Assembly: GCA_020740775.1 (NCBI GenBank)
Contig: JAHEWK010000008.1
Coordinates: forward strand, 2,294,001 to 2,358,000
Source: Ilyonectria destructans
Lineage: Eukaryota > Ascomycota > Sordariomycetes > Hypocreales > Nectriaceae
Direction of reading: 5' to 3'
Length of the DNA: 64,000 nt
This document shows positions 1 through 64,000 of this stretch, in pieces. Positions within the stretch are counted from its first letter, which is position 1. Each line of letters begins with the position of its first letter. The position numbers were made by a program, and so were the translations under genes. The notes below the pieces were generated by a model. It made no database searches. It was not told the DNA's origin and was given only the letters and a program-made list of their open reading frames with translations.

Positions 1-2257
1 ACCACTCCCTCCACGAATTCCAGGTGGGATTGGTTCGATCAAGCAGCACATTCGTAAGCCTGATCATATCCGCATCATTTGACATTCCCAAGTTAGCATG
101 GCGATACCATGAACCTGCTGCGTAGTCTCGGAACGAATTCCCAAGAGCGCCCATAGGTTCCCGAAGCGTGCCTTGCCAGACTTGCGGAAAATTGATGTAA
201 TGGAGACACAACTTGGCGAGTAGAGTGCTTTCAATCGCTTCGTTAGAAGCCCGCAATCTCTCGTTAGCCAGTAGGAGCTTTTCTTGAGCCAGAATGTTGT
301 AGAGGAGATACTGCTTGACCGAGAAATGTGTCAAGTGCACAGTCCTAAATGCTGGGGAAGGTTCCGAGGGTTGGCTCCGGACTTCTAAGAGCGGACCGCA
401 AAGATCCAGTATTTCGCTCTCGATGTAGTCATCATCAACCGAGTCAGGGAGTTCGTCGAGCGGGAAGTCGTCACAGTCCTCGTGAATAAGTACAGCCTCG
501 GTGATCTCACAAACCGTTAGGGGTCGCAGAGCAAACGCAGCCCAGCGTAACAGTGAAATCGCCCGAGTTTTATCCTCTTCCTCGAGACCTGCTATTTTCT
601 CCCAATTCCGATCGTAGAGGCGTTCGAGCCCGACGGGGGTTTTAGCGATAGCGTCCTCGAGCTGCTTCTTGGTTTTGCCTCTACGCAGATGGTTCTCCTG
701 CATCTTCAACCACAGAAACTGGCCCTCGCAGCGGTCGGCCATTCTCCCGGAAATTTCGCTTTTGATTGCTTCGCTCTTGTTAGATAGCTTCCTGTCGACG
801 ATGCTTTTGGAATACAACGCCGTGTCGGCTTGGACGTCTTCGGGCGATATCTTGTACTCGACAAATCCCGCCCTCGTGTTATCCATCAGAGCATGTCGGA
901 TCTCAGGCTCGTCGCGACTGACGATCAAGATCCGGGTGGTAGTATCTGCAGCTGCTTTCTTGACAGCCTCGAGAAAGGTCGCGACGGAGACGCTGCTGTT
1001 TTCAAGCTCGGCGCATTCATCCAGACCATCGGCAACCAGTGTACAGCCGGGTACGGCCTGGAGGAGCTCTCGGATGAGCTTGACGGCGGTCGCTCGCGTT
1101 GCCACCTGGTCCTGTTCGGCCTCCCATCTCTGGCGAACCAAGCCGAACGCGTCCGCGTGACGCGACACAATCTGAGAGATCCATGATCTTATGGCTACAA
1201 AGGGGTCCTCGCGGCTCTCAAAGTCGGATGAGAAGAATAAGTGTGCGATGGGCGTTTCCAGCGTGGAGGAGAGGTGTTCGACCACTCTGGCACATAGGAT
1301 TGTCTTTCCGAACCCGGCAGGTCCGTTAATCCAAAGCAGCTTGGCGGTCCCTGCCGGAAAGTCGGGTGAGAGCCAGCGGAGAAATGCGGGCTGGTCCAGA
1401 ATCCAGTCGCAGGTGCCGTCCAGCCTCTTCTGGATGGAGTCGTCGTAGAGTTCGTTAGTAGAGTGGCGACCGAGCAGCCAGGTGTGGACTTCACGTCGAG
1501 TCTCGGCTTCGCATGTTAGCTTCGGGACGGGAATGTGGTGGGGGTCCGTTATCTTACCTTTGATCTCGCCGTCTATCCGAGCTAGAATCTGTCGAAGCTC
1601 GGTTGACCAAGCGTGATGTGAGAATGTTCCTGCAAATCTCGGTTAGAACAGCACGACAACCGGCATCAAGCCAACATTCGCATCCGCACCTTGTAGGGCC
1701 ACAAGGGCATCAGTACCCCCGGAGTTTGGTCCATGTACCGGCCGTGTAGCCTTCGCGCCGTCAGGAGGAACCAAGTTGTGTAATTGCTGCACCACCCTCC
1801 CGAGCAGGTTGACCTGCTCTGTGCGTTCTCCCCTACCGCCTAACGCCCAAGCAAGCTTTCGCCTCTTGGATTCGGATGGTGCGGTGCGGGAAGGTTGGGC
1901 CTGGCTGGCGCGAAACAACTCATCTTGAGCAAGCCCGGTGCCGGCCAGGAGCGGGCGCCGAGAAGCGCCGTTTGCGTTGCAAATATTGTCGATGATCAGC
2001 AAAAGGTCCCGTACTGCCGAAGATATGTCCGGGTCATCGAGAGCCTGGTGGTGGTCGGCCGACGGCGTCCCTCGGTCGAACCCGACATGCCGGCCCCATT
2101 GCTCGAAGCGGAGCTTTTCAGCCTTGAACTGGGTGTCTAGCACCTGAGAATCAGCCCCGAAAGACCTGTAAGACTGCACCTTCTCGACGGCTTCCAAGCA
2201 GGAGCTGAAGAGGCCGGCAAGCCCAGCGATCCCAACGGCCAGTCCAACAGGCTCCAT
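1..2257 (-). CDS. HeLo-NACHT NLR-type receptor (3' end outside window)
   Basis: Predicted cytosolic STAND NTPase of the fungal NLR class. It reads from ATG at 2257 with introns at 1630-1689 and 1507-1557 (branch CTAAC in both) and is still open at position 1. Residues 1 to about 190 match the HeLo domain, the pore-forming cell-death domain of HET-S: it starts MEPVGLAVGIAGLAGLFSSC and carries a VQSYRSFG stretch. The third exon encodes a NACHT domain with P-loop GPAGFGKT and Walker B ADGLDEC, then a winged-helix-like region containing HLTHFSVKQYL. The family usually ends in ankyrin, WD or TPR repeats, which would lie to the left of the window. Expected role: a ligand-triggered switch that opens the HeLo death effector. 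Domain calls are firm; the ligand is unknown. Confidence 0.85.
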
Positions 2258-2963
2258 GGCTACGTGCTTTGGTTGCCGTGAATGAATCCGAGGCGGGGTG
2301 CCTCTTGTTATCGGTGGCCTGGTGAGGCAGCCAGATTTCTTTGCACAGCCACATACGGCAGCCTACATCATGCGCAGCTTGTTGCCCGCAGCATGCAAGT
2401 GCGGCCAACCTGAGGGGAAAGAGGTAGAACCCACCGATATGGAACGGATATTCAAAGGCTGCCACAAGGCACGCGAAAAGGTCATTGACTTTAAAGGCAT
2501 TCGAGAGGATCCACAGCGGTAAGAGTACCGCCGAGCAATGATCATCAATAAAGGTTTGGCTAACGCCCGGCCCTACCTAACCGTCACTCCCCCCCATCTG
2601 CACTTCCTGTGAGACCGTGCACTTGCTAACTTCATTCAAAGGCAAAAGCAGCTCGTGAACGCTCTCTAGCTGTCCTTTGATCAAGAATTCAAAACTATGT
2701 CCATGATCAGGTTCACCCAGGCGGCCGCACCGCGTTTCGGGCGGCCGCAAACGATCTCATAGGGACCCCTCGATGAGCAAAGGCGCAGAGGTCACTGACT
2801 ACGGATTCCATCTCACATCCGGCCTTGCTACTACTCGTCCTCCGTTTTGTCATCAAAAACGGCTTGATCGTCGGAAAGTAGTTTAAACTCCTCCCCCCTT
2901 GAAGGCACGGATTGACGTAGGATGTGCAGCTCTATCTTGAAGAGAGCAGATACTTCGGCATCC
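2258..2963. other. Intergenic, no gene seen
   Basis: About 0.7 kb between the HeLo-NACHT start and the stop of the patatin NLR. Short open frames here overlap each other on both strands and show no recognisable protein. It should hold the HeLo-NACHT promoter and the 3' UTR of the neighbour. Confidence 0.6.
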
Positions 2964-5900
2964 CTATTCAGGCGACTCGTTCGGTCTCTTTACACGATGA
3001 GATTTAAAGATTCCGCGGAACTTAGCTGCTAATCGTCCTGGCGCTTTCGGTCCGCCCGTTGACTTAGTTTCTTTGCTCTCTTTGTTCATGCTCATCTCTG
3101 CTAATCCGGTTAGTCCGCCTTTAGCAGTTAATAGAAAGTGGTGACTTGTGTTACCTTCGATGCGTTGTAAGGATTCCATGTTGCGCATGACCAGAGATGA
3201 TTTTAGATGGTTGGGTCCCAGGGTTGTTTGGAAACCATGTAGCGCCCGCCCATACATCTCCTCTGCCTCCTTGAACTTGCCTTGGTCCGAGTAGAGGATT
3301 CCTAGGCAGTGAACTGAGTCGAGAGTCGATGTGTGATGAGGTCCAAGCGCCTTCTCTCTTCCTTCTAGCGCCCGCTTATACATCTCTTCTGCCTCCTTGA
3401 ACTTACCTTGGTCCGAGTAGAGGATTCCTAAGTTGTTGACTGTGCCGAGAGTCGATATGTGATGAGGTCCAAGCGCCTTCTCTCTGCCTTCTAGCGCGCG
3501 CTCATACATCTCCTCTGCCTCCTTGAACTTGCCTTGGCCTGAGTAGAGGCTCCCCAAGTTGTTGACTGTATCGAGAGTCGATGTGTGATCAGGTCCAAGT
3601 GCCTTTTCTCTGCCTTCTAGCGCCCGCTTACACATCTTCTCCGCCTCCTTGAACTTGTCTTGGTTCAGGTAGAGGCTTCCTAAGTTATTGACCGTGGTGA
3701 GAGTCAATGTGTGATGAGGTCCAAGCGCCTTCTCCTTACCTTCTAGCGCCCGCTTATACATCTTCTCTGCCTCCTCGAACTTGCTTTGGTGCTGATAGAG
3801 GTTTCCTAAGTTGTTGACCGTCCTGAGAGTCGATATGTGATCGGGTCCAAGCGCCTTCTCGTAGCCTTCTAGCGCCCGCTCATACATATCCTCTGCCTCC
3901 TTGAATTTGCCTTGCCTTAAGTAGATGCTTCCTAATTTGTTAGCTGTATAGAGAGTCGATGTGTGATCGGGTCCAAGCGCCTTCTCCTTGCCTTCTAGCG
4001 CCCGCTTACACATCTCCTCTGCCTCCTTGAATTTGCCTTGGTCCGAGGAAAGGACACCTAGCATATGCAAAGAGTCCATCACTGATATATCGTCAATATA
4101 CCAAACATCCGCGCCCGCAAGCGCCTCTCGTATCCATCCTGCGCACCTCTCAACGTGCGGAAGAAGCTTCTGCTGGAGGATCCAATACTCCCTCGATTCC
4201 CGCATCGGCACCGAGAGCCCGACCACCATAAGCGCGAGCCTTGCCGACTCATGCTTCTGTTGGTCGCCGTCCAAAAACGACGACCATCGATGCACAACCG
4301 GGTGCATGGAGTAGCTGCCTGTCAATCCTTCCTGGGTTTCGATCATCGAGTAACGGAGAAGTAGGCCGATCGAATCTAAGAATCGCACCACGTTGCGAGC
4401 CATCTCCCCGAGCCAGTCGGGCCACCGGTCTGCCGCTCCCGCCGCCGCCGCCGCTCCAAGCAGACCGTGCCAAAGTTGCTTGTTGTCGAGAAAGGCCCAG
4501 AGTCGTAACAGATTAACAGCATCGGTGCTCTTGCTCTCAATCTCCTTGAACGAAACCATCCACGTTGTTGCAATGCTTCCCTGCTCGTAATCCAGAAGTG
4601 GGCGGCTCGATGCATCGCGGGATCCCATCAGCTCGTCCCACTGGTGTTTGTATATCTGCACGTACGTCGTTGCGTCGATGCCCTTTTCCCGGAGGTACGA
4701 GGCGGCTTGCGCCAGCGCCAGGGGCAGGCCGTCTAGCAGTTCGAGGAGCTGATCACAGTCCGAGCCTAGCATAAAGTAAGATTCCCATCATGCTTCAGTT
4801 GATGTATGAGACCACCAAAACTCACCGAGTTTGCCGCCATACCATTTCCCAAAAATAGTCCTGCTGAGACTTAGATCAACCTTAGCCAATCGCCTGGACT
4901 CGCCTAGCTGCGCAAGGCGCGAAAGCCGCGTCGTGACCAGTATTGCCCCGTGATCGCCAGGCAGGTAGCATCTCAGATCGTATGCGCCTGTCACGCCGCC
5001 TTGCTCATGGTCTTGGTCGACATTGTCAAAGATCAGCAGCCAGTCGCCGTTGTCAGGCCGCGCAAGCCACTCCATCACGCTCGCGACGGCGGCATCGAGA
5101 TCGTCCTTGCCGTGCGCCCCGGATTGGTCCCGACCTGTGCTGGGAATTTGCCCTTTAGGAATCCGTTTGATGCAGCTCGCAATGCTCCCTCTAAGACGGT
5201 CCTCCGACCTGCCGTCGAGCCAGAAGACCGAGCTGAACGTAGCCTGGTGGCGCCGGGCGAAATCGATAGCTAGCTGTGTCTTTCCGACGCCGCCGAGTCC
5301 GTGCAGCACGAAGACCTTTCTCGTCTGTCGGGAATGCGATCGGCGGGGGAGGAGGTATCTCTCCAGATCGGCGGTGTCAGACGGCCTTTCGACGAAGTTG
5401 CTCGACGCGGGGACACCGTCCAGGCTAAAGGGTGTCTTGTAGGAGCCGAAATCTTGCGACGATGGATTAGCGACGCCACGATGGGAGGTGGGAACGAAAT
5501 ATAGCAGAGAGTAGAATTAACTAACATTGCTTTCTCGCGAGGCCGTTTGCGCATGCCTTCATCCGTCTAAACACGTCCTGCGACGCGACATACCGGCCGG
5601 TTGCCGCCGCAATCTCGGGCTGCTTCCTCGACTCTTCCAGACCAACATTCTCGAGACCACGGACAACGTTGAAGCGGTAATAGCGGCCTTCATCGTCGAG
5701 GCTGGATTTGTCGCGACGAAACTGCTCCGCCGTCGTCTCTGTTTCTGTCGCAAGCTTCTTTAGGGTCGCTGCGATGCCGAGGACATCATCACGCACGGGC
5801 CTTATGGCGGGTACGCCCGTCCCGATCGACACCAGGCACCGAAGACTGCCCCGCAGCTGGTCGCCCCAGACGTCTTGAGCCTGGTTCCAAAGCGCGTACA

Positions 5901-6552
5901 CGGGATTGTTCGCTCCCAGGGCACCGTCGACGAACTGCTCTTGAAAGGGCCCGATTGCGATTGGATCGAAGAAGGTAGTCGCGGCAGACGTAGCGCGACA
6001 GGCTTGCCATATCTTGGTGGAGTCATAGAGGTGAGCCAATCCGCGGGGACGGTAGCTCGTTAGGCACACTGTGTCGCCAGTTTCTTTGCTCGTCGCGCAT
6101 ACGAAGCTTATCGGTTAGCCGTGCCGTAAGGAAATGAGGGAGTTGGAAACTTACACTTTGCAAGCTGTGTTGGGGGGATCTTGAAGAAGCGCGTCTTCGC
6201 CGTGGCCGTTGTCCACCAGGATTTGTTTGACTGCCTGCTCCAGCGCCGCAGTATCGAATCTGCCCTGGAACTGGCCGTTAATCTTGACCCTGTGGCTCTT
6301 CTTTTCGAACACCTTGTCGGACAAGGACGTGTAGGCAGTGATGCATTCGTCAATCGTCACTCTCAGGCGCCCCAGCATGATAGCGATCAGGCCGCCGGTG
6401 CTGGTGCCGCCGATCATATCGAAGTAGTCGCATGGCTTGGGCGGGGAGTCGGGGTCGATGGTAGACATGAGATTTTGTAGAATCATCAGCGAGGACAGGC
6501 CGCGAACTCCGCCGCCGTCAAGGGCAAGTAGGCGAATGTCATTTTCGGGCAT
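2964..6552 (-). CDS. Patatin-NB-ARC-TPR NLR-type protein
   Basis: Four exons with introns at 6107-6154, 5453-5525 and 4766-4825 give 1,135 residues. The N-terminus is a complete patatin phospholipase domain: oxyanion loop DGGGVRG, nucleophile motif GTSTG and catalytic-Asp motif DGA (in VDGALGANNP). An NB-ARC ATPase follows, with P-loop GLGGVGKT, Walker B LLIFDNVD and LVTTR. The C-terminus has seven 42-residue TPR units of kinesin-light-chain type (EAEEMYKRALEGREKALGP) and a basic tail. Such proteins are thought to sense a non-self ligand through the TPRs, oligomerise through NB-ARC and then hydrolyse phospholipid. An upstream in-frame ATG at 6588 exists; 6552 is preferred because MPENDIRLLALDGGG is the usual family start. 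It is co-directional with the NLRs on both sides. All catalytic motifs are intact. Confidence 0.9.
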
Positions 6553-6588
6553 GTTGCTGTGGAGAGCCGCCCTGGGAGAGGTTGGCAA

Positions 6589-9542
6589 GAGGGAAGCAAC
6601 GTGATCAGGCTGCCCGCGAACTTGGGCGGCTATGAATGAAGCGACCTTCTGCTCCCCATGTGGCGCATGCTAGACCAGCTAGCACAGTGTTACGCGGGGA
6701 TCCACGTATTAATTCGAGGGACTCGCAGGCAGGAGGTAAATGCCAAGTTCCTAGCTGATCTTGGTTAATAAACATGCCGAGACAGAAAGGCAGAAAGGCA
6801 GAAATGTAGAATCATCTCTGCGTGCTCGTCGTTTTCCGAAAGTGTAGCAGGCGGGTCATCAGCATTGAGCATACGCCGTAGTCCTAGCCCTCTAGCCTGA
6901 GAGTGGGGATGGGAACGTGAGAGACCCAGCCAAGTTCTGCCTAGTTCTGAGCGGATTTCAGCCACGTGACCGAGGTCGTGGCGGAAGCTGGTGGACCTCG
7001 TGGCTTCTTACGGGACGGATGTCCTCTGGCGCCAGTAAAGGTTCAAGCTTTGGTCTGTGGGGGCAGGCACATCGACCAAGAGACAATAGTGGACTTCAGG
7101 TATACAAAACAGAAGCTCTTTGCTAATGTATGTTGTTTCGTCCAAACGGATGACTGGTATTTGACCTAACACATGCGGTTGAAAGCAGACACCTTGTGCA
7201 CTCTATTCTAGGATGGCTTGAACTCCGGGCTGCTATGTAGCGGTTATGGCGGATACAAGTATGATGACCCCTCCTTTATCGAGATCTGCAGACGACTGCT
7301 ATTATGACTATTCTTAGATTTCAGAGGCCGTGCGACCCGTCCCGTGCCCACCAATCCGTGACAGGGTTTGAACGATCGCCCTACGCGTGCCACACCCTTC
7401 AGTCGCCCACGGAGTAGTGATCGAACGCGTCTACGACGCGCTATGCTCCACAGTAGTGCTAGGAGACCGCTGGCCGTGGACATCAACTGGACCAAGCGCC
7501 TCCATAGCACAGATTCTTGTGCTCATTTTCACTATCAGCCGTTGCCTCTCTCCCAAAATAGCGATGTACTGTGCCGGGCCAATCATTGCGAACTGCATGA
7601 AAGAGCTTTTGCCTCCCCGGCGGATGTCTAAGCCGCAACCCAGCCACGCTGCAGCTACGCTGGGCCTCACATGAATACCGTTCAATCCCCTCCCTCCCTC
7701 CCTCCCTCATTATTTAGGGCTGTTGAAGCGCCATCTTGATTCCCTTGAAAACTACTTCCCTGACTATCAGTGCGTTATCGTGTCCTATGGCCGAGCCTGG
7801 GTCTGAAGTATGAAGTTTGTGAGCTATGCGCGAGAGTCAAACGTGAGATCTGTACTTCGCGATACCACACATCCTGCAACATGTGAGCTCGCCGCGCATG
7901 ATAGGCAGTCAGACTAGTCGATCCAGATCGCATGCTAACCGCTTGCAAATATATCTGGACGGCGACAAAGCCAGAATGATGCGCGCCCGCTGCACAGGGC
8001 AGAAAGGTGTGAACCATCAATGTCTTCTACGGAGCATTCCATGGCACTGACTATCTGTCAACGGAGACCTGGAGGCAGGCGTATATATATATACATGGAT
8101 ATTTGCTCTTGTCGAAGACAACGCAATCCTTGCCGTTGTCGCTTACTGCGTCGTAGAGGAGGGCAGACGGTGCGTCGCCCGAGGATCACGTCATCGTCCG
8201 AGTTAACCGCGCGGCCTCCCACCGCCGATCCTCATGCCAAAAACCATAGTGCGTATGACAGTGATGTCCGTCCTCGTCAAGACCGAGAAGATGCTTCATC
8301 CGTGTCGGAAAGGCTCTCCTTGGCACCGGATGATCGGAAGCACAAGACCTCATTCACGAATTCTACACGTCTGGGGAGTTGAGTAAGCACTTCCGGCGTA
8401 AACATTTGCTGAATATACGGGACGGCGACAAGATCGAGTGACAGGTTTGTGATGAATCGCTCGGAATCATGCCATACGGGTCCATGGAACTGTATCTTAA
8501 CTTTCGTCTTTACGATCAATAGAAATCACTATCTTGTAATGTATGACCGGTCTACATTTGTATGGATGGATGTATAAAATGACACCATGGATCATTCATA
8601 CGTGACTTTCGTGTAGGTAAATAGCATTTCCCTTCAGCAACTTGACAGTAGCCGACGTCGGCATGGACTGGTCGCTCGCGACGTAACGTGTAGTGCGAAA
8701 GTTCTACCGGACCCACATCCCACGATCAGACTGCTTTATCCAAAGAGCTACCACTACACTACCAACCGAACGGTTCAGCAACGTCACCTATGACTCGGAG
8801 CTTAGCTCCATGCCAGCCGTGCTAAAGTCGACAGGTTGCTTTCTTCAGGACTAAACTGGGACCTGTCCCAATTTTGGGGCCGCGCACGCGAGAAGAGTAT
8901 GGGGCAATGCGGTGCTGGCGAACGATTGAGCATGTTCAGCATTGATGTTTTGATCATGCCTCGGATATAAGTCATTGAAATGTGGCCTACGGTACAAATT
9001 TAATCCATCTGCCGCAAACTACACACTCCGCTTATAATCACGAGGTCTACTATAAAACAAGGCTGGTGTCAACTTGCGTGGAGGGGGCCCACGCAAGCTA
9101 CGGACCGGTGGCCGTCTCTGAACCGCTGTGACGATCACCGATGTTCATTGGGGATAGTGGCCGGCGTATGTACGCTGTGAATATGCATGATGCGGGTCGC
9201 GTAGCCATCGACAACGCCTCCTTATGGGGGCAATTGAGCTCAGCTGCATTGGGGGCCCTAACCAAAGGGGACGATGAGTGATGGTCTGCTTGGCATGGCT
9301 TGTTTCATGGCTGAACATTTATTGAATTGAAGAAAGGGTGGCCATGCATGAGAGCAGAAAGATATAAGTACGAAGTTCTAACCAAAATAGCGCCCAGTTC
9401 AATCGGGTGCGAAGGCTTCGCAAAGCTTCAAGAGCCCTAAAACTAGGCCCCTAGCAACCTGCTTAAGACTGGGGACCACGACGCTGGGACGTAATGTTGA
9501 CCATTCCATTTTCAACTCAATCACCTCCTCGATACTCCTTAA
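6589..9542. other. 3-kb intergenic region
   Basis: I see no convincing gene in this interval. It contains one copy of a 307-bp dispersed repeat at 7100-7406, a run of CCCT repeats near 7690 and a short TA tract near 8084. Open frames are short, mutually antisense and lack domains. Confidence 0.6.
7100..7406 (+). repeat. Dispersed repeat, copy 1
   Basis: This stretch recurs in the same orientation at 20855-21161, starting at GTATACAAAAC in this copy (GTGTACAAAAC in the other) and ending at CAGTCGC. The copies differ by scattered substitutions and small indels, mostly transitions, and I estimate well over 90 percent identity. It holds no ORF. Its reverse strand includes a weak pol III B-box-like GTTCAAACCC, so a degenerate SINE is possible, but no A box is clear. 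Confidence 0.85.
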
Positions 9543-12500
9543 TTAATGATGGGTAGCTTGTGTGGAGGGATGCTCCTTACCGAGCACCGTTTCCTTCGAC
9601 TCCAGCGTCTGTCGATGCATCTGCTCTGCCTCCTCGTGCTTCCCCAACTTGTTAAACACGACTGTCAGGTTATTCATACTGTCAAGCGTGGAGGGATGCT
9701 CCTTGCCGAGCACCTTTTCTCTCAACTCCAGTGTTTGTCGATGCATCTGCTCTGCCTCCTCGTGCTTTCCTCTGCTGCTAAGCACGTTTGCCAGGTTGTT
9801 CATACTATCAAGCGTGGAGGGATGCTCCTTGCCGAGCACCGTTTCTTTCAACTCCAGCGTATGTCGATGCATCTGCTCTGCCTCCTCGTTCTTCCCTAAG
9901 CTGTCAAGTACGCATGCCAGGTTGTTCATGCTGTCGAGCGTGGTGGGATCCTCCTTGCCGAGCACCTTTTCTCTCAACTCCAGTGTTTGTCGATGCATCT
10001 GCTCTGCCTCCTCATGCTTTCCTCTGCTGCTAAGCACGTTTGCCAGGTTGTTCATACTACCAAGCGTGGAGGGGTGCTCCTTGCCAAGCACCGTTTCTTT
10101 CAACTCCAGCGTCTGTCGATGCATCTGCTCTGCCTCCTCGTTCTTCCCTAAGCTGTCAAGTACGCATGCCAGCTTGTTCATGCTGTCAAGTGTGTCGGGA
10201 TCCTCCTTCCCATGCATCGTTTCTTTTAACTCCAGCGCCTGTCGAAATGCCTCCTCGTACTTCCCCAACCTGTCAAGCACAAGTGCCAGGTTATACATGC
10301 TGTAAAGTGTGGAGGGATTCTCCTTGCCAAGCACTGTTTCCTTCAACTCCAGCGTCTGTCGATGCATCTGCTCTGCCTCCTCGTTCTTCCCTAAGCTGTC
10401 AAGTACGCATGCCAGGTTGTTCATACTGTCGAGCGTGGTGGGATCCTCCTTGCCGAGCACCTTTTCTCTTAACTCCAGCGTCTGTCGATGCATCTGCTCT
10501 GCCTCCTCATACATCCCCAAGCTGCCAAGCACGTTTGCCAGGTTGTTCATGCTGTCAACCGTGGAGGGATGCTCCTTGCCGAGCACCTTTTCTCTCAACT
10601 TCAGTATCTGTCGATGCATCCTCTCTGCCTCCTCGTACTTCCACAACCTGTCAAGCACGAGTGCTAGATTGTTTATGCTGTCAAGCGTGGAGGGATGCTC
10701 CTTGCCAAGCGCCTTCTCTTTTAACTCCAGCGTCTGCCGATGCATCTGCTCTGCCTCCTCGTACTTCCCTAAGTTGTCAAGCACGAGTGCCAGGTTGTTT
10801 ATGCTGTCAAATGTGGAGGGATGTTCCTTGCCAAGTACCCTTTCTTTCAACTCCAGCGTCTGTCGATGTATCTGCTCTGCCTCCTCGTACTTCCCCAAGC
10901 TGTTAAGCACGAGTGCCAGGTTATTCATACTGTCAAGCGTGGAGGGATGCTCCTTGCCGAGCACCTTTTCTCTCAACTCCAGCGTCTGTCGATGCATCCT
11001 CTCTGCCTCCTCGTACTCCCCTAAGTTGTGAAGCATGCATGCCAGGTTGTTCATGCTGCCAAGTGTATCAAGGTGCTCCTTGCCAAGCACCGTTTCTTTC
11101 AACTCCAGCGTCTGTTGATACATCTGCTTTGCCTCCTCGTGCTTTCCTCTGCTGCTGAGCACGCCGGCCAGGTTATTCATACTGTCGAGCGTGGATGGAT
11201 GCTCCTTGCCAAGCGCCTTCTCTATTAACTCCAGCGTCTGTCGGTGCATCTGCTCTGCCTCCTCGTACTTCCCCAAGCTGCTAAGCACGAGTGCCAGGTT
11301 GTTCATGCTGGCTAGTGTGTCGGGATGCTCCTTCCCTTGCACCGTTTCTTTTAACTCCAGCGTCTGTCGATGCATCTGCTCTGCCTCCTCGTACTTCCCC
11401 AAGCTGTTAAGTACGGATGCCAGGTTGTTCATGCTAGCAAGTGTAGAGGGATGCTCCTTGCCGAGCACTACTTCTTTCAACTCCAACGTTTGTCGATGCA
11501 TCTGCTCTGCCTCCTCGTACTTCCCCAAGCTGTTAAGCATGAGTGCCAGGTTGTTCATGCTGTCAAGTATGTCGGGATGCTCCTTGCCGAGCACCTTTTC
11601 TCTTAATTCCAGCGTCTGTCGATGCATCTGCTCTGCCTCCTCGTACTTCCCCAACCTCTTAAGCACGGGTGCCAGGTTATTCATACTGTCGAGCGTGGAG
11701 GGATGCTCCTTGCCAAGCGCCTTCTCTTTTAACTCCAGCGTCTGCCGATGCATCTGCTCTGCCTCCTCGTACTTCCCTAAGTTGTCAAGCACGAGTGCCA
11801 GGTTGTTTATGCTGTCAAATGTGGAGGGATGTTCCTTGCCAAGTACCCTTTCTTTCAACTCCAGCGTCTGTCGATGTATCTGCTCTGCCTCCTCGTATTT
11901 CCCCAAGTCTTTAAGCACGTTTGCCAGATTATTCATGCTGTTAAGTGAGGTGGGATGCTCCTTGCCGAGCACCTTTTCTCTCAACTCCAGCGTCTGCCGA
12001 TGCATCCTCTCTGCCTCCTCGTACTCCCCTAAGTTGTGAAGCATGCATGCCAGGTTGTTCATGCTATCAAGTGTGTCGGGATGTTCCTTGCCGAGCACCT
12101 TTTTCTTTAACTCTAGCGTTTGTCGATGCATCTGCTCTGCCCCCACGTACTTCCCCAAGCTGTCAAGCACGTTTGCCAGGTTGCTCATGATAGCAAGTGT
12201 AGAGGGATGCTCCTTGCCGAGTACCTTTTCTCTTAACTCCAGCGTCTGTCGATGCATCTGCTCTGCCTCCTCGTACCTCCCCAACCTGTCAAGCACGAGT
12301 GCCAGGTTGTTTATGCTGTCAAGTGTGGAGGGATGCTCCTCGCTAAGCACCTTTTCTCTTAACTCCAGCGTCTGTCGATGCATCTGCTCTGCCTCCTCGT
12401 ACTTCCCCAAGCTGTTAAGCACGGATGCCAGGTTGTTCATGCTGGCTAGTGTGTCGGGATGCTCCTTGCCGAGCACTACTTCTTTCGACTCCAACGTCTG

Positions 12501-13560
12501 TCGATACATCTGCTCTGCCTCCTCGTACTTCCCCAAGCTGTCAAGCACATTTGCCAGGCTGTTCATGATGTCCAGTGTGTCGGGATGCTCCTTGCCGAGC
12601 ACCTTTTCTCTTAACTCCAGCGTCTGTCGAATTATCTTCTCTGCCTCTTCGTACTTCCCCAAGCTGTTAAGTACGACTGCTAGGTTGCTCATGTTGCTTA
12701 GTGTGGTAGGATGCTCCTTGCCGTGCACTGTTTCTCTCAACTCCAGCGTCTGTCGATGCATCTGCTCTGCCTCCTCGTACTTCCCCAACTTGTCAAGCAC
12801 GTTTGCCAGGTTGTTCATGCTAGCAAGTGTAGAGGGATGCTCCTTGCCGAGCGCCTTTTCTCTCAACTCCAGTGTCTGTCGATGCATCCTCTCTACCTCA
12901 TCGTACTTCCCCAACCTGTCAAGCGCATTTGCCAGGTTGTTCATACTGTCGAGCGTGTCGGGATGCTCCTTGCCGAGCACTACTTCTCTCAACTCCAGCG
13001 TCTGTCGATGCATCTGCTCTGCCTCCTCGTACTTCCCCAAGCTGTAAAGCACGCTTGCCAGGTTATTCATACTGTTAAGTGTGGAGGGATGCTCCTTGCC
13101 AAGCACCTTTTCTCTTAACTCCAGCGTCTGTCGATGCATCTGCTCTGCCCCCACGTACTTCCCCAAGCTGTCAAGCACGTTTGCCAGGTTGTTCATACTG
13201 TCGAGCGTAGTGGGATGCTCCTTGCCGAGCTCCTTTTCTCTCAACTCTAGCGTCTGTCGATGCATCTGCTCTGCCTCCTCGTCTTTCCCTAAGCTGTTAA
13301 GCACGTTTGCCAGATTATTCATGCTGTTAAGTATGTCAGGATGCTCCTTGCCAAGCACCTTTTCTCTCAACTCCAGCGTCTGTCGATGCATTTGCTCTGC
13401 CTCTTTGTGCTTCCCCAAGCTGTCAAGTACGCATGCCAAGTTGTTCATGCTGTAAAGTGTGTCAGGATGCTCCTTGCCAAGCACCTTCTTTGTTAGCTCC
13501 AGCGTCTGTTGAAGCATCTTCTCTGCCTCCTGATAATTCCCTACTATTGAAAAGCCTGCG
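9543..13560 (-). repeat. 126-bp coding tandem array (TPR units)
   Basis: About 31 in-frame units of roughly 126 bp, each coding one TPR, plus a partial last unit. Blocks are duplicated: a three-unit block, with the distinctive GKEHPSTFDSINN unit in its middle, occurs twice, and a two-unit block near the 3' end is repeated almost exactly. This pattern points to recent unequal exchange or gene conversion. Confidence 0.9.
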
Positions 13561-16099
13561 GCGACGTTGAAAAGAAGTTCTGACCTAGCCTCGTTGTTTT
13601 CGCATTCCTCTCCAGACTCTAACGCACTCCGCGCGTGCGGCATGTACTTTATCCACGTTTCTCGGTTCTCGTGCTCTGGAAACGGAAATGTTTTCTCCAG
13701 TCGCTGTATCGCACACGTACAGCTCACCTGTGTCTGTCCTTCTTTGTCAAGCCAGTTCCGCATTGCCAGTCGAACGAGTCGGTGTATATCGAAAGACTTT
13801 CCATCTTCCCGCTGCGTGATGAATGCGTATGCATTGAGCATGCCAAGAGCTTCATCCGTCTCCAGCTCATTATCTGCTGGCGGTAGCAGAGACATGGGAA
13901 TATTTCTCTCAGCTAGAAAACACACAAACCTCAGATACTCCCCGGCCCGTGGATTATCCCGTGAGATATGGCTGAATGAAACGAGCCAAGTTGTGGCAAT
14001 CGGGTTCTTGATGTTCTTATACCGGCCACGGTCCTGGAAGTCTCTACTAAGCAGCTTCACCAATGTCGTCTCACTTGACCGGCAATAGTCGAGATATTGT
14101 TTTGTCGTTGTAATTTCGTTCTCAGCCAGGTATGCAGACGCCTGCTTGATGGCTAAGGGAAGATCATCAAGGAAGTCGAGTAGGCCCGTGGTACTTGCGG
14201 CATCCCGCGTCTGGTCCTGTGTCAACCTTGCCTGTAACATCTCGGTCGCTTCTTTTCTGCTCATCGTAGTTGTCTTAATGATGCTCCTCTGGTAGATGTC
14301 AAGCCGCACCGCGACCTCATGGGTCCGGGTCGTGAATAGGATAGAACCGTTCCTACTGAATGGGAGATACTCGGAGAGACTCGTCTGCCCAAACAGCAGC
14401 TCGACGTCGTCGACGTTGTCGATAATTAGGAGCCACTGGCCTACATCTTTGTGGCTAAGGCCAGCCTTGACGAGGGTCTTGACGTCAGCCTTATCTTCGT
14501 CAATCCCTCTTACCCCGAGAAGTCGACCAATATCGCGGTAGGCATTCTCGAATGTAGTGGCATCGACGGCGGGGACCCAGAAGACGGAAGAGTTCGGGTA
14601 TTTATCGCGGACGCGGAAGGCAGCCTCGAGGGCGATCTGAGTCTTGCCGACTCCCCCGAGGCCTTCGAGGGCGGTCCTCTGGCAGTCATCCTTATTGGCC
14701 ATAGGTGGAATCCTCTCAAGCAGTTGGAGTAGAATCTCCTCGCGTCCGACGAAATCTTCGTTCCGTCCGAAGGGAACCATCCAATGACCTTGCGTAGCTA
14801 GGGAACTTGAGATAAAATCCGATTGTATTGGGTAGTTTACTTACAGTCCGTTCGAAGCTCCAACACGTCCTTCCATGTGCTGCACATCTTCGAGATCCGT
14901 TCCGAGACGCTTAAGAAAGACCGGTCGTGCGAACCAGAAAATTTGTTCATCTTCAAATGGTCGGTTTGAAGGGGCAAACGATCCCAGCTAGGAACACAAG
15001 CAGATTCCTCCGGGACAACCTGCGGCTTCGTTAGACACTAATAAACAGCCCCCATGGCCTGAGTACATACCATTCCTCGGAACAGTCCCGGAAGCCCAAA
15101 CCGCCTTCCGTAATCTGTTTCATAGAGCTCAAAAAAACAACACACCGGGATTGACATTGACTGTTGAAGGCGGCAGAACTCCTGCAGTTTGTCTCTCAGG
15201 GTCTGACTGTCGTAACCTAAGTCTCTAAGGATGCCACGGTGAGAGCCGGCCCAGGACATGAACCTCGCGGCTAATTTGGCCATGCTGTGCATTGTCGTAC
15301 CCCTGAAGGGTGATCCCAAGGCAATCAGGCCGACGGTACGTCTAGGAAGATATCGGAATTCTTCCTCGCGGTCCGCGTATAGGAGACCCTGTTCACAACA
15401 CTACGGTCAGCGCCAGCAAACGAGGCGGCGAAATCCTGCTGAGAGCTCACATGCTGGATGACGAGACCGCCAAGGCTGTGCCCGACGAAAATGACTGGAC
15501 GGTCATGCATCCCGTCGCGAAAGTGATGCATGTTGCGGACTAGGTCCTCGCCGCAGAGCTGGAGCCGGGTCTTCGGAGCGTTCGCGTGCCATCTCGAGTC
15601 GTAGCTGTAGACCATGATCCTCGATTTCGGCACGACTGCTGGCAGCATGTGCGGATCTTTCAGCCAATTCACAGATGAGCCGGGCGTAGCTTTGTCCCGC
15701 CAGGTCCACGACCAATCCACGTTGGAGCCGAGACCGTGTACGGCGATGATGCTGCAATCTGCCATTAGATGGACTGGTGGTGCGGGGGTTGTTTCGGATC
15801 ACCTACTCCACTTCGACCGATCGACTGGCTTCATCGTTCGGACCAGGGTATAGAATTTCGAACGGCGGGCGATTTTGAAGAGCCTCAGAAAGCGTCAGCA
15901 TGCGGCTCGTCTCGCGTGCGAACCGATTTGCACCTACACGTCCCTCGTCTGACGATGGTCCTTCAGAGGCCCACGCAGCCTGACGTCGTGATGCCCTATC
16001 CGCGGAAGCGACTCGGCCTCTGAGCCATAGATGGACGAAAATGGTGATAGCAGCAAGGGAAATAAGCTGTGCAGCAGGGGACATCCATGACCAAGGCAT
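9543..16099 (-). CDS. Alpha/beta-hydrolase-NB-ARC-TPR NLR with about 31 TPRs
   Basis: Five exons (introns 15752-15806, 15389-15450, 15020-15070, 14789-14844) give 2,110 residues. The start at 16099 gives a hydrophobic anchor (about residues 8-26, LISLAAITIF) followed by RGR. Next is a lipase-type hydrolase with AVHGLGSN, nucleophile GHSLGG and ALGSPFRGT, as in SesB-like fungal proteins, then the linker LPLQTDHLKMNKFSG. NB-ARC follows (VPFGRNEDFVGRE, GLGGVGKT, LLIIDNVDD, LFTTR). About 31 nearly identical 42-residue TPRs (EEAEQMHRQTLELREKVLG) occupy the C-terminus; one unit is short and the last is cut at the stop. The final intron has two in-frame acceptors 9 bp apart. Expected role: a membrane-associated immune-type receptor with a hydrolase effector. 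The ligand is unknown. Confidence 0.88.
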
Positions 16100-16603
16100 C
16101 GGGCTCGTTGGTGGATTCGGTAGGTGGTCCGTGAAACAAGGTGCGGGGTAGTCCTGATGATGCACGCTGGTTGAGGAGCGCTGGTAGACGACAAGAGCAA
16201 GAAGTGAAGTGCTGTATACGATGGTCTTACGAGATGTTTTCCAGTCCAAATCTCATGAAGTGACCCCCGCGTCAAGGCTGATAGGAGGTGGCTGGGCCAG
16301 GGAGTTAGTCCTTGGCGCCTCTGAAGCCAATCAATTTCTATCAGTTGGACACAGTCGCGGCTTTGTCGCGAATGACGCGCAATGCCTCCACAGACCCGAA
16401 ACGCCATCCTATACGTGTCACAATCGGAGAGCGAGAGATTCACAGCATCGCATTGGCGAACAGCGAATCCCAAGCAATCGAGCGATTCGCGAACCGGGGA
16501 GGCATGGAACAACAAAGGATTCAGGTACCCGTCCGTGCATGCGTTGTGACTAGCGAGCTGTGCTAACAAGGTCACTGCCCAGTCGCCCTTCTCCGTTCGG
16601 CTC
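16100..16603. promoter_or_regulatory. Divergent intergenic region between NLR and DUF6601-like gene
   Basis: About 500 bp separate the start of the minus-strand hydrolase NLR and the plus-strand membrane protein gene, so both promoters should lie here. I see no clear TATA box. Overlapping open frames here are not supported by any domain. Confidence 0.35.
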
Positions 16604-17599
16604 TTGAGGTCGTGCGACGAAATTTCAGACCCATCCCAGCCCGATGAGGAGCTGCTGCTCCAACTCCTCCCCGCATCCTACGGCACTGATAACGACGACC
16701 TAGTGGCTCCTGGACTCGACGACTCCACCTGGATCAAAAAGGAGCTCGACATACGGAGATTGAATAAGGTTATCACATGGTTATGGGTCGCGGGTCGGCC
16801 CATGCCGCCCCGCCCGCTGCACTACCAGATTCTCGTCAATCGGGAGATCTTCCTCACGGAGAAGATGGATATGCATCTCGTCTGGACAACAGGCAGGATA
16901 TCCCTCAAACCCCTCCCGCGCTTCTTGCTTGAGCCGCACTTCTGGAGTCATTTTCTCCACTGTCGGCCAAACTGCTCGTGTAGCAAGGCTGTGGAGGTTG
17001 ACATGCTGGGTGATACGGTGGAGTGTGCCGAGAAAAGGCTTTGGAAGTGTGCGATGGGCTTCCTTTTCTCCTATGCCGCCTTGATTCGCCACGAGAGCGA
17101 CTTCGCGATTGCTCAAGAGAAGCATCTGCTCCCAGCGGAGGTCAAATGGGCGGCCTGGAGAACGTTTGTCAAGGAGCTAGATACTGAGCACATCTACCCG
17201 GAGATTGATACGCGGTTCATCTATGGGGAGCTGCGACTGAGCCGTCTAAACAAGATATACCGCCTCTCACAGCACCAATTCCTGCGCGGCTACGTTTCAG
17301 GCTGGGACCGGTATGGATTCTTCTTTCAAGACAATTTCACATGGCTGGCTTCGGCAACGGTGCACATCGCCATTGCCTTGACTGCGATGCAGGTCGGCCT
17401 GGCAACGAATACTCTTGCCTCCAACGAGGCTTTCCAGTCCGCATCGTATGGATTTACCATGTTCTCGATTCTTGGACCTCTCGTCGCCATTGGGCTCATC
17501 GTGGTTGCTTTCTTCTGCATCTTTGTGAACAACGGGATTGTCACAGTAGCTTACAGGAAAAGGAGGTTCCATAGAGTGCAGCCTAGGGTAGGAAAATGA
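16604..17599 (+). CDS. DUF6601-like fungal membrane protein
   Basis: A single-exon frame of 331 residues. The sequence pattern is one I associate with the fungal DUF6601 family: PGLDDSTWIKKELDIRRLN, WLWVAGRPMPPRPLHYQ, MDMHLVWTTGRI, FLFSYAALIRHESDF and YGELRLSRLNKIYR. Two hydrophobic segments near the C-terminus (LASATVHIAIALTAMQVGLA and LGPLVAIGLIVVAFFCIFV) are predicted membrane spans, leaving a long cytosolic N-terminal part. Function is unknown. The reading frame is intact. The N-terminus is shorter than I expect for the family, so an upstream exon may be missing. The family name is from memory and could be wrong; the membrane topology is directly visible. Confidence 0.7.
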   Translation: MRSCDEISDPSQPDEELLLQLLPASYGTDNDDLVAPGLDDSTWIKKELDIRRLNKVITWLWVAGRPMPPRPLHYQILVNREIFLTEKMDMHLVWTTGRISLKPLPRFLLEPHFWSHFLHCRPNCSCSKAVEVDMLGDTVECAEKRLWKCAMGFLFSYAALIRHESDFAIAQEKHLLPAEVKWAAWRTFVKELDTEHIYPEIDTRFIYGELRLSRLNKIYRLSQHQFLRGYVSGWDRYGFFFQDNFTWLASATVHIAIALTAMQVGLATNTLASNEAFQSASYGFTMFSILGPLVAIGLIVVAFFCIFVNNGIVTVAYRKRRFHRVQPRVGK

Positions 17600-18068
17600 C
17601 AATCTGCTACGATGGGATGCCAGATCCTGTGACTTCACTAGCAAGTGACGCGCAGTCAGTTCAGATCTGCGGATGCATCCCAAAGTTATCTTAGCCGTCG
17701 CGCTGTAGGCAGACCAGACCCGTGATCTCTCCTTGGTCTGGCCTGGCCTGGTTGTGACCATGGGATCCCCAAGTAACAGTTCAAGCCAGTGCCTCTCAAG
17801 ATCCGGACGCCCACTTCATTCGACATCTGTGGCCAACTTGCTGTACGCCTATGCGCCCATGTCTGAACGTTGGGATTCGGTGACATCAGCTGGCAGCACA
17901 ATGTCTCTCCAAGGACTCTCGTGCTGTCTGTGTCTTCGTTGGCATACCTCCAACGGCTGAGTGGGCTGTTGGTTCGAGAAATATTAGTCTATCGGTATAA
18001 ATACAATACACAAAATAATTCTGAATAGAGCGTTTCCTCCTTGCTGCCTTGCCTTTTGCGTCAACATT
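17600..18068. other. Intergenic, no gene seen
   Basis: The interval holds the 3' flank of the DUF6601-like gene and about 450 bp of apparently non-coding DNA. Open frames are short and none has a recognisable domain. Confidence 0.5.
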
Positions 18069-18071
18069 TTG

Positions 18072-18127
18072 CCAGCGAGTCATCGGTTCATCTCATCCGC
18101 CTCCGCCTCCTCGTACTTTCCCCAATC
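18072..18127 (-). pseudogene. TPR repeat scrap
   Basis: The reverse strand reads a single TPR helix pair (LASILRDWGKYEEAEA) followed by DEMNR and a stop. No other TPR lies beside it. The spelling differs from both TPR arrays in this window, so it is a remnant of a third TPR gene. Confidence 0.55.
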
Positions 18128-18362
18128 TCGCAGGATCGACGCAAGATTGCGGAGTGGATATATCGACAAGCACTTAAAGGGTTTAAAAAGGCACTTGGCT
18201 AAGACCATCCATATACGCTCACGAGCATCAGTAATCTTACGTCAGTACTATAAGACCAGGGAAATTTTAAAGAGGCAGAGCAGATATGCATTGCCAGCTG
18301 TAACACTGCTCAAAACAACGCCTTGATCCATCTGCCAATTAAACTAATCACGGCCCAGTTTA

Positions 18363-19083
18363 CCGTTGGGAATTGACCAGACTGCTACAACCTATATCGG
18401 AAGCAAGTGCGCTCATCTCTCCAGCCCACTGAAGATTTTCGAGCTGCTTGCGTCCTATCTCTCTTATCGCGGCCTCCTCATGGGCAAACATCGTTTGTTG
18501 CATGATCTGTGCTTGCCTGAGCTGCTCCTGGGCCATGCGACAGGCAACTTGGGCAAAGTTGGCTTGGCGGTTTATTTGCGCAATATCTCTAGTCGCCTCT
18601 GGACCGAGATTGAAACCGTGAAGGCTACCATCCGCCCATTGAACGATAGATGCCCTATTGTTGGCGTAGTTAGCAGTGTTAAATTAGATCGTGCCTCTAG
18701 CCACTAAGTTGTGGAAAAGTTGTACAAACCTGTATACTCCCGACACCCCCAGGAGCTGAAGCTGCTGCATTCAGAGTATAAAATACCTGGGGATAAATTC
18801 CTAGACGGCTGGAAAGCGCTCCATATCCGGTAACCAGTACGTAGTTCTCGCCTGCACCCAATGCGACGAATGGCGGACCGTCGCGCCAAGCTCCACGTTC
18901 TGTTCGTAGCATGCACAAGTCTTGTTCCAACTTCTCCGGAAGCGTATGGTATATGCTACTTTGCCCATCACTAGCCCAGTACGAGCCATCCCGTTCGCCA
19001 AACGAAACTTCGAGATGGCGCAGATACCGCGTATATCCTCTTTGAGAATTGCGGTCAAGAAGGTACTCGGTAAGGCCGGGCAT
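18363..19083 (-). pseudogene. Probable decayed fungal gene with helical C-terminus
   Basis: Two blocks of credible coding sequence sit on the minus strand. The first, 19083 to about 18724, holds phrases such as GSYWASDGQSSIYHTL, FVALGAGENYVLVTGYGAL and LGIYPQ. The second, about 18665 to 18363, includes VQWADGSLHGFNLGPEATRD and then a Gln/Ala-rich helix with repeated QA and EEA pairs, ending in a stop. A plausible donor (GTTTGT at the end of GSIQ) and acceptor (CTAAC...AATAG) connect them, but the join is out of frame. Either I have the wrong splice site or there is a small indel. I do not recognise a named domain. Confidence 0.4.
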
Positions 19084-19229
19084 TGAGGTAATGTTTTTAA
19101 TCCCTATACCTACCAGCTACAGGTGTATCACGCAAAGCCACACAAGTCACAAGTCTACCCCGCTCTCCTTAAAAAAATTAACTAAAAAATCAGTGACACC
19201 CAATTCGCCTTCCACCCTCAAACGTCTGG

Positions 19230-20551
19230 ATGCACGCATGTAAGTACAGAAGGGCCAGCCCTATCAACCGAGTCCAGAGGATTGGGGCACAAGCGATCGT
19301 GGGAACATTCCTCACGGTGGCAACAAGCGTAGCAGAAGCAGAGGCGCATATCGCCAGTGCACAGGAGCGTTTCTGGAGGCGGGCGATCAAGATGTGGATT
19401 GACCTCCACACCCTGCCAACAACCAACCCACTCTGCAACGCGACATCTCGTATCCGAAAGTTCAGAAGATACAATCGCTCGCCATTTCACGAGCTGGCAG
19501 TGGCGCTCAATGAGATACCGATGGAGGAGTTAGAAACGGTTAATCCATTCACACTGGCACCTTGGGCTGAACGGGTACAAACTATCGTTGCCGACAAGGA
19601 CGAGACAGAGACGAGACAAGCAGATCTGGGCTGGGCAATACGGGTTGCAGTGAGCAGTTCAGCACGGGTGTAGTAGGAGTCGGCGGGGTCATCGAGATCC
19701 CTGTGTCGGTGCGGGGAGGGCCGAGGCTGGAACGATTTTCCTTTACGCTTGGTATGAGAACGGAACAGAACCCGTTTTCTGCGGAGCTGGCGGCGATGGC
19801 TTAGGCATTGAGGCACTTACCAGACCTGAGATACCGAAGCGTGGCACTGTTGACGAGCAACAAGGCTGCCGTGCTCACGATCCGAAATCCCCGCCAACAA
19901 TCTGGTCAAGAGTATGTTGGATGCATATACGACTCCATCGATGCGCTGAAGGCCAATGGAAATGCGATAGCTGTCATATGGATGCCCACCAGTGCTGAAC
20001 ACAAGCTCCTGAAGACTGCTAAAGAAGAGGCGCGGAGTGCAACCCGAGATGGTGCCATCCCGGCTCTAAAGTTTCCCAGAATGCGATCGACGACCCTCAA
20101 CATGGCTCGTTTGAGCCAGTGCACTAACAAACACCTGCCGGATAATGTCGGAAAGTTTTCGAAGAGAGTCGATACTGCACTACCCGGCAAACACACGCGA
20201 CAACTATATGACTACTTATCATGGAGAGAAGCCAGTGTGCTGGCACAGCTTAGGACAGGCATGGCCAGACTGAATGGATACCTCTTTCGGATCACAGCAG
20301 CATCATCACAACAATGCGCATGTGGACAAGCGACAGAGACGGTTGAGCATTTTCTCTTTCGATGCAGAAAATGGACGGCATACCGAGCCGAAATGTTGCA
20401 GTGTACCGAGACACAAAGAGGAAATCTCTCGTTCTTCCTGGGAGGAAAATCACCATCAGACGATGCAAAATGGACGCCAAATATGGGCGCAGTCCGCGCG
20501 ACTATACGATTTGCGATAGCCACAGGTCGACTCGACAACACGCGACGTTGA
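19230..20551 (+). mobile_element. 5'-truncated non-LTR retrotransposon remnant (LINE, RNase H end)
   Basis: The plus strand codes the 3' end of a fungal LINE polyprotein. The first part resembles the region after reverse transcriptase (RIGAQAIVGTFLTVATSVAE). Next comes an RNase H-like domain (NPFSAELAAM, TSNKAAVLTI, IWMPTSAEHKLLKTAKEEA), then a terminal zinc-knuckle-like segment (CACGQATETVEHFLFRC). The copy is dead: a frameshift near 19670 and an in-frame TAG at 19802-19804 interrupt it, and the usual catalytic Asp in the TDS-type motif reads TSN. No reverse transcriptase core is present, so it was 5'-truncated or lost its 5' part later. Confidence 0.85.
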
Positions 20552-20854
20552 AGACAAATTGCGAAACCTTACCTATTCTTTCTTACTAACCTATATCAAA
20601 CACCTCGAGACAGCAGGCACCGCTTCAGCCGCCGTAGATAGGACTCTGAACACTTGAAGAATAGCCTTCAAGTTAGCTTGCCAATAATACAAACCCCACG
20701 AGATTCTGCGGAGAGACGGAAAAACGAAGAGGCAAAAGCAAAAATTGGACGCTGTAAGGGCTTCTACGAGATCATGGCAAAATTTGGGAAATGGATATGT
20801 ACAATAGCAACTAGTGCCCTATTGGTTATAAGCCACCGGGCGAAATAAATTGTG
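20552..20854. other. Flank between LINE remnant and dispersed repeat
   Basis: About 300 bp, probably the LINE 3' untranslated region, containing an A-rich stretch near 20718-20745. No target-site duplication could be recognised by eye. Confidence 0.4.
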
Positions 20855-21161
20855 TGTACAAAACAGAAGCTCTTTGCTCATGTATGTTGCTTCGTCCAAA
20901 CGGATGACTGGTATTTAACCTGACACATGCGGTTGAAAGCAGACACCTTGTGCTCTCTGTTCTAGGATGGCTTGAACTCCGGGCTGCTATGTAGCGGTTA
21001 TGGCGGATACAAGTATGACGACCCCGCCTTTTATCGAGATCTGCAAACGACTGCTATTATGGCTATTCTTAGATTTCAGAGGCCGAGCGACCCGTCCCGT
21101 GCCCACCAATCCGTGACAGGGTTTTGACGATCGCCCTACGCGTGCCACACACTCCAGTCGC
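20855..21161 (+). repeat. Dispersed repeat, copy 2
   Basis: Second copy of the element at 7100-7406, in the same orientation, directly after the LINE remnant. A TA-rich microsatellite (about 21188-21227) follows it. It has no coding capacity. Confidence 0.85.
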
Positions 21162-21302
21162 TAAGCACGCAATCCGGAGGAATGCTTTTATATATATAGA
21201 TATATATATATATCTAGATATATATTGGAGTCACACTCGTATGTCGTCGTGTTGTGAGGTTGAACGGGTGGTTCTCGTACCACAGCGTAGTGAGGTTGCG
21301 GC

Positions 21303-22253
21303 CTAAATAATCGCCGTCATGGGCCCGTCTCTAAAGAATGAGAACTGCAGCTCGTAGGTTGTCATCCTTATACCGAATGTGAACTCACAGTTGTTGATGG
21401 CGAGCTTCTTTATGGTCCCGCTGATGCTGGGTCTGAACGGCCTATTCACAATGCCGTCCATTGCTGCTGGCGGTTGAGACGCGTCTCGAGGATGGCCTGG
21501 TGACCAAGACGCCGACGTTAACAGTTGGAGTGTTTCGACGTCGAATATGTCGATAGTGGCGGTGTGTTTATCGATGTCGAACAAACGCCACGATGCAATC
21601 GTTGGGTTGGCCAGATATGTGTAGCCATCCGTCGGCAGTTTGATGTCCCAGAACGAGCCGTCTATCATTGACCTCCTGTCCTCTATGCTGTTGCGCACCG
21701 ATCCCCAGGTCAGGGGGTACAACAAGAAGTCTATCGTCGCGAACTCGGTCGGTCTGGTCACAATCACTCTCATGTCTAGCTCACTACGTGTCCTGAACAC
21801 AACCGTGTTGCGCGCGGCTATCTCCGACTTGCCCCTTGGGTCGGTCGTCATCTTGGTTATTATGCCGTTCAATATGGTCAACAACGATTTGTCAACACCC
21901 GGAGGAGACCAGATCACTAGCACAACCGTGGGTACGACTCGTGTGTAAAGGCCATTCATGTCACGACCGTCGTCTCTACACCTACCACTCCCATGGACCC
22001 TGTCATTCAGCTCGACGGCACCGGATCCTACGAACGCGACGTCGAAGCTCATCTTGGCCATCGCAGTAACGTACTCCATGATCCAACCCAACGTCGCTCT
22101 TCTGTTGATGTACGCCTTCTTTTCCATATCGGTCATCTGGTAGCTCATCATCCTTGATAAGATTGTCGCCATCACCGGCCCTGTCATCGATAGCATATTG
22201 TCCCTGAACTCAGGTATCGCATTGAACGCGTACTTGAACATACTGTAGGTCAT
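21303..22253 (-). CDS. Orphan protein of unknown origin
   Basis: A 316-residue intact frame on the minus strand, much longer than chance frames nearby. It has no signal peptide and no membrane span that I can see. It is rich in Ile, Thr, Met and Arg and looks mostly beta or mixed (for example IDFLLYPLTWGSVRN, GSFWDIKLPTDGYTYLA). I do not recognise a family. The upstream frame is closed by a TAA shortly before the first ATG; an upstream exon with an acceptor TTCAG at 22258-22262 is possible but I could not join it in frame. It lies between a retroelement remnant plus repeat and a small conserved gene, so it may have been acquired. Confidence 0.5.
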   Translation of the reverse strand: MTYSMFKYAFNAIPEFRDNMLSMTGPVMATILSRMMSYQMTDMEKKAYINRRATLGWIMEYVTAMAKMSFDVAFVGSGAVELNDRVHGSGRCRDDGRDMNGLYTRVVPTVVLVIWSPPGVDKSLLTILNGIITKMTTDPRGKSEIAARNTVVFRTRSELDMRVIVTRPTEFATIDFLLYPLTWGSVRNSIEDRRSMIDGSFWDIKLPTDGYTYLANPTIASWRLFDIDKHTATIDIFDVETLQLLTSASWSPGHPRDASQPPAAMDGIVNRPFRPSISGTIKKLAINNCEFTFGIRMTTYELQFSFFRDGPMTAII

Positions 22254-22770
22254 CGTGTCTGAATATTGCAGGTTTTAGCATGTCCGTGCAGAGTCGGTTG
22301 CCGCGTAGACCTTGATATGGTCACTGGTGTGCAAGTCCACTTCCTGAGATGCTTGAAGCTATCTTGGTGGGGATTTCTCCGATCTGAGGATCTCGACTTG
22401 TCTAATGAGACTTCGCTGTTCACCCAGTGTTGGGTTCTTAAATTTTGAGCATTATCGTCAGGGCTGGCCATTGTGGGTGCTGGAATTTGGTAGGTCGGGT
22501 GGCGGAGGGGTAGCGGGGCAAAGGGGTGCGGGGGACAAGGGGCGAGATTGCGGGCACGCCATGTCCCAGAACACCGTTGTGAGAAAACGGCATCTAGCAA
22601 CATCAAACCAACACTATTATTTCAGAAATGCAGCAGACACCCTGTTTGTAAGAACGTCATCATTTCAGCAGACATCTTATATAGGACCTGTATGCTATGG
22701 GACTTTATTAATACTATACAATATCCTTTAAACAGCTCGGTCTCCTAAAAGAAAAGGAAACTATTCTGCA
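22254..22770. other. Intergenic, uncertain
   Basis: About 500 bp between the start of the orphan minus-strand ORF and the small plus-strand gene at 22771. A minus-strand frame (22250-22606) could be a 5' exon of the orphan, but no in-frame junction was found. Confidence 0.4.
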
Positions 22771-23169
22771 ATGAATACTCGCTCATATAAATTAATTATG
22801 AAGAACCCTAGCCTAGCAAAGAAGCTAGAGCAGATGACTTTTCCTCTCGCCCCCTTAGTCGAGGTGCGACATGGCACTGTCCACCCCGCATTCCCGAGGA
22901 CCGTACTTCTGTTCTGGCTTCTCACGAATGAGCAGCTCGAGTCTCTGGCCGAATTCTATCACCAAAGAACCCCCAACGAGTTCGCCAATCTATATCCACA
23001 CCCTATCGGGGACTGGAACTCCGACATGGCGATTGAAGAGAAGCAGCGCAAGGTAGGGGAGTTTATTGGTATCCGATTTTGCGACTCGCGCACACTGAAG
23101 ACAGATGAGGATATTATGGCAGAGGTTCGGCAAGCGGCGGAGATGGAGACGTGGAGAAAGTTTTATTGA
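22771..23169 (+). CDS. Small soluble protein, family not identified
   Basis: A 132-residue intact frame. It is compact and charged with no signal peptide. Recognisable stretches are RSYKLIMKNPSLAKKLEQ, FPLAPLVEVRHG, LLFWLLTNEQLESLAEFYHQ and KVGEFIGIRFCDS. The regular composition and a start context ending GCAATGA suggest a real gene. I have an impression of similar small proteins in other ascomycetes but cannot name the family or a function. Confidence 0.65.
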   Translation: MNTRSYKLIMKNPSLAKKLEQMTFPLAPLVEVRHGTVHPAFPRTVLLFWLLTNEQLESLAEFYHQRTPNEFANLYPHPIGDWNSDMAIEEKQRKVGEFIGIRFCDSRTLKTDEDIMAEVRQAAEMETWRKFY

Positions 23170-24009
23170 TATATAACTATGACGGTTCGGCTTCTATGGA
23201 CTGTTCTAAGTAGCATGTATCCCAGAATTGGAGGAAAATTCCAGATCCGGGAGGGTTCGGGTTGAGTGCTTGCTGGTCTCGTCCTCAGCCCGGCATGTTG
23301 CCCTAATCTACTAGATTTCTATTTTCCCCTAATAGCAATGCATATGACAAAGTACACCTTAGATTCCTTGGTCATCAGTGGAAGGATTCCTACATACGCA
23401 AGACCGACATATTGCTCGCATTATAGCAGAATACGATCCACCGCATGCCCATTTTGCGCGTGATATATATGCATGAAGTCACATACAAAGCCAGTCGGAG
23501 ACTGCGATTTAGCTCATCACATACATTAACCACTCTGAAACACGTTTAAGGTGATTAAATATAGTATACACGAAGTGTGTGAGCGTAGTCTAGGGTTGGG
23601 GTTGCATACTGAGGCTCCTCGCTATCGGAAGTTAAGAGATCACAGTTCTGAGAATCGCCTGCATCGTCACTTGGCCAGTTATTTACAGTCTCATTCTGAT
23701 TCACTTAGGCTTCCCTAACCTCAATCGCGAATGCAGGCTGTACACTGTGCACATGTAAAGTGTGTTGTCGCATATCCAATTACCCCTCCCCCAGGTACGT
23801 CCTGATGGAAGAGGTTCGACCATCCATTCTTGGTCTCCGGCCATGCAAAAAACTTAAATGGCGCACATCTATTTACCTTTCTGCCAATTACTCTTTGATA
23901 GAATGGCCCCCAACCCAGTGCCTCTTGCCATGCTAATCCATGTATATATCCATTAAATGAAAGACTGCAGCAAGCGTTAGTACTGCTCTTACCAAGCCAC
24001 TCAGTACAT
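23170..24009. other. Intergenic
   Basis: About 0.8 kb. Its right part (about 23900-24009) may belong to the frameshifted 3' end of the secreted-protein gene next to it. Nothing else is recognisable. Confidence 0.4.
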
Positions 24010-24376
24010 TTACTTGGATAGCCGGCAAATAACGCCAGGCTCAACAAATACCGAACCTATATGGCCAGCCAGATTGGGGCCAAGCTGAGAGCATGTGTAG
24101 TTAAGCTTCGGGTAATACACAAAGCAAGGGGGCTCCCAGTTCTCCTCGCGGCAGAAGTAGACCTTGGGGGGAGCTGTCAATACCAGAATATGGAGGTGAG
24201 GGGAGTCTTACCATCCCATCATGACGCCTATCCGGATTGTATTCAGCAGGTGTAGTCCCCAGGCGAGCCTTTAGCTCCTCAGGAGCTATCAGCTCATGCT
24301 GAGTGATGTCTATTAATGTGAACAGACATGATTGGAAGAGAAGAGAAATGACCAGAGCGGCATAGGCGAGTTTCAT
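24010..24376 (-). CDS. Small secreted Cys-containing protein (frame disrupted near 3' end?)
   Basis: ATG at 24376 opens a typical signal peptide (MKLAYAALVISLLFQSCLF). One intron (24163-24211, GTAAGA...CCAAG) joins the exons in frame and gives 105 residues. The mature part includes VYFCREENWEPPC, YYPKLNYTCSQLGP and SVFVEPGVICR. The frame then stops almost at once, while the +1 frame continues with YPSKCTEWLG, which looks like the true continuation and adds another Cys. So the gene is either slightly truncated by an indel or the 3' exon is differently spliced. Likely an extracellular small protein of the effector-candidate type; function unknown. Confidence 0.5.
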
Positions 24377-25070
24377 GTTTTCAGTTATTTAGATGATGAT
24401 GGTAGTACTCAATTGAACACTTACTGGATTCTTAAATACTTTACCATACGTTAAGCACCAGCCAATCAACAGGAGCTTCTAAAGATGGAATAATTACTAA
24501 AAACTGATTTGACAAGCCGTACTAAACTAGAATTAGATATAATTAGATAGCCAATAGGGGTGGTGATGCACTCTGAAAGCTAACTGACAACAATTGGCTG
24601 AATCTTAGCGCTACTGCGGTGCGCGTAACAGGTGTTGGCCGACACATACTAGGATCATGGTCGCTGCGCCCCGGCTCGTAGTTTAGGCCATCTTTTGGTG
24701 GATGTCTACTCTGTCCTTCGGATCCGAGCACACCCTTCACTACGTTCCGGGGGTATTCCTCCACTTACGTTCCGGTGCCTCTCGCTACGCTCGGTCCTCG
24801 GGTGTCATGTTCGCTGGTGCTCACATTGTCATGGTATGCTCCATAGTCAGAAAGAGTAAACGTTGGGAGCAGGAAAGTAGAAGTCACAGTCTGAAAGGTC
24901 TACATCATGTGCCAGTAGATTATGGAGTCCTATGATAACACGAAGTACAGTGAGGGAAAGAAAAGAAAAGACAGAAACCATTGCCGTAAGGACAGTGAGG
25001 GTATTCCCATATCCACTTCAAGTAACAAATTAACCAAAAAAATATCACCAAAGTTCCAACCATATTGGCA
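24377..25070. other. Intergenic, no gene seen
   Basis: About 0.7 kb between the secreted-protein gene and the 3' end of the deoxyribosyltransferase-like gene. No domain or repeat is recognised. Confidence 0.5.
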
Positions 25071-25694
25071 TTACGTCGTCGAAGCCAACCCTAACTTCTC
25101 CCTTCGCTCACGTTGTCCATCACAACACGGCTCTCGCCAACTCATTACCACTCCGTCCTTGTACGCGTTGAAGGCACACTCCTCAATGGCAGTGCCCAAG
25201 GCAGGATGCAGAGCAGACAGCTCGGTCACATAATCAACCCGATTCGTCTCGCAAAACGTGCGAACATATACAGCGTCCGCATACTCCGGTTCAACGCACA
25301 CCACGACGCGCTGTAAAGGGGAGCTACAAGCCTCCACGGCCATGCCCAGCTGTAACAACAGGGTAGACGACTCCGTGACTCCGTCAAAGAAAAAAACAGC
25401 GATGTCCGTCATCCGCAGACAGCCCATCTCCCATTGCGCCTGCTCGACGATATGGGTACCAACGAGATCTCCCCTTCCGGGTTGATTGCCCCTCGTGGGA
25501 TCATAAAAGACCACATCCTCGTCCGCCAAGGATGCCATCAAAGACTGTCGCCAGTCCACGGTCCCCTGTTCCTGTGCGCTTCCCGCAAAATAGACTCGAA
25601 CTCGCGCCTCAAATTCAACCTTCGTGGGTGCCTTCACCACACGAGAGACATGCTCGACCCCACCTTGGGTCCTTGGTGATTCCCCTCCGGTCAT
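25071..25694 (-). CDS. Nucleoside 2-deoxyribosyltransferase-like protein
   Basis: The 207-residue product has the Rossmann-like fold signature of the fungal/bacterial Nuc_deoxyri_tr2 family: VYFAGSAQEQGTVDWRQSL at the first strand, DVVFYDPTRGNQPG, VEQAQWEMGCLRMTDIAVFF, and a final VVVCVEPEYADAVYVRTF. Family enzymes cleave or exchange N-glycosidic bonds of deoxynucleosides using a glutamate in an (L)ELG motif; here the motif reads LLLQLGMA, so that Glu is Gln. If the alignment is right the protein may be inactive or may only bind nucleotides. I chose ATG at 25694 (MTGGESPRTQGG); the frame continues upstream to 25826, but that part looks non-coding. No partner gene is adjacent. Confidence 0.75.
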   Translation of the reverse strand: MTGGESPRTQGGVEHVSRVVKAPTKVEFEARVRVYFAGSAQEQGTVDWRQSLMASLADEDVVFYDPTRGNQPGRGDLVGTHIVEQAQWEMGCLRMTDIAVFFFDGVTESSTLLLQLGMAVEACSSPLQRVVVCVEPEYADAVYVRTFCETNRVDYVTELSALHPALGTAIEECAFNAYKDGVVMSWREPCCDGQRERREKLGLASTT

Positions 25695-26481
25695 TATAGT
25701 GATAATGCCTTTACGGCAACAGTCAGTACCAGATAAAACGATAAATAACCACTTTGTTTCAATAGTGCTCAGCACTTGGTACTCGCTCGTCCCAAGTAAA
25801 GAAGAAAAATAAAAGGTAAAAGACAAACCACCTTGTTAGATTATGTGTAGCTTGGCTACAATGTCCAGAGAATGGACGATAGAAGCTTGCCTTCAAGTCG
25901 CTTTGGAGGAGGGAGTTAAAAATAATATTTTTTTACAAGTCTGCGTTCTACACAGAGGGCGTCCCGCAGAAGATTTCCGTCTTAACCATGCCTTCACCCC
26001 CTCAGTCAGGTGATCACTCGACCATGATAGTCTGGTTAAGACAGTGGGTCTGCTTCGTCCCTCGCATCCTGTTTGATCGTCCCTCCAATCAGTGTTAGTA
26101 CCCCTTCAGCCTGAAGTTTATGGCGTGGGGTGTCCGTGGTCGCAGGCTCCCCTTGTCGATCTCAATCCAATCATTCTGGGACAGAGGAGAGACAGGGTGC
26201 CGTCCTGGGGACCTCTGGAAGGTAAGGATTGGTCTTTTACTCGCCATCCACTGTAAGCGCCCAACAAAACCACAGATCTTAATCAAGAAAACAGAACTTG
26301 GTTTGACAAAGGGAAACGTTTAAAGGTTGATCTCTACTGTCAAAGATGAGGCGTCTTTTGCAGAACGTTACTAATAACATGTCTAAGCCTAGCAACGTCG
26401 ATCGAAGTCAATGGAGGACCAAGTGTCGGCAGCGGCTGGCGGAGCATATCAGTACGAGTCCACGCAGAACTACACAGAACA
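25695..26481. other. Intergenic
   Basis: About 0.8 kb. A short plus-strand frame from ATG 26346 ends within the first codons of the next gene in another frame; it could be an upstream exon or uORF. Nothing else is recognised. Confidence 0.4.
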
Positions 26482-26979
26482 ATGCTAAACTCATCAGATG
26501 ATAGCTTGGACCTTACAATAGACCCAGCAGATGTCCGCCTGATACCGAGCGAGGAAGATCCCTATCGATGGAAGTGGAGTTCTGAGAAGGAGTATCTTTT
26601 CGAGAAACATCTCAGTAAGCTCTCTGTCGGACCGCTTATGGAGCTTTGTAAAGGAGTGGGAACGTCCTTTCAGGCGGTACGCCCGTCGGTAGAGGTTGGC
26701 AAGACGCCTTGGAACGAAACACAAGATCTCAGAGATGAAATCTCCAAACTCAAGGAGGAAAGATATGAGATAATGCAGCTCGCAAAAAAAGAAAGATCTG
26801 AGACAATGCTCGCAAAAAGGCTCAGCGGAAAGTACAAGCGGGAGTACTGCGAACTGAGGCGGAAGTACCATAAGCAACAACATCTACTTGCCAGATACAA
26901 AGGCCTGATGACGGACTTGCTAAGGGACAGCGAATCTATTGAATCACCTTCGCTACCCCGCCGCTACGACAAGTATTGA
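26482..26979 (+). CDS. Orphan coiled-coil protein
   Basis: A 165-residue intact frame. The N-terminal part is acidic (DDSLDLTIDPADVRLIPSEE). Residues about 80-150 form a charged, heptad-like helix (LRDEISKLKEERYEIMQL, KRLSGKYKREYCELRRKY). No catalytic motif, signal peptide or membrane span. A nearby out-of-frame ATG at 26346 leaves the true start uncertain. I do not recognise the family. Confidence 0.5.
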   Translation: MLNSSDDSLDLTIDPADVRLIPSEEDPYRWKWSSEKEYLFEKHLSKLSVGPLMELCKGVGTSFQAVRPSVEVGKTPWNETQDLRDEISKLKEERYEIMQLAKKERSETMLAKRLSGKYKREYCELRRKYHKQQHLLARYKGLMTDLLRDSESIESPSLPRRYDKY

Positions 26980-27874
26980 ATTGATTGTGTAGCAGAGGAT
27001 GGGTAAATCCTGGTCTTAGTCTCTACCAATGCTTTAAGACTTGTCTCGTGCCTGCAAAAGTCACAGTTGAATAAGAGTCATGTGTGTATGCCCAAATGGA
27101 CTGCGAAACTTTACAGGTATGGAAAAAGCTACGGAGATAGGAAGCAGTCCGTCATGTGCTTAGAGAAGGCGAGCAGTGGCCCTGGGGCTTCGTCTTGGCC
27201 CATAGCTGCTCAGCTGTGCCAATCCATCCACAACGCTTCTCTCTTATCCGTTCGTCTTTTGCTCTCCTACGCTTAGCATAGCGTTCCCTTCTTTTTCTTC
27301 TCTCGTTCCTATCGGCCCTCACGCGACTTCCAGACGAGATCACAATGTCAGTGTTAGCATTGATGTTGATTGCGACTCCTACTTCAACAACACCATGATA
27401 GTCTTCAGGAGGGCAGTCAGCATCGTCTGCCTCCATACCATCGCCCATATTATGGGAGGTGGACTGAGGGTTCAGGTCTTAGGAATCCGAGCCTGAGTAA
27501 AGGAGTTTGTCATCGTGACGCTTGAAGCAATACTGTTTAGTCGCTTGTACGTGGTGTATAGATGCTCGTAACGGCGCTCAATCATGATTGACTGGGTACG
27601 AGGAAGGGGATGTGGAAGAAAGATAGGCATGCAATGCCTTGATTTCTTGCACACGTTCCGCAGCGGTGCCAGAGTTGTGTTTTCTGTTTTCTTAGTTAAA
27701 GAAGGCGAGCACCATGCCTTCAGGTGTGTGGATCCAGCTTCCCGCCTTCCATTTCACGCTCAATACTGTCCTCAACTGGATCGGGTGCGGGTCACATGTC
27801 TTCTCAGCAAGACACAGAAGGGCCAGGGCTCAATACCTGGTGCCTCAGGCTACTTTGCCTAGTGGCACTCCCTG
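26980..27874. other. Intergenic, weak coding signs on minus strand
   Basis: About 0.9 kb. A minus-strand frame at 27152-27448 carries a very basic segment (NERRKRRERYAKRRRAKDE) that would be a nuclear-localisation-type helix, and another at 27472-27654 precedes it. I found no in-frame splice joining them, so no gene is called. Confidence 0.35.
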
Positions 27875-28235
27875 ACAACACGCCCTACGTCAAGTTACTA
27901 CGCCCCTATGACCAATAGCAGACGATACGCCCGGTGGTGAAGACAACACGCCCCTATAGCCAATAGGAGACAACACACGCCACGGTCAACATACGACCTA
28001 TAGAAATAAAACACCCTACAACCAGAAAGCAGACAGCAGGCGCGATAGTCAATAGCAGACAACACCCCCTGTGGTGAAGACAGCACGCCCCTATTACCAA
28101 TAGCAGATGGCACGCGTGGTGGTCAGGAGCAGAAAACACCCCCTGTGATGAAGACAGCACGCCCTGTGATGAAGGCACGCCCTATGGTGATGACAACACG
28201 CCCCTCTGACCAATAGAAGACAACATGCCCTGTGC
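27875..28235 (+). repeat. CCAAT-containing repeat cluster A (plus orientation)
   Basis: Degenerate tandem copies of a module built on CAACACGCCCCTATGRCCAA followed by TAG(C/A)AGA, alternating with a second module like CACCCTGTGGTGAAGA. The same family occurs at 31404-31675 and 36945-37187 (reverse complement) and at 40826-41150 (same strand). Confidence 0.85.
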
Positions 28236-28363
28236 GAAGGTCTATGCATGAGTTCTAGGACACAAGTTCCCCTCATGGGCCATGGCATTGTGAACCAGCC
28301 ATGAATTGCGTATCATGACTGCATCCCCCACGCGTCAAAACGTCTTGTGGAAGCGACTGCATA

Positions 28364-28924
28364 GTGATTTTGCGGAATTGGAAAGACGTGCAATATTTCT
28401 ATTTCTTTTTCTCTATGTGCTTCTACGAGCAATCTCTCTGGACTTGTGGATACTGGAGGTGGGGGCGGTTCCGGGAGCATTGTCCCAAGGAGCATCGTCT
28501 GGGAGAGACGTGCGGCATGAAGCTTATCTTTGAAACGCATCGTCTTCTCACGGCTTGCAAAATCTGCGAAAACATCGGTCTCAAGCAGAGACGCATCAAA
28601 CAGCTGCTCAGAAAGATGCCGAGGCTGCAACAACTGCGTTTGGTGGCTACCCAGGAGAGAAATGAGGAAATCATCGCTGAAACTGTGACTGAGATAAGGC
28701 ATCTCCGTCAAGAGCATCACAAAGGTACATCTGGCGGGGCTGGGCCTCGTCGCCAGCCACCGCGCCACGACCACCCGTCATTCCTCGCTTGGCGGCCAGC
28801 GGCCCAGTCAAGTCGACTTGAACGCCGCCGAACGCATGGGACCCTTGATTTACTTCACGATGATTCTGTCCAGGCTTGGAACCGCGCCGCAACAGGACCG
28901 AGCTCGTACGGAAGATGTACATAA
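28364..28924 (+). CDS. Small Cys/His-containing helical protein (5' and 3' ends uncertain)
   Basis: The central part is credible coding sequence: RFREHCPKEHRLGETCGMKL, FETHRLLTACKICENI, then a long basic helix KQRRIKQLLRKMPRLQQLRL and IIAETVTEIRHLRQEHH. Paired Cys and His suggest a small zinc-binding fold followed by a coiled coil, an arrangement I have seen in uncharacterised fungal proteins. The first 30 residues look unlike protein and may be intron or UTR. A GTACAT donor after EHHK suggests that the Pro/Arg-rich tail may be intron or a different exon. Function unknown. Confidence 0.45.
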   Translation: MILRNWKDVQYFYFFFSMCFYEQSLWTCGYWRWGRFREHCPKEHRLGETCGMKLIFETHRLLTACKICENIGLKQRRIKQLLRKMPRLQQLRLVATQERNEEIIAETVTEIRHLRQEHHKGTSGGAGPRRQPPRHDHPSFLAWRPAAQSSRLERRRTHGTLDLLHDDSVQAWNRAATGPSSYGRCT

Positions 28925-28984
28925 GCACTGAATCGACACTTTGGTCTCGCTCATCCACTTCGCATTGCCACGTGATCTGTGCAC

Positions 28985-29290
28985 TGTTGAAGCTTACCTC
29001 AGCAAGCTCAGGCCATTGTGGCCGTGCCTGAGGCATCGGGGCGCGCTATACCTAATCGGTACGGTCCTCGAGCATTTGCTCGAGGACCGTACCGATTAGG
29101 TATAGCGTACACATGACTTTACCGATTGGGTATAGTCCCATCCGCTGCCTTGGCACGAGCAAAATGGTCTGAGCTTGCTGAGGTAAGCCATTTGCTCGAG
29201 GACGTCAGGTGACTGTACCGATTAGGTATAGTGCCGTCCGCTGCCCTTGGCACGACAAATGGCCTGAGGGACTGAGGTAAGTTGAAGCGA
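28985..29290. repeat. Nested inverted/direct repeat block
   Basis: A segment reading CTTACCTCAGCAAGCTCAGG (from about 28994) returns in inverted form near 29161-29184 and, more diverged, near 29258-29281. A direct module starting ACCGATTRGGTATAGT and running through CCGCTGCCTTGGCACGA occurs twice to the right (from about 29122 and 29218). The perfect hairpin lies between these parts. Confidence 0.75.
29044..29107. repeat. Perfect hairpin, 31-bp arms, 2-nt loop
   Basis: Left arm 29044-29074 starts CGCTATACCTAATCGG; the right arm 29077-29107 is its exact reverse complement; only TT separates them. It would form a stable cruciform or RNA stem. Part of the arm sequence (ACCGATTAGGTATAG) recurs unpaired to the right. 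Confidence 0.95.
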
Positions 29291-30513
29291 GTAATTGTCA
29301 TCACGGGCAAGTTAGCAAGAGGCAGGCTTGGTAGGAGCCAAGCAGGCAAGGACCGACAAAGCCGAGGGGCACATACGACTGTTTGCCACCGATGACAGCA
29401 AGGATGTTCCTGGTCACGAGCTTACCAAATCTCGGTGGGTTAAAGAGGAGGGGTTCTGAGTTGCATCAGGCTTCAACCAGACCGACCGGCGCAGACCATT
29501 GTTGATGAAGACCAGGTCCGAGCGCCTGACGAGTCAAAATGCCCGCCTTCCCCGCGTGCCGGAAATCAGCTGATCCGCTAGAATGAATGAATGAAAGTTA
29601 TTCCGCCCGGGAGGACTAACCTCATAGAACCAGGTGCGCTAGGCTATTTACAGTGTGACAGGCCTACTTGAAGGCCAATCTCTCCAAGTGTTCAGCATCC
29701 TATTCTCAGCTGAAGCATGGTCTGCCAACTTGGGCTGGTTGGTATTAGTATCGTCAGGTTTGGCCGCTAATTTGGTTGGTTAGTATGTTATTCAGTCTGG
29801 TTTACATCAAGTCTCCTTGTATCCATGGCGAACTTAATCGCCGCCCGTACTGCCTGTAGGTTAATCAATTCTTACTCTCAAAGGCAGGCCAGCAAGATCT
29901 GTCAGGGTCAGGTTCAGATTCTATTTATACAAATAAAAGCGATGTTGTTCCGATGGAGTTTGACTGTGATTAAGTAAGCACTAAGGGAAAATCCCCTTAG
30001 TTACATCATCCACCTTCTACCTAACAACGTTCCGAAAAGGAGGGCGATATAAATGGGTCTTGCGATAAGTGGATTCTGGAGGTTTCCTCGTACGGCTCTT
30101 CGAGCCTCTGCCCTTGCCTCGCAGCCCATGGAGAAGTCTTTGTCTTTGTCTCCGAATGGTAACTACGGTGTATTGATGATGGTACCGCTTTCTGGAGTCG
30201 TTCAGCGTGCTTGTGGATCTCTTTAACGATACGTTGTCCGGACTGCTGTCGCGCAATCACCCCCACGCTGATCGGCTGCTCGTCAAGTATTGTTTTGTAT
30301 TTTCAGAGAAAATAGCTAGTAGAGGCGAAGCGCGTCTACCTACGTAGACCCTCTACATTGCATCCCCTTGGATCCTATTCCGCTCCTTGCGCGGGGCGCT
30401 GCCGGTTCGCAAGTCAATACCAGTTTGATCCTTGAGCCCACCTCTATAGCCAACCCAAAGCCCCATCCTCGATGGCCATCTTCAGGATCCTGTCCTCTCG
30501 GTTATTCACTCGT

Positions 30514-31181
30514 CTAGCTATTTGCTATCGACTTGTCGTTGGGATCGTAAGGCTCACTCTTTGTGCACCATCGTCTCCATATCCACCCAGCAATAACAAC
30601 CATCAGCACCAATATCAAAACGGTCTCTGCGGCAAGAACAACACTAGACGACGAAGAGTACCTATGCGCATACCAGCAGTTCAGGCCAAGCAAAAACTTG
30701 ATAATGGTGATGTCGAGTAACAGCAACGGAGTCGAACCGATCACCAGCTCTTCCTTTGTTGGCCTCTGATATCCTTTGAACATGAAAAGAAGCATCGCCG
30801 CAAAGCATATGACGGCGACGGAGGCAACAATGGTGCTTGTCAAGAAGAACGCGGCTGCTTGAAGGAAGGCAGTTGGCATGCCCCGATGAAAGTCGTGAGA
30901 TGTCAAGACTGACAAGGACAGGCCCCCTAGGAAAGCTGCCAGGATCCCGAATATTGGGTATAGGTAAACGATCCGCTCGAATGCAATCGTCGCATGCCTG
31001 CCCAACGGCTGGTCAACTGTGGTATAGACTGCATGTTAGCTAAGCGTCGAACGAATGGACTGTTGTACTGACGCTGAGGTCTGATGGTAAGATGCATTAT
31101 GAGATTGAGATGAGATATTGAGAAAAAAAATGACTGCAACGGATTTTCAGAATCAGGAATTACGTTCACCTCGGGCGCCAT
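30514..31181 (-). CDS. Predicted four-pass membrane protein
   Basis: ATG at 31181 (MAPEVNVIPDSENPLQ) with one intron (31029-31072, donor GTCAGT, branch GCTAAC) gives 207 residues. Four hydrophobic segments follow in order: YPIFGILAAFLGGLSLSVL, FLTSTIVASVAVICFAAML, TPLLLLDITIIKFLLGL and VVLAAETVLILVLMVVIAGW, the last followed by RRW. The short C-terminus is polar. No transporter or receptor motif is recognised. A longer frame reaches ATG 31277. It lies between repeat clusters A and B. Confidence 0.6.
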
Positions 31182-32073
31182 GAGCTTTTCAGACTGGCGT
31201 TTACACTGTTCTTCTGTCTTCAGTCTGTAAATCCATCGATGCTGTGCGCCGCTTCCACGCCGTCTGGCTCGCCACATGGGGTTTAGATCATCGGTTCTCC
31301 GAAAATCTCCGTATTTTGAGGATAAGACGCTTCACATCTATAAGCCAATGATAAGCTACTATTCAAGTTCCTGCCCATTGGCCGTTATCTTGTTATCTGT
31401 CGACCCTAGGGCGTGCTATATTCTATTGGCCATAGGGGCGTTTTATTCGGTCGTTGGGCGTGTTGTTGCCTATTGGCCATGTGTTGACCACAACGTGTGC
31501 TGACTTTTTATTGGTTATAGGGGTGTGGTATTCAGCCATAGGGCGTGTGTCTACTATTGGCTACCTGTTGACTATAGCGTGTGCTGTCTTCTATTGGTTA
31601 CAGGGGCGTGTTGCTTGTTCACAGGGCGTGTTGTCTTCTATTGGCCATAAGGGCGTGTTGTCTAGCCATAGGGGTGCATACATACCAGCATTCGCTGTTG
31701 GGGAGAGGTTGGGGGAGGTTGGGCTCCCACCGATTTAACTATGAGCAACGAGATGGCATGCAAGCTAGTGTTCGAAAGCACCCGTGTAAGAACGAAGATG
31801 TCAAGGTCTTGATTCAACCCGAACTCTATGTCCAATAGTTTACGATCGCGCTGCAGGCTTCCTTACGCTATGCTCTTTGATGTTCACACCGGTACGGCTA
31901 GGCATGTAACTCATATTTAGAGTCACCAGCAGGGAATCAAACAAGCTCAGCAAAATAAGAGGAAGAAAAATTGTATTTCCGAACATCAAGTATGGCAAAG
32001 TTACTTTAGAAATCAAGGCTTTAAATTTTGCGCTGCTTTAAGTATCATCTGCTTCAGCACTGTGTTGAAGTGC
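31182..32073. other. Intergenic with repeat cluster B
   Basis: About 0.9 kb; the only structure seen is the repeat cluster at 31404-31675. Confidence 0.55.
31404..31675 (-). repeat. CCAAT-containing repeat cluster B (minus orientation)
   Basis: Reverse complement of the cluster A family: repeated CTATTGGCCATAGGGGCG joined by GGGCGTGTTGT modules. It faces cluster A across 3.2 kb. Confidence 0.85.
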
Positions 32074-33852
32074 CTACTCCTGCCTGTTCGCTTTGCGCAT
32101 TGCCGCATCAAGACGATGCTGATCCAAGTGTCGCTCAAGATGCCTATAACCTTTTAGACAGAAGGGGCAGACCTGCGTTGGTTCGCGTTTTAGAGGATTT
32201 TCATGTCGGGGCTGCCCAGCGCCAGACCTCATTCCACCTACGTGTCTGCCGAGCGACGATGGTGGTACGGGAGACCTCCAATCCGCAGGCCGAGTCCTCC
32301 GCGGCCTGTATCTTTGCTCGGACAATGATGGCCAGTTAATGACTGGCCTTTTTTCTGGTGCCATCTTTCGGTAGGTCGCATTTGTGCGAACGCCACGATC
32401 TGTAGTCACGGTAGATCCATGTGGCGATGTTGACATCGATTCAAGCACAGCACGAAAGTTGGGAAGAGAGGGGGCGTTGTGCGACGTGATAGCGTTCAGA
32501 GGTGGCAGATCGTAGGAAGTCGGCGAGTTACCTGACATTGAAACGCGGATTGGCTTGGTGAGGTAGATCGAAGTTGGCAGTGGAATGCCATCAGTTATTG
32601 TCTGGGAAGCTGAGCCCCCAGAGAGCTCCGTATTTTGGGCGCAGTCTATAGGATGGGGTTGCATGTCCGATAAAATCTCGACTGCTGTTGGCATCTTCTC
32701 AGTCACGGTGGCCTCCTCAGTCGCAGATTGGTCTTCAGATAGGGAGAACCGCCCTGTTGGTGCGCAATCCACCACAGTTGGCTGTCTCGATCTGGACTCT
32801 CGCTCGTGAGAAGGTTCGGTCGCATTCTCCGCAGAGCTAAAAGCCGAGGTGGATACTGGTGCTTCATCAGATTGGCTTCCATTGTCACCGCACTCTTGGG
32901 TCTCGTGTGCTGCGTGGTGATAGCCAGCAAATGCGTCGTCTTTCCGAGGAACATGGCGGTTCCTAATGAAGGTGCGTACCGAGTCGTAATATGGGATGAG
33001 GGAGGCTTGGGAACCCTCAAAGTCAAAGTCCTGAAGGTCTTTGGCAGCTACCCAGCCAAGCGCACTATTGTCGAGAACTCTCGCTCCCTCGAAGAACATG
33101 ACTGGAAACTCTCGATCTGCGGCGAGGGGTCCGTCATCCTCGTACCCATTCTTCCAACCGACTTGCCCTGTGTGCTTATTGCAATCATAGCAGGGTGGTA
33201 TTGACTCAGTGAGCCCGAACTTCTCAATGTCTTCGAAAGGCAGAACGAGCACCGCAAACCAACTCTTCGACATCGGCCAATATGCCACGTATACTTCGTT
33301 AGGGACGGGGTTTACGAAGGCATTCGAAGCGCTCTGTCGGCGAGGACTGGTTCGCAACGTAGGCTTGTTGCCCTGGTCGTAAAGAGTTCGCCGTCCACTT
33401 CCACGACGAACCTTCCGGTCTACGGTTTGCTCGTCAACCTAGAGAGATTAGATAATAACCCACGTCAACCGTACCGATAGGAAACTTACCTCCTTCACGT
33501 ATATGACCGAGTCTCCTTTAGGGCCCTCGGCAGAAGCAAGGACTTCATGCATTTCAGGTGTTTGCTGTCTGTCATTTTGTTCTGATGGCTCTTGCGCAAC
33601 GTCCTTCATAAATTCCGCTGCCACAGGTTGCTCTAGACCATTCATTATATCCTCACAGATATTTTGAACGAGATTTCTGCAGAGCGCCTGAATGGAAGCC
33701 TGTAGCTGATAATCACAAGGCTTTCCCGGCTTGTTGATGGATTGTTCATAGAGGATCTTCAATTCCTTCAGCTTTCCCTCACACCTTGGAATAGCGTCTC
33801 GCAAGCCCTTCAGACGCAAAGAGCTATGAGCAGATTCATCGGATGGCGGCAT
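32074..33852 (-). CDS. Fungal protein with chromatin-reader-like 'VYVAYWP' region and C-terminal zinc finger
   Basis: Two exons (intron 33439-33489) encode 575 residues. The N-terminus is helical and has a CEGKL motif also found in the neighbouring gene at 34526. The middle reads EVYVAYWPMSKSWFAVLVLP, later IPPCYDCNKH, GYEDDGPLAADREFPVMFF, a PWWP/Tudor-like pattern I associate with the C-terminal half of a widespread uncharacterised fungal family. A long Ser/Thr/Pro-rich linker follows, then a C2H2-like finger (CPFCLKGYRHLERHLDQH) near the C-terminus. Likely nuclear. The reader-domain assignment is inference; the zinc-finger spacing is visible. Confidence 0.65.
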
Positions 33853-34525
33853 CTTGGTAAAGAGTAGATCGGCTGGTGCAGACTTACTAGATAGGTGGTG
33901 GGTAGCTCAGCCCACTTGCTTTGCTTTAATACCAGCCGCGACTCCAAGAAAGTGCGTCCGCCGGCGGCAATATACGTAAGAATATTGGCTACTCCTCGTT
34001 CAGCGTCTAAACTCACACCCTCGTAAGGGAATTTCTGACAATTGTCATGCGGCTAATTTTAGTACGCGGCCGTCCAATCACGCATCCCTTGCTCCGGTCA
34101 CTTTAGTCGCCCAATTGTAGGTGTGAACCCATCCAATTATTGCGACGTTTGTTTGGTTGTCTTAGCCGCTCAATCGTGGATGAAAATGTTTCGGGACCAC
34201 TCAGCTGCTGTTATTTTCGTCCAGCTCATCCAGCCATCGTCACTACCGCTAAATCACTTCGATCGCATTTGCTACAATCTTGGTTCTGGCCTTCTACCTG
34301 TTGATACTGTACGTCAGATCCGAGGACTCTCGGCAAGAATCCGTCGTATGCCAGTAGAGTTGACACACCACCTGCCGAGTTTGGGAGGGCATTTCACGTC
34401 AAAGACTAATTCTTTATCATTAGAGACTTCGTTCAACTTGCTATGCTAGTGTGCCGCCTTCTCATCTCGATTGCTGCCTTCGTTTTCCACGCAGAGAGCA
34501 GCCGAGCTTGCCTTAGCTACAGAGG
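33853..34525. other. Intergenic between the two paralogs
   Basis: About 0.67 kb. Nothing coding is recognised; it should contain the promoter of the 33852 gene and the 3' UTR of the next. Confidence 0.5.
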
Positions 34526-36395
34526 TCAAGTTCCGCGCGGTTTAGGCATCAAAACCCTCAAGGGCTGTCTGTAGGAAGTTGGCTGCCGGTACCGCGTGTG
34601 AATTTTCTGAGGGATGGGCACCGCAACTGAATGCGCTTTGTCGGCGCGCTGTGAACTGACGTTGCTGTTGCTATTGCTATTGCTATAGCTCTGGCACACA
34701 TCTCCACATTGTGGCGCTTCTCTCTGAGAACACTGTGCATTCAGAGAGGTCGCAGGTTCCAGGATTCTCATAGGCGGTGCGTCTTCTGATCTATGAGCCT
34801 GCACAATCGGGGTAGCTTCAGTCGTCAAGCAGCGGGAGCCGACCATGCTCCAGGTACTTCTAGCTGCGCCTGACACGCATGGCGATGTCCCTGGTGCAGT
34901 CCTAATATGACCTTGATGCACAGGCTGCGACGTCGATGTCCACAGTCCTGCCACTGAAGCATGAAGTCGTCGATTGTTTGGTTCATCGACAGGTGAAAAC
35001 GTTGCGGTTTCGAAATGGCGGTCGTGGGACATTTGGTCTGGATGTCCTTGGGGCGTCGAAATGACAGCCTCCATTGGCTGTATGCTTCGGGCCGCAATCT
35101 CCTCGCCGCCAAGAGTAATCATAGGTGTCGTGGTGATGCTGGCATTTCGTTCCTCTTGACTTATTGAAGTCGATGAGGCTGAAGAGCTGGAACTCTGAGC
35201 GTATTCTGCGGCTTTGTATCAGTCAAGTTATCATCAGCAATGTCTATGTTCCTGCATCGAACCTGGCGCTATTCCCCGGCGCATGTAATTGTTGTCCGAA
35301 TCCGCGACGGGAGAGACTCTTGCTCTGGCTTCGGGTGCATGTCCTTCCAGCTGGGGAAGGACAGGTCCCAAGTTCACTTCGATGTTCTCGGCAATATGAT
35401 GTTCAGACCTGTCCATGAATCCCGCGCGAGCAACAGCATTATTCTTTTGGGCCAAACTTTCGTTACAGCCCAAAACATTAGTTCCCAGCAGCTCCACAAC
35501 TTCGTTATAGTTTGGCTTTTTACCATGCTTTCTGCCGCGCATATGCGCCATACCGCCTACAAGGGGGTTGTCTTTGAAGTTGAAATCATGATCATCACAT
35601 CGAATGATGAACCAATCGCCCTGATTCGGCGGCCATTGGACGATAGTGTGCTTGACGCGAGCGTTTCCCTTCTGGAATATTTCCTCGAAGTGTATTGATC
35701 TTTTGACTTTGTTGGATATGTGTGCCGCTGTAGCTTGGTCAGGCTCCTGCTGGTTCATGCCCCTTTTTCTCTTGCGTGTTTCCTGGTACTATCAGCAATG
35801 GGCGTGGGGTTGTTAATAGAGGAATTCTTTAGCGTACCGCATTTCGGTCGATATTGCGCTGAGGAACTGCCCCGACCTGTGAATGCAACGGGTCACTCGC
35901 GGGCTGCGGCTCGCTTGTATAACCCCGACAAGAATCGTTGGGGGCAGACTCCTGCGGGACCTCATTCTCACGTAAGTTCAGTAGTGCACTTACTGACTTG
36001 CCGAGTTTCTTGCAGAAGTCTCCAAGAATGTTGTCGATTTCACGCCTGTACCTTGCCTCAGCGTCTTTAAGGGTAATCCTGTAGTTGAGTTCAAGCATTT
36101 CTAGCTCGCTAGCACGATTTTGAACCTCCATTTGCAGTTGAGGCCGTTTGGAAAGATCAGTACTTTGAAAAACGTGTTTCCATGCTGTATCGAGCTTGGC
36201 GTAGGTGGTTTCCACGTCAACTTTGTGCTTTTGCGCCGGTGATTGTATACCTTCTAGTTTCCCTTCGCACCAATCTACGTTTTGCTTGATCTGATTGAAA
36301 GCTGTGATTGAGTCGAGCACCGGTGTTTCATGTAGAGAGGCCATATCCAAAGATTCAGAAAGGCAAGAACGTTGATGATTCCTTAGGAAAGCCAA
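34526..36395 (-). CDS. Paralogous fungal protein with 'QWPPNQGDWFIIRC' region
   Basis: Three exons (introns 35783-35837 and 35206-35262) encode 585 residues from ATG 36395; ATG 36344 is an alternative. The N-terminal third is helical with a WCEGKL motif shared with the downstream gene. Exon 2 contains IVQWPPNQGDWFIIRCDDHD, then NPLVGGMAHMRGRKHG and LLGTNVLGCNESLA; the Cys and His residues suggest a metal-binding fold. In the uncharacterised fungal family I recall, this region precedes the VYVAYWP-type region within one protein; here that second half is absent and the C-terminus is disordered, with Ser/Asn/Gln repeats (YSNSNSNSN). Likely nuclear; function unknown. Confidence 0.65.
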
Positions 36396-36599
36396 AGGGT
36401 TGAGTTGTCATAGCAGGTGCGTATGAAACTTCCCAGAAGGCAGCCATGCCATCTTGATCGGGTATATTCGGGAAACGCCGTCGGAAGGTCGGTCCAATGA
36501 GATTCGACACCCAATCGAGGTGAATAAGATTCAACTAAGAAAAGTTTAACCGGTGAGACAGGGAAAAGCGGTATCAAGCTGATTGGTCGGTGTATCTCT

Positions 36600-36765
36600 T
36601 TCGTCGATGAACCTAATGACTCTCATTCGTCAGTAAGCCTCATTCGTCAATGAACTTCACGGGCGCTTGTTTGCCAACGGATTCTATTCGTTGATGAACC
36701 TCATTCGTCAAGGAACTTCCCGGCACTTGTTCAGCGATTAACTCGATTCGTCAGTGAATTACATT
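36600..36765 (+). repeat. Degenerate 17-bp repeat, about six copies
   Basis: Copies of ATTCGTCAATGAACTTC and close variants occur at about 36600, 36625, 36642, 36681, 36698 and 36745. Longer spacers include GGGCGCTTGTTTGCC and CGGCACTTGTTCAGCG, which also resemble each other. Confidence 0.75.
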
Positions 36766-36944
36766 GATCCATTGTCGGCTAGTTATGATCAGCTGTTCGC
36801 TACATCATACGTCATGGGTTCGTAATCCTAAGGATTTGTCAGCGTTAGGTGACTGACTGGTCATATTGCGTTATTTATGGCAAGAACGGAGAGCGTACAG
36901 TATACGGCTCATGTTCGGCAACCAGTCTCAATCTTGCGTGACAT

Positions 36945-37187
36945 CGGGCGTGTTATTTGCTATTGGTCATAGGGGCGTATTGTCGGGTCATAGGGCGTGT
37001 TGTCACCTATTGGCTATTCGTTAAGTACAGCGTGTGCTGACTTCTATTTGTTATAGGGGCGTGGTATTTAGCTATAGGGCGTGTAGTCTTCGTCGGTTGT
37101 ATGTTGAGCATGGCGTGTGCTATTTCTATTGGCCATGGGGCGTGTTGTCTGGTCATAGGGCGTGTTATCTTCTATTGGTTATAGGCT
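36945..37187 (-). repeat. CCAAT-containing repeat cluster C (minus orientation)
   Basis: Same family and orientation as cluster B: CTATTGGTCATAGGGGCG and GGGCGTGTTGTC modules. It starts about 50 bp before the 3' end of the C2H2 gene. Confidence 0.85.
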
Positions 37188-37238
37188 ATGCTGTTATTTT
37201 GTGTTTCTAGGCTATCAATCCCACTTCCTTGCCCGATA

Positions 37239-38217
37239 TCAGTTCTCCGAGTGTTTATTACGTAAATGTTCACGAAGTTTCCTACCACGAGTGTACCCCT
37301 TTCCGGGTTGAGCGCGGATGCATTCGTTATAGGTGCAAAGAAACGATTTGCTTCCGTAGCCTTCCACTTTGTGAAACTCACGTTCATGTCGGAGAAGGGA
37401 ACTTCTAGAAGCAAGCCGACCATGACATGTGGTGCATTGATGAGGCTTCACGTGGTACTCCACAAACCTTCTATTCACGGAAACAGCGTCAGCCACTATC
37501 TACAATGGCTTGGGTCATACCTTCAATCTTACCGATAAGCACGCTTCTGCCTGTGTGGTTCATGTTTGCATCCCGCTTGCCCTTCCCATGGGCAATGGAA
37601 GAGTCCGTCCGGGCCAGGTGTGGCATTTGTGTAATCAGCATGATCTCGCGGAGGTATTATTTCTATCGAAACCAACTCCGTCGTTAAGGGGGGTTCTGGG
37701 AGTCTGAAAAGTTGGATTAGTGGACACGTATTTACTTGGGTGGTTGAGGGTATAACCTTGGAGGCGAGGAAACGACACTGCTCGTTTCATAACAGACGTT
37801 TGACTCTGTCACGGGCTGGAGACCATGTTGAAGATTGTCTACATCGAGTGCCAACAAAGGTGAAGCTGCCGCGGCCGAATTTTCTGATATTTGTGACCCA
37901 AAAGCTGCTGAGACTTCGCTCTTCGAGATTGCGGATGGCCAAGGTAACTCTTGTCTTACGCCGTAGAGAAGGGGAGAGATCATGGAAGTCGATGGCATAC
38001 TCGTCTCCGGGTTCACCACATATGGGAACCAAATCATGTTGAGAGCAGCAACATTACATCCTGACAACATATTGCTTCCAAAATATTCTTGAAGGCCGTA
38101 ATTAGTGAAAAATTCCGTTCCATTTTGCGCGCTCGCTGGCAAATCTGCTTGGAATGCGTTGATTGCTGGGGAGTAATCTGCTAACATGGCTTTCGAAGGA
38201 TGATGGCTCTCTTGCAA
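37239..38217 (-). CDS. C2H2 zinc-finger protein
   Basis: Three exons join in frame (introns 37704-37735 and 37471-37532) to give 294 residues. The N-terminal half is Ser/Ala-rich and disordered. The second half holds three Cys/His units: FHCPWEGQAGCKHEPHRQ, HQCTTCHGRLASRSSLLRHE (ending EFH) and FLCTYNECIRAQPGKGYTRG (ending REHLRNKH). This series is a known layout in fungal C2H2 proteins, so a nucleic-acid-binding nuclear protein is likely. The first intron would be only 32 bp, with GTAAAT donor, CTAAT branch and TTTTCAG acceptor, which is near the lower limit for fungi; without it the finger exons cannot join the N-terminal part. Confidence 0.7.
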
Positions 38218-38646
38218 GAGGTAAAAAAGAATAGACGACGATATCTGTAGATGCCGATGCCAAGGAGGAAATCAAGTTATGCCACTTCCTGGATCATCAT
38301 AGGACACCTTGCCTCCTTTAATGTTGTCCACAAGTCATTCTTTGTTGAGGCAATCTACCAGCCACCCTCGGCAGTCGAAGATGACTCCAATTGGTTCACT
38401 TGATACTGTGGAACTTGGTAGCCTTAAGGTTTGATGTATACGGTAACATGACTTCTGGGTCCTGTTATAGAAACGCCGGTGAACGATTCTGATATCTGTC
38501 ATCTGTTTCCGCTGCAGTCCTTAACAGCAGCACCACCTCTTCATGTAACAGGAAGTACAAGAGGCTTAATAAGAGATCAGAACATGACTTTATAGTGAAG
38601 CAGAGACGGGCGTGGTGTTGCATGCGGTCCATTGTCAAAGGCCACT
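38218..38646. other. Divergent intergenic region
   Basis: About 430 bp between the C2H2 gene (minus) and the ankyrin gene (plus). It should contain both promoters; no motif is certain. Confidence 0.5.
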
Positions 38647-39528
38647 ATGTCGTCTCCTGGGATTATTCTTACACCTGCACAGCCCGACCCTACTTCTTCA
38701 CCGGTAGAAATGTGTCCAGACTTCTTATACGTGATGCTCGATGGTAAATCCAGGTCGCAAGACGATCCTCAGAGCCCCTGGCCTTGCTGCAGTAGTGAGT
38801 CTACTTTGTACGATCTTGACGTCCCTTCGGAGACTCCTGCATATGCAGTTCTCTCTGGAAACTTGACGCAGACGCGAGAACTAGCGGCTGCTGGGGCGTA
38901 CAGTCGCCCGTCTGATGCATGGACCATCTACGAGGCATGTCTCCAAGGCCATCCGATGATCCAAGCCCTCTCTGCAAACCCGGCAGTGGACCTTAACCCG
39001 GTTATACTGGGGCAGATGGGAGACCGAGTGTTCCACTTCCTCCTTCGCACGTCTCATGCTCGCTTCTCGAGCAGTAAGTCGGAGGTCGTCAAACACCTTC
39101 TGCAAAATGGTATCGATCCCTTGGAGCCTGACCGGTTTGGTAATACCGCACTCCACATCATAGCTGAAGCGGAGCATGAGAGTCTTCAACTCATGGAACT
39201 TCTGCTTGGAGACGATGCGCCGAGCGATGTCCGCGCTTCTTGCGTGTCTAATGTCGATCGCCGAAACGGCCTCGATGATGCGGGCGAGTGTGGCAGCACT
39301 GCATTGCACATAGCCGTCCTTAACAATAACGAAGCCTGCGTGAAGCTACTCTTGGAACGCGGAGCCAGTCCACACTCCGAAGGGTTGTCCAACAAGACTC
39401 CGCTTTACTTTGCAGTGGCGAGGAACTATGTTGGTATTGTTCACTTCCTTCTAGAATATGGTGCGATTGCGGAGGCGGACATGGTCGCACATTCGCCAGA
39501 GATGAGGATAGAATTGTCGCGTGTTTAG
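38647..39528 (+). CDS. Ankyrin-repeat protein
   Basis: ATG at 38647 opens a 293-residue single-exon frame. After a Pro/Ser-rich N-terminus (MSSPGIILTPAQPDPTSSP), ankyrin units are clear: AVLSGNLTQTRELAAAGA, DRFGNTALHIIAEAEHESLQ, CGSTALHIAVLNNNEACVKL with LLLERGASPH, and NKTPLYFAVARNYVGIVHFL with LEYGA. At least four units, the first ones imperfect. It is likely a soluble protein-binding scaffold. No effector domain is attached, so it may be a stand-alone ankyrin gene or a fragment of an NLR sensor. Confidence 0.8.
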   Translation: MSSPGIILTPAQPDPTSSPVEMCPDFLYVMLDGKSRSQDDPQSPWPCCSSESTLYDLDVPSETPAYAVLSGNLTQTRELAAAGAYSRPSDAWTIYEACLQGHPMIQALSANPAVDLNPVILGQMGDRVFHFLLRTSHARFSSSKSEVVKHLLQNGIDPLEPDRFGNTALHIIAEAEHESLQLMELLLGDDAPSDVRASCVSNVDRRNGLDDAGECGSTALHIAVLNNNEACVKLLLERGASPHSEGLSNKTPLYFAVARNYVGIVHFLLEYGAIAEADMVAHSPEMRIELSRV

Positions 39529-39679
39529 GGGCAGGCATGGCAATGGCAGCTAAAGTCATGTGCTGGCACATCACCCCGTAAGGTAGCTCTGAGATCTATA
39601 AAAGAGCCACCCCCCGCCCCCGAGGCACTTGCTTCCTAAATTTCCGTTGCAAGCGTACAACTCCTCTCACGAAGGCAAT
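39529..39679. other. Short spacer with TATA box
   Basis: 150 bp between the ankyrin stop and the next start codon; contains the TATA box at 39597 listed separately. Confidence 0.6.
39597..39604 (+). promoter_or_regulatory. TATA box (TATAAAAG)
   Basis: TATAAAAG lies 76 bp before the ATG at 39680, a normal fungal spacing, and supports that start. Confidence 0.6.
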
Positions 39680-39949
39680 ATGTCTAATACTACTCGCATT
39701 CCTAGTTCCAGCCACCCATCAAATCCCAGCAAATCCGATGGCATGTTTGATCGTCGGTGGAAACCGCCCGTGGTAGTCTATCAGAAGCTGCCGCATGAGT
39801 GTATGATGGCTACAGCATGCGCCTGCCATGAGGTGCTGAAAGAACTCGAAGAGCTTAGAGCTAGCTACCGAGAGTTGCTGACAAAAGTTCAAGTCATGGA
39901 AGGCCGTTCGTACCTACATCGCAAACAAATGACTGGCGCTGATAAGTGA
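39680..39949 (+). CDS. Small orphan protein with C-terminal coiled coil
   Basis: 89 residues from ATG 39680 (MSNTTRIPSSSHPSNPSK). The N-terminal half is Ser/Pro-rich, the middle holds FDRRWKPPVVVYQKLPHEC, and the C-terminus forms a charged helix (HEVLKELEELRASYRELLTK). Similar in design to the other small coiled-coil orphans in the window but not obviously homologous. Function unknown. Confidence 0.55.
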   Translation: MSNTTRIPSSSHPSNPSKSDGMFDRRWKPPVVVYQKLPHECMMATACACHEVLKELEELRASYRELLTKVQVMEGRSYLHRKQMTGADK

Positions 39950-41194
39950 TAGAGTATTGTACATGCTGGAGAGTTGATGACATGGACTACGACAAGTTTG
40001 GTACAGATTAGGAGTGGTTTTGATGCCCACGGGTCATCTTAAATTCTGATTCTACCTTTAGTTAATCTACATGAAATATGAAAGACTGTTTGCTCAACTC
40101 AACTGGCCTTACCCTATAGCTGGTGAATGAGCAGCCGCGCGAAACCTGCTCAACTCCCCTGTAAAAATTCTGCAGTCTCGGAAGCTGTTAGTGGGTGGAT
40201 ACTTGGACAGATTTTTACAGGCCACACGACCACACTTTTCGCTGCTAGCGCCTATCATGGCACTAACAGCACAGAGGAGGCCCTTCGGAACCAAGGACTA
40301 TAGGTATCTGGAAAGCCCATCTTTCCAACACGGTGACCGGTTGCGGAGGTTGTTCTCCCTGAAGACAAGCTGGGCGATACCCTCTGATTCCCTCGAAGGG
40401 TTTTTACCTGCCGCCGCCCCTCGGCCATTTCCATCGCTTGGTTACTGGAGCATGGACTGTGGCGGCAGCGCTGCAGCTTTGGCGAGGAAGCGAGAGAATT
40501 CTGACCGGTGAAAACTAAGGGTTCACCAACACTGCCTGCAAGATCCCTCTGACGGTAACTGACTTGAACGAGAGCGCCTTTGAGCCTACGAAATGCTGGA
40601 TGAGCAGCTAGATGGAGGAGCTGGTCACTACAGGATGTGGGGGCGGCGACTAAGTTTGCAAGGAAACGGGGAGAGCGGGCGTCAATTGAGAGAGCTTAAT
40701 AATCAAGATCGGGAAGTGCTAAACTCAAAACAGCCTCAAATTGACAGATCATGCTTCAGCTGCAAATCAGACTCTAGAACTGCGTGAACAGGAAGGGTGC
40801 CGATAGCCAGCCAGTAATTGTCGCATATGACCAATAGAAAACAGCACGCCCATAACCAAACAACACGCCCCTATGACCAATAGGGAATGGCACACACTGT
40901 GGTCAATATATGTCCAATAACAGACAACACACCGGTGGTGAAGACAACACGCCCCTATGGCCAATAGAAGATAGCCCACGCTGTGGTTAATAGCAGGAAA
41001 CACACCCTGTGGTGAAGACAACACGCCTATAACTAGCAATACCCCCCTATGGCCAATAGAAGATAGCACACGCTGCGGTTAATAGCAGGAAACATACCCT
41101 GTGGTGAAGATAACACGCCCCTATGGCCAATGGAGAATAGCACTCGCTGTGACATGTGCTCTCTGACATGCCAAGTTCTCCATACAACCAGAGC
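39950..41194. other. 1.2-kb non-coding stretch with repeat cluster D
   Basis: The left 0.85 kb has only weak short frames (one at 40191-40511 lacks any family signature). The right part is repeat cluster D. Confidence 0.5.
40826..41150 (+). repeat. CCAAT-containing repeat cluster D (plus orientation)
   Basis: Same family and orientation as cluster A: CAACACGCCCCTATGGCCAA, TAGAAGATAGC and CACCCTGTGGTGAAGA modules. It faces cluster C across about 3.6 kb. Confidence 0.85.
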
Positions 41195-44100
41195 CTAACT
41201 CAGACTGATTGTCGTCATGGTATCCTCGCTATCGGTGAATTTCGAGAGCAGCTCCTGCTGCGGCCCCTGGGGTTTACGTAGAAGGGTGTGCGAAATTCCT
41301 GCCATCGTAGGGGCGACTTGACAGTTGCCGTCAACCCACCCCGGGGTAATACGGGGAGAACGGGCGGAGCTGGAGTCACTCTGGACTGGGAATTGCGCCG
41401 GGGCATTGAATCGTGAAAGGATAGGCGAACACATGCTTGAGTGTGACAGGATCTGAGAGTTACTGGATAGGTCTACGCTGCACATCTGCGAATCCGCCGA
41501 CACTGACGCGGAAGACGCCCCTTTCCATGGAGGGCCCAATCTGTATCCCAATACCTCGGATGCGCTAGGTTTGGCTCTCCTTCGGGGAGCGCGAGACGGC
41601 TGCCGACCTCTTGGTGAAGGCAAGGTCGATCTTGGATGTGGGGCAGTATAGAAACTCGCGTAGGTATGACGATGATCAGAATGGGCCGGAGGACGGGCAA
41701 CCTTTTGGGCCTGAGACTCTTTCGGGACTTTGCACCCGCTAGAAGGCGATGGCAATGCTGATCTCTCGGGCGAGGTGCTGTATACACTGGCTAAAAAAGG
41801 ATGGAGGTCCTGACGAGACGGCGAGGGGAGCGCACGCGGTGATGGCAACGGCGGTCTCTCATGCAACCAGTTTCCAACCCAGGCTGGATGGTCATTTTGA
41901 TCAGACAGTGCACGACGAGGAGCATAAAGTGATGTTGAATCCTCTTGAAAAGATCTGTAGAAGTTTGCTGGACGGTCATCTTCTCGGGGCGGTGGCGGAA
42001 GAGGGGGTAGAGGTTTATGCAGCGCCACGTCTTTCCTTGGACTACAAGTGCCTTTTTCGTTGTGATATGAGGCTGGAGGACGGCCGTTGAGAAAAGCAGA
42101 CGTGTCTTTATGATGCGCCTTCGTTGTACATGGATTTTCCGTGTAGTCTAACGTATTCCGTGAGTGACCACATCTTGTTTGATGTCCTGTGTCGTTTTCT
42201 GAGTCACTCAGCGACCAAAGTGTCGAGCCGTCAAGTTGGGAACTGCCAGCGGAATAATCGAAAACAGTTCGGCTCTGGTCGGCTACTAGAGAGTAGGACG
42301 GGATAGAAATGGCAGATGAGCTGCCGCGAGCGGTGGATCCTCTCAAAAGGCTTTCCGGGTGACTCAAATCATCCAGCACAAGAGTCGATGTGTCCGAAGG
42401 CAGGCGGCTAGATCGACTGCTGGTGCCGGCACAAGTCTGGTACTCCAAAAGGAGCTGCTCCCAGAAATCAGAGTATTCAGTTATCTCAGTTGCAGCCGGC
42501 TCAATGAACTGATCCTCCATGGGCACATCCTCGTCCTCAAAGACGGGCGCAACGGGCAAGGCAGGCGGGGTGTCGACATCCATTTCAGTACTCTCAGCCT
42601 CAAAGTCATGATAGTCGTTGCTATCTATGTCGATTCGTTGCTCTAGATCCAAGGAGGCCGACGTTTGAGAGTTCGAATGTACAAGTTGCACCCGAACTTC
42701 TGGTACGGAGCTGTTTATGTGTACGCTTGGGCGCGACAAGTCAAAGTTGAATGAGCAATGAGGCAAGAACGCCCGCACCATATCTTTGACGACGAAGGCT
42801 TCAGTGATTTCTCCTGCATGCACCTCCTCCTCGAAAAGGCGAGGTAGAAAAGCAACCTCCTGAATAACGGGGAACACCCTAGCAAATGGCCGGCCCCAGC
42901 GGTGTTCTACCCGACTCAGGAAAACATGTTCATCCGATTCCAACGCATGCTTCTCCGGCTTGAATGGATTCACATTCTTTGTAGCTCCTTCTTCGATAAC
43001 ATAATTGCGGAAGCCCACGAGTTTTGCTCGGCGCTGAAATAAAGACTCACATGAATGGATATCGTCGGTTGACAGTCGAGGTGCTGCCTCACCACGCTCG
43101 ATCTTTGGCCCTTCTCGAGCCATGAAGGCAAACTGACGAAGCGCTGCTACAATGACCGTGTTGTAAGCTAGGTTGAAGCTGGGACGGCCGAGCACCGGTT
43201 GAAATTCGCCCTCCCGAATTTCAACGTACGGCTCGGTCTCGACCCAGCATCCCCGGAGCGCTGATTGAAGTGTCGTCGGCCCATCTCCGACTTTGATCGT
43301 CTTCTTGAGTTCGCTGGGAATCAAGAGAGACCAAACAACCTGTGCGGCAATACCAAGGTAGAGCATGTTTGCTTGGAAGATTCGAAGGCTTGGAATCATG
43401 CCCGATGTTCTCAAGATTTTCTTCTCGAGCTGATCTCGTTGTTGTTGATCGGTTATTGCGGGGAAAACCATCTTGGCCTGGAAGACAGCACGGACCCACT
43501 CATGATCGGACCGGCTGATGGCTGGAGCTCGCCCTTCCAGTAGCTTCACGGTCTCGGGGGTGAGATGCTTTTGTACGATACGATTGCCGAGGATGTACCC
43601 CGACCATTCGCTATAGATATGGTCCAGACACGTATGGGCTTCGCTGAAAAGGCCCCAAGCAGAATATTTGCGGAAGTTACCTAGTCGCAAAGCATCAATG
43701 ATGCCCGGGAAGCCTATAAGCCTATCCAAGGCTCCCGCAACATCTGAGTGTTTATTGATAGCCTCGAAATTTTTCTGCTTATTTAGGCTCAGTCTCATGT
43801 ACCATTCATTGTAGTCCAAGCCATCGATTGGGTGTTCACGGAGCTTGGAATAGATGTATCCATCCGTGTAGCGTTCTTCGTGATGGAACTGCTCCGTCCG
43901 TCTCTGGACGACCCGGTTCCTGGCGAGCATTGAGAGATCCGTGCTGCAGAGGAAGATGGTCCAGCATGACTGAGGGTCAATCCTTTGGGAAGCCTCTACG
44001 CGGTGGCGACCATGAGTATACGCCACCCGATGATCGATCAGATAAGGATAAAAGCCGGCCGCGTTGCTCTGGTGCAGGGTAATAGAGCCTCTTAAGTGCC

Positions 44101-44320
44101 GTAGAATCGACGGGACATCTGATTGATCCACATAGCCATCAATCCAATGCCTGTGATCTTCGTGATCAATCGTCGTTTTGCTGAACAGAGTCTCAAGATG
44201 TTGGACTTGTTTTTTGCTGTGTTGGCGTTCTCCTACGCCTCCTCCTATGTCTTTGACAAAGTACAGGTTCGCGACTGGGACTTGGACAACCCCCAAGAGT
44301 GACAGCGCTTCGTGTGCCAT
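41195..44320 (-). CDS. DUF3723-type protein (Starship auxiliary family)
   Basis: An intact single frame. I prefer ATG at 44320 (MAHEALSLLGVVQVPVANLY, 1,041 residues); an upstream ATG at 44467 adds 49 low-complexity residues. The central part matches the DUF3723 pattern: WYMRLSLNKQKNFEAINKHS, GALDRLIGFPGIIDALRLGN, LTPETVKLLEGRAPAISRSD, VFPAITDQQQRDQLEKKIL and SGMIPSLRIFQANMLYLGIA. The last 400 residues are acidic and Ser/Pro-rich with a PLPPLPPPPRED stretch, probably disordered. DUF3723 is of unknown function, but it is one of the recurrent auxiliary genes of Starship transposons and is related to ParB-like folds by some authors. No stop or frameshift is present. Confidence 0.75.
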   Translation of the reverse strand: MAHEALSLLGVVQVPVANLYFVKDIGGGVGERQHSKKQVQHLETLFSKTTIDHEDHRHWIDGYVDQSDVPSILRHLRGSITLHQSNAAGFYPYLIDHRVAYTHGRHRVEASQRIDPQSCWTIFLCSTDLSMLARNRVVQRRTEQFHHEERYTDGYIYSKLREHPIDGLDYNEWYMRLSLNKQKNFEAINKHSDVAGALDRLIGFPGIIDALRLGNFRKYSAWGLFSEAHTCLDHIYSEWSGYILGNRIVQKHLTPETVKLLEGRAPAISRSDHEWVRAVFQAKMVFPAITDQQQRDQLEKKILRTSGMIPSLRIFQANMLYLGIAAQVVWSLLIPSELKKTIKVGDGPTTLQSALRGCWVETEPYVEIREGEFQPVLGRPSFNLAYNTVIVAALRQFAFMAREGPKIERGEAAPRLSTDDIHSCESLFQRRAKLVGFRNYVIEEGATKNVNPFKPEKHALESDEHVFLSRVEHRWGRPFARVFPVIQEVAFLPRLFEEEVHAGEITEAFVVKDMVRAFLPHCSFNFDLSRPSVHINSSVPEVRVQLVHSNSQTSASLDLEQRIDIDSNDYHDFEAESTEMDVDTPPALPVAPVFEDEDVPMEDQFIEPAATEITEYSDFWEQLLLEYQTCAGTSSRSSRLPSDTSTLVLDDLSHPESLLRGSTARGSSSAISIPSYSLVADQSRTVFDYSAGSSQLDGSTLWSLSDSENDTGHQTRCGHSRNTLDYTENPCTTKAHHKDTSAFLNGRPPASYHNEKGTCSPRKDVALHKPLPPLPPPPREDDRPANFYRSFQEDSTSLYAPRRALSDQNDHPAWVGNWLHERPPLPSPRALPSPSRQDLHPFLASVYSTSPERSALPSPSSGCKVPKESQAQKVARPPAHSDHRHTYASFYTAPHPRSTLPSPRGRQPSRAPRRRAKPSASEVLGYRLGPPWKGASSASVSADSQMCSVDLSSNSQILSHSSMCSPILSRFNAPAQFPVQSDSSSARSPRITPGWVDGNCQVAPTMAGISHTLLRKPQGPQQELLSKFTDSEDTMTTISLS

Positions 44321-45532
44321 GGTTAACCTTACGGCGCGGAATGGGGGAACCTGGAGGAAAAATCTCATGGGGGGTGGGGCGGCTGAGAACTTGTAAGGAG
44401 GGCGACGAAAGGGTGGTTGGCCCAAGGGAGGACCGAGCGGTGCCTCCTCGAAGGAGCTTACTAACACCCGAGCAGTGAATCTCGAAAAACCTGGAAACAG
44501 GAGAGAGGATCAAGATGCCGAAGCCCCGGTTGCAAAATTTGCCAAACAATAAAGGTTATCAGCCAACGTCAAACTAAAACCAAATATCGTTATCACTTTT
44601 TCGTGACGCCGTTGAAAGTGATCGCCCGGAGAGGAATGATCTACGCGCCCTGCGCCGTCTCCACGCTGCGCCACCGATAACGCCGCTGATCAAGCATCTG
44701 GGCCCCGGCAGGTAGAAGGAATTGCAGGAGCGTACGTACTCAGCCCCGCAGTTCGCCAGAATGCACCCCTGACCTTGTGGGCTTGTGGGAACGGGCTCCG
44801 TTGAATACGAGTATCAACGGCACTCGGGAAAATTTACCGGGCCAATTAGGGTGGTTCTCCTCTTGTTCCCTCTTCTCTCGCACCTTGCTGCGCCATTCTC
44901 TTTCTGAGCGGTTCACACTCATCCTGTCAGTGGCTTGCTTAGCGCAGGCCAATGTCCCCGGTGGTGGCGTGATGTCTCCAGGCTGCCACATGTAGCTAGA
45001 CCACCTTCCATGGCGTGCACCGATGTGGTATGAGCAGCACCGTTATGGCTTTGTTCCTGAGCTTCAATCGACGTCTTGTCAAATAACGGCAAGACCTGGC
45101 TACTTCAATACAATGCATTCAAAGAGACTTTGTACTATTCCCTCAAGTTTTCTTCGCGTACTATTCTGGAGCGTGCTTATCATTTCACTCACGCGCCCAC
45201 CCAAAACTACCTTTGAGCCAGCAAAACTAATGCAGACTGATAGTCCTTCGCTTCCAGACTGCCGGGTCAGCTGTGATTGGCGAGTCTCTTCAAAGTCATC
45301 ACCAACAGATTCCTTCGGCAACCTATGCTCACTCTCTCATTCGTAATTCGAAGGCGACACGCGCTGCACTGTGCGCTATGACCTCTTCCTAATCGAGTAT
45401 CCTCCGCATGGGGGGACTTTAGGACTGAATGTCCGTTCGACCGAGAGTCCGTTCAAGCTGAGGCACGGCTGCGGAACATCCGGCTGGTCGTGATCGACAT
45501 GAGGAAGGGGTTTCATTACTAACAGTGCTAGG
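44321..45532. other. 1.2-kb intergenic region
   Basis: No gene recognised. It holds the DUF3723 promoter side and the 3' flank of the coiled-coil gene; short frames on both strands carry no domain. Confidence 0.5.
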
Positions 45533-45946
45533 CTAGATCATGGACGTGTCCATCGAGAGTGAGGCGTGCCCTGGGTTCCTCTGCTCCCAGTCCATCTGCT
45601 TCTGCTTCTGCTTCACACTTGTCTGACACTCCGTTACAGTGATGCCAATGTATCTCATAATATCCCTGAGTGCCCCTTTCTGGATTTCTAGGATTTCTTG
45701 GTGATGCTCTCTCTCCTTTTCAGCTTGCATTTTCCAGTCTAGCAGGTTGTTGTTTTCTATAGCCAGCCGCTGTACCTGGCGTTGCAGTCGCTCGTTGGCT
45801 TCTTTGAGTTCCTTGTTCTCTCTCTCTCTCACGCTAGAGACACCCCCGTAAGTCTTGCCTTGATCAGACTTGGCATCGGAGTAACCGAGGGTTTGTGGTT
45901 GCGAGAACCTGGGCGTGGTTGGTAATTCTTTATCGTAAGTGCTCAT
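45533..45946 (-). CDS. Small orphan coiled-coil protein
   Basis: From ATG 45946 (MSTYDKELPTTPRFSQPQ) a 137-residue frame. After a polar N-terminus, residues about 45-90 form a strong coiled coil (ERENKELKEANERLQRQVQR, LAIENNNLLDWKMQAEKERE). The frame reaches 46051 upstream, but the added residues look like UTR. It lies beside another coiled-coil gene of the same strand. Function unknown. Confidence 0.6.
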   Translation of the reverse strand: MSTYDKELPTTPRFSQPQTLGYSDAKSDQGKTYGGVSSVRERENKELKEANERLQRQVQRLAIENNNLLDWKMQAEKEREHHQEILEIQKGALRDIMRYIGITVTECQTSVKQKQKQMDWEQRNPGHASLSMDTSMI

Positions 45947-46158
45947 GGTGAGAGCGTTGCTGACCCCATTCCTGTTGATGGGCAATTGCTTGCTTTTAAT
46001 ACCTGCCAGGAAAATCACCTCTAGCACGGTTTGTTGGAGCGTGCAATACAAGTTTACGAATGGAGAAAACAGTCTTGAGCATTTAGTCTTGAGAAGCAGA
46101 ATACCAGATCCTGCTGAGTCTTACTACGTGTCTATGTACTGGTCGCCCTTGTACACCC

Positions 46159-46727
46159 CTAGGGGTAATCCAGCTCAGGAAAACTGGACTCTGAGTCTTG
46201 GCTGAACTCGGAATCTGTGTAACTGGGTCCGTTCAGTGAGTCATGGTCGTTGCTGTACTCAGAGTCTGTGTACCTTGGTCTACCCAGTGAATTCATTTCC
46301 AACATTCCAGCACATTCATTCACCCTCTCGATGATCATTTGCGATCGCTCGAGTAAGCAGATCTCTTGCTTCTCGAATGTTTCGCTCTGCTGGTGGATCT
46401 TATGCTCAAGCTTCTGGCTTTGCTGGTCGATTTTCTGCTCAACTTTCTCCTGAAGGTCGGTGAGTTGCTGGGCCATCTTGACCTGGTATTCCACGATCAA
46501 CTTCAATAAAACATATATGGTGTCGTTTCCTTGAGAACTAGGACTCTGTCAGTGTTTCTACTTTTCCTCTTGACTCGTCTAGAGACTCACCTGTGCTGGT
46601 CAGCGTTGGCCATCGGAATCTGAGCTCCTTTGCCGGTAGCCTGCTCTGAGCTAGGAGCCATGGCGAACATTTCAATCGGCTGATCGCTAAAGTTCATGAA
46701 AAGTTCGTTTTGTCCGAATTGATCCAT
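46159..46727 (-). CDS. Small coiled-coil protein with two exons
   Basis: ATG at 46727 with one intron (46538-46590) gives 171 residues. Exon 1 is acidic and Met/Phe-rich (MDQFGQNELFMNFSDQPIEM). Exon 2 begins SQGNDTIYVLLKLIVEYQ and carries a Gln/Lys-rich coiled coil (LQEKVEQKIDQQSQKLEHKI), then two near-copies of the phrase LNGPSYTDSEFSQD / LGRPRYTDSEYSND. A TATA box at 46815-46822 lies 88 bp upstream. The clean splice supports a real gene; the function is unknown. Confidence 0.65.
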
Positions 46728-46814
46728 GGTCAGAACGAGGCGGGAATGGTTTGAAATCGAATGGTGTGGTGGAGAAAGTTGGGTTGGGTTGGTGAGTGTC
46801 TGCCGAGAGGGGGT

Positions 46815-46822
46815 TCTTTATA
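46815..46822 (-). promoter_or_regulatory. TATA box (TATAAAGA)
   Basis: On the minus strand TATAAAGA precedes ATG 46727 by 88 bp and is followed by a C/A-rich leader with CACCACACCA, typical of fungal 5' UTRs. Confidence 0.55.
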
Positions 46823-47010
46823 CCTACGCTGGCACAACTCCCACACAGGGCTGTTTGCCTCTTCCTGAAAACCGCATGGCGGCTCCTGCGATCAAACGGC
46901 AGGAAACAAAAAAATTACCTCCGTCGGTCCTTTTAAAGGGTCACAGTCACCCCCTTCCTTCCCACTACGAGGTATAGCATCGTTCTCATTTTCAATTTAC
47001 TTTCGTCAAC

Positions 47011-47989
47011 ATGAATGCCATCAGACTATTGTCTGTTATTTACTTTGCCGCCCACGGCTCGGCTCTGGGTGGTATCTCGGAGCTTTGCACCTGGGAACCC
47101 ATGCTGCCCGTTAAGGCAGGATCGGACATATCTGTCAAGATCCAGAACCCATGGGGTGACGAATGCCGAGCGGAACTTGAGTTCTCCGACGACAAGTTCC
47201 CGAAAATGGCGTGGTTGTTCAAGGCCACTGACTGTGTCGATCTGCAGCTTGCAGAGTTCAATGTTCCTTCCGGCGCTCCCAACGGGGACGCCTACATCAC
47301 ATGGTGCAATGGAGCCTGCGTGTCCTGCATATGTGTTGGCGCTAACATTCTACAGGCAATGTGATGGTGATGTACCCATGTCATGCATCCATATTGTAAT
47401 CAGCAATGGTAAGGGTGACCTGGTCTCACCAACGCCTCGGCCGAAGACGAAGACTGCTCGCTGTGTTCCATCCACAACGCTCCTCACTCACACTGCCAGT
47501 CCTGGTGGCGAGAAACCAACTGGTGTATTCCTGGATACCAGATTCTTCAGCCCGACCGCTACAACCGCCCTATCGACTCCAACGTTGGAAGCCCTTGACT
47601 CGGCAACCACAACGACCGTCGTAACCGACGTGTCTGCGCCGACCACCTCAACGAAGTCATGGGTTAATACTCCCAGTTTCAGCTCATCGGTCGGAACCGG
47701 CGGCACTCGTAAGGCTGGCGAAACAAGCGCGCAGTTTTCCACAGACACATCCACTATCGCCACTCCCACCATCAACACGGCCCTCGTCACCACCATCAAC
47801 ACGGCCCTCGTCACCACCACCAACACGGCCCTCGTCACCACCACCAACACGGCCCCCGTCACCACCACTATCGCGAACTCCATAACCACTACTACCACTA
47901 CGGTGGATGACTCGGCCAATGAACTGTCATATGTCACTGTCACGGTCGCCATCGCGACATGTCCAGCGCTGATGAATGGGCATGCCTGA
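47011..47989 (+). CDS. Secreted protein with Thr-rich mucin-like repeat tail
   Basis: One intron (47304-47355, branch GCTAAC) gives 308 residues. The N-terminus is a signal peptide (MNAIRLLSVIYFAAHGSALG). The globular part has paired Cys (ELCTWEPMLPVKAG, DECRAELEFSDDKF, ATDCVDLQL, WQCDGDVPMSCIHIV) and looks like a beta-sandwich domain. The rest is Ser/Thr/Pro-rich and likely O-glycosylated, including four tandem 24-bp units coding variants of TINTALVT near 47767-47872. There is no C-terminal hydrophobic GPI signal, so secretion to medium or wall is expected. It may be a wall or surface protein of unknown role. Confidence 0.7.
47767..47872 (+). repeat. 24-bp tandem repeat in coding sequence
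   Basis: Four copies of a unit reading AACACGGCCCTCGTCACCAC plus four bases; in frame, each adds NTALVTT-type residues to the Thr-rich tail. Confidence 0.85.
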
Positions 47990-48106
47990 GGCTGGCGCGC
48001 GTTTAGCCGCCCACTCCTTTCCCCAATCCTTTTGATTGAATAGAAAGTACTTTGGGCCACAAAGTGATCCTGCTGCGCGGGTTTCGCGTTATTAGATAGT
48101 GCTCGT

Positions 48107-48114
48107 TATAAATA
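48107..48114 (+). promoter_or_regulatory. TATA box (TATAAATA)
   Basis: TATAAATA lies 71 bp before ATG 48178, which supports that start over the in-frame ATG at 48118, only 4 bp downstream of the box. Confidence 0.6.
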
Positions 48115-48177
48115 CAGATGCTGCTTGCTGGTTCTAGCTCAGATTGCACTCCATCTCTTTGTATTCTTTCTCCCAAA

Positions 48178-48762
48178 ATGAAGCCACACAAAGGGTACCA
48201 GACAGGCCCATACTTCAATAATCACCAACGTCAAATAGCCCCAAAACCCGGGAATGCGCCAATTCGGTCCCAAGGACCGCCACGGCCACTATCCCAGACT
48301 TCGTCCGTCAGCTCGCAGCGACATACAACTCGGCCTCAACCACTGGTCAGCCAGTCGAATACGGGTATGAATTCCCAAGCTCCAGTTGGCCCTAGACTTG
48401 AGCCACTGCAGGCTCCTCTGCCCTCGCTTCCAACCCACGTCCTGGCGCTTCCAAGCTCCCTTGTTTCGCCCCCGGCAGCCCCGGCTACAGATCAGACGAT
48501 GGATGATATGAACACTATGAACGGCATGAACGATGTGGCGGACTTTGCGAACGATGTTCAATATACTGATGCGGTGCCGGAACTGCCCTGGTGGCAGGCT
48601 TATAACGAAATTCGAGTGCATCAAGAGCGAAGCCAGGATCGGGGGAACAAACTCGATGATAAGACGAGAAGAAACTGGCGGCATGTCGTCGATCTAGAGC
48701 AACGAGTTACAGCGTTAGAAGACCGGCTTGCAAGGGGACCCCGGCGATTCCCGCGTGAATGA
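48178..48762 (+). CDS. Orphan Pro/Gln-rich protein with C-terminal helix
   Basis: 194 residues from ATG 48178 (MKPHKGYQTGPYFNNHQRQ). The first 115 residues are disordered and rich in Pro, Ser and Gln. Then comes a Met/Asn-rich patch (MDDMNTMNGMNDVADFANDV), a conserved-looking WWQAYNEIRVHQERSQD, and a short coiled coil (RHVVDLEQRVTALEDRLARG). No known domain. It could be a nuclear or scaffold protein. Confidence 0.55.
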   Translation: MKPHKGYQTGPYFNNHQRQIAPKPGNAPIRSQGPPRPLSQTSSVSSQRHTTRPQPLVSQSNTGMNSQAPVGPRLEPLQAPLPSLPTHVLALPSSLVSPPAAPATDQTMDDMNTMNGMNDVADFANDVQYTDAVPELPWWQAYNEIRVHQERSQDRGNKLDDKTRRNWRHVVDLEQRVTALEDRLARGPRRFPRE

Positions 48763-48862
48763 TCAAGCTTCTAGTTTTGACGTTTTTGCTATTGGTAGTT
48801 ACATTGATTTGACAATAAATACTCACGCTCATTACCTCTGACGTCTCCCCTTCGGCGCAAAA

Positions 48863-49912
48863 ATGGATCTGTTACCATTTGAGACGTTGTTTTCCATCGC
48901 CGGTTTGCTTCCGCATGCTGACCTCTGCCAATTCCGCCTTGTCAACCGCCGATGCGCAGCTCCGGCATATCCTCTCATAAGTCGTCATCTATTCTTACTC
49001 GACACATCTTGGTGCACACGGGAGTTTGTGGCCTTTGTTTGCGAACATGATGCATGCCTTCCATTTACAAGGGGTCTCACCATCTATTACGGGGATTGGC
49101 CTCGTTGCTCGAGAGATGACTGGGAGACGCATCCGCTGTTGCATCATGAGGTCCACCCACTTCATCTAATGGCAAGACGAGCGGGACAACCCACTGAGCT
49201 GACACATTTTATCGATCACGCGTATAAGCGGTACACGGAGTTTCTCGCTGCGGAAGAGAGTAGGTGCCCCTCGGGGGACAAACAAGCGCTCCGCTTCCTC
49301 CTTTCATGTATGCCAGGCATCCAGACCGTGACATTTCGGCCATACCATACTTCGCTCCGTCGTCAATCTCCTGGCCTGCCGTTCGCATCCTTCGCCAATG
49401 GTATTGGAATCCGACCATCCTTCCATAGCTTATCAAACGGCGTCGTTGAACGGTGTGCGGAACTAGCTCCGGCGTTTAGAACCTTGACAGAGCTCTGCGT
49501 TGAAGGGCGCTTGGACCTCGAGCGAGCAGCACTCCCTGAAATCAAGACCGTGCGGTCGCTCAAGATCACATCTGTCAGATCCATCCACGGCATTCGAAAT
49601 TTCATAGCTGCATTTCCGTGTCTGATCAAGTTCTCCTTTGCACCTACGACCATTGTATCACTTCCTCTCGGCCAAGTAGCATTGCCAGAGTTACGGTTTT
49701 TGTTCTTAAGCAACGTACGGGTCACTGAGGAAGCCCTGGCGCATACAATTACCAGTACAAAGTCGCAGGGTGTAGCGATTGAGTGTGATGGGGTCACGTT
49801 AGCAAACAAGACCTGGGAAGCGTTCTGGGCAGGGATGCAGCAATCTGGGCTTCGAGTCACTCTGACGACTGGGGTGAATGTAGATAGCTTTAGCGTATCT
49901 ATCTCTAAATAG
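48863..49912 (+). CDS. F-box protein
   Basis: A single-exon 349-residue frame. The first 40 residues form an F-box (MDLLPFETLFSIAGLLPHAD, then LCQFRLVNRRCAAPAYPLI), the Skp1-binding motif of SCF ubiquitin ligases. The remainder has Leu-rich stretches spaced like degenerate leucine-rich repeats (LTELCVEGRLDLERAALPEI, VRSLKITSVRSIHGI, ALPELRFLFLSNVRV), the usual substrate-binding region of fungal F-box proteins. The frame is intact. Substrate unknown. Confidence 0.8.
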   Translation: MDLLPFETLFSIAGLLPHADLCQFRLVNRRCAAPAYPLISRHLFLLDTSWCTREFVAFVCEHDACLPFTRGLTIYYGDWPRCSRDDWETHPLLHHEVHPLHLMARRAGQPTELTHFIDHAYKRYTEFLAAEESRCPSGDKQALRFLLSCMPGIQTVTFRPYHTSLRRQSPGLPFASFANGIGIRPSFHSLSNGVVERCAELAPAFRTLTELCVEGRLDLERAALPEIKTVRSLKITSVRSIHGIRNFIAAFPCLIKFSFAPTTIVSLPLGQVALPELRFLFLSNVRVTEEALAHTITSTKSQGVAIECDGVTLANKTWEAFWAGMQQSGLRVTLTTGVNVDSFSVSISK

Positions 49913-50909
49913 AACACTCCAGCATGCCGCGTGAATCGTGAGATGCAGGGACCAATGCTAACCAATTGGATTCTGTGCCGGAAGCCAAAAGTAGATCTCA
50001 AAGGAGGGTAGAGGTAAGCAAAAAGCTAGTTTCTGTTTTCTCGATGCCGCCGTGTTCCTGGGAACGGGGGGATACTGGTTTCTCAATTGCTACCGCCCTG
50101 TTCCTAGGAACAGGAGGATACTGGTTTCTCAATTGCTACCGCCCTATTCCTAGGAACAGGAGGATACTGGTTTCTCAATTGATGTCGCTTTGTTCCTGGG
50201 AACAGGAGGATACTGGTTTCTCAATCGATGCCGCCTTGTTCCCAGGAACAGGAGGATACTGGTTTTTCAATTGATGCCGCCTTGTTCCCAGGAACAGGAG
50301 GATACTGTTTTCTCAATTGATGCCGCCTTGTTCCCAGGAACAGGAGGATACTGTTTTCTCAATCGATGCCGCCCTGTTCCTGGGAACAAGGCAATACTGG
50401 TTTCTCAATTGATGCCGCCTTGTTCCCAGGAACAGGACGATACTGGTTTTTCAATTGATGCCGCCCTGTTCCCAGGAACAGGAGGATACTGGTTTTTCAA
50501 TTGATGCCGCCCTGTTCCCAGGAACAGGAGGATACTGTTTTCTCAATCGATGCCGCCCTGTTCCTGGGAACAGGGGGATACTGGTTTCTCAATTGCTACC
50601 GCCCTGTTCCTGGGAATGGGGGGATACTGTTTTCTCAATCGATGCCGCCCTGTTCCTGGGAACAGGGGGATACTGGTTTCTCAATTGATGCCGCCCTGTT
50701 CGGGGGGATACTGTTTTCTCAATCGATGCCGCCCTGTTCACAGGAACAGGGGGATACTGTTTTCTCAATTAATGCCGTCTTGTTCGTGGGAATAAGGCAA
50801 TGCTGTTTCTCACTCAGATTGTTGCTGGGTAGATAGCGGGACATATTATTTCGCATGTTTCCCATAGACCGTCAAACAACCTCTTATCACCTAAACGGTG
50901 TAAATTGCG
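49913..50909. other. Intergenic, mostly minisatellite
   Basis: Between the F-box gene and the PLP-like gene. About 780 bp of it is a 46-bp tandem repeat. Frames that run through the repeat are artefacts of its sequence. Confidence 0.7.
50038..50812 (+). repeat. 46-bp minisatellite, about 17 copies, palindromic core
   Basis: Each unit contains GGATACTGGTTTCTCAATTG, then ATGCCGCC, and a core CTGTTCCTGGGAACAG that is a perfect or near-perfect palindrome (CTGTTCC/GGAACAG). One unit near 50700 has lost most of the palindrome. Because 46 is not a multiple of three, coding through the array is unlikely. Confidence 0.92.
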
Positions 50910-53252
50910 ATGTTATTTCCATGGTTGCAAATACGATATGACACTACACGCGTTTCCTCGGCTCCAGTCCTGTGTGAGCATATGAGTTTTTATCGCGCAT
51001 TTGGGCAGACTCGTCAGTTCGTATTGAAAATATCCGGGTCTCTAGAGCAGGATTTTGTCGTGCCGTCGCCGAGTCTTAAGCAGGATGCACATGGCGTTTG
51101 GCTTGGAAGATTGGACGATTCAACTGCAATTGCCGAGTTTTGTGTTCCACTCATCTCGCAACCACCAGTACCTCATCTAGAGCAAAGCCGTACTCACATA
51201 CTCGATCAGCTTTGTGGCGAGGTGTTGGCCCCACTTAGTTCCCTAATTGTGTTGTCCGTAGATAGTCTTGGAGGATTAGAGCCTGCAGCGAAGCTGCTTG
51301 CGAGGTGGATGAGGTTTTCGCCCCTAACGGATGTCTTGCCACGACCCTGTTTGTTTGTATTCTCACAGAAGATGGTTTGCAATGAAAAGCAGTTTGAGAG
51401 ACTTCTGACAACTGAGCTCCTGGACTTATTACGTGGCCTTCATCCTGAGCAACCTTACTGCTGGAAGGAGGCCCGCAAGGTATGGACTAGTCATGTGGAT
51501 GGAGTTCAATTCGTTCACGAGGATTATTGGACACGCATCAACACGCACTTGAAAGCAGAATCGCACACACGCCTTTCTCAAGGGTTTGGATTTTCTAGCT
51601 TGAACTTTAAGAAGCTACTTCAGAAGGCAATTATCGCGTCCTGGGAGAGCGAGGAGGACTTTGACGTACTGAAAACCTTGGGTATTCGAGACCCGCTGTC
51701 TAGAGATGCAAGCAGGTATCTAGACCAATTCCTCACTTCTCACCACGGACTAAATCGTCTCGATATTGTTGCCTCATGTCTGGTTTACAGCGTCTATGCT
51801 CAAGCCTCCCATGGTCTGTAACGTGGCTTCTACTGACTGACATCATGCTGACATCACTTAGTCTTCCATCCCGACCTGGTGTACCAATCCTTCGTAAAGC
51901 CACTCCTATCTGCAGGAAGACAACAGTCGTCCCAGGCGACTGAAATACTCGGGCGTTACTTTTCATCATTTATTGAAGGGAACAGCAACGTTATTTCCAC
52001 GCGTCATTTGCAACGGATGAGAGAAAACCTACACATCAAAGCTCCCGGCTGCAACATATGCTTGCTGGGAACTCCGATACATGCTCTCAGCTGCGGTCAT
52101 CAACTGTGCAACTATTGCATCACAGCCCTTCGAGACAAATCGCGTTCCCCTTCTGGAGACGAGATATGCATTTTGTGTGATAAACATAACGAGGTCGCTC
52201 TCAATATACGACCGCCCGCAGCTGGAATCCGTACACTCGAGCTCCTCTCCTCTGCCGAGTCTCCCTTGAGGTTCCTACATGAAGTCCGAAAGCTACTGTC
52301 CGGGCATCTCGCAGACTACGTAGACTTAGTCATAGGTTCCGAAACAGGTGAGTCGGGCATGGCTTACTAGGTTGATCTGTGGCACAGACTGACAATACTA
52401 GCTGGCTCGGTGATACAAGGCTACTTCTGTGGGGGTTATGGGCTTCCACAACTTTCTAGAGAGCTACAAGTAAGCAAGAAAAGGTGGTATCAGTGGTCTG
52501 AGCCGGCCGCCACAAAAAACCGCGTGTGTATTGCCGTGTGCGCAAATGGATCTTTACTCCGCAGCTACGGCCCTGGAGCTACGCGTCGCCCCTGGGTCGA
52601 GTCACTCTTTCAGCGGTTCAAGTTATTGTTCCACAAGCCAAGCAATAGCGACGTTGCGGGGAAGGTGGATCTAGAGTGTAGGAGCCTGTGGGGAGCCCCA
52701 CCCCGGTTGAGGATTCAGCACCATCCGGAGCAGACCATGAGCGTGGAGGCGGTGGCGGGAAAGCTATTTTCCGCGCTGTTTTACGTCGACGTTTGCTCGT
52801 ATCCGGACCTGAGTGTCTCCCCTGGTTCTTGCGAAATCGAAGTCAAATGCCGTCTGGCACCGGGCAACCATTTAAATGCAGTCACCCACAGGTTACACGA
52901 CCAGGAATTGAGGGTCTATTACAGAGGCTGTGGTGAATGGCATCAGAAATATCTCTGCTTGACAAAATGGGATAGCCAGCTCCCCTTTTCCAGGAGATTC
53001 AAGGTTGAGGTCTTATCACTAGAATCGAGACTGGAACTTAGAATTGACAGCCCAACACAGATCGGTCGGCAGGAAAATAGTAGCAATACTCCTTGTAGAC
53101 TAAGAGACCTTGTGGAATGCATGGCTCAAAGTCACAAGGACGGCGCTAATGGCTTATCCCAGGCATGTGGAAACGCAGGAACGAAGGAGTCTGTGAACTT
53201 TGAGGATGAGATATGTCAGATAGATTCGCTAATAGAAGCCTTGAATGACTAG
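50910..53252 (+). CDS. Patatin-like protein (Starship PLP type) with degenerate catalytic core
   Basis: Three exons (introns 51814-51861 and 52348-52401) give 746 residues; ATG 50982 is a second possible start. Order of parts: an N-terminal helical region typical of large fungal PLPs (IVLSVDSLGGLEPAAKLLAR, GFGFSSLNFKKLLQKA, FHPDLVYQSFVKPL); a C3HC4 RING-like finger (CNIC, then CGHQLCNYC, then CILC); a patatin remnant; and the family's C-terminal domain (LFSALFYVDVCSYPD, IEVKCRLAPGNHLNAV). In the patatin part, the expected LDGGGIRG reads LELLSSAESP, GTSxG reads GSETAG with Glu at the nucleophile position, and the segment with the catalytic Asp is missing. The splice sites are intact, so it is an expressed-looking pseudoenzyme rather than a random wreck. 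Confidence 0.72.
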
Positions 53253-53266
53253 AGCCAGCTCTTTGT

Positions 53267-54160
53267 CTATTTAGAGTAAAAAGAAGGTCCCCTCCCTTGT
53301 GATCGAGTCATCATCTTCCGTCGGCGGTCTCGATCCTCTGACCCAGCCATGGATCGCCGCTTCCTCATCCCCTCCGCATCTGGCACCGCCTTGCGCTTGT
53401 TCGTTGGGAGCGGTGTACCGTCACGGGACCAACCTAAGCCGTCATTGTCAGGCCGTCCCAATGCTTTCGTCCTCTGCTCGACTCCCTGAGTTGCTCTCGG
53501 CCGAGTTTGTGGCTCAAACTGGATCTCACCTAGTTCATGCTCCGGCTCATTTAGCAGAGACAGCAGTGACTCATCGATGGCCTGTTCAGTCACCGGGGCA
53601 GTCCTGCCATATACCGTATGGTGGTTCTCAGGAACTGGAGTAACTCGAAGCGACTCGGAAGACTGGCTTTCATAACCAGATCTCAAAAGGTTGGCCTGGT
53701 GAGGCATAGGAGCCATCTCTGGAAATGGAGTCTCTCGGCACGAATCGGAAGAATGGCTCTCCGGGGCAGACCGCAAGAAGTTGGTCTGGTGCGACATGGA
53801 GGGCAGCTCGGGAAATGGGGACCCCCGATGCGGCTCGGAGGGCGGGTTGCTAGGAGCGGGTGCTCGGTCGGTCGGGGCCACAGACCGACGAGCAGCCACG
53901 GTATCAAAATCGTCGGGCCCGCATATATTCTGAGGCCTCACGCCAGCTGACTCGAAGAACTCGTAGAGCTCAGGCCACTCTTCTTTCCTATGAGAGGCGT
54001 AGGCAAGTGCTTCTTCACATCCAGGGATCGTAGCACCGCTGGGCTGGATAAAAACCACAACCTTAGGTTGCAGCAAGTTGAACAGAGTATTGCCCTTCTT
54101 GAAGAGTCCGTTCGTACGGATCTGGAAAGAACGACTCGGTGTGATCGGTGTGCGAGACAT
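53267..54160 (-). CDS. MADS-box-like protein with disordered tail
   Basis: A single-exon 297-residue frame. Residues about 8-45 (SRSFQIRTNGLFKKGNTLFN, then LLQPKVVVFIQPSG) resemble the SRF/MADS DNA-binding domain: a basic helix with FKKGNTLF, then a hydrophobic strand. Next comes CEEALAYASHRKEEWPELYE and the phrase GPDDFDTVA. The rest is Ser/Pro-rich with a repeated unit (MSHQTNFLRSAPESHSSDS / MPHQANLLRSGYESQSSES) and a basic nuclear-type C-terminus (KRKAVPDAEGMRKRR). If real, it would be a transcription factor upstream of, and divergent from, the ferric reductase gene. A decayed paralog sits at 57099-57380. The MADS assignment is moderate. Confidence 0.55.
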   Translation of the reverse strand: MSRTPITPSRSFQIRTNGLFKKGNTLFNLLQPKVVVFIQPSGATIPGCEEALAYASHRKEEWPELYEFFESAGVRPQNICGPDDFDTVAARRSVAPTDRAPAPSNPPSEPHRGSPFPELPSMSHQTNFLRSAPESHSSDSCRETPFPEMAPMPHQANLLRSGYESQSSESLRVTPVPENHHTVYGRTAPVTEQAIDESLLSLLNEPEHELGEIQFEPQTRPRATQGVEQRTKALGRPDNDGLGWSRDGTPLPTNKRKAVPDAEGMRKRRSMAGSEDRDRRRKMMTRSQGRGPSFYSK

Positions 54161-54213
54161 GATGGTTGAATGAGTTACAAAGTGTGGTGTCTGTGTCTGT
54201 GTGTGTGTGCGTG

Positions 54214-54244
<31 letters not shown>

Positions 54245-54823
54245 CTGTGTGTCTGTGTGTGTGTGTGTTGAATCTCTCTCTCTGAATGAACATTTCGACT
54301 ATTTATCTTGAAACGAGAAGTAGCCTCTATGGTACTTTGCGCCCTTGAGTTCTATAGCGAGACCCCGATTTACACGGATTGTGAAGGCGTAGCGACTCGT
54401 GATTGGATCGCGCCTATGAGCTGTAATCCATACCCTGCTCTAATTTTAGAATGAATACCAACCCTCCGTAGTTCCTAAATTAGAAGAACGGCGCCTGCAC
54501 CCGAGAAGTCGATTGGACGATGTGCCGACGGTCATGATTGGCCATAGAAATCTACATGTACAGGTGAATCGCCAGTTTGCAGCAAACTGTTAGCGGGGAA
54601 GCGCACGACTGTAGGGCGGCTCGGTGTCGAATCAGCTCTGCTTTGGCTTATCCCCGTCAAAGCTCGTAGAAGCGCCGGCTGAACTTTGGCATTCTCACCA
54701 GACAAAGCGTGGAGCCACATTTATGCTGGTTGTCGTAAGTAGATGTTAGAAGCTCCAACTTAACCCTCCGACATACCAACAATCTTGAACTTGTCGGTAT
54801 TTTGGCTCACAGCACGTCCGACC
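54161..54823. promoter_or_regulatory. Divergent region between MADS-like and ferric reductase genes
   Basis: About 660 bp. It starts with a GT/CT microsatellite (54180-54290) in the 5' leader of the MADS-like gene, followed by a TATA-like GATAAATAG (minus strand) near 54299-54307. The ferric reductase promoter and its unresolved first exon must lie in the right half. Confidence 0.4.
54180..54290. repeat. (GT)n microsatellite with CT end
   Basis: Long run of GT with interspersed GC and CT dinucleotides, ending in a CTCTCTCT tract, in the MADS-like gene's leader. Confidence 0.95.
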
Positions 54824-56890
54824 ATGAAGGCATCACGCGTGATCGCACGTTTTCGATTCTATCTCTTGCGACCATGGAAAATTCCCAGTCTTGTACCGTG
54901 GGGCCTTTCTCACGCACCGTACACCACTTGGGATGGTAAGACAATTACTTGGGGCCATCTGGGACTCCTAGGGCTCTGGCTTATAGCGAACATCATGATC
55001 GTCATGAACTGGAAGTGGCTGTCGCTACTTGGTCCACCGGGGAGGAGAGCGGCGCTGGCAGCTGCGTTTAACCTTATCCCGGTGATCCTTGGCGGTTATG
55101 TCGCCGATTTTCTCGGTCTATCGCTGCAGTTCTATTACCTACTGCATCATTGGCTGGCAAGGCTCGCGCTGTTGCAAACATTTGTTCACGCTGGCATTCA
55201 CATTCGCCAGCAAGAGAGATGGACGGTCCAGTCGGGGATGGGAATCGCAGTAGGTATACATTCATATCTCAGTTGGGGCCTGGGCTCATTTCTACAATAG
55301 GCGATGCTTCTCTTCATTATTATTACTTGCTCATCCATCTTCTACGTCAGAAGGAAATTCAACGTCATGTTTGTATGGTGTCACAAGGCACTGGCATATC
55401 TCTCCCTTAGCTTCCTTCTCGCACACCTTTGGCTCGTTCATCCACTTGATCGTCGTATAGCCGGAATTGTTTTGCTCTCTATCACCGCGATTTCTCTCCT
55501 TATTATGCTGCATCGTTGGTTTCGCCGCCAAAAAGCTCAAGCAGACGTTACGAAATGTTTGCTTATCGAAAAAGAACCCGACGCCGAGGAGACGGCAGAC
55601 AAGAAGACAAATTCAAAAGTCCTGGCAAAGATAGATACCGGGGCAGCTCGAGTCAAGTTTCGGCTTCCCATGGACATTCGTATCTATCCAGGCGCCTATT
55701 TCTACATCTTCTATCATCAGGAATCTTTTTGGAGGCGACACCTTGGGGTGCCTATGATGGTCTATACCTGGCCCATGTCAAGTCCGACTTACTGGCCTGA
55801 TGGTAAGAGTTCAGTATCCGAGCTAACTTTTCTAGTTGAAGACCGCCCATGTCTTGCTCCTCTACTGTCAGGAAGAAAGGCCAGTATCACAATTGACGGC
55901 CCATACGGTCGGGATCTTAGACTTGATGGGTACGACAATGTATTTCTTTTAGCTGAGGGCATCGGAATTGCTGCAGTGATCCCATTCGCATTCGCCCTTG
56001 CCCATAGAAGACAATACGACCGTCTGAGGAAAAGGTCACCCTTCCCCGGGTCGGATAGGCAACTCACGTCGCCACCCCAAATCGATATGGCCGCTGCCCA
56101 TAGTACCACGCCAACCACATCTGTTTTAGAACGTACGGAAGAAGACCATCGACGACTTCATCTTGACCAAACAAGACGAGTAACACTCATATGGGCGATG
56201 GAGGAGAGCTCCCAATTGGAGTGGGCACGGGACGAGATCAATCGATTGATGAACCTTGACGAACAATCGGTAGGACCTTGAGTCATTCCCTCTAACCACC
56301 ACTAACTGCGACAGGCGCTTCTTCATGTCTATGTTTACCATCCGACGGGGCCTGATCCGACTAAACCCAGCCGAAACAACGTCCAGCAGGAGCTAGAAGC
56401 GTGCAACAAGTTTCCCAAACATTGCAAACTCAAATATCTGCCGAAGAATCACTGGGCTGAGAGACTGCAGTTTCAGATGGAGGAATATATGAGGACATCA
56501 CCAGGTACAATAGTTACTGCTGGTAAGATAATCCCTTCTTCGAACCATACGAGCTTCTAATGTGTCCAAGTCTCTGGAACACCGGTGTTCCGGCAGGTAG
56601 TCAGAGACATCACCCGGGAGAACCCCCGAGCAACCTTTTACGAGCTCGAGCACCAGCCAGTTCCACGATCAAATCCCGGTATAACTCTCCCACCGGAGGT
56701 AGCGTCGAGGTTTCCGCCTCTCGAAAGTACCTTACCTGCCCATCCTCAGGACGTCCGGCGGCCTGTGCAAGTCACGCACAGAGAAAATGAGGCGAGCATG
56801 GCGGGCTCAATCAAGGTGGTGCAGAAATATGAGCAATATGAAATGTCAATGGTACAGAAGAGGCAGTTGACAGGAAATAATTCAGTCTAG
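54824..56890 (+). CDS. Ferric reductase, FRE family (first exon unresolved)
   Basis: Transmembrane reductase passing electrons from cytosolic NADPH via FAD and two hemes to external metal. Introns at 55250-55300, 56270-56314 and 56523-56570 give 640 residues from ATG 54824. Two H-x13-H heme-ligand pairs are visible (HHWLARLALLQTFVH and CHKALAYLSLSFLLAH). The FAD side has YPGAYFYIFY; the NADPH side has IDGPYGRDL, AEGIGIAAVIP and a C-terminal VSGTPVFRQVVRD. The decayed copy at 57448 has an extra N-terminal segment with an additional membrane span, so this model probably lacks its first exon; a GTAAGT donor at 54736 and CACAG acceptor before 54813 hint at where. FRE genes are a recurrent Starship auxiliary family. 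Confidence 0.82.
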
Positions 56891-56910
56891 TCGCTATCAA
56901 ATAGATCCCC

Positions 56911-56929
56911 TCTCGAGCCGGCTCGAGAT
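56911..56929. repeat. Perfect palindrome, copy 1
   Basis: TCTCGAGCCGGCTCGAGA (18 bp, perfectly palindromic) plus a following T, just after the ferric reductase stop. The identical 19 bp recur at 58042. Confidence 0.95.
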
Positions 56930-57098
56930 GTTCCTCAAACCACTGAAACATCCCATACAACCAGGCTAATCCTGGAATACAAGCTTAGTGAGCACCCTGC
57001 GAAGATATAGAACCAGGATTCCGAATAGGCCCCTCCAGATGTCTCGCCTTGGCTTTCCAAAAGCAGAGGCTAAAATTTCGGCCACTCGCCGATCACTC

Positions 57099-57380
57099 TC
57101 AGACTGCCCACCTTTTCACTTTCTGAGCCTCCCATTCTAGATAGGGTGGCCGATGCTCCAGGCGATCGGCAACCGTGTCAAAGTTATCTGGTCCCTGGAG
57201 CTTGACACCAACTGACGCTAAGAATGGGTGGAGCTCTGGCCTCCTCGCTGTGATGAGAGGCGTAAGCGCGATGCCCCCAACGCCCATGTCACGTTTCAGG
57301 TTGGACAAAGATTGAAAGTCTCGTGTTCAGTAAATTGAAAAGCGTATTCCCCTTCTTGAAAATTCCACGTAGCAATTGTC
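57099..57380 (-). pseudogene. Decayed paralog of the MADS-like gene
   Basis: The minus strand reads GIFKKGNTLFNLLNTRLSIF and VQPET, then an in-frame stop; a shifted frame continues with AYASHHSEEARAPPIL, and another with LHPFLASVGVKLQGPDNFDT. These correspond in order to GLFKKGNTLFNLLQPKVVVF, AYASHRKEEWPELYEFF and GVRPQNICGPDDFDT of the gene at 53267-54160. At least two frame breaks make it a pseudogene; the disordered tail is missing. Confidence 0.8.
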
Positions 57381-57447
57381 ATTGGCCACATAAGCGATCG
57401 CTTAAATCAAATCCAGCAAGCCAAGTACTGAACACAGGAAACTGTTT

Positions 57448-58062
57448 GTGGACGCCTACGCGCCCGCTGCTCCAATAAGATCTAATTCCACTTTGGCAAT
57501 ATTGCACGACTCCACGGTGTGTAAATCCAAAGCAAGCTGGGAGAACCAGGCTTGCATTACCTTAGTTTGCGTCATTGGTGGATATTTGCTTTACGAGAGA
57601 CTCGGAGACGTATCCAACAACACAGCAGACCTTTGGATCGCGACCTATGGAACAATATGGCAAACCAACGGCAAGATCCGCAGTACAGTTATTGCATTAT
57701 TGAGTTTCCTGCAACCTTGGAGACTTCTCAAGCTTCTCATCGGGGGCCTGTCCCATTTAGCATATACATGGGATCACAAGAGGGTATCGGAGACTCAAAT
57801 TGCCCTCCTCTTGGCCTGGACTGGAGCAAACACGGTTTTCCTCGCATCTGATACTGAACTCTTAGGACCACGAGAAAAAAGAGCGGCTCTAGCAGCTGCC
57901 GTCAATCTTACTCCAGTGATCCTTGGTGGCAGAAACTACTTGATTGCCGACGCCATTGGTCCTTCAGTCTTACTATTTATTGCACCATTGGTTGGCGAGA
58001 CCTGCATTTGTAGAACTTGGATTGCACTCTATGAACTAAAGTCTCGAGCCGGCTCGAGATTT
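57448..58062 (+). pseudogene. Truncated, frameshifted ferric reductase copy
   Basis: The open part (from ATG 57448) corresponds to the N-terminal membrane region of the neighbour FRE: WQTNGKIRSTVIALL, then LLKLLIGGLSHLAYTWD, KRAALAAAVNLTPVILGG. It includes an extra upstream span (ACITLVCVIGGYLL) that the first copy lacks in its present model. A frameshift follows; the shifted frame reads YLLHHWLARPAFVELGLHS and stops. The rest of the gene is absent, and the sequence runs straight into the second palindrome, as if a deletion had removed everything between the heme region and the 3' palindrome. Confidence 0.8.
58042..58060. repeat. Perfect palindrome, copy 2
   Basis: Identical 19 bp to 56911-56929, 1,131 bp downstream, at the abrupt end of the ferric reductase pseudogene. 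Confidence 0.95.
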
Positions 58063-58089
58063 GTTTAAACTACTATTTTTTTCTAACAA

Positions 58090-58713
58090 TCAAATCTCCC
58101 CGAGAGTCTCACGAGGTGCATAGAAGACACCTGCCATTTTTTTCATACTAGGGACAAGGATTTCCAAGAGCAGCAAACGCCTCAACAAGGTTTCTGAGGG
58201 TTCATCAGGTGCTCCGACTTGTCGATTATTGTCCATATCGATCAGAAGTTTCTCCAATGTACGAGAGAGGTGCTTTGAAAGAACCCAAGCGTCTGCAATG
58301 TCCTGCATATGTTCTCTAGACCAAAAACTTCGAAGTAGTTCTCGGTTGGCAGGATACGGGTTGGTGAGGCATTCCTGGGCTTTGCTGCTAGATTCAACCA
58401 TGGCCAAGATACCTGGCTGGTGATGAAGAGCGCGTTTCACGGCCTCTGTGAAGTGTCGGGAGAAATCCAAATACGAATCGGATACGGACATGGACTCTGT
58501 CCTGTTGAAAATATTTGACATCCAGTGGGACATGTAATTCGTTCTGGTGTCATCTTCAGGCTGTTCTTGGTAAAATCCTAACCTCGAATGAGGTCTCGGG
58601 AAACCATTTGACTCTGAGGGTTCCGAATGATCTCTGTATATGTCACGGTTTTCCACGTCCGAACGATCTTCCATGGATGTAACATCAGATGCATGACCAT
58701 TTAAGTGATCCAT
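58090..58713 (-). CDS. Orphan soluble helical protein
   Basis: An intact 207-residue frame. The first 60 residues are acidic and disordered (DVTSMEDRSDVENRDIYRDH); the rest is helical (SDSYLDFSRHFTEAVKRALH, EHMQDIADAWVLSKHLSRTL, LLRRLLLLEILVPSMKKMAG). A TATA-like TATATTTA (minus strand) lies at 58748-58755, only about 35 bp before the ATG. No domain is recognised and no homology to neighbours is obvious. Confidence 0.6.
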   Translation of the reverse strand: MDHLNGHASDVTSMEDRSDVENRDIYRDHSEPSESNGFPRPHSRLGFYQEQPEDDTRTNYMSHWMSNIFNRTESMSVSDSYLDFSRHFTEAVKRALHHQPGILAMVESSSKAQECLTNPYPANRELLRSFWSREHMQDIADAWVLSKHLSRTLEKLLIDMDNNRQVGAPDEPSETLLRRLLLLEILVPSMKKMAGVFYAPRETLGEI

Positions 58714-58939
58714 TGTGGTTTATGACAATGAAGAGCCAATTCGGAGATAAATATAAGGCTCTTATAGGGAAAGTTTCCAGCCATTCTATGGAACTATCAT
58801 TCTTTACCTCGATCCTGCTTAAGCAGGAACTATATTCTGAATCCAGTTCCTTACACTAAGGATTCTGGGGGTTGCTTTTTTAAAAAGCAGAGATCGGTTC
58901 TCAAGAAGCAGAAGATGGAACATGTACACAGAGATTGTT

Positions 58940-58947
58940 TATAAATA
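58940..58947 (+). promoter_or_regulatory. TATA box (TATAAATA)
   Basis: TATAAATA is followed by a C/A-rich leader and ATG 59036 in the context CACCATGG, 96 bp downstream. It rules out the in-frame ATG at 58922, which lies upstream of the box. Confidence 0.65.
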
Positions 58948-59035
58948 CCTGTGCTACACCTTTCATCTCCACTCAACGACGACAAATACGAAACAACCAC
59001 ACCCATTTACACATCAAACATCAACCACAAACACC

Positions 59036-62000
59036 ATGGACAAGAATGAGAGACTAGCAAGACAGTTTCTGCGACTCAAGGATTCAACACGTGACAACAA
59101 AGACCTCGTCACTGATGATGATGTCCGGTATGCAAAGCTACTTCAAGTGAATCCAAATGACCGGCCGGGTCAAGAGGGAATTTATCTCAAAAAATGGGAG
59201 AAAGACACGTCATTAATAGCTGAACTGACTCAATGGCGTCTCGAGATGCGCAAACTCTTTCCAGAAAAGTCATTGGTTGAAAAGGCTTGGGAACTTGTGA
59301 CCCCCAAAAAAGCTGGCCAATCTTCTAAGCACCACCCTGAATCTGATCCATCCTCGCAGCAAGATGCGACTGATCGTGCGGGGCTTGATCCTGGTGATCA
59401 ATCCTCTGAGCATCGCGGGACTGGCCCTGATGAGCGTGATCCCGGTGATCAATCCTCTAAGCATCGCGGGACTGGCCCTGATGAGCTTGATCCTGGTGAT
59501 CAATCCTCTCAGCGCCAAGTTACACCTCCTAGGCATCATCCAGCGGCTGAGAGCTCTGAGCGTAATCCTAGCGATCAATCACCCGAACACGAGTCCTCTA
59601 GAGCTCAATCAACCACCAAGTACCACGCCACAGTTGAGCCCGATGAAGCCGGGGAAGGGTACCATACCCCTCCGTCAGAATCACAGCCGAGCAAGAAAGC
59701 TCTAGGAAAACGGCCTGCAGGTGATTCCCAAGAGTTTCCCATCACACTTTCGTCACATGAAAACACCCCAGATCTCCAGCCTAAGAAGTCTGGTACAAAG
59801 GAGTCTCCCGTCACGATTCCTTCGGGCGAAAGCACTCCAGAACCCTATGATGCACAAGATGAGTATATACTTTCGGCATTAGACAAATTCGGAAACACCC
59901 TGGAATCTTTTAAGGAAGAAAAAAACAGCCCTAATGACGACGATGGTCGTGGCAGTCAGGGGAAAGGAGTTTACGGAAGGGGTGGGGGAGGAGGCGATGG
60001 GGGAAATAGTAGAAGAAGAGGTGAAGGCAGTGGGGGAGAAGGTAAAGGAGGAAGCGATGGAGGGAGGGGTGATGGAGGAGGGAGCGATGGAGGAGGAAGA
60101 GGTAAAGGAGGAGGAGGAGGTGGAGGTAGCGATGGAGGAAGAAGCGATGGAGGAGGTGGTGGAGGAGGAAGTGGAGGTGGAGGTGGAGGGAGCGATGGAG
60201 GAAGAGGTGGAGGAGGTAGTGAAGATAGAGGAGGAGGTGGAGGGAGCGATGGAGGAAGAAGCGATGGAGGAGGAAGCGATGGAGGAGGTGGTGGAGGTGG
60301 AGGTGGAGGAGGAAGAGATGGAGGAGGAGGAGGTGGTGGAGGAGGTAGTGGAGGTGGAGGAGGTAGTGGAGGTGGAGGAGGAAGAGATGGAGGAGGAGGA
60401 AGAGACAGAGGAGGAAGAGACGGAGGAGGAGGAGGAGGTAGAGGGAGCGATGGAGGAAGAAGCGATAGAGGAGGAAGAGGTGGAGGAGGAGGAGGAGGAA
60501 GCGATGGAGGGAGGGGTGATGAAGGAGGGAGCGATGGAGGTAGTGGAGGTGGAGGAGGAGGAAGAGATGGAGGAGGTGGAGGTGGATCGAGCGATGGAGG
60601 AAGCGACGGAGGAGGGAGCTGTACTGCCCTCAACTTTAATCCGTTCGAATGGGAGGAAGACCACCCGCCTAACGATGACGGATACATGGAAAGGCCGCCG
60701 TGTTTCTCCCGAGGCAAATCCGCACCCGAAAACCTCATTCAAGCCCCGTCATGGTTCGAGTGGCTGTGGTTCCAGGTGAAAGCCCCTAGTGGGGACCCTG
60801 GAACTCGGGTATGGGGCCTCCTCAATGGAAAAACTCAGAAAGGATCTTTTTGCTTCTCTATCCCCGGAAACGAACGATCACAGGGCTTGATAGTGTCGGC
60901 CCGGATATATGGTGCGAAGATTAAGTCCAAGTTAAGCGAGCACCATATACGTATGGTACATCTCGATTATGGCGATTTGGAAGACCTTCAAGATAGAGAT
61001 CTTGAGACGGATCCACCGCTGGAAGTCGCTTTTGAAAGGGGGACGCATAACACGGTTCAGAAGGGAACTACACTTCTCCAATTCCGTATACCCGACCGAG
61101 GAGATGTTTGGTATACAAAGTCTGACGCATCTGGACCCTGTGGGCGTGTAAAGCTGGAAGCTTTCTTAGATGGTATTGAAACGCCCTCTTGGAATTATCC
61201 GAACCCTCTCATAAACAATCCGCTTGACGACCAGAGGGTTCGAGCACGAGACCTTGCCATACTTCGAGAACAATCTCGATCTCTCTCGACCGCAGCTCAG
61301 CTTCCAACGCAGCATCATCAAGGTGGACTCCAAACTCCAGTATCCAGGCAGTCACCTCAACCTTATCGAATGGGAAGTCAAGCTCCTCTCGCTCCACAGA
61401 GAAACTCTAGGGGTCCATCACACCAACCTTCAGCTCGAATGGGAAGCCAAGCCCCTCTTGATCCACAGATAAACTCTAGGGGTCCGTCATTCCAACCTTC
61501 AGATCGAATGGGAAGCCAAGATCCACAGAGAAACTTTAGGGGTCCGTCATTCCAACCTTCAGATCGAATGGGAAGCCAAGCTCCTTTCGATCAGAGAAAC
61601 TTTAGGGGTCCGTCATTCCAACCTTCAGATCGAATGGGAAGCCAAGCTCCTTTCGATCAGAGAAACTCTAGGGGTCCGTCGTTCCAACCTTCAGATCGAA
61701 TGGGAAGCCAAGCTCCTTTCGATCAGAGAAACTCTAGGGGTCCGTCATTCCAACCTTCAGATCGAATGGGAAGCCAAGATCCACAGAGAAACTTTAGGGG
61801 TCCGTCATTCCAACCTTCAGATCGAATGGGAAGCCAAGCTCCTTTCGATCAGAGAAACTCTAGGGGTCCGTCGTTCCAACCTTCAGATCGAATGGGAAGC
61901 CAAGCTCCTTTCGATCAGAGAAACTCTAGGGGTCCGTCATTCCAACCTTCAGATCGAATGGGAAGCCAAGCTCCTTTCGATCAGAGAAACTCTAGGGGTC

Positions 62001-62287
62001 CGTCGTTCCAACCTTCAGATCGAATGGGAAGCCAAGCCCCTCTAGATACACAGAGAAACTCTAGGGGTCCGTCATTCCAATCTCACCAGCCTTCAGACCA
62101 ATGGAGACGAAAGCATTATCAGAGAGATTTTGATGACCGACAAACCTTGGAGGACAGAATCTTCGAACTAGAATCCCAATTATATCAACCGAATCCTAGT
62201 GCACACCGAGTTCAGTGGAATGACTTCGATGAAGACACACCGCCTCCGGAATTTGCTTATAGACACCAGAGTTTGAGGTGGGAGTGA
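59036..62287 (+). CDS. Gly/Ser/Asp-rich repeat protein
   Basis: ATG 59036 opens an intact 1,083-residue frame. Parts in order: an N-terminal helical domain (MDKNERLARQFLRLKDSTRD, WEKDTSLIAELTQWRLEMRK); a short repeat with LDPGDQSSEHRGTGPDERDP in three variants; a disordered segment; about 210 residues almost entirely Gly with Ser, Asp and Arg (SDGGRGDGGG type); a folded-looking domain (APSWFEWLWFQVKAPSGDPG, FCFSIPGNERSQGLIVSARI); eleven tandem 22-residue units (RMGSQAPFDQRNSRGPSFQP); and a helical end. The RGG/Gly-rich composition suggests condensate formation or RNA binding, but this is inference. No known family. Confidence 0.75.
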   Translation: MDKNERLARQFLRLKDSTRDNKDLVTDDDVRYAKLLQVNPNDRPGQEGIYLKKWEKDTSLIAELTQWRLEMRKLFPEKSLVEKAWELVTPKKAGQSSKHHPESDPSSQQDATDRAGLDPGDQSSEHRGTGPDERDPGDQSSKHRGTGPDELDPGDQSSQRQVTPPRHHPAAESSERNPSDQSPEHESSRAQSTTKYHATVEPDEAGEGYHTPPSESQPSKKALGKRPAGDSQEFPITLSSHENTPDLQPKKSGTKESPVTIPSGESTPEPYDAQDEYILSALDKFGNTLESFKEEKNSPNDDDGRGSQGKGVYGRGGGGGDGGNSRRRGEGSGGEGKGGSDGGRGDGGGSDGGGRGKGGGGGGGSDGGRSDGGGGGGGSGGGGGGSDGGRGGGGSEDRGGGGGSDGGRSDGGGSDGGGGGGGGGGGRDGGGGGGGGGSGGGGGSGGGGGRDGGGGRDRGGRDGGGGGGRGSDGGRSDRGGRGGGGGGGSDGGRGDEGGSDGGSGGGGGGRDGGGGGGSSDGGSDGGGSCTALNFNPFEWEEDHPPNDDGYMERPPCFSRGKSAPENLIQAPSWFEWLWFQVKAPSGDPGTRVWGLLNGKTQKGSFCFSIPGNERSQGLIVSARIYGAKIKSKLSEHHIRMVHLDYGDLEDLQDRDLETDPPLEVAFERGTHNTVQKGTTLLQFRIPDRGDVWYTKSDASGPCGRVKLEAFLDGIETPSWNYPNPLINNPLDDQRVRARDLAILREQSRSLSTAAQLPTQHHQGGLQTPVSRQSPQPYRMGSQAPLAPQRNSRGPSHQPSARMGSQAPLDPQINSRGPSFQPSDRMGSQDPQRNFRGPSFQPSDRMGSQAPFDQRNFRGPSFQPSDRMGSQAPFDQRNSRGPSFQPSDRMGSQAPFDQRNSRGPSFQPSDRMGSQDPQRNFRGPSFQPSDRMGSQAPFDQRNSRGPSFQPSDRMGSQAPFDQRNSRGPSFQPSDRMGSQAPFDQRNSRGPSFQPSDRMGSQAPLDTQRNSRGPSFQSHQPSDQWRRKHYQRDFDDRQTLEDRIFELESQLYQPNPSAHRVQWNDFDEDTPPPEFAYRHQSLRWE
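59976..60619 (+). repeat. Purine-rich GGA/GGT tract (Gly-rich coding)
   Basis: About 640 bp of mostly GGA, GGT, GAT and AGC codons, so the plus strand is almost all purine with very frequent GG runs. Such DNA can form G-quadruplex or triplex structures and is prone to length change. Confidence 0.9.
61371..62092 (+). repeat. 66-bp coding tandem repeat, 11 units
   Basis: Units begin CGAATGGGAAGCCAAG and end near CCAACCTTCAGAT. Unit 3 and unit 7 share the same short form (GSQDPQRNF), and the units after each are alike, so a four-unit block was duplicated. All length changes keep the frame. Confidence 0.92.
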
Positions 62288-63050
62288 TGGCCCTTAGTTA
62301 GATTAAAGAAATGCAGTACTAAAATAGGTACACATACTTGGGAGATGCAATAGTTGAAATAGGGTTGTTATCACTTACTGCCCACAGAAAGCAATATTAT
62401 TTGAACCCCCATGATTGCATTATATTCTCTAGACCATATTGTTGACTAACTCAAGGCCTAGTCTCTATATACTTAGTAACGCAGGAGAAGGTGAACCACC
62501 ATCTGTTACTGAGGACGTCGAAGAGTCATCATTATCAGAAGTATCCATACAGCATTTCTTAACTGGTCTCTCTTAAATCAAAATTTCCTTTTCCAATATT
62601 AGTTTGAGTCATGGAATGTAGAAGGGAGTCGAGGAACAGCATGAGAGACATGTGGAGAGACAGGGACCTAGGCCAGACTGGTGGGAGCCCTCAGGACCCG
62701 ATAATCTTTACGGCGACAGCAGGACTGGAATTTTCGACCACTAGATGATTGTTACGGCAGGGCTAGGCCGTCAGGTTCTCCACCACCCCGCCGGCAACAA
62801 CAACCGCCGGGTAGTTATTATGGGCCATCAGCTCGACCATCGGCTCGGCCATCAGATTCTCGACAGCAAGCTCCAGGACAGATATTCGAAGAGCGTGGCA
62901 ATCCACGCCCACGAAGATGATGGCAGCAAGAACAGCACCCCTCGCAGGAATCCCTAAAGACAAGCTTGGGTATGTTATGTTGAAAACTTATATCGTTGTA
63001 TTGCTCCTATATAGACCTAAAAGAGCTGGCCTCTTAACATTCTTGCTCTG
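62288..63050. other. Intergenic with possible decayed Pro/Gln/Arg-rich coding sequence
   Basis: About 0.76 kb. From about 62755 to 62900 one plus-strand frame reads Pro/Arg/Gln-rich protein (PPPRRQQQPPGSYYGPSARP), close in style to the C-terminus of the gene before it, but stops interrupt it on both sides. It may be a remnant of a related gene; not called as CDS. Confidence 0.35.
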
Positions 63051-63602
63051 CTACTGTGATCGACAAGATGCAACCGCGTTGGTATTTGGAGAAACTAAAG
63101 GCGTGCTGTCACGAAACCCGGCGGTACGACGTTTCTTTGTCGGGCGAGCCTCGACCAGTTCTGCCTAGTAGCCATTAGCGCATGTCGGAAAGCTAAGCAG
63201 AGGACATACAAGTTCAGTCTGCAGCGCGGCACGGAGGTCCATATCTTCCAAACCCCTCTTTCGATTCAACTCTTGCTTCGCTCCTTCTGAGTCTCTCAAG
63301 TGCAAATCTTTTAAAGCTTTGGCCTCATTCTTGAGCTCCTCGCTTTGTCTGGATTTATCGTCGATAGCGTCGAGTTTGGCGAGTATTTCGTCCTGCATCT
63401 TCACTACCTCGTCTTTGAATTTTATCTGCTCGTTTTCTAGCTTCTCCAGGCCTGCTGCAGTATTGTCGTGCACTTCTAGGAGCGTTAATGTCAGGGCTTC
63501 GTCGACTTCATGGTCCTCTTCGGCACGACTGGTGTGCCTTGCTTGGAGGCTGGCTTCGTAGCTCGCTAGCAGCTTTGACAAATTCTGGTTCCAGGCATCC
63601 AT
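63051..63602 (-). CDS. Small nuclear-type coiled-coil protein
   Basis: ATG 63602 (MDAWNQNLSKLLASYEASLQ) with one intron (63165-63209, donor GTATGT, branch GCTAAT, acceptor CTACTAG) gives 168 residues. A long charged coiled coil fills most of it (LEKLENEQIKFKDEVVKMQD, KSRQSEELKNEAKALKDLHL). The second exon adds AELVEARPTKKRRTAGFRDS, which contains a classical nuclear localisation signal (PTKKRRT). Likely a nuclear scaffold or small regulatory protein; the family is unknown. Confidence 0.65.
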
Positions 63603-64000
63603 GGCTGTACGATTCGCGAGAGCAGGATTGTAATGCCGAGTATCAGTGTTCAAATTGAGACAAATTTGAGTATGGGGAGTTCGAGAGTGAGCTTGCCCCT
63701 CCACACCAACAGCCCCTGTCCGATGTCAAAGCTTGCATGTTCTAGATCCGCGAAACTGTTTTCCTGAGCCGGGCGGCTTCAGCTACATCCACTTAGCTTC
63801 CATCGCCCAGCCACGCCTTGGGGTGTTCGGTCAAGAGACATGCGCGCTTATTCCCTTATTCCTATTGGGTACGGCGGCTGGGACTCTGATTGGTCAGACT
63901 GAAAAGAATAGCTGGTTGGTACAACGACCGAAGCACCATGATTGGACGCTCGAGAGACCCCCCTTTGATAGAGTCACGCTTTTCACCAAATGTTGATTGC
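63603..64000. other. Right edge of window, no gene seen
   Basis: About 400 bp upstream of the coiled-coil gene. Short plus-strand frames have no recognisable content. Confidence 0.5.

What the first reader, a model, noticed from the sequence alone, without database searches (positions are those of the whole stretch)
1..58062. All four Starship auxiliary gene families in one 60-kb stretch, without a visible captain
The sequence shows NLR genes (1-16099), a patatin-NB-ARC gene and a large RING/PLP gene (50910-53252), a DUF3723-type gene (41195-44320) and ferric reductase copies (54824-58062). DUF3723, FRE, PLP and NLR are the auxiliary families reported to travel in Starship giant transposons. 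Together with small orphan genes, repeats and retroelement debris this looks like Starship cargo. I did not find the DUF3435 tyrosine recombinase or element ends, so the element would extend beyond the window or be a captainless relic.
Basis: partly seen in the sequence, partly recalled or inferred. Interest (0 to 1): 0.9.

Follow-up and report, generated by a model that had tools for sequence, protein, structure and literature searches.

The report
Stranded Starship transposon with broken captain
In the fungus Ilyonectria destructans, a block holding an immune-receptor gene, a DUF3723 gene and an iron-reductase gene with a truncated second copy begins beside a broken tail of the recombinase gene that moves giant "Starship" transposons, so the block is likely a dead Starship rather than an ordinary gene neighbourhood.

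Summary
The window is Ilyonectria destructans, C73:2294001-2358000. The gene list is partly right: three NLR genes, an open DUF3723 frame and two ferric-reductase copies are there, but the "RING/PLP" gene shows no patatin; the only patatin found sits inside an NLR. A captain is not wholly missing: a stop-broken, three-piece relic of a captain's C-terminal tail lies at 8117-8497 (+), pointing into the block. The DUF3435 profile matches nothing nearer than 549 kb. Window 1-7799 belongs to a separate, dispersed NLR-pair segment. A decayed Starship right of ~8.1 kb is likely but unproven (0.5): ends, empty site and strain polymorphism could not be tested, and NLRs are too common here to count. Side result: the DUF6601 gene stands head-to-head with an NLR; 6 of 33 DUF6601 loci do so, all divergently, and the one held paper naming DUF6601 lists it beside an NB-ARC-TPR gene in Curvularia. 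That possible new NLR-partner family is the more novel lead.

The parts
1..2362 (-). HeLo-NACHT-ankyrin NLR (5' part; continues left to C73:2291017)
   Evidence: HeLo 73 bits, NPHP3_N 104 bits; ankyrin array in L035
2967..6669 (-). patatin-NB-ARC/AAA-TPR NLR; the only patatin found in the window
   Evidence: 6.5 units of 126 bp
1..7799 (.). right part of an 11.2-kb dispersed NLR-pair segment (C73:2290593-2301799) with breakpoints private to this copy
   Evidence: related copies on C13, C29, C19, C26 and partial ones elsewhere; other copies align to each other past the breakpoints
7799..8067 (.). copy of a 270-bp direct repeat (other copy C73:2287276-2287546), beginning exactly at the segment's right breakpoint
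   Evidence: 91% identity
8117..8497 (+). relic of the C-terminal tail of a DUF3435 captain, three pieces in two frames with stops
   Evidence: tblastn E 1e-22 (C33 captain tail) and 1e-13 (C26 captain tail); neither hits the reversed control at E<=1, and (62% identity, E 4.9e-17)
9546..15798 (-). alpha/beta-hydrolase-NB-ARC-TPR NLR
16372..17596 (+). DUF6601 gene, head-to-head with the NLR (607 bp between first Met codons); hydrophobic C-terminal stretch, two long C-terminal helices predicted
   Evidence: PF20246 319 bits; start from database model P0027; hydropathy; AF2 mean pLDDT 80.6
19216..20857 (.). multi-copy dispersed repeat (about 1.6 kb)
   Evidence: eight full-length matches at 85-89%, more at 69%
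25074..25835 (-). Nuc_deoxyri_tr2 frame
   Evidence: 54.8 bits
38599..39525 (+). ankyrin-repeat frame
   Evidence: Ank_2 90 bits
41198..44509 (-). DUF3723 gene, open 1104-aa frame
   Evidence: 201 bits; 93% over 91% of the query to I. robusta AUP68_06418
48842..49909 (+). F-box-like frame (sub-threshold)
50904..53249 (+). RING-like gene (sub-threshold RING), no patatin
   Evidence: one homologue, FMAN_07326, 51%
54764..56887 (+). ferric reductase copy 1, probably spliced; right end approximate, placed by eye
57406..58068 (+). ferric reductase copy 2, truncated (N-terminal membrane part only)
   Evidence: 44% over 104 aa to copy 1, E 2e-15; no match to copy 1's NAD-binding exon

Best explanation
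The stretch from window base ~8,100 rightwards is likely the stranded remnant of a Starship giant transposon in Ilyonectria destructans: a stop-broken tail of a captain recombinase gene lies at its left edge, on the strand that reads into a block carrying an NLR gene, a DUF3723 gene and two ferric-reductase copies. [quoted passage not shown] Here the captain would have lost its catalytic part (inferred), perhaps when the neighbouring 11.2-kb NLR-pair segment and its flanking 270-bp repeats were rearranged against it (inferred from the breakpoint at base 7799, about 0.3 kb left of the relic), leaving the cargo immobile. The HeLo-NACHT and patatin-NB-ARC NLRs left of base 7799 then would not belong to the element.
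For: Captain-tail relic, + strand, E 1e-22 with the tail of the C33 DUF3435 locus and 1e-13 with the C26 locus; neither query hits the reversed 294-kb control at E<=1; a third captain locus (C26:92592) also hits it, E 1e-10. Captain loci are rare: 15 of the 104 matches, at 12 loci, reach the tail; one search has 10 PF11917 matches at 8 loci; together 15 distinct loci, and a random 64-kb window holds one with probability 0.013. 2 of the 4 DUF3723 loci (C73 here, 34 kb; C3, 29 kb, same strand as its captain) have a captain locus within 35 kb; chance 0.0013 under a uniform genome, 0.029 if captains fall only in a fifth of it (the 35-kb limit was chosen after seeing the distances). [quoted passage not shown] Patchy cargo: the RING gene has 1 relative in the protein search (F. 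mangiferae, 51%), and the DUF6601 gene's best relative is F. falciforme 80% while the best listed I. robusta one is 59% (best 120 of 1,272). GC is 0.485-0.521 in every 4-kb block from C73:2314001 to 2386000, against 0.511-0.589 for C73:2258001-2290000, where the conserved families HAT_KAT11 and Opi1 lie about 17 and 28 kb left of the NLR segment.
Against: No DUF3435 profile match in the window; the nearest on the contig is 549 kb left, weak (31 bits) and on the strand that reads away. The relic is only 381 bp and covers no catalytic part; other captain pieces from this genome find nothing convincing in the 294 kb. No element ends, target duplication or empty site could be sought. DUF3723 has a 93% relative in I. 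robusta, so that gene is not private. The other two DUF3723 loci have no captain within 1 Mb on their contigs, and no NAD_binding_6 hit lies near the other three DUF3723 loci. NLRs are abundant everywhere. Low GC is not special to the block: C73:2150001-2186000 and 2230001-2258000 are 0.44-0.51. In Gaeumannomyces DUF3723, FRE and PLP were absent from predicted Starships (PMC12134995), so these families are not a reliable sign either way. No RIP signal. Relics of mobile elements may simply collect in such accessory tracts.
Confidence: 0.5

Rival explanations
1. An ordinary accessory, NLR-rich chromosomal tract in which a captain fragment, DUF3723 and ferric-reductase genes came together independently; there was never one element spanning them.
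For: 8 of the 150 listed NACHT hits lie on C73 between 2.29 and 2.74 Mb; the left 7.8 kb is a patchwork of duplicated and rearranged segments; most captain loci have no DUF3723 near.
Against: Captain loci and DUF3723 are both rare and co-occur at 2 of 4 DUF3723 loci; the relic's orientation and its place at the edge fit a 5' end.
Confidence: 0.36
2. An old, vertically inherited gene block of the genus, with the captain tail a later unrelated insertion.
For: DUF3723 93% to I. robusta on a 7.6-Mb contig; open DUF3723 frame; no RIP.
Against: DUF6601 and the RING gene show no close I. robusta relative in the searches made (both listings capped).
Confidence: 0.1
3. Inner part of a much larger Starship whose intact captain lies outside the fetched flanks.
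For: Starships reach about 700 kb (PMC12134995 abstract); low GC runs on past the window.
Against: Whole-genome searches with PF11917 and with a captain frame: none to the right on C73, and the only left one (C73:1744936) reads away from the window.
Confidence: 0.04

Closest known systems
Starship elements, derelict kind (a captainless 'Derelict' of Macrophomina is mentioned in PMC12134995)
   Same: accessory families (NLR, DUF3723, FRE) in a long block; captain remains at one edge reading inward
   Different: captain reduced to a 0.4-kb tail; no ends, no target duplication, no strain polymorphism shown
Candidate Starship on C3 of the same genome (C3 about 75-108 kb)
   Same: captain and DUF3723 about 29 kb apart (window: 34 kb)
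   Different: C3 captain matches most of the DUF3435 profile (positions 6-418 in two pieces, two TAA inside the first); no FRE or patatin hit near it
Fungal STAND/effector gene couples (nwd2/het-S; PMC3321046)
   Same: DUF6601 gene stands divergently next to an NLR, at several loci with at least two NLR types
   Different: no function of DUF6601 known to me; no amyloid motif or cell-death activity tested

Membership tests
Starship (working element) | intact DUF3435 captain as first gene | tested here: not met
   no PF11917 hit in the window; nearest 549 kb away, reading away
Starship (derelict remnant) | captain remains at one edge, reading inward | tested here: met
   tail relic 8117-8497 (+), E 1e-22; catalytic part not found; that this is the element's edge is inferred
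Starship (derelict remnant) | accessory families DUF3723, FRE, PLP, NLR | tested here: inconclusive
   three of four right of the relic (NLR, DUF3723, FRE); patatin only within an NLR left of it
Starship (derelict remnant) | defined ends with target-site duplication or terminal repeats | not testable with these tools
   no empty site or sister-strain DNA available
Starship (derelict remnant) | presence/absence polymorphism among strains or species | tested here: inconclusive
   protein level only: DUF3723 present in I. robusta at 93%, DUF6601 best listed 59%, RING gene no I. robusta hit
STAND/effector gene couple (nwd2/het-S type) | partner gene kept next to NLR genes | tested here: inconclusive
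   6 of 33 DUF6601 loci within 2.0-2.7 kb of an NLR domain, all divergent, pairs not all independent; 26 of 33 have no NACHT hit within 10 kb; Curvularia clavata neighbours
STAND/effector gene couple (nwd2/het-S type) | shared amyloid or other signalling motif between NLR N-terminus and partner | not tested
   -
STAND/effector gene couple (nwd2/het-S type) | partner triggers cell death when the NLR is activated | not testable with these tools
   -

The most novel reading that the evidence does not exclude
DUF6601 (PF20246) is an unrecognised NLR partner: a membrane-anchored protein encoded head-to-head with fungal NLRs of different make (hydrolase-NB-ARC-TPR here, PNP-NACHT on C28 and C40), forming a new class of receptor/executor couple that is scattered through fungal genomes with NLR tracts and lies inside this Starship remnant.
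Probability: 0.3. Interest if true: 0.65.

Novelty: new member of a known kind. Interest (0 to 1): 0.4.

Why it matters
If right, it adds a decayed Starship with NLR, DUF3723 and FRE genes in Ilyonectria, a genus for which my one search for Starship papers found none, and shows that captainless cargo can be traced by a captain's C-terminal tail that the DUF3435 profile misses. The DUF6601-NLR pairing would give a testable function to a widespread fungal protein family that one paper of the held library names.

Full report
Where this is. The DUF6601 protein of the window is 100% identical, over 97% of the frame, to Ilyonectria destructans EDB80DRAFT_717233 on a contig of 3,239,850 bases, the length of the contig C73 that holds the window. 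The window is C73:2294001-2358000 of a 71.67-Mb, 74-contig assembly.

What the sequence holds. Three NLR genes lie on the minus strand: HeLo-NACHT-ankyrin, running out of the window to the left; patatin-NB-ARC/AAA-TPR at 6669-2967; and alpha/beta-hydrolase-NB-ARC-TPR at 15798-9546, with 31.6 units of 126 bp at 83% match. DUF3723 is an open 1104-aa frame at 41198-44509. A ferric reductase starts at 54764, and a truncated paralogue (44% over 104 aa, E 2e-15) lies at 57406-58068. The claimed RING/PLP gene has a sub-threshold RING and no patatin, even when read through its in-frame stops, and only one homologue, Fusarium mangiferae FMAN_07326 at 51% (7,997 candidates scored).

The captain. The Pfam profile for DUF3435 gives 10 matches in the genome (8 loci) and none in the window; the nearest on C73 is 549 kb to the left, weak, and on the minus strand. 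But captain frames from the same genome, searched by tblastn against the window with 200 kb of left flank and 30 kb of right flank, find one clear place: window 8117-8497, plus strand, in three collinear pieces in two frames with stops. The pieces are 63%, 38% and 67% identical to the C-terminal tail of the C33 captain (combined E 1e-22), and two of them also match the C26 captain tail (E 1e-13); neither tail hits the reversed sequence at E<=1. The whole-genome search with the C33 frame (404 aa) gave 104 matches. 89 of them lie within its first ~210 residues, which belong to a repeated frame of unidentified kind; 15 reach the tail, at 12 loci, this one included. With the three further DUF3435 loci that makes 15 captain loci. 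A random 64-kb window would hold one with probability 0.013; 2 of 4 DUF3723 loci have one within 35 kb, chance 0.0013 under uniformity and 0.029 if captains are confined to a fifth of the genome. The 35-kb limit was set after seeing the data. [quoted passage not shown]

What lies left of it. Window 1-7799 continues left to C73:2290593 and is an 11.2-kb copy of a dispersed segment carrying the HeLo-NACHT-ankyrin and patatin-NB-ARC-TPR pair. Related copies lie on C13 and C29 (81-96% by piece), more diverged or partial ones on C19 and C26, and single-gene or fragment copies on C16, C35, C69, C15, C28 and others. At the left breakpoint the seven other copies fetched keep aligning to each other beyond the point where C73 stops; at the right, C13, C29, C26 and C11 do so. 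The breakpoints are therefore private to this copy: it was cut out of a larger block and rearranged. A PDDEXK_12 gene (482 aa) that lies beyond the right end in C13 and C29 lies left of the segment here. A 270-bp direct repeat (91%) flanks the whole on C73, its right copy starting exactly at 7799. The captain tail starts 50 bases after that repeat. I infer, without proof, that this rearrangement removed the rest of the captain.

Surroundings. Conserved families HAT_KAT11 (C73:2271753-2273561) and Opi1 (2261312-2262655) lie left; a JmjC gene is right. GC is 0.485-0.521 in each 4-kb block from 2314001 to 2386000 against 0.511-0.589 for 2258001-2290000, but the left flank has low-GC stretches of its own (2150001-2186000 and 2230001-2258000), so this is weak evidence; RIP indices are negative throughout. 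Protein searches suggest patchy content: DUF3723 has a 93% relative in I. robusta, DUF6601's best listed I. robusta relative is 59% against 80% in F. falciforme (best 120 of 1,272 listed), and the RING gene has no I. robusta hit. This is a mixed picture. It does not show an insertion boundary, and it speaks against a very recent arrival of the DUF3723 gene.

Verdict on the Starship. Likely a derelict Starship to the right of 8.1 kb, confidence 0.5. The feature that defines a working Starship, an intact captain, was tested and not met. Element ends and empty site could not be tested. The main rival, a patchwork accessory tract without a single element, keeps 0.36. In Gaeumannomyces, DUF3723, FRE and PLP were absent from predicted Starships and one NLR was found (PMC12134995), so the gene list alone cannot decide.

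A second result. The DUF6601 gene (319 bits) is divergent from the hydrolase-NB-ARC NLR, with 607 bp between the two first Met codons (the DUF6601 start is taken from the database model). Of 33 merged DUF6601 loci in the genome (37 matches), 5 lie within 2.1-2.7 kb of a NACHT hit, all divergent; random placement gives 1.08 within 3.5 kb, and 26 of 10,000 shuffles reach 5. At 10 kb it is 7 (two of them tandem) against 2.7, reached by 104 shuffles; 26 of 33 loci have no NACHT hit within 10 kb (150 NACHT hits used of 303 candidates, contig lengths partly lower bounds). The window's own NB-ARC pair, 2.03 kb by subtraction, makes 6 of 33, all divergent; it was not part of the shuffles, and no other DUF6601 locus has an NB-ARC hit that near. 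The pairs are not all independent: the two I could read (C28, C40) have alike PNP_UDP_1-NACHT receptors and DUF6601 genes that look degenerate. Outside this genus, the one paper of the held library that names DUF6601 lists it in Curvularia clavata directly beside an NB-ARC-TPR gene, in a tract with other NB-ARC, HET and ankyrin genes (table passage of PMC10512319; orientation not seen). Fungal STAND/effector couples such as nwd2/het-S are adjacent genes, divergent in Podospora and in either orientation elsewhere (PMC3321046, passages). The DUF6601 model (mean pLDDT 80.6) ends in two long helices and has no clear PDB relative. That DUF6601 is an NLR partner acting at a membrane is an inference.

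Noticed in passing
window 9546-17596; C73:2538189-2542101; C11:1027234-1030969; C35:37259-40549; C28:210375-213801; C40:118407-121117: DUF6601 genes stand head-to-head with NLR genes at six loci, all divergent, domain hits 2.0-2.7 kb apart.
   Followed up: partly
C73:2290593-2301799 (window 1-7799): 11.2-kb HeLo-NACHT-ankyrin plus patatin-NB-ARC-TPR pair, with related copies or parts at many unlinked sites; breakpoints private to the window copy.
   Followed up: partly
C73:2287276-2287546 and window 7799-8067: 270-bp direct repeats, 91% alike, flanking a PDDEXK_12 gene and the NLR-pair segment.
   Followed up: partly
C9:1141192-1142285, C28:99747-100843, C15:541655-542784: Captain tails each followed about 0.6 kb downstream by a DUF6601 fragment on the opposite strand: three like arrangements (two of the three fragments are below the family cut-off).
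   Followed up: no
C3:75547-107928: DUF3723 (1040-aa open frame) about 29 kb from a captain on the same strand; candidate Starship.
   Followed up: no
C11:1027234-1082820: NACHT, DUF6601, a patatin fragment and a stop-broken DUF3723 gene within 56 kb: much the same gene set as the window.
   Followed up: no
Fusarium nygamai FNYG_08611 and FNYG_08631: DUF3723 and DUF6601 relatives 20 locus tags apart, both listed with a longest contig of 480,817 bases.
   Followed up: no
window 56911-56928 and 58042-58059: Identical 18-bp palindrome TCTCGAGCCGGCTCGAGA on both sides of the truncated ferric-reductase copy.
   Followed up: no
window 58841-62287: 1148-aa open frame with a long Gly/Arg/Asp-rich tract and about 11 copies of a 66-bp (22-aa) repeat; no Pfam match to the whole frame.
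   Followed up: no
window 50043-50792: 46-bp minisatellite, 16.5 copies at 87% match, just upstream of the RING gene.
   Followed up: no
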